Shown piece after piece: positions 1 through 37,120 of a stretch of 37,120 nt of DNA. A program made the position numbers and the translations under genes. The DNA is taken from the NCBI GenBank assembly GCA_903945175.1, contig CAJAUM010000003.1, positions 1 to 37,120 on the forward strand, given 5' to 3'. Position 1 is the first letter of the stretch. Every line of letters begins with the position of its first letter. The DNA is from an uncultured Bacteroidales bacterium. GTDB taxonomy: Bacteria > Bacteroidota > Bacteroidia > Bacteroidales > FEN-979. The notes below the pieces were generated by a model. It was not told where the DNA came from, ran no database searches, and worked only from the letters and a program-made list of their open reading frames with translations.

Positions 1-303
1 GCATAATCAGCGGCTGCTATTCGCATTATTCAGACTCAGCTTCGGCTGGCATTTGGTCAAGAGAACTGGTATCTCCGGTAAAGTACGCTATCTCGATAAT
101 ATTTTCGTTTAACGGTTTTGGCGAATTATAAAATATGAATATCTTTACACTATGATCATGTACCACCCCCCATGCTATCGGGATGGTTCCTTACAAGAAA
201 TATATCGAACATGTCTCGAAAGCCGCACTGAAATTAACAAAAGAAAAAAAGCAAAACGAAAAACATCATTCAGGATAACACTGTTAAGGAACACGATACG
301 AGA
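1..303. other. no confident gene; possible decayed coding remnant
   Basis: No complete gene is visible here. All frames are short and interrupted. One open stretch at the very start could be the tail of a protein truncated by the window edge, but it has no motif I recognise. A short reading frame from an ATG at 183 to a stop at about 279 (about 31 residues, lysine-rich at the end) lies just before the LytTR gene in a different frame. It could be a small upstream ORF or noise. Confidence 0.35.
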
Positions 304-1200
304 CTGAACCGGAGAGCTTTTCCCAAAATAGTCGGTATTGTTTCCATTTGGCTGAACCGGCCGTTCATATTCCCTTCCTCTGTCATTGCCCGTTGGCTAA
401 TCTCTTTTCTCTTTGGGTTTTTCGTATTCCTGTTCCTCAGGATTTTCCTTCCTTTCGGACTTGAGAATATCCCTGTCAACAAGACCTGGTTTATATCGGT
501 GTATGGCATTTCAACTACGGTGGTCATTTCAATCTGGCTTTTTATCTTTCCTCTTTTCTCACCAGGCATGTTCGACCGAAAGAGTTACACTATCGGGCGG
601 TACCTCGTATTATGTTTCTCAAACACCATGCTGGTCAATATCATAAACTGGATCTATACCAGGATTGCCGGAGCTGATTTTTTACCGCCTTACGGCTTCC
701 TCCATTTTACGTTTATCACCTTCAGTGTGGGTGTTTTTCCCGTTGTTTTTCTTACCCTGGTCATTGACAAATTATTACTGGAGATCAAAACAAGGAATAT
801 CATCATGATGCAGGTAATCAGGCCTGCAGCAAAAGAGCAGGATTATTCCCTTTTGGATCTTCCCATCATGAACAGTACAGGTGCGACAAATCTCCGTTTT
901 TCAGAAAATGAATTCATTTGTGCCCGATCCAACGAAAATTACACCCTGATCCATTACATTCAAAACAATTCTGTGCGAAAAGAACTTGTCAGGATACCGA
1001 TCGCAAAATTTTACGACCAGATTAAGGATGGGGCATATATCGTCAGATGCCACCGGTCGGCAGTTGTTAACATGAAGTATATCAAACATATATCCGGAAA
1101 ATCAAGATCTATTGAACTTCAACTTGAGCATGTTGATGAACGGGTCCCGGTTTCCCGTATTTTCCCCAGGGCGTTGTTGTACAGCCCTTCCCGCAATTAG
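304..1200 (+). CDS. membrane protein with C-terminal LytTR DNA-binding domain
   Basis: This is a probable transcription regulator with four N-terminal transmembrane helices (about residues 30-175) and a C-terminal LytTR domain (about residues 195-290). Visible LytTR hallmarks are NLRFSENEFICARSNENYT, RCHRSAVVNMKYI and the late VSRIFPRALL motif. A GTG at 499 is the first conventional start, but the same frame is open back to 238. It encodes FLFGFFVFLFLRIFLPFGL there, which is the first helix typical of this Bacteroidota family, so the true N-terminus lies upstream. No ATG, GTG or TTG exists between 238 and 498. I place the start at CTG 304, preceded by AAGGAA at 286; an ATT start or an upstream frameshift are alternatives. 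It sits beside a second regulator gene, and the pair is a natural candidate for control of the RiPP genes. Function as a regulator is family knowledge; the target is inference. Confidence 0.75.
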   Translation: MNRRAFPKIVGIVSIWLNRPFIFPSSVIARWLISFLFGFFVFLFLRIFLPFGLENIPVNKTWFISVYGISTTVVISIWLFIFPLFSPGMFDRKSYTIGRYLVLCFSNTMLVNIINWIYTRIAGADFLPPYGFLHFTFITFSVGVFPVVFLTLVIDKLLLEIKTRNIIMMQVIRPAAKEQDYSLLDLPIMNSTGATNLRFSENEFICARSNENYTLIHYIQNNSVRKELVRIPIAKFYDQIKDGAYIVRCHRSAVVNMKYIKHISGKSRSIELQLEHVDERVPVSRIFPRALLYSPSRN

Positions 1201-1212
1201 GGGAGGTTAATA

Positions 1213-1274
1213 ATCTTTCCAGTTCGTCACATATCTTACCAGTTCGTCACATTCTGAACGAATGCTAGCATTTT
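1213..1274 (+). promoter_or_regulatory. CTTAC-type direct repeat upstream of the TPR-AraC regulator
   Basis: CTTTC at 1215 and CTTAC at 1235 start two half-sites exactly 20 bp apart. Here the repetition is much longer than at the other sites: CCAGTTCGTCACAT follows the CTTxC-type core in both copies (1218-1232 and 1238-1252). A TAGCATTT element at 1266 could be the -7 box. The same 20-bp repeat occurs before the other RiPP-associated units, so the regulator may control its own gene. The repeat is seen directly; binding is inference. Confidence 0.6.
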
Positions 1275-1316
1275 TACCATAAAATTGTATTAAAGCCATC
1301 CCGTATATCCTCACAA

Positions 1317-3296
1317 ATGAAGACAGCCTCATTTGCACTTATCCTTACCATGTGCACGTTAACAGTATTTTCGAAGGGGTCGGGAAACCCCGCCGGCATG
1401 ATCAAGGCCTTAAATGAAACCGGGCTGGCATTCCTTAACCAAAGCAATACCGAAATGGCCGAAAAGACTTTCATTCAGGCGTTCAGTGATTGCAACCTGT
1501 ACCTTAAGAAAGATCCTTCCAGCCAGCAACTCAGAGACCTTGAGGCAGAAGTCTTCAATAACCTCAGTCTTACCTATATCAAACAGGGAAATTACCGGAA
1601 GGCAAAAGAAAAGCTTCTGCAGTACAGTAAAAAGTCCGATTACAGAAGTCCTTTTTCCGATATGATCATACAGCGGAGCCTTGCAAGCGTTTACCAGAAT
1701 CAGGGGGAGTACGACAGTTCCCTGCTCTGCTACAATAGCGCTCTCGGCTTTGCCCTTTCCCTGAACGATCCTAGGTATACCGGGAAAATATATACTGATC
1801 TCGGAACGACCTGCTATTACATGGGTAAATCATCCGATGCCCTTGGCTACTATGAAAAGGCAAAGGAGGCGCTGGTGTTGGTAAATGACAAACCCCAGAT
1901 GGCCAAATTGTATAACAACATCGCTTCTACCTATTTACAGATATCGTACTATGAAAAAGCCACCAAGTACTTCCTTGAGTCGGCCAGGCTGAAGGAAGAA
2001 CTTGACGATTCGGACGGCCTTGCAGCTACTTATAACAACCTGGGCCTGGTGTATTTTGACTGGGATAATAATAAGATGACCCGTTATTTTTTAGCGAAAG
2101 CCATCTCCATAAACCTGAAAAGGAATAACAAAAAGTACCTGGCCACCAATTATACCGCCATGGGAGACCTCTGTGCGGACCTTAAGCAAGTCGATTCAGC
2201 CTTATTTTATTACACGAAATCGCTTGAGCTTAAAACTGAAATGGGCAACAAATACGGGATGGTAGTTTCACTTCATTCTATTGGAGATCTTTACGCCGGC
2301 CTTCTGATGAACGAAACCATGACCATGGAATATTATCATCAAGCCCTCTCCCTCGCCAACAGTATAGGATCAGAATCGGAGATTGCCGGCCTGAACCTTA
2401 GCCTTGGCGAGATCATGTTCAGGAAAGGAAAGCTGTCTGAAGCACACGCAATGTTCAGTCAGGCGTTTGACTATGCCAACCATGAAAATTCAGTGGAACT
2501 GATTCAGAAATGCAGCCGCTATCTTACAGAAATATGCATACTTACGGGTGATAAGGCGAGGGCAAAGGAATATTTTTCCCGCTACCGGGTTGCAGGTGAC
2601 AGCCTCTTCAGTGAGAATAAAACAAAAGTCATTCTTGAAATGCAAACCCGATTTCAAACAGAAAAGAAAGAGCAGGAGAATCTTTTATTGCAGAAAGCCA
2701 ATGATTTTCATATATCATTGATCAAATTTCTGATTGGTATTGCCATTTTACTGGCTATCCTGGGATTGTCCATTTTTACCTTATTCCGTCAAAAGAGCAG
2801 GGCGCTCAGGCAGATCGTACGAAAAAACCTGGAGATAATAAAAGCTGATAAACACCTTGAATTAATGAGAAGCATAACCACCACGGCTGATCATGCTTTA
2901 GTTTTGCCCCCGGACAATGAAATTGAAAACACAACACTGGGCCTGCTGGTGAAGTTTACCCGCTTAATGGAAAATGAAAAGCCATACCTTGAGGCGGGTC
3001 TTACGGTCGATGATGTATGCCGAAAAATCAATACCAATCGCGCTTACCTCTCGCAAATGATCCATGATAGCTTCAGGCAGAATTTTAACGGGTTCATCAA
3101 TGAACTCAGGATCAAAGAAGCAAGAAGGCTTCTGGCAGGTTCAAATTATGACCATATCTCAATTGAAGGCATAGGATCCATGGCAGGATTCAGTACAAAA
3201 GTTACCTTTCACGCCATCTTTAAAAAACAAATCGGGGTAACCCCTTCCTATTTCCGTAATTCAATTCCAAGAAATATGGATTCCCGCCATAAATGA
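1317..3296 (+). CDS. TPR-repeat membrane regulator with AraC-type HTH
   Basis: This 659-residue protein has an N-terminal export signal (residues 1-20). A long stretch of tetratricopeptide repeats covers about residues 30-430, with repeated patterns such as YNNIASTYLQISYYEKATKY and YNNLGLVYFDWDN. A single transmembrane helix lies near 472-494 (FLIGIAILLAILGLSIFTLF), followed by a cytoplasmic linker and an AraC-family double helix-turn-helix at about 540-655. The layout implies a periplasmic TPR sensor that signals through the membrane to a cytoplasmic DNA-binding domain, a known Bacteroidota design. It follows the LytTR gene on the same strand after 116 bp that contain a copy of the locus-wide direct repeat. 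It is the best candidate to bind that repeat, since AraC domains bind tandem half-sites spaced by about two helical turns. The ligand is unknown. Confidence 0.88.
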   Translation: MKTASFALILTMCTLTVFSKGSGNPAGMIKALNETGLAFLNQSNTEMAEKTFIQAFSDCNLYLKKDPSSQQLRDLEAEVFNNLSLTYIKQGNYRKAKEKLLQYSKKSDYRSPFSDMIIQRSLASVYQNQGEYDSSLLCYNSALGFALSLNDPRYTGKIYTDLGTTCYYMGKSSDALGYYEKAKEALVLVNDKPQMAKLYNNIASTYLQISYYEKATKYFLESARLKEELDDSDGLAATYNNLGLVYFDWDNNKMTRYFLAKAISINLKRNNKKYLATNYTAMGDLCADLKQVDSALFYYTKSLELKTEMGNKYGMVVSLHSIGDLYAGLLMNETMTMEYYHQALSLANSIGSESEIAGLNLSLGEIMFRKGKLSEAHAMFSQAFDYANHENSVELIQKCSRYLTEICILTGDKARAKEYFSRYRVAGDSLFSENKTKVILEMQTRFQTEKKEQENLLLQKANDFHISLIKFLIGIAILLAILGLSIFTLFRQKSRALRQIVRKNLEIIKADKHLELMRSITTTADHALVLPPDNEIENTTLGLLVKFTRLMENEKPYLEAGLTVDDVCRKINTNRAYLSQMIHDSFRQNFNGFINELRIKEARRLLAGSNYDHISIEGIGSMAGFSTKVTFHAIFKKQIGVTPSYFRNSIPRNMDSRHK

Positions 3297-3326
3297 TACA
3301 ACTGAAAATCCTGGCGTTTTTAAAAT

Positions 3327-3399
3327 TTCTTACTCCCTTTTATTTATTCTTACCTGCATTTGTTGATTACGACTGCTGACGGCTCTAATTTTATACTTC
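3327..3399 (+). promoter_or_regulatory. CTTAC-N15-CTTAC promoter of the leader-only NHLP gene
   Basis: CTTAC begins at 3329 and 3349, a 20-bp period. TAATTTTA at 3386 lies 37 bp after the second half-site, as at the other promoters of the set; TATACTTC at 3392 is an alternative -7 box. TTTG occurs at 3359. The implied 5' untranslated region is about 185 nt, far longer than at the sister promoters. Confidence 0.6.
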
Positions 3400-3470
3400 A
3401 AATCAGAAAAGAACATCCGGGTTTATCAAAAATAATATTCATTTAAAAAACACCAAAAATCTCGGGGAGT

Positions 3471-3540
3471 GATTCTTGCGAGCAGCAAACAAATTAGGGC
3501 AAGAATCGGCTGAAAATTTGAACTCATGGTATTCCGATTC
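3471..3540 (+). promoter_or_regulatory. two mutually exclusive hairpins in a long 5' UTR
   Basis: GATTCTTGC at 3471-3479 is a perfect reverse complement of GCAAGAATC at 3499-3507. The overlapping GAATCGG at 3503-3509 pairs perfectly with CCGATTC at 3534-3540. The two stems share GAATC and cannot form together. This is the arrangement of an attenuator or RNA switch, just upstream of the start codon at 3585. The pairings are read from the sequence; a regulatory role is inference. Confidence 0.35.
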
Positions 3541-3584
3541 ATAAGAAGCAATTTGGATTTTCTAAGCGGCCATGCAATTTCCAT

Positions 3585-3875
3585 ATGGAAAAGTCCAGGT
3601 TAAAAAAACAAATCGAAAGACGGCTTGTTGGAAAAGCGCTGCAGGACGATACTTTCAGAAGGCTGCTATATAATAACCCCAGGCTGGCCATTGAACTCGA
3701 GACCGGGGTATACATTCCACCGTCCTTAAAAATAAAATTACTGGAAGAGGAACCTCAGACCATATACGTGGTAGTTCCGGCGAAAAGCCTTCAGCAGAAT
3801 GAATATGAGAAAACCGGAACCAGGCTTCTTGATATCCCGGAAGGAATCAGCAATTTTGACCTGATGAAGGTTTAA
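3585..3875 (+). CDS. NHLP leader-like protein lacking GG site and core
   Basis: This 96-residue protein carries the nitrile-hydratase-like leader pattern seen in the other five precursors of the locus. It has a helical N-terminus (VGKALQDDTFRRLL), NPRLAIELETGV, PPSLKIKLLEEEPQTIYVVVP and then an acidic tail. Unlike them it ends without a double glycine, has no cysteine, and finishes in DIPEGISNFDLMKV. It therefore cannot be a normal lanthipeptide precursor. It may be a regulatory or decoy leader, a chaperone-like partner of LanM or the C39 transporter, or a decayed precursor. Its own direct-repeat promoter and long structured 5' UTR argue against simple decay. Its 3' end overlaps the converging exporter gene by 4 nt. 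Confidence 0.75.
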   Translation: MEKSRLKKQIERRLVGKALQDDTFRRLLYNNPRLAIELETGVYIPPSLKIKLLEEEPQTIYVVVPAKSLQQNEYEKTGTRLLDIPEGISNFDLMKV

Positions 3876-6778
3876 ATGATCTGCCGTTTCACCAGTTGGG
3901 CGAATTTTCCTTCTTTTCTTAGCAGATCCTCATAGGTTCCCGATTCTTCTATCCTTCCGTGCTCCATCAGGTAAATGCGGTCGGCATTCTGAACCGTGGT
4001 AAGGCGATGGGCGATAACGACCCTCGTGGACTGGAGCGTTTCAAGGCTTTTACTGACGATATGCTGGGTCCTGTTATCGAGCGCGCTGGTTGCTTCATCG
4101 AAGAAAAGGATGCGGGGCTTGTTCACAATAGCCCGGGCGATCATGATGCGCTGGCGTTGGCCGCCTGAAATAGTGCTTAGCCCTCCTGTAATGAAAGTAT
4201 TCATCCCCATGGGCATTTGTTTGATGTCATCATCAAGCCCGACATTCCGGGCTGCTACCCATGCGTCCTCAAACGTTGCATTGCTCATGCCGGTGATGTT
4301 GGAGAGTATCGTGCCTACCGACAGCTGCGACTGCTGAAGCACCGTTCCGGTCTGCCTTCTTAGTGAAGCAGGATCAAATGCTGAAATATCCTGGCGGTCA
4401 TAATATACCGAGCCGCTTTCGGGCGATTCAAAACCGAGCAACAGTCTCAGCAAGGTCGATTTCCCTGAGCCTGAAGCGCCGACAATAGCTACAAATTCTC
4501 CTGGCCTGATCTGTAAAGAAACATCCTGAAGTACGAGAGGGCCATCGGGCTGGTATCTGAAACTCACATTGGTCACCTCGATTTCGCCTGAGAGCTCCCG
4601 GATATCTTCCTTTAGCGCAATATTCTCGGGCAAAGCCTCAAGGATTGGACGAATGTTTTCCAGCATCGGAATGGCCATAAAAAACGAAATGCCAGCCATT
4701 CCAAACTGAAGGAAGGACATAATGGTCATAGTCAATGCAGTGTAAAAAGCCATAAACTGACCGGTTGAAAGTGTATTTGGCAGCTGCCCGGCAATAACGG
4801 CAAAAACAAACAGTGTGATTACAAGAGGCAGCACCGTCGAAAGCAGGGTAACCATCAGAAAAAGCTTTCTTACTTCATAGGTCTGCCTTTTATTCAGGGA
4901 GAATTTCCCGGCCCATTGTGAGAAGGCATGAACTTCAGCCCCGGCTATCCTGATCTTGGAGATACTGGATAAAAACTGTATCAGCATCCCGAAAATCCGG
5001 TTCTGAAGCTGAATGATAATTTGCTGACGGTTCCGGATCTGCCTCCCGATATAAACAATAAAGAGAACGGATAAGGCCAGAAAAAGAAAAATATACAGCG
5101 AAAGAACAAGGTCATAGAAAAATAGCAGAAAAAAGTTAAACACCATGAAAACCGCGCCAAGCACACTGTAAATCACGGTATCGGAAAGCGTTTTACGCAG
5201 CAGCATGATGCTGTTTGCCTTGGCAGCAAGCTCGCCGGCCTGGTATTTCCTGAAAAAGGAAACGGGTAAATTGAGCAGACGGTCCCATATTGCCGATTGC
5301 AGCGAAAAATCGAGCTTTGTTTCTATCCTGATCATCGCAAAACTCCTCACCAGCTGAAACAGTGAAATAGCGACAATGCTGAAAAAGATAACCATTGAAT
5401 AGACGTATAATTCCCGGTGATCTGATTGGGGGATTACGACATCAAAAATGTTTCCGGTCAGCACTGGGACAATTAAAGTGAGGAAGCCACCTGCCATTCC
5501 CATCAGGAAGACGAGAAGGATATCCTGTAAGCAGCTTTTAAGCCCAAACCGGAGCAGATGCAAGCCCCCGATGGGATGATCGGGGAAAGGACGGTAAAAC
5601 TGCCGGCCTTCTGCTGCCAGCTGAAGGGCTATTTCCGAAGTTAAAGTCTGTCTGATATTTTCACCCGGGCTGATATATTCATATTTCCCCGGCGATTTCG
5701 GGACCAGGGCCACAGGAAATTTTTCAACTGTTGTCCAGACCAGCAAAGGGCCGTGGTCCTCTTCCCACCACGTGCCTGTGAGTTTTACTTTTCTGGCCCT
5801 GAACCTCGATGACCGTAAGATGTCGTCAAGACTAAGCGGAGGCGTTTCATCACTTCTGGATTGCTTAGGTGTGGTGATGGTAATCCCGGAGTAATCGGCA
5901 ATAAAACGGCATGCGGTGAGCAAGGCATCCTGACCGGTATCGATATATGATTTTCTCAGGTTCCCATTGATCACCGCAGCAATTTTGACGATTGCCGAGG
6001 AGCGTATCCTTGAATTATAAACAGCTTTCTCGTTCAAACGGTTGAAGTCGTCGACAGAACTCAGGCGGGTTACGAAAAACTCACAGAAGAAGATCACTTC
6101 ATAGAAATTATCGAGGTAATTCCAGAGATCTCCCTGCAGGTAAATTTCGGATGTTTGAAGGGGCCTGATGTCGGAAGTTTCCAAGGTCTGCAGCCAGGAA
6201 TCCTGAGAAACCGGAAATTTCAGGGGTTCCCCTGGCTCCATAATTTCCTTCATCCCCAGGAATAGGGCATTTCCCGAAAGGAATTCCGTCCACACAATTC
6301 CTTTTCTTGAGCGGATCTTCAGATTGGCATCCACGCTGGCCAGAATGGGGGCTTCAAGCAGCAGATCGGTACGAGGGTTGATGTCTTTTGAAACAGCCAG
6401 GGAAAGATGGGTGATCCAGCGTTCGAGTATTCTGGTGAAATCGGGCGTAAACTCAGTCCGGCTCCACATTTCTTTGACCTGGTCCATACTGATCATAAAA
6501 ATTTCCGCATCCGGATAAGGAACGGCAATCAACCCGCGTTCATCGCCCGACAGCTCGCTGCTGATGCCAAAAAGGAATTCTCCCTCTCCGGCCGAGAAAA
6601 AATAATTCCTTGAACCACGGGGCTGCTCATGGTCGAGGGCAACAGAAAAAACATCTGCATGACCCAGCGCAATGTACCATGCATATTCAGGCTGATTCAA
6701 AAGGAAAGACTGGTTCCCCCCGGTTTTTAAAGACCGGCCCCTGTTGCGAATTGTTTCAGAAAACAGTTCTTGTGACAT
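3872..6778 (-). CDS. NHLM-type ABC transporter, peptidase-less (permease/ATPase)
   Basis: This 968-residue protein matches the second ABC subunit of NHLM bacteriocin export systems. About 400 N-terminal soluble residues are followed by an exporter membrane domain (about 410-700) and an ATPase domain (about 735-965). The ATPase has Walker A GASGSGKSTLLRLL near 768, signature ISGGQRQRIMIARAI, Walker B ILFFDEATSALD and the switch His in VVIAHRLTTV. No C39 peptidase is present. The N-terminal part resembles the cyclic-nucleotide-binding-like fold usual for this subunit. It starts 11 nt after the end of the C39-containing ABC gene, so the two are co-transcribed and may form a heterodimer or successive export stages. 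The gene converges with the leader-only precursor gene. The family assignment is firm; the division of labour between the two ABC proteins is not known. Confidence 0.92.
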   Translation of the reverse strand: MSQELFSETIRNRGRSLKTGGNQSFLLNQPEYAWYIALGHADVFSVALDHEQPRGSRNYFFSAGEGEFLFGISSELSGDERGLIAVPYPDAEIFMISMDQVKEMWSRTEFTPDFTRILERWITHLSLAVSKDINPRTDLLLEAPILASVDANLKIRSRKGIVWTEFLSGNALFLGMKEIMEPGEPLKFPVSQDSWLQTLETSDIRPLQTSEIYLQGDLWNYLDNFYEVIFFCEFFVTRLSSVDDFNRLNEKAVYNSRIRSSAIVKIAAVINGNLRKSYIDTGQDALLTACRFIADYSGITITTPKQSRSDETPPLSLDDILRSSRFRARKVKLTGTWWEEDHGPLLVWTTVEKFPVALVPKSPGKYEYISPGENIRQTLTSEIALQLAAEGRQFYRPFPDHPIGGLHLLRFGLKSCLQDILLVFLMGMAGGFLTLIVPVLTGNIFDVVIPQSDHRELYVYSMVIFFSIVAISLFQLVRSFAMIRIETKLDFSLQSAIWDRLLNLPVSFFRKYQAGELAAKANSIMLLRKTLSDTVIYSVLGAVFMVFNFFLLFFYDLVLSLYIFLFLALSVLFIVYIGRQIRNRQQIIIQLQNRIFGMLIQFLSSISKIRIAGAEVHAFSQWAGKFSLNKRQTYEVRKLFLMVTLLSTVLPLVITLFVFAVIAGQLPNTLSTGQFMAFYTALTMTIMSFLQFGMAGISFFMAIPMLENIRPILEALPENIALKEDIRELSGEIEVTNVSFRYQPDGPLVLQDVSLQIRPGEFVAIVGASGSGKSTLLRLLLGFESPESGSVYYDRQDISAFDPASLRRQTGTVLQQSQLSVGTILSNITGMSNATFEDAWVAARNVGLDDDIKQMPMGMNTFITGGLSTISGGQRQRIMIARAIVNKPRILFFDEATSALDNRTQHIVSKSLETLQSTRVVIAHRLTTVQNADRIYLMEHGRIEESGTYEDLLRKEGKFAQLVKRQII

Positions 6779-6789
6779 GGCAGTTATCC

Positions 6790-8988
6790 TTATTCTTTGA
6801 TCAGTTCGTTATATAATCCCTGCTGGCTTATCAGTTCCTGGTGAGTTCCCCTTTGCACTATTCTCCCCCTGTCCATCACGATGATTTCGTCACAGTCACG
6901 AATCGTGCTCAGTCGGTGGGCGATGATAAGGCAGGTGCATCCTTTTTTACGGATATTGATGTCGATCATCTGCTCTGTCTTTGCATCCAGGGCGCTGGTG
7001 GCTTCATCCAGTATCAGTACTGAGGGTTTGGTGGCCAGGGCTCTTGCAATTTCGATCCTCTGCCTCTGACCTCCGCTTAAATTCTTTCCGTTTTCGGCCA
7101 GCATGCTTTCATATGCCCCTGGCCTGGCAGCAATGTCTTCATGAATGCAGGCGTCTTTGGCTGCCTGGATCACATCTTTTTCGGTTATGGTCTGATCCCA
7201 GAAGGTTATATTCTCTTTGACGGTTCCTTCAAAAAGGAAGAGGTTTTGATCGACCATGGCAATGGAATTATTCAGGGTGGCATGAGAAAAACTCTCCCTG
7301 GGTTTGCCATCAAGCAATAGCTCTCCATTCCACGGATCATACAATCCGCTGACCAGGTTGGCAATGGTCGACTTTCCGCAACCGGTCCTGCCAACGACAG
7401 CGACCCTGGATCCCGGGTTCAGGTGCAGCGAGAAACCAGTGATCAGGGGCGAATCCAGCGGACTGTAACCAAATGTGATATCCTTCAGTTCAACCGATCC
7501 CTGCAGTTTTAAAACTTTCCCGGCTTTTTGAGATTCAGTTTCATCAGCATCCGGCCGTCCTGCCGGATAATTATAAACATCTTCTATCCGTTTCAGCCCT
7601 CCCTGAACATCCTGCAGTGCGCTTCCAAGGTTAACCAGGGCTACGATAGGCTGATTAAAACTGGCCATCAGTGACTGGAAGGCAACAAAAGTACCCACGG
7701 TTATCACCCCGTCGATAATATATCGTGACCCGAGAAAAAGTATCACCAGGGTGCTCAGGGTGGTAAGAAATACAGGGATTACCTGAAGAGTCTGGGTAAG
7801 CACTCCAAGTTTCTGCTGGATGTTCAGCAATTTAGCCTGGTAGCCGGCCCATCGGGAGAAAAATTCAGATTCGGAAGCGGTCGCTTTTAAGGACTCTATC
7901 ATCTGCAAACCCGAAGAAGCAAGTCCAAATAAACGGCCGTTATCCTGCAGGAGTTTTTGATTTGAATCAACCCGTTTCCTTGAAATATATCTCAGCGCCA
8001 CAAGGTTTAGCAGTGAGATGGCAATTGCAACCACTGCCAGCGTAAGGCTGTAGTAAAACATCAGGGCTGCATAGAAAGCGATCATGAATAAATTCAGGAA
8101 AGTATTACCAAGTTGTCCCGAAAGCAGCATGGCAACCTGGTCGTTGATGTTTACCCGCATGGTAATATCACCGGCCGGCCGCTGGGTATGAAACGACATT
8201 GGAAGATGGAGTACGTACCAGAGAAATTTCGAGGAATTCTTAAGTGAAAGACTCATTTCCAATCGTACGAGGCTATGCTGCTGCAACCACGATAACAGAG
8301 CACGAAGTATGGTGGTAATGGCGATGCCTGTCAGCAGGGGTACGATCCAGGATTCTGAATGCCTGATCAGGATCTGGTCGATAAATATTTTTGAGAATAC
8401 CGGGATGGCAAGTCCGGGGATAATAACGGCAAGGCCTACAAGGAAAAGGAACAACAGACTGTTTCTATACCCTTTTAACCAATTCAGGAGCAGGGGAAGA
8501 AACTTCGTTTTTTCTCCACCTTTCTGAAACTCCGGACCAGGTGTAAAAGTCAATACCACTCCGGTAAAGGATTCATCGAAGGTTTTATAATCGACTGTAC
8601 ATGGACCTGAAGCCGGGTCGTTCAGGTAAACCTTGTTTTTACCAAACCCTTCGACCACCATGAAATGGTAAAAATTCCAGAATACGACCATTGGAAGTGG
8701 GAGCTTTTTAAGTTCTTCCGGCTCTTTTTTATAGGCTTTTACCTCCAACCCATAATTCCTTGCAGCTTTGGAGATATTGCTTGCCGAGCTTCCGTCGCGG
8801 GATACACCGCAGTCGACCCTCAGCTTTTCTAGGGGAACATTTTTACCAAAATAGGCCAGTACGATACCCAGCGAAGCTGCGCCGCATTCCAGGGCTTCCA
8901 TCTGCAAAACAGTAGGAGTTTTAACCCTCCTTATACCTGAAAGCCGGCAGTACAATGAATGAAAAATGCGAAGCGGGTCAAAGCTCAT
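6790..8988 (-). CDS. C39-peptidase ABC exporter for NHLP precursors
   Basis: This peptidase-containing ABC transporter (PCAT) should cleave leaders after GG and export the mature peptide. The N-terminal C39 domain shows the catalytic Cys in LQMEALECGAASLG, the His in FYHFMVVEGFG and the Asp in YLNDPASG. A membrane domain follows, then an ATPase with GRTGCGKSTIANLV, LSGGQRQRIEIARAL and VLILDEATSALD. The frame is open to a start at 9069, which would overlap the adaptor gene by 58 nt. I prefer ATG 8988, 23 nt after that gene ends, which places the catalytic Cys at residue 35, close to the usual position. It is the middle gene of the adaptor-ABC-ABC operon. All three C39 active-site residues are intact, so the exporter should process the five GG-containing precursors of this locus. 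Confidence 0.92.
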   Translation of the reverse strand: MSFDPLRIFHSLYCRLSGIRRVKTPTVLQMEALECGAASLGIVLAYFGKNVPLEKLRVDCGVSRDGSSASNISKAARNYGLEVKAYKKEPEELKKLPLPMVVFWNFYHFMVVEGFGKNKVYLNDPASGPCTVDYKTFDESFTGVVLTFTPGPEFQKGGEKTKFLPLLLNWLKGYRNSLLFLFLVGLAVIIPGLAIPVFSKIFIDQILIRHSESWIVPLLTGIAITTILRALLSWLQQHSLVRLEMSLSLKNSSKFLWYVLHLPMSFHTQRPAGDITMRVNINDQVAMLLSGQLGNTFLNLFMIAFYAALMFYYSLTLAVVAIAISLLNLVALRYISRKRVDSNQKLLQDNGRLFGLASSGLQMIESLKATASESEFFSRWAGYQAKLLNIQQKLGVLTQTLQVIPVFLTTLSTLVILFLGSRYIIDGVITVGTFVAFQSLMASFNQPIVALVNLGSALQDVQGGLKRIEDVYNYPAGRPDADETESQKAGKVLKLQGSVELKDITFGYSPLDSPLITGFSLHLNPGSRVAVVGRTGCGKSTIANLVSGLYDPWNGELLLDGKPRESFSHATLNNSIAMVDQNLFLFEGTVKENITFWDQTITEKDVIQAAKDACIHEDIAARPGAYESMLAENGKNLSGGQRQRIEIARALATKPSVLILDEATSALDAKTEQMIDINIRKKGCTCLIIAHRLSTIRDCDEIIVMDRGRIVQRGTHQELISQQGLYNELIKE

Positions 8989-9011
8989 GCTGAAGCGTAT
9001 GATTTTCCTGA

Positions 9012-9818
9012 TCAGTTTAAAAGATAAGCAACGGGACTTCGGCGTGCCACTGTAGTAATAGTACGGCACGATAAGCCGTTTAATGAATGGAGCGCCTCTT
9101 TTGCCTGGGCCGTTTTTCCGGTTGCATTGATAATCAGGCTTGCTCTGACTTCATGAAAATCCCTGTCACTGAGTTGCTTCGTTATTCCCTTATCAGGAAA
9201 ATACCGTTGGATTGAATTTTTCGAGACCGGGTAATCAGCAATAAAATTGATTACCGCAGTTAAAAATTCAGGAGGCACTCCCCCCTTTTCAATTTCCAGG
9301 TTGGTAACCATCCCCTTTTTCAGCTTTGAAACCTGCTGTTCCTCAACAAAGAAGATCACCTCGGGAGAAGCTTCAGACCGGCTTTCACTTCGTATCATCT
9401 CAAGCACAGGAGCGCCCGTTTCCACATAAGAGCCTTCCTTCACATTCATGCCGGTGATTTCGCCCGGGTAGGATGCGAAAATAGCAACAATGGCTTTTTC
9501 GTCCAGTTCGAAAATCTGTAACAATTTCTGCCCCTTGGCAACCTCATCACCGGTCTCACAGAAAATCGAATCAATCTGCCCCGAGCAAACCGATACTACC
9601 TCCCTTGGCAGTTCCCTGATCTTGATGATCCCGAATCCTTTGACATGCTGTGTTACTGACCCAAGGAATCCCCAGGCAAGCATCCCGGCAAGAATAACTC
9701 CTATTCCTGCCAACATCAGCCATGTCCCGGACGAGTTGACCTGCAATAATTCATCCAGGTCCTCCGGGGTCATCATCTTATTAAGCGATGATTTTCTGAA
9801 TATCTGCCTACCGATCAT
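9012..9818 (-). CDS. HlyD-like secretion adaptor (NHLM system)
   Basis: This 268-residue membrane-fusion protein has a short cytoplasmic N-terminus, one transmembrane helix near 32-53 (LMLAGIGVILAGMLAWGFLG), then a lipoyl/barrel-sandwich hybrid region. The latter has EVVSVCSGQIDSIFCETGDE and the matching half GEITGMNVKEGSYVETGAPV. It should bridge the inner-membrane ABC exporter to the periplasm. It is the first gene of the minus-strand export operon, whose promoter lies about 30 nt upstream. It is short for an HlyD protein and lacks a long coiled-coil hairpin, as is usual in NHLM systems. No dedicated TolC homologue is visible in the window. Confidence 0.88.
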   Translation of the reverse strand: MIGRQIFRKSSLNKMMTPEDLDELLQVNSSGTWLMLAGIGVILAGMLAWGFLGSVTQHVKGFGIIKIRELPREVVSVCSGQIDSIFCETGDEVAKGQKLLQIFELDEKAIVAIFASYPGEITGMNVKEGSYVETGAPVLEMIRSESRSEASPEVIFFVEEQQVSKLKKGMVTNLEIEKGGVPPEFLTAVINFIADYPVSKNSIQRYFPDKGITKQLSDRDFHEVRASLIINATGKTAQAKEALHSLNGLSCRTITTVARRSPVAYLLN

Positions 9819-9844
9819 ATCTTAAAGAGTGAAATAACAAAAAA

Positions 9845-9852
9845 CAAATATA
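9845..9852 (-). promoter_or_regulatory. -7 box of the export operon
   Basis: The minus strand reads TATATTTG, a perfect TAnnTTTG Bacteroidota -7 element, ending 27 nt before the adaptor ATG at 9818. No good TTTG -33 box and no CTTAC repeat is present at the expected distance, so this operon seems to be outside the direct-repeat regulon. Confidence 0.5.
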
Positions 9853-9902
9853 GTTGTGTTTTTAAAAATACCTGCCAGCGGTCTTGTCTTGATCATCACT
9901 TT

Positions 9903-9977
9903 TTTACAAAATCTTACTCCTTTTTTTAAATCCTTACTTATTGAGATTGGAAATTGCTTCGTTAGTGCTTACTTTTG
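9903..9977 (+). promoter_or_regulatory. CTTAC-N15-CTTAC promoter of the 10052 precursor unit
   Basis: CTTAC starts at 9913 and 9933, 20 bp apart, with an extra TTTAC at 9903, one helical turn upstream. ATTG at 9946 serves as a weak -33 box. TACTTTTG at 9970-9977 is a perfect TAnnTTTG -7 box, 37 bp from the second half-site with a 20-bp spacer. Confidence 0.68.
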
Positions 9978-10051
9978 ACATGCAAATAATAATTCAAGAC
10001 CAGTATCAGAAGGTAAGAATTTCGTAAAACAGACAAAAATCATTGGTTATT

Positions 10052-10339
10052 ATGTCAAATTTAAGAATCAAGCTGGAACAACAGATCATCGACAAAGCAA
10101 TGAAAGATGATTCATTTCGTAAGCATTTGCTTGAAGACCCTAAAACCGCATTCGAACAGGAGTCCGGGATAACACTTCCCGCATCCTTTAAGATCACCGT
10201 TCTGCAGGAAGATCAGCACAATGTATACCTTATCCTTCCGCCATTCCGGGGCGATGTGGCTGAAGATGAACTTTCGGAAGCAGAACTGGCCTCAGTCGCC
10301 GGGGGGACAGGTTGGGGGGGACCCGGCCAGGGATCATAG
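10052..10339 (+). CDS. NHLP-leader RiPP precursor, Gly-rich Cys-free core
   Basis: This 95-residue precursor has an 85-residue nitrile-hydratase-like leader (IIDKAMKDDSFRKHLLEDPK, SGITLPASFKITVLQEDQ, VYLILPP) and an acidic segment ending in SVAGG. The predicted core after GG is only TGWGGPGQGS: ten residues, half of them glycine, with no cysteine. LanM could dehydrate Thr or Ser but could not form a thioether ring, so this core may serve a different enzyme. An in-frame TTG at 10043 exists, but ATG 10052 matches the sister peptides' starts. The next gene on the strand (10382) begins 42 nt later and is likely its partner. Confidence 0.85.
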   Translation: MSNLRIKLEQQIIDKAMKDDSFRKHLLEDPKTAFEQESGITLPASFKITVLQEDQHNVYLILPPFRGDVAEDELSEAELASVAGGTGWGGPGQGS

Positions 10340-10381
10340 CCCCGGCCAACACGGTGAGCGCTTTTCGGGCAAAAAATTTTT

Positions 10382-11422
10382 ATGAAACTTTCCTTCGCCG
10401 ATCATATCGAAATCATTTCCACCCCCCTTCATTCCACCTTGATGGGGGGTGGCTGCATGGACTCATTGAAAGAGCTCTGTTCACTTTTTCCTTTTGACCT
10501 GTCGCGCGATTTTGGCTTTGAAAGCCGGCTGGGTGAGCCCTCGGCCGCCTGCGATTTTTCGTTTCTGATCGGGAAAGACACTGAAGGGGCAAAGATACTG
10601 GCCGGAAAAAACCCAATATCGGATCTGCATGAAAGTTTACTTGCCGATCCCCTCTGGCAACGAATAAGGAGATTTTTTTTTGAATGGAATACGCAGGGAC
10701 CTCTTTTAGCCGGCTCGGTGGAATCAGTATGGTTTGAGTTTGACTACGACGGAAAATCGTATAACCGGTGCCCGAATATTTTCTTCGGGATCGTTGCCGA
10801 CGGGAAAACAGGCCGGAAAGCCTGGGCTGAATCAACAATCAGGATACTGGATGAAATTTATCATATCCTTTTCAACATTCCATTCCCCGTCGAATTAGCG
10901 GCAAACCTGCGAATGTCAATCCTTGCACTTCCCGAACATGCCTGTTTATACCAGACCGGCCTCATGATCCCAAGGCATGCCGAGGCGGTGAGGCTGGTGC
11001 TTACAAAAATTAACGCCGGCCATCTGGAACCTTACCTCCGGGATATCTGTTGGCCGGGAGATTTTCAGAAAGTCAGCTTTCTGACCGATCGTTATGCCGG
11101 CCTGTTCGATTATTTCGTCTGCAATATCAATATAGGAAAGGAGATTCTTCCTTACCTGGCATTGGAGATGCTCTTTACGAATCTCAGCCAGCCCCGGTTT
11201 AATCCGAAGTGGGAGGCTGCGCTGGATGTTCTGGAATCAGACAAATTGGTGACGCGTGAAAAAAGGGAAGCCCTCCTCAGCTTCTGCGGAAAAACAAAGT
11301 GTGAGTTTCCTCATCCGGCAAATTACATCAGGGGCCTCAATCACCTTAAAATTGTGTGTAAGGAGCGTGCGCCAGTTGAATGTAAGGGCTATTTCGGAAC
11401 CATGATGCGGGATGGATTTTGA
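10382..11422 (+). CDS. unrecognised 346-aa protein of the RiPP locus
   Basis: I cannot assign this protein to a family from sequence alone. It is soluble, with no signal peptide or membrane segment. Seven cysteines are scattered without a CxxC pattern typical of Fe-S enzymes. Notable segments are SVESVWFEFDYDG (about residue 115), ALPEHACLYQTGLMIPRHAE (about 180) and a C-terminal RGLNHLKIVCKERAPVECKG. The last looks like a terminal beta-strand pair of an enzyme that binds a phosphate or substrate. It follows the Cys-free precursor 10052 by 42 nt on the same strand, so it is probably co-expressed and could modify that peptide. It converges with the nucleotidyltransferase gene. A role in peptide modification is inference from position only. 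Confidence 0.72.
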   Translation: MKLSFADHIEIISTPLHSTLMGGGCMDSLKELCSLFPFDLSRDFGFESRLGEPSAACDFSFLIGKDTEGAKILAGKNPISDLHESLLADPLWQRIRRFFFEWNTQGPLLAGSVESVWFEFDYDGKSYNRCPNIFFGIVADGKTGRKAWAESTIRILDEIYHILFNIPFPVELAANLRMSILALPEHACLYQTGLMIPRHAEAVRLVLTKINAGHLEPYLRDICWPGDFQKVSFLTDRYAGLFDYFVCNINIGKEILPYLALEMLFTNLSQPRFNPKWEAALDVLESDKLVTREKREALLSFCGKTKCEFPHPANYIRGLNHLKIVCKERAPVECKGYFGTMMRDGF

Positions 11423-11453
11423 GAATCGCTGAGCAGTCTTACCTGGATTGAAC

Positions 11454-12521
11454 TTATAGCCCCGGCTTGGCCTCCTCAATGGGAGTTTTTCCGGTGCCAA
11501 GTGAATTTTCCCCGGCCAGGAAAAGATCATTCCTGATCATTTTGAACTTCGCTTTCAGTTCTTCTGCCGCAACAGGAGCGTGCATCCATTCCAGACCCTG
11601 GTAAAGTCCTGCCGGAACCCGGCTGAATTGTTTAAGAGCCTTGTCCCTTACAGAAACCGCTGGCAGGTCAATCCTTATGGAGGCCCCTCCCAGTGTCAGA
11701 TTGAAACAGGAAGGAATGTCAGCGATCTGCGCCTCATTCGCGAGGCCATCCGACTCTGAAATCGCTTTAAGCATGTAGGCAGTACGTCGCAGCTCTCCCG
11801 AAAGGGATTCCATGGTGGAAGAAGGTTTTTCATAATTACTGCCGTTCCGCCCGATATTCGCAATCAGATAGACCCTGTTGAAACCAATGGGTGAAGGAGC
11901 CCCCAAAAGGCTGAACAGATCTTTTGGTTCCCGTCCGCGCCATATACTGTTAAACCGGAAGGCAACCCTGCTGAATTGCAATAAGAGATTCACCTGGGCC
12001 ATGACGGCTTTCTTTTGCGCATACTTCAACACATCATCCCAATGAAAACTGTAGGCCGATGCAATACTTACGATATCGAACAGATCTTTAGGGTTATCAC
12101 GATCCAGAATGGTTTTGAGTTTTTTAACCAGCATGTTCTTCATATTATCCACAGGAACCTGCCCTGCCATAAACGGCAACCCAAATTGTTCGGAAATGTC
12201 GTTTGAAATACTGATCTTGAGCTTTTCGCTGCCCTGTATCCAAAGGTGGAAATATCGCGCGTAAACTGCTGGTTCGTCATCAGTAACATGGCATTGTGTT
12301 TTCAGCACGTCAACTACAGGAGCAGCCTTTCTCTCAAAGCAGGGTAAAATGTTAGCTGAAAAATCCAGATCGTAGGTGAAGCGATGGTTCAGATAATACC
12401 TTGAGAGGGCAGCGCCACCCGAAAGATAAAAGGGCCCGAAACGGCCGGACATAGCGCCAAGCACCTGATCCTGCATGATATAAAGTTTAGCATACTTTTC
12501 GGCTGGGGTCGAATGTTTCAT
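11454..12521 (-). CDS. AbiEii-like nucleotidyltransferase, no antitoxin partner
   Basis: This 355-residue protein has the AbiEii/AbiGii nucleotidyltransferase pattern: YLSGGAALSRYYLNHRFTYD followed by LDF (about residues 32-54), which gives the GG and DxD metal site. A later KLKTILDRDNPKDLFDI (about 133-150) is typical of the family. The C-terminal 130 residues are not recognised. No AbiEi-type antitoxin is next to it. Instead its start overlaps the stop of the terpene-cyclase-fold gene by 4 nt (ATGA), so the two are translationally coupled. The setting inside a RiPP locus suggests it nucleotidylates or activates a substrate for the neighbouring enzyme rather than acting as a toxin; that is inference. 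Compare the genuine AbiE pair at 26026-27650. Confidence 0.78.
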   Translation of the reverse strand: MKHSTPAEKYAKLYIMQDQVLGAMSGRFGPFYLSGGAALSRYYLNHRFTYDLDFSANILPCFERKAAPVVDVLKTQCHVTDDEPAVYARYFHLWIQGSEKLKISISNDISEQFGLPFMAGQVPVDNMKNMLVKKLKTILDRDNPKDLFDIVSIASAYSFHWDDVLKYAQKKAVMAQVNLLLQFSRVAFRFNSIWRGREPKDLFSLLGAPSPIGFNRVYLIANIGRNGSNYEKPSSTMESLSGELRRTAYMLKAISESDGLANEAQIADIPSCFNLTLGGASIRIDLPAVSVRDKALKQFSRVPAGLYQGLEWMHAPVAAEELKAKFKMIRNDLFLAGENSLGTGKTPIEEAKPGL

Positions 12522-13588
12522 AGTGCTTCCGGTTTTATCGTTCCTGAATGGGTCTTCTGATAGAACACCAGCGAATCGAGTACGGCTGCCGTGGTAAACA
12601 ACGACCTGTGATCGGTAACCACGGTGCCCCAGGCAGCTCCTTTTCCATCAGGCCAGCTCCCGGGATCGACCGGTATATTCATAAAAGGCGGAGGAACCTG
12701 CAGCAAGGCAGAGGGTTGCCACGATCCGTTGTCCTGCTGCCGGCTGATGAGCCATCGGGCAACCGCCCCGGATTTTTCACGGGTCTTGTCAACCTCCCCG
12801 GCAAGAAGCAGGGTCTTTAAAGCCAGGGCTGTGGCAAAGGGAGATCCCTCACGAAAAACCTCATTGGCAACAAAAGCTTCCCTGCCGAAATGCTGCATCG
12901 CCCAGGAGAACGCCCGGTCAATTGCATCGCGGTGTTCAGTCATTCCTGCCACAAGCAGGGCCTCCGTCGCATGAGCTGTGGCATAAGCGGAATCGCTCCA
13001 CCAGTAACCATTCCAGTTCCCGGCGGGAAGCTGATGTTCCAGGATGTAGGGCAAAAGGATGCTGCTGAACCTAGGAATCCCCGCAGCCGCGGCGGTCACA
13101 CAGAGGTGTGAACCCGTCCATCCCCGGATGTCCTCTTCAGGCGTGGCGCCAATCAGTTTTCTAAGCTCTTTTTCAAGGATGTATGTGGTGATCCCGCCAT
13201 CTGTTAACCAATGCTTCAGAAGAAACTCCTCCGCTGCCTTTGTCCTGAACTTCCCATCCAGGCCGAGGCTTAGAGCAAACCTGATACCCCATACCGTGCT
13301 GTCGGCATCCTCGGGGGTGAGCAAGTTATATCCCCATCCCCCGTGACCGGTGAACAATTTTTGGGCGGCAAATGCGTTCCAAACCTCCTTCGTTTCCCTG
13401 ATGACACGGTCATCACCAGTACAGGCGAGGACTGAACCTACAAATCCTGTAACCCACCCGCTGCTCTCCCCGACGGGAAGGCGAAAATCGGACCACAGCC
13501 CCTGCGGATCCCTTGAACATAACAGGAAACCTGATGCTCTGCTGATGGCTTCGGCAATCAAAACATGAAGGGCATGAATCATTGACAT
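12518..13588 (-). CDS. prenyltransferase/squalene-cyclase-fold protein
   Basis: This protein of about 356 residues is built of alpha-alpha repeats of the terpene cyclase / prenyltransferase type. QW-like motifs are visible (QLPAGNWNGYWWSDSAYATA and SRQQDNGSWQPS), as are the repeated helices AHATEALLVAG and ATALALKTLLLAG. The class II cyclase acid motif DxDD is only partly present, as EDADSTVWGIRFAL, where the last Asp is Ser. Protonation-type cyclisation is therefore doubtful. The frame is open to an ATG at 13654, but a TATCTTTG -7 box at 13641-13634 implies the start is ATG 13588 (or 13582). It is coupled to the nucleotidyltransferase gene by a 4-nt overlap. It could be a peptide-modifying or isoprenoid enzyme, or a binding scaffold. 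Confidence 0.78.
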   Translation of the reverse strand: MSMIHALHVLIAEAISRASGFLLCSRDPQGLWSDFRLPVGESSGWVTGFVGSVLACTGDDRVIRETKEVWNAFAAQKLFTGHGGWGYNLLTPEDADSTVWGIRFALSLGLDGKFRTKAAEEFLLKHWLTDGGITTYILEKELRKLIGATPEEDIRGWTGSHLCVTAAAAGIPRFSSILLPYILEHQLPAGNWNGYWWSDSAYATAHATEALLVAGMTEHRDAIDRAFSWAMQHFGREAFVANEVFREGSPFATALALKTLLLAGEVDKTREKSGAVARWLISRQQDNGSWQPSALLQVPPPFMNIPVDPGSWPDGKGAAWGTVVTDHRSLFTTAAVLDSLVFYQKTHSGTIKPEAL

Positions 13589-13633
13589 ACAGTGCGTTAT
13601 TTTTTTTCCCGTTCGGGTAGTCCAGGGAAGAAT

Positions 13634-13641
13634 CAAAGATA
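13634..13641 (-). promoter_or_regulatory. -7 box of the cyclase/nucleotidyltransferase operon
   Basis: The minus strand reads TATCTTTG, a perfect TAnnTTTG element, 46 nt before ATG 13588. It lies inside the longer open frame that reaches 13654 and so argues for the shorter protein. No CTTAC repeat is found at the expected distance. Confidence 0.45.
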
Positions 13642-13688
13642 AAAAATCCGGCAAACAGAATTTTTCAAAATCGGGACATTTTCACAAT

Positions 13689-13756
13689 TTCTTACCTCTA
13701 TTTACAATTTCTTACTTCTTGTGTTTGGTTATAACCCGGTATGAGACATATCTTTA
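13689..13756 (+). promoter_or_regulatory. CTTAC-N15-CTTAC promoter of the precursor-LanM operon
   Basis: CTTAC begins at 13691 and 13711 (20 bp), with TTTAC exactly between them at 13701, so AATTTCTTAC-like units recur each helical turn. TTTG at 13724-13727 and TATCTTTA at 13749-13756 form a -33/-7 pair with a 21-bp spacer. The start codon of the precursor is 51 nt downstream. Confidence 0.7.
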
Positions 13757-13807
13757 CCTGAGCAGCTGAACATATTATAATATTATCGAAATAAATTCAA
13801 TGCAACC

Positions 13808-14119
13808 ATGGCAAACCTCAAATTAAAACTGGAACATCAGCTCATCGAAAAAGCGATGAAAGATGATTCATTCCGCAAGAAATTACTGGAGGATCCGAAA
13901 AATGCCTTCGAACAGGAAACAGGAATACCACTTCCATCATCCTTAAGGATCAATGTCCTGCAGGAAGACCAGCACAACGTTTACATTGTTCTGCCGCCAT
14001 TACAAAGCGAGGCCGGTGAATCTGAACTCACCGAAGCAGATCTTGAATCTGTTGCAGGGGGATACCCCGGGCTCTGGACTGATGGGGCCGCTTGCACGAA
14101 GAATCTGCCTCACGACTAA
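13808..14119 (+). CDS. NHLP-leader lanthipeptide precursor (one Cys)
   Basis: This 103-residue precursor has an 85-residue leader very close to that of 10052 (LIEKAMKDDSFRKKLLEDPK, then VLQEDQHNVYIVLPP) ending in ESVAGG. The core YPGLWTDGAACTKNLPHD has 18 residues, one Cys and two Thr, so at most one thioether ring could form. It is the first gene of the operon that continues 65 nt later with the LanM gene. Its promoter carries the locus-wide direct repeat. It is the most obvious cognate substrate by position. Confidence 0.88.
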   Translation: MANLKLKLEHQLIEKAMKDDSFRKKLLEDPKNAFEQETGIPLPSSLRINVLQEDQHNVYIVLPPLQSEAGESELTEADLESVAGGYPGLWTDGAACTKNLPHD

Positions 14120-14184
14120 AACTCATATTAGGCCGGATGCAGGCCCTACGGTAAAGAGAAGTTCTCAAGTATAAAAAACAGGTG

Positions 14185-17100
14185 ATGACCTCACGACCAT
14201 CGATCAGCTTTTACAAAGATATGGCAGCCAGGGCAGTAAGGCTACAGGAAAAAATTGACGAGCCTCTGCTGTTTGATTTCATCCCGGGCAGCGAACGGGA
14301 AATTGGTGAGCGCCTGTCCGAATGGCGTAAGGCCATTGGGCCCGACGATGATGAGATGTTCATGAACAGGCTGAAAAACGACGGTCTGTGCGAAGATGAC
14401 CTGCCTAACCTGCTCGGAAATGTTTCCTTTAAAAACGAAGACCGGCTTCCGCTGTGGATCACTCCTTTCGCGGAATTAATGGATTTTTTAGGGTCTTATG
14501 AACCTGCTGATCTTGCAGCAGAAATGACAAAGCTTTTCGGTATTGATGAGGAGAAAAATATTCCTTTTCTCCACCTCATCACCCCCTTTGTGGCTTACGC
14601 CCTGCAGAAGCTGGATCATGAAACGGCAGGCCAAAGACCGGAATTATGCACCCGGGAAGCCTGCCTGATGCTCAACCTTCAACTGGCAAGGACGCTGGGA
14701 TCATATTCTTGCCCGACTTTTCAGCTTGAATTCAGGGTGTTTACCTCATCCCGGCGGTCGTCTGTTTCACGTCTTTTTGACATGAATCCTACAGAAGAGA
14801 ATCCTTCAAATGAACTGTATCTTCAATTCACTACCGGTATATTCAACAATGGCTGGCAGGACTTTTATTTAGAATACAGTGTTCTGGCCAGGATCATCAC
14901 CACGTTAGTGGCCAACTGGACAAGAAATACGGCCAATTTTCTGAACCGCCTGGCGGATGATATTCGTGATATTGCGGGCAGGTTTTCGGGTGGCATTCCT
15001 CCTGGCCGAATAACAGCGTATTCGGGAGGCATATCCGACTCGCATGATCATGGCAAAGCAGTGATATCACTGAATTTTGAATCGGGTTTGAAACTGGTAT
15101 ACAAGCCCAAAAACCTGGAGCTTGAACAGGCCTGGTCGGATTTACTGAAATGGTTTAACGATAATGGACTGGATCCCGGGCTTATACCCTTGGAAGTACT
15201 TCAGAGGAAGAGTTACGGATGGGTTGGCTTTATTGAAGCCGGGGAATGTTTGTCGCAGGAGGAGGTGGCTGATTATTACCGGCGGATAGGATCCCTTACC
15301 GGCATCATTTATATGCTCAACGGCAATGACTGCCATTACGAGAACCTGATTGCCTCCGGTTCATACCCGGTCCTGGTCGACCTGGAAACGGTGATGCACC
15401 ATGAAGGCAGGATGTTTGCCGGGGACCAGCCTGATTGCGCAATATCCCTTGCCTCCAGGCAAATCGGGGTGTCAGTATTCCGCACCGGGCTGCTGCCAGG
15501 CTGGATCCTGGGCAAAGACGGATTTGTATATGATGTAAGCGCCACGGGAGGATACGAGCATGCCGAATCGCCTTACAAACGCCAGAAGTGGGAGAATGTA
15601 AATACCGACAGTATGGACGTAAGGCTCATTCCCATCACGTTTGGCAATCAGCACAATATGCCACTTCTCGAAGGCCTGGCACAACTGCCTTCACGCTATA
15701 CCGATGAGATTGTAAGAGGCTTTACTGCATTCTACAAACTGATAATCAAGCACAAAAGCGAGATCCCTATCCATCTTTTTGCCGGAAAGGAATTGAGGTT
15801 TATTTTCCGTTCGACAAGGATCTACGGTATGATCATGAAAACCATGATGGATCCGAAGTACATGCGCAAAGGCATTGACCGCAGTATACGGGCCGAGCTC
15901 CTTTGCCGTGCATTTCTGCATCAGCCTGCCCCAAACCCCGATTGGGCCATCTGCAAATCGGAGATAAATCAGCTGGAAGAGACCGATATCCCGATCTTCA
16001 AAGCCGACTCTGATAAAAAAACCCTGAAAGACAACACCGGGCCGGTATGCGAGGATTACATGAACGGGGCTGTTTATGACCTGGTAATAAATCATCTGCA
16101 GGAAATGGATGAGAACGACCTCAGGAAACAAACGAAGTTCATACGTGCTGCATTTTTCTTCAGGGATATCTCTCATGAATCCGTTAATGAAAAGGAGGAG
16201 ATCAGGATCTCTCCCTTGCAGGAACATCAGCCTCTCAGGCCCGGGATGCTTATTGAAAAAGCAATGAAAATAGCTCAAATGCTTAAATCGGAAGCTGTTA
16301 TTTCGAAGGACGGCAGTTGCTCATGGCTAACAGTAGGAATTATCCCCGGAACAGAACGCTACCGCATGGAGCCTATGTCGATGTTCTTATACGACGGCTT
16401 ACCTGGAGTAGCCCTGTTTCTCTCGGCTCTCAATTCCGTTTCACCCGACCCATTGCCGGCATGGCTCCTGGATGCGACAGCAATTTCTATCAGGCAGGGT
16501 ATCAGGAATATGCAGCAGAACGCAGGTCTCATGAGAACGGGCCCGGTAGGAATCGCTGCCGGACTGCCTTCCGTAATCTATGCCCTTCTCAAAATATACG
16601 AATTTACAGGCGACCCATCCTTTATTGATGATGCTATCACGGTATGCAGCCTGGTCACACCCTTTATGATAAACAGCGACAATTCGTTCGACATCCTCTC
16701 GGGAAGCGCGGGATGCATTCTGGCCATGCTGTCGCTTTATAAACTGACGAAACATGAGCAGGCAATTGAAAAAGCCATTCTTTGCGGAAGGCATCTGGCT
16801 TCGAATCTTAATGAATCTGCGGATGGACATTGGGGCTGGAAAACGATGAATGGCAAAATGCTTACAGGCTTCTCACACGGGCAGGCCGGCATCGCCCATT
16901 CCCTGCTGAAGCTTTATGAACAAACCGGTTCGGCTGAGTATTTCGATGCTGCAGATAAAGCCATACAGTATGAGAACAGCCTGTTCTCAGCCGAATTCAG
17001 CAACTGGCCCGATCTCAGGGAACTTTCCGGAAAACCCGGGTCAGGCCCCGTATATATGTCTTCATGGTGCCATGGAGCCCCGGGGATTCTGCTCGGCCGA

Positions 17101-17463
17101 CTCGCTTCCCGGCATCTTTACAAAAACCCTGAGATAGAAACAAATATCAGCGAGGCTGTAAAAACATGCCGGATGAACCCCGTAAATGGCCGGGACCATC
17201 TTTGCTGCGGCAGCCTCGGGCTGGCCGATATACTGTTGTATGCCGGCATAAGAACAGGCAATGAGGATCTGAAAACCGAAGCTTCACTCAGGGTTCAGAA
17301 GGTCCTTGAAAGGGCGGAGCGAAAAGGACGGTATACCCTGTTCGCCGGTCAGGAAGATGATGTCTTCAACCCCGGCTTCTTCCAGGGCCTTTCAGGGATA
17401 GGCTACGAAATGCTTCGGTTTGCTTTCCCTGAAAAACTGCCGTCGGTCCTGATCTTTGAATAA
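14185..17463 (+). CDS. lanM: class II lanthipeptide synthetase LanM
   Basis: This bifunctional enzyme of 1092 residues should dehydrate Ser/Thr in the precursor core and cyclise with Cys to form (methyl)lanthionine. The N-terminal dehydratase (DUF4135-type, about residues 130-600) has the kinase-like KLVYKPKNLELEQAW near 305 and LNGNDCHYENLIASG near 378. The C-terminal LanC-like cyclase (about 725-1085) has the zinc ligands in SSWCHGAPGILLGR (Cys about 962) and DHLCCGSLGLADI (Cys about 1007). The conserved His is in GFSHGQAGIAHSLL. All key motifs are intact. A GTG directly before the ATG is an alternative start. One synthetase serves several NHLP-leader precursors here, as in the prochlorosin system of cyanobacteria, where one ProcM handles many. 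Two precursor genes follow directly downstream. Confidence 0.96.
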   Translation: MTSRPSISFYKDMAARAVRLQEKIDEPLLFDFIPGSEREIGERLSEWRKAIGPDDDEMFMNRLKNDGLCEDDLPNLLGNVSFKNEDRLPLWITPFAELMDFLGSYEPADLAAEMTKLFGIDEEKNIPFLHLITPFVAYALQKLDHETAGQRPELCTREACLMLNLQLARTLGSYSCPTFQLEFRVFTSSRRSSVSRLFDMNPTEENPSNELYLQFTTGIFNNGWQDFYLEYSVLARIITTLVANWTRNTANFLNRLADDIRDIAGRFSGGIPPGRITAYSGGISDSHDHGKAVISLNFESGLKLVYKPKNLELEQAWSDLLKWFNDNGLDPGLIPLEVLQRKSYGWVGFIEAGECLSQEEVADYYRRIGSLTGIIYMLNGNDCHYENLIASGSYPVLVDLETVMHHEGRMFAGDQPDCAISLASRQIGVSVFRTGLLPGWILGKDGFVYDVSATGGYEHAESPYKRQKWENVNTDSMDVRLIPITFGNQHNMPLLEGLAQLPSRYTDEIVRGFTAFYKLIIKHKSEIPIHLFAGKELRFIFRSTRIYGMIMKTMMDPKYMRKGIDRSIRAELLCRAFLHQPAPNPDWAICKSEINQLEETDIPIFKADSDKKTLKDNTGPVCEDYMNGAVYDLVINHLQEMDENDLRKQTKFIRAAFFFRDISHESVNEKEEIRISPLQEHQPLRPGMLIEKAMKIAQMLKSEAVISKDGSCSWLTVGIIPGTERYRMEPMSMFLYDGLPGVALFLSALNSVSPDPLPAWLLDATAISIRQGIRNMQQNAGLMRTGPVGIAAGLPSVIYALLKIYEFTGDPSFIDDAITVCSLVTPFMINSDNSFDILSGSAGCILAMLSLYKLTKHEQAIEKAILCGRHLASNLNESADGHWGWKTMNGKMLTGFSHGQAGIAHSLLKLYEQTGSAEYFDAADKAIQYENSLFSAEFSNWPDLRELSGKPGSGPVYMSSWCHGAPGILLGRLASRHLYKNPEIETNISEAVKTCRMNPVNGRDHLCCGSLGLADILLYAGIRTGNEDLKTEASLRVQKVLERAERKGRYTLFAGQEDDVFNPGFFQGLSGIGYEMLRFAFPEKLPSVLIFE

Positions 17464-17496
17464 TATAATAGATGTTTAATTCTCAAAACTGCAATT

Positions 17497-17799
17497 ATGA
17501 AACAGAGAGAACAATTTGATCAGCAGCTCATCGAAAAAGCGATGAAAGACCAGGATTTCAGACAGCGGCTTCTTGAAAATCCGAAAACCGTTATCGCAGA
17601 GGAAACGGGAGTAAAAATTCCGGAAGGATTAAACGTAAAGGTATTGCAGGAAGACCAGAGTTCGGTATACCTGGTTCTGCCATTTATTTATCCCGAGAGC
17701 AAAGAGACTGAACTGTGCGAATCGGAACTGGAAATGGTTTCAGGAGGGAACAAGTGGACGTTTGAAGGGTGTGGACCTGGAGACGGATCAACTTATTAA
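17497..17799 (+). CDS. NHLP-leader lanthipeptide precursor (one Cys, Gly-rich)
   Basis: This 100-residue precursor begins 33 nt after the LanM stop and is probably co-transcribed with it. The 84-residue leader ends in EMVSGG, and the core is NKWTFEGCGPGDGSTY with one Cys, two Thr and one Ser. Its leader is almost identical to that of 21899 at DNA level over about 70 nt (AAAAAGCGATGAAAGACCAG and on). This points to recent duplication with divergence confined mainly to the core. Confidence 0.88.
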   Translation: MKQREQFDQQLIEKAMKDQDFRQRLLENPKTVIAEETGVKIPEGLNVKVLQEDQSSVYLVLPFIYPESKETELCESELEMVSGGNKWTFEGCGPGDGSTY

Positions 17800-17834
17800 T
17801 AAAAACAAGGTATTAATTGCAAATAACGCTCAGC

Positions 17835-18140
17835 ATGAAAACAAAAGAAGAATTTCAGCAGCATCTCATCGAAAAAGCGATGAAAGACCCGGATTTCAGG
17901 ATGAAGCTTCTTGAAAACCCGAAAGCAGTTATTGAAGAAGAAATCGGGGTTAAGATTCCCGGATCAGTTGACATAAAAGTTTTGGAGGAGGATCCTAAGA
18001 CAGTATACCTGATCCTTCCATGTACTCAAGCTCAATCTGAAGAGACAGTGTTAACAGAAACAGACCTGGAAATGATCGGCGGTGGCTGGGGCGGTGGTTG
18101 GGACCCTACCTACACTTTTATTGGTTGTCCATGCAGGTAA
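17835..18140 (+). CDS. NHLP-leader lanthipeptide precursor (CxC core)
   Basis: This 101-residue precursor lies 35 nt after the previous one. The leader of 83 residues (LIEKAMKDPDFRMKLLENPK, then VYLILP) ends in EMIGG. The core GWGGGWDPTYTFIGCPCR has two Thr and a CPC pair near the end, enough for two rings. An in-frame TTG at 17817 is a less likely start than ATG 17835. The GWGGGW stretch resembles the TGWGGPG core of 10052, so the Gly/Trp-rich segment recurs in two otherwise different products. Confidence 0.87.
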   Translation: MKTKEEFQQHLIEKAMKDPDFRMKLLENPKAVIEEEIGVKIPGSVDIKVLEEDPKTVYLILPCTQAQSEETVLTETDLEMIGGGWGGGWDPTYTFIGCPCR

Positions 18141-18213
18141 GGATACCGGATTGCAATGGCGTGGCTAAAAAGAAGGTTCTTACAAAAGGCATAAATGGTG
18201 GCTTTTTGTTGTT

Positions 18214-18280
18214 TTCTTTCTCCTTTTGTGAAATCCTTACTTGCTTAGTTTGAATTCAAGGCCAATTGAAGTTATACTTG
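18214..18280 (+). promoter_or_regulatory. CTTAC-type promoter of the C10 protease gene
   Basis: CTTTC at 18216 and CTTAC at 18236 keep the 20-bp period. TTTG at 18249-18252, a 20-bp spacer and TATACTTG at 18273-18280 make the clearest complete Bacteroidota promoter of the set. The start codon is 52 nt downstream. Confidence 0.7.
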
Positions 18281-18332
18281 TTCGTGAGCATGAAAGTATC
18301 CTTTTAACTCTAGATTATGAATAATCAAAACC

Positions 18333-20915
18333 ATGAAAAAACTGATCCTTTTAATCCTGTCTGCTGTATTTCTGGTCAGCGCCGGGTCCGGAAAAACCGT
18401 TGACGCAGAACGCGCAAAAATTGTTGCGGCAAATTACCTGGCTTCCATGCCAGCACGGTTTCCTCAGGGTATACCAGACGGACTGACTTTATGTTATACA
18501 TCTGCAGAAAACAATACGTCCGATATGAAAGCATCCGCTGCGCCATTGTTTTACGTGTTCAACGTAAACGGCCTCCATGGCTTTATCATCATTTCGGCGG
18601 ATGATATTATCCCCCCCGTCCTGGCTTATTCTTACGAAACCAGTTTCACTGCAGATGACATTCCACCGAATGTTGCTACCTGGCTCAAAGGATATGAAGA
18701 TCAGATCGGTTATGCCATCAGATCGAACCTGGATCCGGCTCCTGAAGTTCAGTTAGAATGGACCACTCTGAGCGATGGCCCTAGGCGGGTGAACGCACTT
18801 AAATCAGCCACTGGAGTTGGCCCGCTTGTCACCACCCTGTGGAGTCAACGCCCGTTCTATAACGATTTATGTCCGTACGACAGTACCTATAATGACCGTG
18901 CCGTATCAGGATGCGTTGCAACGGCCATGGCCATGGTCATGAAATATCATAATTATCCGCCGAACGGAATTGGCTCTTATTACTACTATTCGGCCCGGTA
19001 TGGAACCCTGTCGGCTAATTTCGGTGCAGCGACTTACCAATGGGCCGACATGCCCAACACGCTTAGTTCAGCAAACACAGCCGTGTCCACCCTGATGTAT
19101 CATTGCGGTGTGGGTGTAAAGATGGATTACAATGTTGGATCACAGGGAGGCAGCAATGCCTGGGTGATTGCTGCGGAAAGAGCGGAGTGTGCCGAGAATG
19201 CACTGAAAAACTATTTCGGTTATGCAAGCACGCTGCAGGGACTGACGAAATCAGATTATACCGACTCGCAGTGGATCAGCATTCTGAAAACCGAACTCGA
19301 TGCCGGCCGGCCAATGGTTTATGCAGGGTACGGCTCCGATGGAGGACACTGCTTTGTTTGCGACGGTTATAATGACAGTACCTATTTTCATTTCAACTGG
19401 GGCTGGGCAGGGAACTGCAATGGTTATTTTCTCCTTAACAATCTGAACCCTCACCTCGACTGGGACTTCACCGGAAAACAGCAGGCCATAACAGGGATTC
19501 AACCACCAGATCCTTCCGGAGGAGGGAACAGGTTTTACAATCTTGCATTGAATGCGACTGTCACCTGCCCTTCCGACACCATCCACTACCAGGATTCCCT
19601 CTCGTTCCATACCGACATCATCAACAACGGACCGGTCACCTTCAGCGGCGACATTTCAGCCTGCATCTACGATACCAACGGGATCTTCATCCGGGAAGTT
19701 CAGACCATCCGGGAAGTGACGCTTTTACCCGGAAGCCATTTTCCAAACGGAGTCACCTTCACAAATCCTGGTCTCTCCTCCGTATTTCCGAACACCTATT
19801 TCGTTGGGATCATGTACAGCCAGGGTGACTCGAACCGAATCATTGTTCACGACACCAATGCCTTCCACAATGATAAACGGCTGGTGGTCATTAACGCCAA
19901 CCCGGTAGAAATGTATACGGCGATGAGTATAAGCCCCGGCCTGCGCATCCAACAGGGAGATTCGGTAAGCGTAGATCTCGGCATCGTCAACCATGGAACC
20001 ACTGCCATGAACGGGACACTGGACCTTTCTATGTATGATGTGGGAGGAAATTATGTGAATTCTATCAACGGAATTACAAATTTCACTCTCCCGGTGAACG
20101 AACATACGGCCGGTCTGACATTCAGTGCTCAAAGCATCAATGTCGAACCCGGCTGTTACTTTATCACGCTGAGGTACCAGCCCACCGGATCGACCGGCTG
20201 GCAACTGATCGGATCTGCCGCTTATGCAAACCCGGTCATGATCCGGGTCAATGCGGTTCCTCTGGTGGCCGATCAGTATGAACCCAATGACACTTCCATG
20301 ACCGCAAGCCCCCTGCCGGTAAGTTTCGAAACAAACCCGGCAATCGTTAAAACCGAGGGCGCCAACTGCCATACAGGAACAGATTATGACTTTTATACAC
20401 TTTCCTTCCCTCCGGGCTTTACCTATGTCATTACAGGTAACCTGATTGATTATTACACTGACCCCACCCATACTTATACCCTCGACGCACAATGGTCCTC
20501 GTCCACCAACGGAACGACCTGGTCGGAGAATTATACTGACACCCTCCCCGTTATCATCTTGAATAACGGCGGAACGATCCTGTTCCAGGTTTCCCCATAT
20601 TACGTCGGAGAGACAGGAACTTACCAGGCTGTCATACAGATAAGCAGGAATCCGCTGGGCGTAAATGATCAGATGCAGACTGACGGATTCAGGGTTTATC
20701 CCAATCCTGCATCAAATTTTTTAACCATCGAAACATCAGCAGTACAAACGCCGGGTCAATTATCCATCGTAAACCTGGATGGCCGGCAGCTCATCACATT
20801 CCAAATCACCCAAACCAAAACGCAATGCAACATCAGCAGCCTGCGCGGCGGCGTGTATTTTGTGCGGCTCACAAACGAAAAGGCTGTATGGACGGGGAAA
20901 TTTGTAAAGTTGTAA
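18333..20915 (+). CDS. secreted C10 (streptopain-like) cysteine protease, T9SS
   Basis: This 860-residue protein has a signal peptide (1-20), an inhibitory pro-region (about 25-140) and a C10 peptidase domain (about 160-385). Catalytic Cys194 lies in SGCVATAMAMVMKYHNYP and His339 in DGGHCFVCDGYND, followed by YFHFNWGWAG. Ig-like modules and a possible PPC domain fill about 395-770. A type IX sorting domain (VYPNPASNFLTIE to the end, about 787-860) directs the protein to the cell surface or medium. Its promoter carries the same direct repeat as the precursor genes, so it is likely co-induced with the lanthipeptides. It may trim exported peptides, degrade competitors' proteins or act independently. 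The active-site assignment is clear; the link to peptide maturation is inference. Confidence 0.93.
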   Translation: MKKLILLILSAVFLVSAGSGKTVDAERAKIVAANYLASMPARFPQGIPDGLTLCYTSAENNTSDMKASAAPLFYVFNVNGLHGFIIISADDIIPPVLAYSYETSFTADDIPPNVATWLKGYEDQIGYAIRSNLDPAPEVQLEWTTLSDGPRRVNALKSATGVGPLVTTLWSQRPFYNDLCPYDSTYNDRAVSGCVATAMAMVMKYHNYPPNGIGSYYYYSARYGTLSANFGAATYQWADMPNTLSSANTAVSTLMYHCGVGVKMDYNVGSQGGSNAWVIAAERAECAENALKNYFGYASTLQGLTKSDYTDSQWISILKTELDAGRPMVYAGYGSDGGHCFVCDGYNDSTYFHFNWGWAGNCNGYFLLNNLNPHLDWDFTGKQQAITGIQPPDPSGGGNRFYNLALNATVTCPSDTIHYQDSLSFHTDIINNGPVTFSGDISACIYDTNGIFIREVQTIREVTLLPGSHFPNGVTFTNPGLSSVFPNTYFVGIMYSQGDSNRIIVHDTNAFHNDKRLVVINANPVEMYTAMSISPGLRIQQGDSVSVDLGIVNHGTTAMNGTLDLSMYDVGGNYVNSINGITNFTLPVNEHTAGLTFSAQSINVEPGCYFITLRYQPTGSTGWQLIGSAAYANPVMIRVNAVPLVADQYEPNDTSMTASPLPVSFETNPAIVKTEGANCHTGTDYDFYTLSFPPGFTYVITGNLIDYYTDPTHTYTLDAQWSSSTNGTTWSENYTDTLPVIILNNGGTILFQVSPYYVGETGTYQAVIQISRNPLGVNDQMQTDGFRVYPNPASNFLTIETSAVQTPGQLSIVNLDGRQLITFQITQTKTQCNISSLRGGVYFVRLTNEKAVWTGKFVKL

Positions 20916-20973
20916 AATCGCCCTCGCCCACCAGCCTTCTCCTGAATGAGAAGATCATTCCAGTTAAAGAACC

Positions 20974-21627
20974 TTATTTGGATAATCCTTTTGAAAGGAA
21001 CTTGCCAAAGGAGATTCCGGCTTGATCATAACATGCCTGCAGGCGCATACCAACTGCAAAATCGAAGGTCATGTCGCCGTATGATACCTGTACCTTTTTA
21101 AGTACATTTTTCATTTCAACAGAAGCAATTACCTTTGAATGATCTGCTGTTTCCACTATATCTATCAACAGGCTGATGAAGGCCTCTTTTTTTGAAACAC
21201 CAATATTCCAACCGGGATCAACAAAAAAAGTTTTCACTAAGAGCGTATACTTGGCATCAGATCCATTCTCTTTCCCAACTACTCCTTGTTTTTCAAGTTT
21301 CTCATTGAATGCCTGCAGGAATGCCGGCTGAAAAAGCCTGCTACGGTCATCCTTCCAGGCCTGGGCCCAGCGGTCGCCGTCGCCCGGATTTTTGGCATTT
21401 AGGTCTGAAGTCTTTTTATCGACATACTCTTTTTCGGGGGTACCCTTGCCTGTCGCAAATGGATTTGCCGCATTGCCAACGGTTATATTTGAATATTCAA
21501 ACATAACATTCAGCGTTTTTTCACCTTTTAATGCATCCAGGCTGCCGGAGGTTAATTTCTGTGCAGCCAGGTTGACGGTTGATATCATGAATACCGCCAT
21601 CAACAGTAAAATTCCTGGTCTTTTCAT
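20974..21627 (-). CDS. exported protein of unknown function, regulon member
   Basis: This 217-residue protein has a clean signal peptide (MKRPGILLLMAVFMISTVNL then AAQ). Mature segments include SGSLDALKGEKTLNVMFEYS, GDRWAQAWKDDRSRLFQPAF and YTLLVKTFFVDPGWNIGVSK. I recognise the general type from Bacteroidota genomes as an uncharacterised periplasmic or surface protein, without a known function. The frame opens at 21681, but the -7 box at 21671-21664 lies inside that stretch, so ATG 21627 is chosen. It is transcribed divergently from precursor 21899, and both promoters carry the direct repeat. Co-regulation hints at a role in immunity, envelope protection or peptide handling, which is inference. 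Confidence 0.8.
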   Translation of the reverse strand: MKRPGILLLMAVFMISTVNLAAQKLTSGSLDALKGEKTLNVMFEYSNITVGNAANPFATGKGTPEKEYVDKKTSDLNAKNPGDGDRWAQAWKDDRSRLFQPAFLQAFNEKLEKQGVVGKENGSDAKYTLLVKTFFVDPGWNIGVSKKEAFISLLIDIVETADHSKVIASVEMKNVLKKVQVSYGDMTFDFAVGMRLQACYDQAGISFGKFLSKGLSK

Positions 21628-21663
21628 ACTGGTTCGTTTTTTGTTAATGTTTTTTTTGCAGGA

Positions 21664-21730
21664 TAAAAGTATAGTCATCACCGGCCCAGTACAAGGAAAG
21701 CAGGTAAGAATCTTACAATACGAGTAAGAA
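21664..21730 (-). promoter_or_regulatory. CTTAC-N15-CTTAC promoter, minus strand
   Basis: On the minus strand CTTAC runs 21728-21724 and again 21708-21704, 20 bp apart. TACTTTTA at 21671-21664 starts 37 bp after the second half-site, and CTTG stands at the -33 position. This is the same geometry as the plus-strand sites, on the opposite strand and in front of a minus-strand gene, which is strong support that the element is functional. Confidence 0.68.
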
Positions 21731-21778
21731 AAAATAAAAAACCGGAAGAAACCGGTCTAACCCAGGCTTTTTTACAAT

Positions 21779-21852
21779 TCTTTACCTCTATTGTTAAATC
21801 CTTACCTGCTTCGTTTTTACATATGGCCACTTGAAGGTATATTTATCCTTTG
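21779..21852 (+). promoter_or_regulatory. CTTAC-type promoter of precursor 21899
   Basis: TTTAC at 21781 and CTTAC at 21801 are 20 bp apart. TATATTTA at 21838-21845 is 37 bp after the second half-site. TATCCTTTG at 21844 is an alternative -7 box. A T-rich -33 region lies at 21814. Confidence 0.65.
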
Positions 21853-21898
21853 AAAAAGAAAGTATCTGCTTCATACCAGATAAATAATCCTCAAAACC

Positions 21899-22219
21899 AT
21901 GAAAAACAGACAACAATTCGAACAGTCGCTCATCGAAAAAGCGATGAAAGACCAGGATTTCAGACAGCGGCTTCTTGAAAACCCAAAGGCGGTCATTAAA
22001 GAAGAAACAGGGGTTGAGTTTCCGGCAACCCTCAACCTGAGAATTCTCGAGGAGGATCCTCACACAGTGTACTTGATCCTTCCGTTTATACCGTCTCGGT
22101 TAAATGAAACTGATCTGGATGAAACTGAGCTGGAAAGGATTGCCGGAGGGGGGCAATTTACAGGGTTCTCCTTTTGTCATACATGTGGTTGTGACTCTTT
22201 TACCCGTGAATGTGAGTAG
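21899..22219 (+). CDS. NHLP-leader lanthipeptide precursor (four Cys)
   Basis: This 106-residue precursor has an 84-residue leader (LIEKAMKDQDFRQRLLENPK, EETGVEFPATLNLRILEEDP, TVYLILP) ending in ERIAGG. The 22-residue core starts GQFTGFSF and contains CHTCGC. Core cysteines are at positions 9, 12, 14 and 21, with three Thr and two Ser, making it the richest lanthipeptide-like core of the locus. It is encoded 4.4 kb from LanM with its own direct-repeat promoter and is followed by a small exported protein. Because CHTCGC also looks metal-binding, a metal-chelating product is an alternative to multiple thioether rings. Confidence 0.88.
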   Translation: MKNRQQFEQSLIEKAMKDQDFRQRLLENPKAVIKEETGVEFPATLNLRILEEDPHTVYLILPFIPSRLNETDLDETELERIAGGGQFTGFSFCHTCGCDSFTRECE

Positions 22220-22267
22220 TAATTTCCCAGCTTATATTTTTATTTGAAAACTTTAAATCCCGAACAT

Positions 22268-22837
22268 ATGAAAACCAAACTCTTATTTCTTTTTATCAGT
22301 CTCAATTGTTTGATTAACAATTTACAATCTCAGGATATCCTGGTTTATAACAACGGAGACGAAGTCCAGTCTAAAGTTATAGAGGTAACCGATGACAATA
22401 TAAAATATAAAAAGTGGGGAAATCTAGACGGACCATCGTATACGGCCATTAAAAAGGACGTTTTAATGATAAAATATCAGAATGGATCGAAAGATGTATT
22501 TAATAATCAGCCGGCTCAGACTAATTCAAATACTGTTGTAACACAGAAAAAGTCTGAACCGGGAAAAATCTGCTTTTATTCTTCAGATAAACGGATTGAT
22601 CAGATAGATATTTACGTTTATTATTATGACGAAGCCGGAGTAAAGAAATCAAGAGTCGGTCAGTTGGATTTCTATTTCAAAGGCCGTCCCGATTGCGGTC
22701 AGGATGGTACGTATACTTTAAATCTTCCGCCGGGCGATTATGACTACTATGCTGTTGAAGACGTTGTTTACGAAATGAAGGGCGCGTTCTCAGTAATTGA
22801 AAACCAATGTTCTTTTGTTGATGTCATATGCAGATAA
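22268..22837 (+). CDS. small exported protein of unknown function
   Basis: This 189-residue protein has a signal peptide (MKTKLLFLFISLNCLINN then LQSQ). Its N-terminal module is DILVYNNGDEVQSKVIEVTD followed by KYKKWGNLDGPSYTAIKKDV and IKYQNGSKDVF, which is common in Bacteroidota exported proteins of unknown role. The C-terminal half (CFYSSDKRIDQIDIYVYYYD to the end) is tyrosine-rich with three Cys. It starts 48 nt after the four-Cys precursor and is likely co-transcribed with it. It is a candidate for immunity or peptide binding, by position only. An in-frame TTG at 22244 is a weaker start. Confidence 0.78.
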   Translation: MKTKLLFLFISLNCLINNLQSQDILVYNNGDEVQSKVIEVTDDNIKYKKWGNLDGPSYTAIKKDVLMIKYQNGSKDVFNNQPAQTNSNTVVTQKKSEPGKICFYSSDKRIDQIDIYVYYYDEAGVKKSRVGQLDFYFKGRPDCGQDGTYTLNLPPGDYDYYAVEDVVYEMKGAFSVIENQCSFVDVICR

Positions 22838-22847
22838 TCTGACCAAA

Positions 22848-22914
22848 TTTATCTGTCTTTTGTTATATCCTAACTTGCAATATTCTGAAACAATGATCTT
22901 TAACATAAAGTTTC
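22848..22914 (+). promoter_or_regulatory. degenerate CTTAC-type promoter of the S8 protease
   Basis: CTAACTTGC at 22870 matches the second half-site CTTACTTGC with one change. The first half-site, expected at 22850, is degraded (ATCTG), although the T-rich spacer between them is kept. TAAAGTTT at 22906 lies at the same distance as the -7 boxes of the other sites. This is the weakest member of the set. Confidence 0.4.
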
Positions 22915-22989
22915 ATTAAATAAAGACCTTTTCTGCACTTAATCGCGAGAGTTCTATTCATTAATAAACAAAAACTAAAATCACATCGT

Positions 22990-25224
22990 ATGAAAACATT
23001 CCGCACTATTTCATTGTTTATTGCATTCCTGGTGGCATTGCCTTCATTCAGCCAGGACGTGGTGTTCTCAGCTAACACCAAAGCGCTGCTTTTGCAGACA
23101 AAACAGTATTCGTCCCTAAAAAGCAACCCGGCCCGGGTTTCGGCCGAACTGAAACAATTCTACCCGGTCAGGACCATTGAAAATCAAAATTTTATCGGGG
23201 CTCTGGTAAAGGTTGGTCCGGGTGTCGACGAAAAAGCCCTTATAAGCCTTGGCGTTAAAATCAACAGCCGTGTCGGCGACATCTGGTCTGTCATGATCCC
23301 CCTGTACTCACTTGAAAAGCTCAAAACAGTAAAAGGCCTGATTTATGTTGAGGGAGATTTTACCATTAAAAAGAAACTCGATAATGCGACAACGGAATGT
23401 AACGTCAAGCTTGTTCATGCAGGAACAGGAGTGCCGCGAAGCTGTTATGGCGACAGTGTGGTGATTGGAATCGTTGACGGCGGATTCGATTACACCCATC
23501 CGACGTTTTACGATACTACAGGAACAAACCTTCGCATTGTCAGATCCTGGGAGCAGGAAAACACCCAGGGCCCTCCTCCTGCGGGATTTAGCTATGGCAC
23601 CGAGTTTTCGACCACCCAGGCCTTGCTCGACAAAAAGTCATCAAGCACATCCGGCAACCATGGTTGTCATGTGGCAGGCATAGCAGGTGGTTCAGGATAC
23701 CTGACCCCCGGCAAGCAGTATATGGGAGTAGCCCCGGCCGCAGCACTTGTTTTTATAGAGATGGGTGAGGGTGCATCGGCCGTACAGGATGGAATAAGCT
23801 ATACGTTTCAGTATGCAGCGTCGGTGGGAAGGCCTGCCGTCGTAAACCTCAGTCTGGGAACAGCAATCGGCCCTCACGACGGCACTTCCCTGCTCGACCA
23901 GGCGATCGACGGACTGGTTGGACAGGGAAGGATTGTTGCAGGAGCTGCAGGCAATGAAGGCAAAACGCCCCTCCACCTGTATCACGCCTTCAGCAGCGAC
24001 ACAGTAAGAACCTTCATGAATTTCGAAGACAGTGATGCCGGTCCGCAAATAAATGAAGGAAAGGTAGATAACTGGGGATCAGCAGGAAGCGACTTCTCCA
24101 TTTCACTGAGTATGTTTGATCCGCAAGGAACACTCATATTGTCAACGCCATTCTATGCTGCTTCTTCAAATCCCTCTGTCGATACAAGCATTGTGGCAGG
24201 TAGCGATACCCTGAAATACAAAATTGCCGGAACAGGGAGCAGTCCGCTGAACCAGAAACCCAACCTCCTGGTCCAGGTTGAACGTAATGTAAATACGAAC
24301 CGGGTAGGCATCACCCTTGCCAGTGCTAACAGCCAGGTCAATACATGGAACAACGGCACGGGAACCGGTGCATGCCTGTATGATACCCTGAACGGCACGA
24401 AAGTGCCTGGATATACTGCTGGAGATAATGTTTGCACCATAGGCGAGATCGGCGGCACCTCAAAAAAGATCATCACCGTGGGAGCATATACTACAAAACA
24501 CGAGTATGTCAACATCAATGGAGTCACACAAACCAGTGAAGATGATCTGAATACGCTCGCAGGATTCTCAAGCAGGGGCCCTACGGTCGATGGAAGAACC
24601 AAACCGGAGATCACCGCACCGGGTGAAGAAGTGGTTTCGTCGGTCAATTCCTATTCCCCGAAGTATGACGAGAATAACAGCAGCACGGTGCTGAAAGTCG
24701 AGCAGGGGTCAGCTTCATGGTATTTTGCTGCCATGCAGGGCACTTCTATGGCAACTCCCATGACTACGGGAATTATCGCCCTTATGCTGCAGGCCAATCA
24801 CCTTCTGGGTCCCGATCAGGTGAAGCAGATGCTACAGAATTCAGCCCGTACCGATTCGTATACAGGAACTATCCCCCCCGAAGGCAGCAACAGCTGGGGC
24901 TGGGGCAAGATCGATGCACAGAAGTCGGTTATGACAGCATTCGGATCAGTTGGTATCGAAGATCCGGAAAGAACTCAGATCGCAGCCTTTCCAAATCCGT
25001 CGGCCGGAATCGTAAATCTGAAGAACCCGGGCCTTAGCGGACCAACCTTAGAAATCAGCGTTCAAAATGCTTTGGGCGCCACAGTTCTTCGCCAGTCCCA
25101 TAACTGGAATACGGATGAGGCGCTGCGGATTGACCTGGGCAATTGTCCTCAGGGAATGTATATCATTACAGTTCACAACGGCAGGGATCAGCAATCGCAT
25201 ACGAAGGTCCTGATTACCAGGTAA
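22990..25224 (+). CDS. secreted S8 subtilisin-like serine protease, T9SS
   Basis: This 744-residue protein has a signal peptide (to about residue 22, FSQD), a pro-region, and a subtilase domain (about 145-665). The catalytic triad is Asp163 in IGIVDGGFDYTHP, His224 in SGNHGCHVAGIAGG and Ser586 in MQGTSMATPMTTG. The usual insertion of beta-strand modules lies between His and Ser. A type IX sorting domain (FPNPSAGIVNLKN to the end) directs surface export. Subtilases (LanP) are the classical leader proteases of many lanthipeptide clusters, but those are usually small and act alone. Here the C39 exporter already cleaves at GG, so this enzyme may trim further or act on foreign protein. Confidence 0.93.
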   Translation: MKTFRTISLFIAFLVALPSFSQDVVFSANTKALLLQTKQYSSLKSNPARVSAELKQFYPVRTIENQNFIGALVKVGPGVDEKALISLGVKINSRVGDIWSVMIPLYSLEKLKTVKGLIYVEGDFTIKKKLDNATTECNVKLVHAGTGVPRSCYGDSVVIGIVDGGFDYTHPTFYDTTGTNLRIVRSWEQENTQGPPPAGFSYGTEFSTTQALLDKKSSSTSGNHGCHVAGIAGGSGYLTPGKQYMGVAPAAALVFIEMGEGASAVQDGISYTFQYAASVGRPAVVNLSLGTAIGPHDGTSLLDQAIDGLVGQGRIVAGAAGNEGKTPLHLYHAFSSDTVRTFMNFEDSDAGPQINEGKVDNWGSAGSDFSISLSMFDPQGTLILSTPFYAASSNPSVDTSIVAGSDTLKYKIAGTGSSPLNQKPNLLVQVERNVNTNRVGITLASANSQVNTWNNGTGTGACLYDTLNGTKVPGYTAGDNVCTIGEIGGTSKKIITVGAYTTKHEYVNINGVTQTSEDDLNTLAGFSSRGPTVDGRTKPEITAPGEEVVSSVNSYSPKYDENNSSTVLKVEQGSASWYFAAMQGTSMATPMTTGIIALMLQANHLLGPDQVKQMLQNSARTDSYTGTIPPEGSNSWGWGKIDAQKSVMTAFGSVGIEDPERTQIAAFPNPSAGIVNLKNPGLSGPTLEISVQNALGATVLRQSHNWNTDEALRIDLGNCPQGMYIITVHNGRDQQSHTKVLITR

Positions 25225-25545
25225 GAAAGAAAGAGTTTATTCCGGTACTGAACGATACGACGGGCATAGGATGGGCTGATACCCTTGAGCCTCCAGGCAT
25301 GGAGACCAACATGTCGATCCTGAACCTTAGCGTTTTTTTATCCGCTTTTAAGTCTTGTTGGATTTATGTTTACTCACGATTATAGTAGTCCTGAATCGAG
25401 CTGGGGTTGCTCTGAACAAAACGAATCATCTGACCACCTTCCACCGATTTTGATTGACCACCTTACCTTATTATCAATCAATAAAATGGCATGGTCAGAT
25501 TATTCCGGCGATGGCTGGTCAATGCGAGCGTTTTTTCCAAACCAT
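25225..25545. repeat. gene-free stretch; possible IS21-type end remnant
   Basis: No gene is supported here. TGACCACCTT occurs twice (25431 and 25455), and inverted TGGTCA follows at 25492 and 25515 in the context ATGGTCAGATTATTCCGG. Multiple short TGGTCA-type terminal repeats are a habit of IS21-family ends in Bacteroidota, so this may be the scar of a lost element. No transposase gene remains. Confidence 0.25.
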
Positions 25546-25755
25546 TTATCTGCCCCTGCTTACCGAAAGCAGCCAAAGCCAAACACAAAGCAATCCCGAC
25601 CCGGCAAAGCCCAGCACATTCACCCAGATTGGCAACTTCCATCCCGCAATAACCATGGAGACCCCGGTTACCACCCTCAAAAGGTGAAATATTGCAACAA
25701 TGCCGAAAATGGTGCCGGCCACACGCAATCCAAGAATCTTTGAGTTTATTGACAT
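25546..25755 (-). CDS. small two-helix membrane protein
   Basis: This 69-residue protein (MSINSKILGLRVAGTIFGIV at its N-terminus) has two hydrophobic helices (about 8-35 and 43-64) joined by a short GWKLPIWVN loop. Proteins of this size and pattern occur widely in Bacteroidota, and their function is unknown to me. An upstream in-frame start at 25797 would add 14 residues, but ATG 25755 fits the family better. It stands alone between the protease and the toxin-antitoxin region. Confidence 0.62.
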   Translation of the reverse strand: MSINSKILGLRVAGTIFGIVAIFHLLRVVTGVSMVIAGWKLPIWVNVLGFAGSGLLCVWLWLLSVSRGR

Positions 25756-25903
25756 GATACGATGATATAGGTGTCCAAAACTAATATCTTTTTGCAAAAC
25801 TTTGTGATAGTAATTGAATTTTTGGACCAGAAAAATTACTACAATTGTTACTGCAAAAAGAAAAAACCACCTACAAAAACTGATGTAAGTAATTGATTTT
25901 CAA

Positions 25904-25950
25904 GTCGGGGTAGCAAGATTCGAACGTACGACCTCTTGCTCCCAAGCAGG
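25904..25950 (-). pseudogene. decayed tRNA-Pro 3' half (old attachment-site scar)
   Basis: Read on the minus strand, CCTGC-TTGGGA-GCAAG, AGGTC, a T-arm with TTCGAAT and an acceptor end TACCCCGAC match the 3' half of a tRNA-Pro(UGG). The anticodon loop lacks one T and the T-stem has a mismatch, so it is not functional. The similarity stops abruptly in the anticodon stem, as expected for the copied 3' end left by an integrating element. No full copy is present in the window. Confidence 0.6.
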
Positions 25951-26025
25951 CCTTTTGATTTCTCTTCTATTGTGTCAACAGCAGTACGCTGGCTCACTTG
26001 GTTAAGAAATTATGAGACCCCAGCC

Positions 26026-26832
26026 CTACTTTTTTTGCAGTTTTTTCAAATGCCGTGTCACTTCACGTTCCACTTGTTCAAAATCAGGCAGATCATCTAT
26101 TTGGTCACTCAGGGTCGTCTTCCAGCGGCTCTTATATTGCGGTATCCGCTCTTCCAGTTTTGAATGAAAATTATCAGCTGACAACCCTTTGCTGTGGCAC
26201 TTATGCGAGAATTCATTGATAAGTAAATCAACCTTCATGCCATGCACTGCGAGCAAATACCAGATGTCATAAAAATCCCTGGCCTGCATACGCTGCACCA
26301 CCGATCGCAGCTTTTCAACGAGTACCTCTTCCAATTGATAACACAAAAGATCATGAGGTTCAAGGTCAGAATATCCGAGAAAAGCAGATTTTTTGACAGG
26401 CTTGAATTCCAGTTTTTCGCTTCTCGAAATATCGACCTTCACTTTTTTATTGCTGCCAAGGCCTCCCAATGGGCCGATATACCCGATATAAAAGTTGATG
26501 CCTCCATCCTCGTGTTCATTGTTATCAATGATTTCAAGCGGGATATTGGCTTCATTCCTGATATATTCAAAGGTCTCCCTGAACCATGAAAATATCTGAT
26601 CGTTGTTCACCCTGTCGTCAAGCAATGTAAAGTCGAGGTCCTCTGAAAACCTGTAATCTTTAAAATAGAATTTTTTCAGAACGGTTCCACCCTTGAATGC
26701 CATGATCTCCGAAAGCTGTTCATGCCGGGCAATTCCATTCAAAATCCACGAAAGAACGTAATCTTTTTCGATCTGCTGGTCGCGTACTCCTGCACCGCGG
26801 GCAATGCGTTGTATCTCTCCGGGTCGTATCAT
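26026..26832 (-). CDS. AbiEii-type nucleotidyltransferase toxin
   Basis: This 268-residue protein has the AbiEii motif set: MAFKGGTVLKKFYFKDYRFS then EDLDF (about residues 42-68) for nucleotide and metal binding, and VEKLRSVVQRMQARDFYDIW (about 170-190). It overlaps the upstream antitoxin-like gene by 4 nt (ATGA), the standard arrangement of type IV AbiE systems. In those the toxin arrests growth, by nucleotidylating tRNA in characterised members, and gives phage defence or stabilises mobile elements. It lies between a tRNA scar and an integrase, so it is probably island cargo. Confidence 0.87.
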   Translation of the reverse strand: MIRPGEIQRIARGAGVRDQQIEKDYVLSWILNGIARHEQLSEIMAFKGGTVLKKFYFKDYRFSEDLDFTLLDDRVNNDQIFSWFRETFEYIRNEANIPLEIIDNNEHEDGGINFYIGYIGPLGGLGSNKKVKVDISRSEKLEFKPVKKSAFLGYSDLEPHDLLCYQLEEVLVEKLRSVVQRMQARDFYDIWYLLAVHGMKVDLLINEFSHKCHSKGLSADNFHSKLEERIPQYKSRWKTTLSDQIDDLPDFEQVEREVTRHLKKLQKK

Positions 26833-27650
26833 GTGAAAATTGCGGATTTAATAGTCTCTGTCTCTAAATTTTGCCTGATGCTCCATCTGCTTCTCATCTT
26901 ACCCGTCTCAGGCAATCCGGGATCCAGTAAGATATAGGAGGCCGTTTTTTCTTTGTGTAAATCCTCTATAATGCTTGTATTGATCTCAAACAATTCCAGA
27001 AGAAAACCAAGTCGCTTTACGACAGCTTGCGATTTGAACCGGGTGGCGTAGGAAAGGAGTTTATTGAAATCTATTTTATTTTTAGAACCTTCTATCGCTT
27101 TTGCAATTTCGACAATACCTCCTGCATATTCCGGTCGGAACAGGCAATCAATAAGTGTTTTCTCCAGATCGGAACACTGAACCTGGGTAAAATGGTCAAT
27201 CCACATTTTCCGGACGCCGAAAAAATGGTCCTCATTGTGATAGATGAACTGGAATGTAACTTTCCTGATTGTGATTGAAGATGGTCTGATTTGCCTTGAA
27301 ACAACGATTTGCTCTTTCATCGACGGTTGTGTGATCAAACTGTGAATTTGCAATGCCGAATAATACCCGATGTAATGGCCGGTATCACCGGTCAGGTACC
27401 CGGCAACCAGATGCCAGTCGGGCATGAAGGCTTCAGCATCCTGATCGTATGGAATCATATAATAAACGCCTTCTTTCAAACGCATCAGCAGTCCTCTTTT
27501 GGTCATATCACTAAGCAGTTCCTTCACTGCGCTATCGTTCGCCTGCGGAAACACCTTAAAAGCTTCGGCATAGTCAAAGCAAACCCGGTTCAATCCGAAA
27601 AAATAGGAAAGAAGCTCATTCGATTGCGTAGAAATGTTCTTACGTCTCAT
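26829..27650 (-). CDS. AbiEi-type antitoxin / transcriptional repressor
   Basis: This 273-residue protein has an N-terminal winged helix (about 1-75: FDYAEAFKVFPQANDSAVKE then LLSDMTKRGLLMRLKEGVYY). A C-terminal antitoxin domain of the AbiEi family follows (QIVVSRQIRPSSITIRKVTF and SDLEKTLIDCLFRPEYAGG). Members bind inverted repeats upstream of their operon and repress it. Two such palindromes are present just upstream (27660 and 27748). It is translationally coupled to the toxin gene downstream. Confidence 0.86.
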   Translation of the reverse strand: MRRKNISTQSNELLSYFFGLNRVCFDYAEAFKVFPQANDSAVKELLSDMTKRGLLMRLKEGVYYMIPYDQDAEAFMPDWHLVAGYLTGDTGHYIGYYSALQIHSLITQPSMKEQIVVSRQIRPSSITIRKVTFQFIYHNEDHFFGVRKMWIDHFTQVQCSDLEKTLIDCLFRPEYAGGIVEIAKAIEGSKNKIDFNKLLSYATRFKSQAVVKRLGFLLELFEINTSIIEDLHKEKTASYILLDPGLPETGKMRSRWSIRQNLETETIKSAIFT

Positions 27651-27659
27651 AGTAATCCA

Positions 27660-27676
27660 GTCAGGTTAAACCTGAC
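27660..27676 (-). promoter_or_regulatory. operator palindrome 1 of the abiE-like operon
   Basis: GTCAGGTTAAACCTGAC is a perfect 8-bp inverted repeat around one base, 10 bp upstream of the antitoxin start codon, where repressor binding would block initiation. Confidence 0.75.
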
Positions 27677-27747
27677 CACAATGATACAAATAATAATCGA
27701 GCTAACTTACAACGTGACGAAAATAAATTATGTTTCATATCTTATTA

Positions 27748-27764
27748 GTCAGGTTTAACCTGAC
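27748..27764 (-). promoter_or_regulatory. operator palindrome 2 of the abiE-like operon
   Basis: GTCAGGTTTAACCTGAC is the exact reverse complement of operator 1, with centres 88 bp apart. Flanking sequence is also repeated (AATGATACAAATAATAAT versus AATGATATAAATAGTAAT), so an approximately 40-bp unit has been duplicated. Two operators could allow cooperative binding or looping. Confidence 0.7.
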
Positions 27765-27902
27765 TAAAATGATATAAATAGTAATTATCCTTAATTGTCA
27801 GCCCAACTAATAGTCACTAAAAGAACCGTGACCTGTCTTGAAAAAACGCACTCAATATCGGGTCTCTGCCGCCCTAAATTGCCCATCAATAAACATCGAA
27901 GA

Positions 27903-29261
27903 TCAATTCTCGGTATCAGGCAGCAACACATTGGCCCACCTCTTTTTTTCCTCGTCTTCAAAGTTGGCGAGATAGTTCATCGTGGTTTGTTTGCTTTTGT
28001 GGCCGAGCGATTCGCTTATGAATTCAACTGATGCTCCCGACCGTTTCAGGACCGTGGCAAAAGAATGTCGGGCTGTGTACGTGGTTGCCCTGTCAATCTC
28101 TTTAACCTTGCAGATGTTAGTCATGTTATCATTGATATTACGTACGGTCTGCTGAATTAACCGGTATTCATCATTGGGAGTAATGCCCTGATACAGTATG
28201 GGAAATATATACGAATCGCCGTCTGCTGGCTTATTGCCGTGTCGTTCTATTATTTGGCTTGCTTGCCGGGTAATCATGATTTCGATGTTTGTTTCCTCTT
28301 CTACCGTATCGGCTGTCTTAGCCCTGACCAGGATGATCTTATCTCCTTTTATATTCTCATACTTCAGGCGGGCTATATCTTTTATATTGATACCATTGCA
28401 CAGATAACTGAACAGCCAGTAATCACGGCACTTCTCCTCCATCGTTCCTCTGGCCGCCTCGTATGCCGCAATCTTTGCCACATCGGCCTGAGTTAATGCT
28501 TTTTTTGAATTCTTGCCTTTGGGCACTGCATACAATCCATGCTTCGATTTTCCGAAGGGATATAATACGCCGGCGGGCTTTACTTTATTGAATACAGTAC
28601 GAACATTCCGCAAATACATACTCACCGTAGTTCGGCTATTTGTAGTGGCTTTTTTTCTATCCTTGATGAGCTTTGGAGTGAGCATCCACTTTTCATAATC
28701 CTTCAGAAATTTCACTGTTACCGATTCAAATGGGAATTGCTCTTTGCCGGTAAATTCCTTAAGGGACCTTAGTGAACATTCATAGGTAACGGCTGTGCTG
28801 ATTTTACCGGCTTCGCGGAATTGTTTTGCAGTGGCTTCGAGGATGGAAAAGAGGTCATTTGAATCTGTTGCCTTTGAATAATAAATTGTTACAAAATCAT
28901 CAAAAGAAAAAACACTCATTTTACTTATCACCTCCGATGCCCTTTTCCTGTATTCCTCTAAAATTGTTTTTAAGGTTACATGGGTATCTTTACCAGGATT
29001 TTGTTTCATTACTTGTTTAAGGTCGGCAGGTAATAATGCAATACTCCGCCCTTTTAAAATTCCTAGCTCAAGGGAAATTTTCCGAATATCGGTAATACTT
29101 TGTTTTTCTTGATCTTTAGGTTCAAGGATCAGTGGATAAAGTCGTTGTACCCGGTTGTGGGTAATTCGAAGTTTTAATGTGGTCCTGCCATTTTTTAACG
29201 GATACCTGTTATCAGGAACAATCGCAGCAACAGCACTTCTATTTTTTTCTTCGACCTTCAT
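27903..29261 (-). CDS. tyrosine recombinase (integrase)
   Basis: This 452-residue integrase of the Bacteroidota phage/ICE type has an N-terminal arm-binding domain (about 1-90), a SAM-like core-binding domain (about 110-215) and a catalytic domain (about 250-445). The box II region TYTARHSFATVLKRSG, LGHKSKQTT and the nucleophile Tyr in TTMNYLANFEDEE are visible. The first catalytic Arg is replaced: YLCNGINIKDIARLK has Asn where many relatives have CRGMN, as in other divergent Bacteroidota integrases such as IntDOT. A frame-open start at 29294 overlaps the promoter, so ATG 29261 is used. The gene begins about 150 nt from a tRNA-Val 3' fragment, which is its probable attachment site. Confidence 0.9.
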   Translation of the reverse strand: MKVEEKNRSAVAAIVPDNRYPLKNGRTTLKLRITHNRVQRLYPLILEPKDQEKQSITDIRKISLELGILKGRSIALLPADLKQVMKQNPGKDTHVTLKTILEEYRKRASEVISKMSVFSFDDFVTIYYSKATDSNDLFSILEATAKQFREAGKISTAVTYECSLRSLKEFTGKEQFPFESVTVKFLKDYEKWMLTPKLIKDRKKATTNSRTTVSMYLRNVRTVFNKVKPAGVLYPFGKSKHGLYAVPKGKNSKKALTQADVAKIAAYEAARGTMEEKCRDYWLFSYLCNGINIKDIARLKYENIKGDKIILVRAKTADTVEEETNIEIMITRQASQIIERHGNKPADGDSYIFPILYQGITPNDEYRLIQQTVRNINDNMTNICKVKEIDRATTYTARHSFATVLKRSGASVEFISESLGHKSKQTTMNYLANFEDEEKKRWANVLLPDTEN

Positions 29262-29291
29262 GATACAAAAAATTTGCCTACAATTTGCATA

Positions 29292-29323
29292 CAAATATAA
29301 ACAAAATAGCAGAAAATAGCAAA
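29292..29323 (-). promoter_or_regulatory. integrase promoter
   Basis: On the minus strand TTTG (29323-29320), a 20-bp spacer and TATATTTG (29299-29292) make a textbook Bacteroidota promoter, 30 nt upstream of ATG 29261. Confidence 0.65.
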
Positions 29324-29408
29324 TTTTTTATCAACATTACCTTATGTATCTTATTGATCTTATGTATATTACAATATTTTTACAAATTTTTACAAAAGCC
29401 TCATTTTA

Positions 29409-29456
29409 TGCCTTACAAGCAGAGGGTCACAGGTTCGAATCCTGGTGCTCCCACCA
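29409..29456 (+). other. tRNA-Val(UAC) 3' fragment, attachment site
   Basis: The 48 nt from TGCCTTACAAGCAGAGGGTC to the encoded CCA form the anticodon loop (TAC), variable loop, T-arm (TTCGAAT) and acceptor 3' strand TGCTCCCA of a tRNA-Val. No D-arm or 5' acceptor half precedes it, so it is a fragment and not a gene. The T-stem has one mismatch (CCTGG instead of CCTGT). This is the product expected when an element inserts into the 3' end of a tRNA. The neighbouring integrase supports calling it an att site, with the full tRNA beyond the left edge of the window. Confidence 0.72.
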
Positions 29457-29472
29457 GATAACAAATTGATAT

Positions 29473-29512
29473 TCAGTTAGTTGTGTAGTTCACGGCTAAC
29501 TGATTTTCTTTT
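29473..29512 (+). terminator. hairpin terminator after the tRNA-Val fragment
   Basis: TCAGTTAG (29473) pairs with CTAACTGA (29496-29503), and the stem extends inward through TTGTG/CACGG to 13 bp with two G-T pairs and a 5-nt loop. TTTTCTTTTT follows. It lies 16 nt after the tRNA-Val CCA, where a tRNA terminator belongs. Confidence 0.65.
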
Positions 29513-29729
29513 TATCCCCACCCATTTTCACGATTTTTGGGCCAGCATGTAAACCAGGGTGTAAACCGACACTTACATGAACGCCTCTATTTCAGTAGTT
29601 TGCTAAAAATCCAAAACCCACGTAAGGAAAATGGGGATCAGGTTGTCACGGTGAAATTAAGGGAAAAGGGGCCCGGATAAAAACAATTAAGGAGAGATTA
29701 ATGAAGGCAATTTCCGCCATTCTAAGCGG

Positions 29730-30551
29730 TCATTCCCTTCTGCCAACATACAAATATTGACTGGTCGTACCAAGGAGATTAGGATTTTCGCAGGTTCTGC
29801 GCATACTGTTAAGCAGCTTTGTTTTTTCAGTTTTATCGTGACAATTTATCATCTGTAATGACAGGAAATCTCCAATCCCTTCGATGTTACGCAACCTTTC
29901 GGTAATAAATCCCTGCTCTTCCATCATTCGTTTCCCCTCTGCCGGCCAGCATCGGTATTGTTCAATCCTGAATCCGTTGAATAAAACGCTGGTAACCCCA
30001 TTGTACTGAATGGAATCAATATAATCGAGGTCAAGAAGTGTTTCTGTGTCAACTTCCATCACCGGATTCAATTTTGGATAAGGGCTCATGAAAAGTGAAA
30101 AAATGACACCACCGGGTTTTAAAATTCGATACGCATGTGCAATTGCTTTATCTCGTTCAGCCTGCCCCACGAGATGATAGAGCGGCCCCATCAGGATCAC
30201 TGCATCGGCAATGTCGTCATCAATCCATGAAAGGTCCGTGGCACATGCTTTTTCCGTGAACAGGAAACGATTGCCATAATTTCCATTCACCCGATGCCTT
30301 AACCGGGAGAGTGATTTTTCAGAAAGGTCAACAGCGCCCACTTTACAATGTCGTTGGAGCAATCCATCGGTATATCTGCCAGTTCCTGCTCCGATATCAA
30401 TCACAGTCGATCCATCGGCAATATATTCATCCAGCAGTTCACTGATCAGGATGAATTCGGATTCCTTCAACGGACTTTCCGACAACCGCCTGTCTTCCTG
30501 CTCAACACCGGCATCATAGGCCTTTGAAATAACTTCCTTATCTGTTGTCAT
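29730..30551 (-). CDS. SAM-dependent class I methyltransferase
   Basis: This 273-residue methyltransferase has motif I VIDIGAGTGRYTDGL (about residue 50), an acidic motif II (VGAVDLSEKSLSRL) and motif IV-like ADAVILMGPLYHLV. It begins at ATG 30551, overlapping the last 14 nt of the ATPase gene, so it is the final gene of the nickel-uptake operon. An alternative start at 30578 deepens the overlap. A small-molecule methyltransferase fixed in an uptake operon could act on the metal ligand (metallophore) or on a cofactor; the substrate cannot be told from sequence. Confidence 0.82.
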   Translation of the reverse strand: MTTDKEVISKAYDAGVEQEDRRLSESPLKESEFILISELLDEYIADGSTVIDIGAGTGRYTDGLLQRHCKVGAVDLSEKSLSRLRHRVNGNYGNRFLFTEKACATDLSWIDDDIADAVILMGPLYHLVGQAERDKAIAHAYRILKPGGVIFSLFMSPYPKLNPVMEVDTETLLDLDYIDSIQYNGVTSVLFNGFRIEQYRCWPAEGKRMMEEQGFITERLRNIEGIGDFLSLQMINCHDKTEKTKLLNSMRRTCENPNLLGTTSQYLYVGRRE

Positions 30552-31335
30552 AATAAATCGTTTCTGTTGCAGGAACAATCAATGCTCTCGAACAATAGGG
30601 AATGGAATGTAGTTTGTTTCCGTAAATCGTCTGCATAAATTCAGCATCCCAGGGTTTCACCGGTTCAACAGGTCGTAACAAGTCACCCTTTCTGATAAAA
30701 ATAAAATCATCCCCGTACAGGAACGCCAGGTTGGGATCATGAAGGACTGCCACAACGGTCAGATCTCCAAGGGTCAATTCCTTAAGCAGTGACATCAGTT
30801 TGATCTGATTGGCGAAATCAAGGTGTGTAGCAGGTTCGTCCAGAAGCAGTATTTCCGGCTCCTGGGCAAGAACCCTCGCAATCATGACAAGTTGTTGTTC
30901 TCCCCCCGAAAGCTCAGTATAAAACCGGTCCTTCAAGTCCTGAATCCCGGCTCGTTCCATGGCATATCCAGCAACCTCCTTATCCTTTGCTTTCGGGACC
31001 ACATTCACATAACCGGCCCTGCCTGTGAGAACGACCTGTTCAACGGTAAATGGAAAGACTGCCCGGTGTTTCTGACCCAGAAAACCCACTAGTTTTGCCA
31101 TTTTATTTAAGGTCAGTGTTCTGATCTCCTGGTTTCTGATCCTGATTTCGCCCTGCTTACAAGGTAATAATCCAGCGATGATCCGCAGCAGGGTTGATTT
31201 GCCACAACCATTTTTTCCAAGTATTACGGTGAGTTTTGATGACTCAATATTTACCGATACGTCTTGCAGAACCCTGTTAAGACCATAGGAAAATGAGAGG
31301 TTTTTGATAAAAATGGCTGAGTTCAATTCTCCCAT
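30538..31335 (-). CDS. FecE/BtuD-type ABC transporter ATPase
   Basis: This 265-residue ATPase of the metal-chelate and cobalamin importer family has Walker A LGKNGCGKSTLLRII, signature LSGGEQQLVMIARVL, Walker B EILLLDEPATHLDF and switch His in AVLHDPNLA. Its start overlaps the permease gene by 13 nt. With permease and binding lipoprotein it makes a complete type II importer for a metal or metal chelate. The NikR gene upstream suggests nickel. Confidence 0.92.
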   Translation of the reverse strand: MGELNSAIFIKNLSFSYGLNRVLQDVSVNIESSKLTVILGKNGCGKSTLLRIIAGLLPCKQGEIRIRNQEIRTLTLNKMAKLVGFLGQKHRAVFPFTVEQVVLTGRAGYVNVVPKAKDKEVAGYAMERAGIQDLKDRFYTELSGGEQQLVMIARVLAQEPEILLLDEPATHLDFANQIKLMSLLKELTLGDLTVVAVLHDPNLAFLYGDDFIFIRKGDLLRPVEPVKPWDAEFMQTIYGNKLHSIPYCSRALIVPATETIYYDNR

Positions 31336-32336
31336 CCGATGTTGGTTTTCTTAATTAAGTAAAGGAAAAACGGAGCCCCGATCAGCATGGTAAACACCCC
31401 GATCGGAATTTCAAACCTTGCTATAGTCCGGGAAAAGTCATCGATCAGGAGTAAAAAAGTTCCGCCGAACAGAAAGTTCAGCAATACCGAGCTGCGGTTG
31501 TCGGTTCCGGCCATCATCCTGACCATGTGGGGAACGATGAGTCCGTAAAGACCGATGATCCCTGCTACCGATACTGCAGCTGATGAAGCCAGAGTGGCGG
31601 CAATAAGAACAATGATCTTGCCCCGTTCCGGGTGAACCCCTGATGTTCTGGCTTCATCATCTCCAAGTGCCAAAACGTTTAATCGCCACCGCATCAGCCA
31701 CAAAATAATTACACCAGCAACCATCGGGATCCAGGAGGAAGTCAGTGCGTTCCACCCTGCATTATGAAGGTTTCCCATGGTCCAGTGAACAATTGACTGC
31801 AGTTTGAACGGATCACACATAAACTGGATCATGGTCAGCAGGGCGGTAAAAATTCCTGTTACAATGACACCTGAAAGGATCAATGAGACAATCGAAACAT
31901 TTTTATGTTTTCGGGCTGCCAGGTAGCTTAAGCCTACGGCAACCAGCCCGAAAAGAAATGCAGACAATTGCACCGGGATAATGGCATAGGCCAGTGCCAG
32001 GGCTGCACCAAAAGCCGCACCGGAAGAGAGACCAAGTATATAAGGCGAAACCAGCGGATTCCTGAATATTGCCTGCAAACCACTTCCGGATACAGCCAAG
32101 GATCCCCCGACAAGGAAGGCAAGCAGTATTCGGGGTAACCTGACATCAAGCAGGATGGTACTTATTAAGGCTTGTTCAGGTGATATCCCCCCTGCTGTGC
32201 CATTTATCCAACTCCAAAAAAAATGATACAGACCATGAAAGGAGACCGTGCCGGAAGGTCCGATGAAAAAAGAGATCAGAAAGACCGGAAACGGAAGCGA
32301 GTATAAAAGAACCCTAATAATTTGTTGGTTTCTCAA
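31323..32336 (-). CDS. FecCD/BtuC-type ABC importer permease
   Basis: This 337-residue integral membrane protein has about ten helices and FecCD landmarks: LLDVRLPRILLAFLVGGSLA, the GLQAIFRNPLVSPYILGLSS segment, LALGDDEARTSGV and GLIVPHMVRMMAGTDNRSSV. It overlaps the binding-protein gene by 4 nt (ATGA). Only one permease gene is present, so the channel is probably a homodimer. Confidence 0.92.
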   Translation of the reverse strand: MRNQQIIRVLLYSLPFPVFLISFFIGPSGTVSFHGLYHFFWSWINGTAGGISPEQALISTILLDVRLPRILLAFLVGGSLAVSGSGLQAIFRNPLVSPYILGLSSGAAFGAALALAYAIIPVQLSAFLFGLVAVGLSYLAARKHKNVSIVSLILSGVIVTGIFTALLTMIQFMCDPFKLQSIVHWTMGNLHNAGWNALTSSWIPMVAGVIILWLMRWRLNVLALGDDEARTSGVHPERGKIIVLIAATLASSAAVSVAGIIGLYGLIVPHMVRMMAGTDNRSSVLLNFLFGGTFLLLIDDFSRTIARFEIPIGVFTMLIGAPFFLYLIKKTNIGWEN

Positions 32337-33361
32337 TTCAGCAGTCCTCCTTTCTTTCCATACAGTTTCACCAGCATCTGTTGCTGTTCCGACAGCGGAT
32401 CAAAGTTTACATATTCATCCGGGTAACACCATTCGTTCAGTATTTTCACCGCGTATTGAAACTTCAGTGTCCACAAATCGCAGCAGAAGGCAGTTGGCAG
32501 CTCAAAGACCATCTTTGCCTTGACTGCGCGTATATTGCCCCATTCAGGCAACCGGATGATATCTTCGGGGTTTTTATTTGCATTGTACCACATGACGATT
32601 ACATCTGGATTCCATTCGATGATATTTTCGATATTGACCACCAGATGTTCATCCTGGGAATCACACACGTTGCGGGCGCCTGCCATGGTGATCAGCTCGT
32701 CTGCCATACTGTGCTTCCCGCTCGTTTCCAGTGGGCCTTGCGGCCACATGAAAAATATCTTTTTCTTCACACCCTCATCCCCGTGATGTTTTTCAGCAAA
32801 TCCGGCTGTCTCCTTTTTAGTGTATTGAATAAGGGAATCTGCTCGAAGTTCAGTACAAGTAAGTCTCCCGAAATCGTTCAACTCTTTGTAAACATCGGCA
32901 GTGCTTTTGAGCATAACGGCATACACGGGAATCCCTTTTGATTCAATTGCCTTGATGGATTCCTCCTGTGAGGACCAGATGATCACCAGGTCAGGCTGAA
33001 GGGCGACAAGGCTTTCAATGTTTACAAAATCCCAGTTTCCTGGAGACCGGAGGGTTCTGGTTTTGATTCTGTCATCCAGCAGGGCATATTGTTCAGCGAC
33101 ATTTTCATCGTAAACACTAGTGGAAATTCCCACTACTTTATCTTCGGCACCGAGCATGTACAATCCTGATAGGGCGCTCTCGATCAGGCAGACGATGCGG
33201 ACTGGAGGTTTGACAAAATTCAATTGCTTTGCCCGGAAATCTGTCACAGTAATGGTTCCCTGCCGCTTATTCTGCGGACTGTCGAGCCCATTTGAACAGC
33301 CTGAAAACAGTGCTGGAAACAACAGAACCATTACTAAATATAAAGACAGGGACTTCAGCAT
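32333..33361 (-). CDS. metal/metal-chelate binding lipoprotein (FecB/BtuF-like)
   Basis: This 342-residue periplasmic binding protein has a lipoprotein signal (LLFPALFSGCSNG; lipidation Cys near 22). It has the two-lobe TroA/BtuF fold, with RIVCLIESALSGLYMLGAED near 55, LVALQPDLVIIWSSQEESIK and ENIIEWNPDVIVMWYNANKN. It feeds the FecCD-FecE importer encoded downstream. Several His and Cys residues in the C-terminal lobe (FCCDLWTLKF) could contribute to metal recognition. Homologues such as CeuE deliver nickel in Helicobacter. Confidence 0.88.
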   Translation of the reverse strand: MLKSLSLYLVMVLLFPALFSGCSNGLDSPQNKRQGTITVTDFRAKQLNFVKPPVRIVCLIESALSGLYMLGAEDKVVGISTSVYDENVAEQYALLDDRIKTRTLRSPGNWDFVNIESLVALQPDLVIIWSSQEESIKAIESKGIPVYAVMLKSTADVYKELNDFGRLTCTELRADSLIQYTKKETAGFAEKHHGDEGVKKKIFFMWPQGPLETSGKHSMADELITMAGARNVCDSQDEHLVVNIENIIEWNPDVIVMWYNANKNPEDIIRLPEWGNIRAVKAKMVFELPTAFCCDLWTLKFQYAVKILNEWCYPDEYVNFDPLSEQQQMLVKLYGKKGGLLN

Positions 33362-33370
33362 TTTTTTGTT

Positions 33371-35407
33371 TTAAAATTCAACTTTCAGGCCTCCCATTAC
33401 AGAAAAACCGGTGTCCCTGAATTGCCAGGGCATCTCATATTGGTTATTCGTGATGTTATAGAATTGTCCGAAAAAGGATAAATTATATTTCCTGGTTTTT
33501 ATGATTGTTTGAGATACAAAGGCGTTGAATTGAAGGCCCGGTGTAAATTTCCTGCGACCGGCTTTTGAACTGCTGTCAAAAAATCCACTATTGTAATTCA
33601 ATGAAGGTGTAATTTGAAGACCAAATGGGGCAGTGAAGGAGAAGCCTGCATTAATAACCAATTCAGGAGAGAATGGAACATTACTTCCATCCTGGTCTGC
33701 ATCTGAACTGTTGGAAATTTTAGTTTTCATCCAGGTCAGGTTGCCAAACCATCCGAACCATTTGCCAATGGTTTGCCGGAGTTCCGCTTCAACCCCTGTT
33801 GACAGGGATTTCCCGCCGTTCACCGATTGCGATTGGGAAGGGTTCTGCCTTACCACATTGTCGATGATCGCATCGCTGACGGTGGTGTTAAAAACTCTCA
33901 ATGAAAATTGAATTTTCAACGGAAGCAGCAGGTCAATCCCCCCGTCAATTCCAATTCCTGATTCCGGTTTCAGACCTGGATTCGGCAGTTGGCCGCTGTG
34001 CAGGGTGTCCCCGGGTAGAATGGTCCCGCCTGTTGATTTCAACCCCGGTGTCATGAAACTATTTCCTGCATTTGCATATAAAGAGATAACCTCTGAGATA
34101 TTGTATTTAACACCCAGACTATAAAGGAGCCGGTTCCACTGGCTGTTTTTTTGCCCCGGAGCACCACCGCTGATGAGTTCGATGTTATTTTGTGTGTTGT
34201 TGAATCGCAGACCTGCCCTGACAATAAATTTTGCAATGTGCAGTTCCTCCTGGAGGTAAACCCCTGTTTGACTTGATTTCGATTTGTTGCCATATGTGTT
34301 GTATCCAACCAGGGGATCGGTATAGGTCGCATAATCTGCTGCCTGGTAATCTACGCCGGCAGTAAGTACGCTTTCGTTCCAATGTTTTACCGTCACAAGC
34401 ACATCGACCGGTATGATATGTTGAACGACGCCATTATTTGACGAAAGGCTGTCGATTACATTAAAATGACTTTCCTGCCAGGTACGGTAATAACCACGGT
34501 ATCCCATATGTGCCTGCAAATCAATGTTTTTTCTTAAATTAAGGAAATACCCGGCATTGATTGTTGTATAATCATTGGCAAATCCGCGGTATACCCGGCC
34601 TGCATCACCGGTATGGAAGGTTTTATTTATAAAGAGTGTGACTTTTTGTCTGTCATCGTTTGAAAACCAGGTGGCGCCACCATAGATTTTTGCTTTCCGG
34701 TATTCAGGATTCTTCTGCATATTCAGCCAGGAGCCTTCGGTACCATAATTGGTATAATCAGACATTTCATAGTTTATCCCTGCATAGTAATGGATGTTTT
34801 TAGAGGTATCCTGGTGATAAAGTTGGCCATTCAATGTGTTGTAGGTCCCAAAGGAAATGCTTGCCCGTGTGGCGGCTTTATCAAATTTTTCCTTGAGAAT
34901 AAGGTTTACCGTTCCGGCAAGTGGGCTTTGATTACCGGCAAAATCCTGTGAAAGGTAATTGGAATATAGCACCGAAGCCGGTCCTCGCTGTACTTCAATT
35001 CTGCTGACGGCTGACAAGTCAAGAGACATAGGGTCAATAAATGCATCCACCGGTAAACCCTGCAGCATGTAGGTGCTGTATTTCGGACCAATCCCGCCGT
35101 ATGTTCCCCAGTTGGCATCATTTCGTGACAAAACGGAGACAGAGGCACCCGGTTGGTTTTGCAGGACATCACAGATATTACGGTTACCGGATATCGTGTT
35201 CTCTATTGTTTTTGCCGGTATCACCTCTATTTTCTGTGTGACATTACCAAGGGATTGCCAGGATTTGGAAGAGGTTATGACCACCTCTTTCAGTAATGTC
35301 GTGTCTTTTTTTACCTGTGTATAACAAGTAACCGGGAGAATCAAAACCAGGAGGAATGCCGACAAGGTTCTGGCTTTTGATGTTTGAATGTAGAAAAGTT
35401 TCATCAT
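33371..35407 (-). CDS. TonB-dependent outer-membrane receptor (probable nickel)
   Basis: This 678-residue receptor has a signal peptide (to about 30), a TonB-box-like LLKEVVITSS and a plug domain (about 45-170: NICDVLQNQPGASVSVLSRN and RIEVQRGPASVLYSN). A beta-barrel ends in the canonical C-terminal phenylalanine (GLKVEF). It heads the uptake operon, 9 nt before the binding lipoprotein, and lies 82 bp from the NikR gene end with a palindromic operator between. By analogy with NikR-controlled FrpB4 and FecA3 of Helicobacter it probably imports nickel or a nickel chelate; this specificity is inference. Confidence 0.88.
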   Translation of the reverse strand: MMKLFYIQTSKARTLSAFLLVLILPVTCYTQVKKDTTLLKEVVITSSKSWQSLGNVTQKIEVIPAKTIENTISGNRNICDVLQNQPGASVSVLSRNDANWGTYGGIGPKYSTYMLQGLPVDAFIDPMSLDLSAVSRIEVQRGPASVLYSNYLSQDFAGNQSPLAGTVNLILKEKFDKAATRASISFGTYNTLNGQLYHQDTSKNIHYYAGINYEMSDYTNYGTEGSWLNMQKNPEYRKAKIYGGATWFSNDDRQKVTLFINKTFHTGDAGRVYRGFANDYTTINAGYFLNLRKNIDLQAHMGYRGYYRTWQESHFNVIDSLSSNNGVVQHIIPVDVLVTVKHWNESVLTAGVDYQAADYATYTDPLVGYNTYGNKSKSSQTGVYLQEELHIAKFIVRAGLRFNNTQNNIELISGGAPGQKNSQWNRLLYSLGVKYNISEVISLYANAGNSFMTPGLKSTGGTILPGDTLHSGQLPNPGLKPESGIGIDGGIDLLLPLKIQFSLRVFNTTVSDAIIDNVVRQNPSQSQSVNGGKSLSTGVEAELRQTIGKWFGWFGNLTWMKTKISNSSDADQDGSNVPFSPELVINAGFSFTAPFGLQITPSLNYNSGFFDSSSKAGRRKFTPGLQFNAFVSQTIIKTRKYNLSFFGQFYNITNNQYEMPWQFRDTGFSVMGGLKVEF

Positions 35408-35447
35408 GTGCCGACTTTTAAGTTTTAAGGTTAATGTCTTGGGAGAA

Positions 35448-35472
35448 TATTACGAAATTAAAAATCGTGTTA
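35448..35472 (-). promoter_or_regulatory. candidate NikR operator before the TonB receptor
   Basis: TATTACGA-N9-TCGTGTTA is an inverted repeat with 6 of 8 matching positions, about 40 bp before the receptor start. Related half-sites TTTACGA and TCGTGTCA recur before the NikR gene at 35903-35918. Long palindromes of this kind are normal NikR targets, though the sequence differs from that of E. coli. Confidence 0.45.
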
Positions 35473-35489
35473 CTCAATGAAGAAAAAAA

Positions 35490-35891
35490 TTAGCCCAGTT
35501 CTGTCATCACCAGTTTGCCATGTCTGATTCCCTTGGTGCCGATAATTTTATCCGCCAGTTCAATCAGATCTTTGGATTTCCCTTTAACTGCTATTGTTTC
35601 CAGACAAAGGTCATGCTCAATATGCACATGCTGGGTGGAAAGAATCAGCTCGTGAAAGTCATGCTGAACTGTCATAAGTTTGCTGTTCAGCTCCCTCTTA
35701 TGATGGTCATAAACAATGACAATTGCACCTGCCACGGTTTTATTCTGGTCCCAGCTTTCCTTAACCATTTTGCTTTTGATCAAAAAGCGAATCGCCTGTG
35801 ACCTGCTGGGAAACTGGTTGGTCAATACCAGCTTATCCAGTTCCTTCAACATCTCCTCTTCGAGCGATACACCAAATCTTTTTACCTGCAC
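35490..35891 (-). CDS. nikR: nickel-responsive regulator NikR
   Basis: This 133-residue regulator has a ribbon-helix-helix DNA-binding N-terminus (VKRFGVSLEEEMLKELDKLV and SRSQAIRFLIKSK) and an ACT-like ligand domain. The nickel site is complete: the pattern H-x10-H-x-H-x5-C in HDFHELILSTQ then HVHIEHDLC reproduces the spacing of His76, His87, His89 and Cys95 of E. coli NikR. With nickel bound it should repress the uptake operon downstream. It starts at GTG 35891. A TATATTTG -7 box and half-operators just upstream suggest autoregulation. Confidence 0.92.
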   Translation of the reverse strand: MQVKRFGVSLEEEMLKELDKLVLTNQFPSRSQAIRFLIKSKMVKESWDQNKTVAGAIVIVYDHHKRELNSKLMTVQHDFHELILSTQHVHIEHDLCLETIAVKGKSKDLIELADKIIGTKGIRHGKLVMTELG

Positions 35892-36570
35892 CGTGTTATT
35901 AATTTACGATTCGTGTCACAAATATAGAAATAAATTTTAAAAAAGTACGCGAAAAGGTAGCTGCCCCTGGAAATTGAGGCATATGCCTTGATTTCAGATT
36001 GATATATCTCCTTCAACGAGGATGAAATTGTTTCGTTACCTATTATAACTCGCTCAAAAACACTACTGCTTATCTGCCGTTCCAGTTCCCTTACGCTGAT
36101 ATTCTCCTGTATGCAAAGCCGAAGATAGAATTCACGTTCCTCGTCTGTCTTTGTTCGGGAGATCAAAACCAAATGATGGGGCCAGCTGAGTCTGGCATGA
36201 TACAGCCCCTGATATCTCTGGTCTCTCATTGTGACATCACCGATGGTACAGCTTCAGTTAGCTGATAATCTGATGATTGTATTTGTGTCATCACTGATGA
36301 CACAAATTTGGAATGAGCATAGGTTTCATAAAACTGCTTCATCCTGTATAGTCCCCGGCGGTTAAACCCTTTCAAATCGGGATGCTCCTTTTGAATCAGG
36401 TCAGCCAACTCATTAATAGTTCCATCACCCCAGGCAGCATTAGCAACCTGTCTGTTTATGTATTCGGCAATATTCCAGTAAAGATTTATCAGTTCTGTTT
36501 TAACAGCCAGCAAGGCCTTATTGCGGGCCTGTTTAATGAGGGAAATTATCTCAGCAAATTTCTTGTCCAC
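35882..36570 (-). pseudogene. broken YhcG/DUF1016 family gene
   Basis: Two consecutive minus-strand frames together match the YhcG family. The first (36570-36226) has the N-terminal domain (LYWNIAEYINRQVANAAWGD, RRGLYRMKQFYETYA). The second (36229-35882) resumes with LSWPHHLVLISRTKTDEERE and NISVRELERQISSSVFER. They are joined by a 4-nt ATGA overlap in different frames, consistent with a frameshift. The C-terminal PD-(D/E)XK nuclease domain is missing: after GNETISSSLKEIYQSEIK the sequence becomes unrelated and runs into the nikR start. The -7 box TATATTTG at 36598-36591 is intact. This looks like a decayed defence-type gene truncated by insertion of the nickel cassette. Confidence 0.75.
35903..35926 (-). 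promoter_or_regulatory. nikR promoter -7 box with overlapping half-operators
   Basis: The minus strand reads TATATTTG (35926-35919), followed at once by TGACACGA and TCGTAAA (35918-35903). These are the same half-sites as in the receptor operator but in tight spacing. A repressor here would cover the transcription start. Confidence 0.45.
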
Positions 36571-36735
36571 ACGGGAGCACTTCTGTGGGACAAATATACT
36601 TTATTAACACCAACTAACCTGTAAACGAACTAAAAAGCAGGGTATCAGGGTTCATGAATTTTCCACCTAAAAAGTTGCCACAGTTTTTGAAAGTCGTTTT
36701 GAAACACCAGTAAAATCTACTCATTCGGAAGATGA

Positions 36736-36758
36736 TTCGAATCCTGTTGCTCCCACGA
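36736..36758 (+). other. second tRNA-Val 3' remnant (possible att site)
   Basis: TTCGAATCCTGTTGCTCCCA repeats the T-loop to acceptor end of the fragment at 29432-29453 with one difference. It carries the correct T-stem CCTGT, and the CCA is changed to CGA. No other tRNA part is present. It is followed directly by a tRNA-type terminator. The two remnants are direct repeats bounding the 7.3-kb nickel cassette. Confidence 0.55.
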
Positions 36759-36792
36759 GTTAAAGCACTGATTATCAGTGCTTTAACTTTTT
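36759..36792 (+). terminator. strong hairpin terminator after the tRNA-Val remnant
   Basis: GTTAAAGCACTGA (36759-36771) pairs perfectly with TCAGTGCTTTAAC (36775-36787) around a TTA loop, giving a 13-bp stem followed by five T. It is almost certainly the original terminator of the tRNA gene whose 3' end remains here. Confidence 0.8.
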
Positions 36793-36971
36793 AAGAACAC
36801 CTGTCTTGGATCAAGAGGAAAATCTGGGGGGAAGGTATCTAAGCATAAATCAGGGTTCATGGTGTTTATATATTTATTCATGGCCCTGCTCAGACTTTCG
36901 TCAATGATTGGTTCAAGGATTTCTTTTAGTATTTCTTTCAAGAAATCGTTAAGTTTAATGTCCTGTTCCAT
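36783..36971 (-). CDS. small hypothetical protein, possibly truncated
   Basis: This 62-residue acidic protein (MEQDIKLNDFLKEILKEILE at the N-terminus, then PIIDESLSRAMNKYINTMNP) resembles the start of Bacteroidota excisionase or helix-turn-helix proteins. These carry such a helical segment before the DNA-binding part, but no HTH follows. The stop codon lies inside the terminator hairpin at the tRNA-Val remnant, so the gene may have been cut off there by recombination. The assignment is weak. The last 149 bases of the window are AT-rich without a gene. Confidence 0.45.
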   Translation of the reverse strand: MEQDIKLNDFLKEILKEILEPIIDESLSRAMNKYINTMNPDLCLDTFPPDFPLDPRQVFLKS

Positions 36972-37120
36972 ATGATGTTCTTTTTAATTCTAAAATTATC
37001 TTAGTACATGACAATTTTTAACTATTTGATTATCAACATTTAATGTTAATAACTTTATCATAAAAACATCAATAATATGTAGATAAGACCTTGAATATCA
37101 TTATCTTAGATTAATGTACC

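Follow-up and report, generated by a model that had tools for sequence, protein, structure and literature searches.

A 37,120-nucleotide stretch of DNA from an uncultured Bacteroidales bacterium (hereafter the window) carries genes for NHLP-type peptide precursors, a lanthipeptide synthetase and surface proteases, and the same direct repeat, CTTAC-N15-CTTAC, recurs in front of several of them. Does this repeat mark a single regulon and, if so, which protein reads it? A preliminary description had listed eight copies (starting at 1215, 3329, 9913, 13691, 18216, 21781, 22850 and, on the minus strand, 21728) and had named two candidate readers, an AraC-type protein (gene at 1317) and a LytTR protein (304). 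Here we report the computed motif, its fixed promoter register, its restriction to three of the scanned genomes and its co-occurrence with the AraC-type protein. About seven promoters are marked by a 40-base double repeat, and the exported peptides and a surface protease encoded behind them are probably switched on together. Judging from sequence, we consider it likely that one activator, the TPR-TM-AraC protein encoded at 1317-3296, uses the repeat as its operator.

A 40-bp operator

Exact copies of CTTAC-N15-CTTAC occur four times in the window (3329, 9913, 13691 and 21728 on the minus strand) vs 0.02 expected from 100 shuffles, and the repeats at 1215, 18216 and 21781 match at one mismatch. 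With up to two mismatches, the window holds 35 matches vs 19.6 expected, a list from which the pair at 22850 is absent. In the whole genome (4.4 Mb), the exact pattern is found four times, all on the contig of the window, vs 14 times for the reversed control pattern. Because the control is the commoner, this count was dropped as evidence, and the bare 10-base pattern is enriched in place, not in number. The evidence is instead a longer motif. In a leave-one-out test of six sites (3329, 9913, 13691, 18216, 21781 and the minus-strand 21728), only the five training sites ranked above the left-out one when 74,112 positions were scored, and the left-out sites reached scores of 31.3-50.1; site 3329 scored 44.0 on the matrix built without it, and the top score over 100 dinucleotide-shuffled windows was 22.8. 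The original list of eight is thereby reduced to six strong sites, with 22850 a weak half-site (score -2.9, rank 13) and 1215/1235 a different element (score -24.2, rank 271).

A genome-wide matrix scan, suggested in the preliminary description as a check, bore out the motif: the six-site model (R1) returned seven strong sites of 40.7-47.0 bits, followed by a drop to 13.0 bits. The seventh (C52:4800-4853) lies outside the training set, on another contig and before an NHLP precursor, and emerged from a blind scan of the genome; it does not figure in the preliminary description. Among 43 genomes of the family, scanned with stricter filters at which weak matches are lost, three carry the motif, with 7, 8 and 5 sites, so that 14 of the 20 sites played no part in training. 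The 20 sites together gave a second model (R2).

In their alignment, the operator consists of two tandem 20-bp half-sites, approximately TTTTTnACAATTTCTTACTC and CTTTTGTTAAATCCTTACTT, with a Bacteroidota -7 box at a fixed distance downstream. Agreement between half-sites peaks at lag 20 (0.65 identity, 13.0 of 20 bases); it drops to 0.49 at lag 21 and does not exceed 0.42 at seven further lags. The proposed spacing of two helical turns is supported. Within each half-site, TTTT(G) and CTTAC form a pair of boxes spaced by about one turn; the T-rich box had been overlooked earlier. Information peaks at -12..-9, -3..4, 7..12 and 15..24, and the two-box pattern is clear in the distal half and fainter in the proximal half, the linker of which is also conserved.

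This architecture bears on the possibility that the repeat is read by a LytTR-type regulator, whether the membrane protein of this type in the window or a different one in the genome. LytTR operators are described as two repeats of 9-11 nt, 11-13 nt apart (PMC4847170), placed about 10 bp before the -35 element, and several end in CTTA(C/T), one of them reading ACCACTTAC-12 bp-ACCACTTAC (PMC6193735). The period of 20 and the position before the -35 element agree with such an operator; the conservation, which spans 40 bp rather than two 9-mers, is far wider than 9-11 nt.

A fixed promoter register

In all 20 sites from the three genomes, the -7 box begins 37-38 bp past the first base of the second CTTAC; a similar distance had been proposed for most sites of the window. 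Recounted by eye, since the script had also accepted TT, 18 of them are strict TAnnTTT; the two others are TATACTTG at 18216 and TTACTTTG at one site of the relative G029. A loose T-rich -33 word follows 8-9 bases beyond the proximal CTTAC in 19 of 20 sites. The main-sigma consensus of Bacteroidota is given as a TAnnTTTG box at -7 and a TTTG-like element at -33 (PMC7366714), and the sites fit this promoter, with the -7 box in fixed register. Two further claims were upheld: all six strong sites point to the gene that they precede, the minus-strand one included, and the operator adjoins the -33 box, which is the position of an activator.

Genes behind the operators

The locus has the features of an NHLP RiPP cluster, with six genes in the window above the TIGR03793 cut-off and TIGR03796 and TIGR03797 also above theirs; the HlyD gene scores under its cut-off (91.3 vs 156.2). 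All six operator-promoter units of the window served as training sites. The first (3313-3396, plus strand; R1 41.5 bits, R2 47.9 bits) precedes a short NHLP precursor (3585-3875, plus strand; TIGR03793 56.6 bits, cut-off 50.9). The second (9897-9980, plus strand; R1 47.0 bits) is followed directly by a precursor overlooked in the preliminary description (10052-10339, plus strand; TIGR03793 77.5 bits at 10067-10306). The third (13676-13758, plus strand; R1 41.2 bits) precedes a precursor (13808-14119, plus strand; TIGR03793 79.1 bits) and, 62 bp behind it and likely in one operon, a LanM-type lanthipeptide synthetase (14182-17463, plus strand; DUF4135 3.4e-113, LANC_like 2.2e-59), after which come two more precursors on the same strand (17497-17799, TIGR03793 84.5 bits; 17835-18140, 82.3 bits). 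The fourth (18200-18283, plus strand; R1 44.6 bits) stands before a C10 peptidase with an inhibitor propeptide and a type IX secretion tail (18333-20915, plus strand; Peptidase_C10 5.9e-57, Inhibitor_I69 2.8e-19, Por_Secre_tail 3.5e-15).

The last two units are divergent. On the minus strand, 21661-21744 (R1 42.6 bits) precedes an exported protein without a Pfam match or an assigned function (20974-21681), of which a look-alike with its own site was seen by eye in G029; its true start is likely the ATG at 21627, since 21681 falls inside the promoter. On the plus strand, 21765-21848 (R1 45.8 bits) precedes an NHLP precursor (21899-22219; TIGR03793 88.0 bits), and 24 bp past this gene opens the frame of another exported protein without a Pfam match (22244-22837, plus strand), with look-alikes likewise placed in G029 and in a second relative, G008. 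Before an S8 protease with a type IX secretion tail (22990-25224, plus strand; Peptidase_S8 5.2e-43, Por_Secre_tail 2.8e-11), there is a degenerate site of which only the proximal half is present (22857-22901, plus strand; R1 12.0 bits, E 0.97; R2 20.0 bits, E 0.0019, both genome-wide). A weak match of 18.9 bits (R2, E 0.0056) is also found in G008 (C252:825-881). The R1 scan placed no strong site before the exporter genes; a minus-strand candidate for their operator at 10001-10039 was rejected (R1 10.8 bits, E 2.38; by eye, it lacks a correctly spaced -7 box). The idea of one regulon with a shared operator is supported, except that the S8 protease has only the degenerate half-site and the AraC gene lacks its own CTTAC site.

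Could the boxes simply be copies by descent, duplicated as promoters together with the NHLP genes and read by no common regulator? The NHLP genes are paralogs and 8 of the 20 sites stand before them. However, the same box precedes unlike genes, encoding the C10 protease, a patatin-like protein, a HATPase protein and exported proteins without assigned function, and conservation in the 20-site alignment is low at either edge and in the stretch separating the promoter boxes. We regard descent without a common regulator as very improbable. Three site-gene pairs, with relatedness judged by eye, recur in two genomes each: the C10 protease, the exported protein without assigned function and the NHLP precursor behind the AraC gene.

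A separate repeat beside the LytTR gene

At the left end of the window, near the LytTR gene (304), the plus strand carries a direct repeat of another kind, two copies of CCAGTTCGTCACAT with a period of 20 (1219-1252), which we assign to the LytTR gene and place outside the regulon. It is also present at C42:196-229 and beside the LytTR genes of G064 and, in diverged form, G022, that is, at four places in three genomes beside the LytTR protein of the window and its near relatives. At these places the CCAGTTCGTCACAT-like repeat is kept, and the positions of CTTAC read CTTTC/CTTTC at C42 and CCTTC/CCTTC in G064, a further reason to reject 1215/1235 as a member. Without mismatches, the repeat occurs twice in its own genome; three mismatches add three more, vs two for the reversed control. 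It was not found at the loci of three LytTR relatives of 24% identity (G021, G028, G065). The box expected to pair with LytTR, distinct from the CTTAC box, is CCAGTTCGTC. The AraC gene had been counted as a target through 1215, a claim left unsupported because this element goes with the LytTR gene.

This genome has nine LytTR matches, and co-occurrence alone does not set aside those that all the genomes share. Yet the two other motif genomes contain no match at E 1e-10 to the LytTR protein of the window, and a 74% relative of it, with a repeat of its own, is in G064, a genome without any motif above 13.8 bits. The seven other LytTR proteins compared all have relatives in motif-less controls, with best identities of 65-90% (G064, G013, G032). 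None of the LytTR genes compared is present with the motif and absent without it, and we consider a LytTR reader of the CTTAC repeat unlikely.

The AraC-type protein and the distribution of the motif

The proposed reader (1317-3296, plus strand) has, by eye, a signal peptide and a TM helix, and further a TPR array (Pfam TPR_12, 8.5e-30) and a C-terminal double-HTH domain (HTH_18, residues 568-648, 4e-13). Its orthologs, above 1200 bits, are in the same three of 43 genomes as the motif, the next best match being 240 bits. NHLP leaders are present in six of the 43, and the three without an AraC ortholog are also without the motif; these are 98, 87 and 69% complete, and as the genomes are drafts, the absence may be a gap. 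Two of the motif genomes belong to one genus and the third to another of the same family. Because only these three related genomes carry the system, the co-occurrence amounts to at most three events, and because the genes are linked, it would hold for any gene travelling with the cluster. Of the two candidates that the preliminary description left side by side, the AraC protein is supported by the sequences as the better, sharing its three genomes with the motif, and the LytTR protein, with a repeat of its own, is unsupported.

Coverage of NHLP genes is incomplete. In G008, 8 of 12 NHLP matches are on contigs without a strong site. In G029, one of three, adjoining the AraC gene, has no site before it, and the gene that follows the site behind AraC encodes a type IX tail protein instead of an NHLP precursor. 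In a sample of 393 genomes of the order, among the matches of which are neither G008 nor G029, R2 matches above 40 bits were confined to the own genome, and six other genomes had single partial matches of 20.6-22.8 bits, taken as chance; the same sample contained no AraC match above 285 bits besides the own one. A contig scan of 76 loci gave two close relatives, both MAGs of uncultured Bacteroidales; the other 74 are at most 30% identical and were left out of the motif scan.

In another reading, a different regulator, linked to the cluster or encoded elsewhere, reads the motif, the AraC protein being a neighbour with other targets. Co-occurrence does not distinguish between the genes of a linked cluster, the AraC protein or its parts have many relatives (15 matches in this genome, and relatives in 60 of 61 Bacteroidales genomes searched), and in G008 a TPR protein with, by eye, a LuxR-like C-terminus adjoins AraC. 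Against this, each of the three genomes has a site 16-54 bases past the stop codon of AraC, and AraC is the sole DNA-binding protein recognised beside sites in all three, among those genes of the relatives' loci that were scanned. A different reader therefore seems improbable, and the AraC protein stays our candidate. Because its own gene is located behind the LytTR gene and the repeat that goes with it, AraC may receive input from LytTR in this genome.

Discussion

We infer that the AraC protein binds the operator directly and activates transcription. Two of its DNA-binding domains would sit next to each other, in one orientation, on the two 20-bp half-sites and would assist RNA polymerase carrying the main Bacteroidota sigma factor at TTTG / TAnnTTTG promoters. 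The signal would enter through the N-terminal TPR array, which the signal peptide and single TM helix would place in the periplasm. The predicted output comprises the NHLP precursors, one likely in an operon with LanM, the C10 protease with its surface-sorting tail and other exported proteins.

Such an arrangement has precedents. XylS at Pm likewise has two direct half-sites by the promoter, each with a box A and a box B that are separated by 6 bp and spaced by about one turn (PMC5481539), and the tandem site of MtlR at PmtlE adjoins its promoter upstream of -35 and measures at least 37 bp (PMC4514859). Unlike in these systems, a TM helix and a TPR array are here attached to the domain, transcription is from a Bacteroidota-type promoter, the genes controlled encode exported peptides and proteins, and the box has a sequence of its own. 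LytTR systems share the repeat period of about two turns, the position before -35 and a link to bacteriocin-like genes (PMC6193735); here, however, no compared LytTR gene tracks the motif, and the LytTR gene of the window tracks another repeat. The TIGR03793 leader, the TIGR03796/TIGR03797 exporter pair and LanM are as in NHLP RiPP clusters with LanM, from which this one differs in that precursors on two contigs have a common operator, as does a surface protease. Transmembrane transcription regulators likewise combine a sensor part, a TM helix and a DNA-binding domain in a single chain, and the main text of a 2023 survey of these mentions neither AraC nor TPR (PMC10269533). In the literature searched, no report joins NHLP, AraC and promoter, and none gives a binding site or target set for any relative of the TPR-TM-AraC protein.

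One further idea is that the periplasmic TPR array is the receptor for the exported NHLP peptide, or for a leader fragment released by the C39 exporter or the C10 protease, and that the peptide thereby induces its own production. The fold model is confident for the TPR part and of low confidence for the DNA-binding part; its best PDB matches are LGN-type TPR proteins, and Rap proteins, some of them peptide-bound, appear only from rank 36, so nothing specific follows about a ligand. We rate this form of autoinduction as rather unlikely. If true, a single chain that spans the membrane would serve as a peptide receptor in a Gram-negative bacterium, and its operator would define the response as a whole.

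In conclusion, the TPR-TM-AraC protein or its parts have numerous relatives in Bacteroidales, and here one such protein is the candidate reader of a 40-bp operator with 20 sites in three genomes. The precursors that belong to one output can now be named, including one on another contig, and a surface protease would be made together with the peptides.

Results

The repeat CTTAC-N15-CTTAC, which the preliminary description had taken as the mark of a regulon, is borne out by four exact copies in the window against 0.02 expected; three further pairs from its list are present at one mismatch. Six sites (3329, 9913, 13691, 18216, 21781 and, on the minus strand, 21728) share approximately 65 bases in a gapless alignment. 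With matrices built from five of them, each left-out sixth site ranked straight after its five training sites among 74,112 positions, and the matrix omitting 3329 gave this site 44.0, against a maximum of 22.8 over 100 shuffled windows. In this leave-one-out test, the proposed member at 1215 failed and the degenerate copy at 22850 was weak. The whole-genome matrix scan that had been called for was done with a sequence-only model built from the six sites. In the 4.4 Mb assembly, where the window makes up a complete contig, it returned seven matches at 40.7-47.0 bits, the next best scoring 13.0. The additional site outside the window (C52:4800-4853, minus strand) stands before an NHLP precursor (TIGR03793, 77.4 bits). 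Of the seven NHLP precursors that the genome was found to encode, five are each preceded by a site; the remaining pair, at 17497 and 17835, lie behind LanM (14182-17463), in line with site 13691.

The motif is present in three of 43 family genomes: our own (n=7), G008, a member of the same genus (n=8, the weakest site scoring 25.8 bits), and G029, from a different genus (n=5). Among 393 genomes sampled from the order, hits above 40 bits were confined to our own. In the alignment of these 20 sites, the two 20-bp half-sites agree at a mean of 13.0/20 bases (0.65 at lag 20 vs 0.49 at lag 21), with a T-rich box and CTTAC about one turn apart in each. In 19/20 sites, CTTAC is followed after 8-9 bases by a loose -33 word rich in T, and the -7 box begins 32-33 bases past the second CTTAC in all 20. 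By recount by eye, 18 have a strict TAnnTTT; 18216 reads TATACTTG and one G029 site TTACTTTG. The promoter is of the main Bacteroidota type (PMC7366714, in excerpt), and the operator abuts its -33, the place of an activator, as had been suggested. For comparison, boxes A and B of XylS half-sites are separated by 6 bp (PMC5481539, in excerpt), and the MtlR site, located upstream of -35, is 37 bp or longer (PMC4514859, in excerpt).

The first genes behind the sites of the three genomes, classed by Pfam where scanned and otherwise by eye, encode NHLP precursors at 8/20 sites, a C10 protease or other protein with a type IX secretion tail at four (three tails from Pfam, the G029 C10 protein assigned by likeness to that of the window), and other exported-looking proteins at six, one of which (G008:C449) has an apparently interrupted frame. 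The remaining two, a HATPase protein and a patatin-like protein, are not exported-looking and both lie on G029:C12; because strong sites precede them (L080, positions 3120 and 12113), the G029 regulon reaches outside the secretome. The unknown exported protein (20974-21681, minus strand), the C10 protease (18333) and the NHLP precursor behind the AraC gene are each accompanied by a site in another of the genomes as well. Neither the window nor the G029 locus, whose exporter was identified by eye, has a strong site before the NHLP exporter genes. A weak operator-like half-site (10001-10039, minus strand; 10.8 bits, E 2.38) lies upstream of the NHLP exporter operon.

Two genes had been proposed to encode the reader. 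The AraC protein (1317-3296) consists of a TPR array and HTH_18 with, by eye, one TM helix and a likely signal peptide (a term search of the membrane-regulator survey PMC10269533 found neither AraC nor TPR in its main text). Its orthologs above 1200 bits occur in 3/43 family genomes, the same three that have the motif, a coincidence of 1 in 12,341 by arithmetic that treats genomes as independent of kinship, and a site lies downstream of the AraC gene in all three. NHLP leaders occur in 6/43 family genomes, among them G015, G017 and G066 (98, 87 and 69% complete), which have neither AraC ortholog nor motif. The LytTR protein (304), at the left end of the window, has close relatives in G064 (74%) and G022 (two pieces, 57 and 70%) and three more at 24%; at 1e-10 it has no match in G008 or G029, and G064 has no motif above 13.8 bits. 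When 68 LytTR protein frames from six genomes were compared, a short C42 piece being left out, all seven other LytTR proteins of our genome had 65-90% relatives in one or more of G064, G013 and G032, which lack the motif (LytTR literature: PMC6193735, PMC4847170, PMC4227749, in excerpt). From these distributions, the motif therefore goes with AraC, and neither with LytTR nor with NHLP as such. LytTR (304) is thus disfavored as the CTTAC reader, and AraC is supported, three genomes being support and not proof.

In our AraC protein (1317-1420, compared with loci L073 and L074), the signal peptide runs straight into a later TPR unit, and the G008 ortholog has about 100 extra N-terminal residues. 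The LytTR frame (304-1200) has no ATG, GTG or TTG ahead of a GTG at 499, and the G064 relative has, by eye, an ATG further upstream; damage to our copy, or a rare start codon, could account for this.

The 1215 element is a separate direct repeat, two copies of CCAGTTCGTCACAT with period 20 (1219-1252), between the gene for the membrane LytTR protein and that for AraC. It recurs at C42:196-229 (L006, L075) behind a second copy of the LytTR gene end and before a C10-like protease. The two copies differ at 6/231 positions up to two bases past the repeat and then diverge; the LytTR gene end and repeat exist in duplicate, one copy preceding AraC and the other a second C10-like protease. G064 has a repeat of this type with period 21 behind its LytTR gene (L082/L285) and G022 a diverged form (L083); the three relatives at 24% have no such repeat at their loci. 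Boxes resembling -7 are seen by eye at distances of 41 (own), 53 (C42) and 52 (G064) bases downstream of the start of the second repeat. We take the repeat for a putative LytTR operator, and LytTR is possibly an input to AraC in our genome only.

Genes for an unknown 346-aa protein, an AbiEii-like nucleotidyltransferase and a squalene-cyclase-like protein (10382-11422, 11454-12521 and 12518-13654) are, by eye, kept as a group beside NHLP genes in G029 as well (L074 11267-14469), and their products are possible candidates for peptide-tailoring enzymes. NHLP precursors of the two genera (10052-10339; L074 14512-14799) have an identical post-leader end, GGTGWGGPGQGS; it lacks cysteine, and lanthionine formation there is therefore not possible. 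A nearly identical cysteine-rich core, FTGFSFCHTCGCDSFT.EC., is found in all three genomes (21899-22219; L074 7310-7786; L077 8905-9225), in each adjoining the same unknown exported protein.

Discussion

The compact regulon is real and its reader has probably been identified. An AraC-type activator on a tandem repeat is of a kind already known. No paper in the literature searched joins NHLP, AraC and promoter, and as far as searched, the variant described here, in which a membrane TPR-AraC protein is combined with NHLP lanthipeptides and a surface protease, is new.
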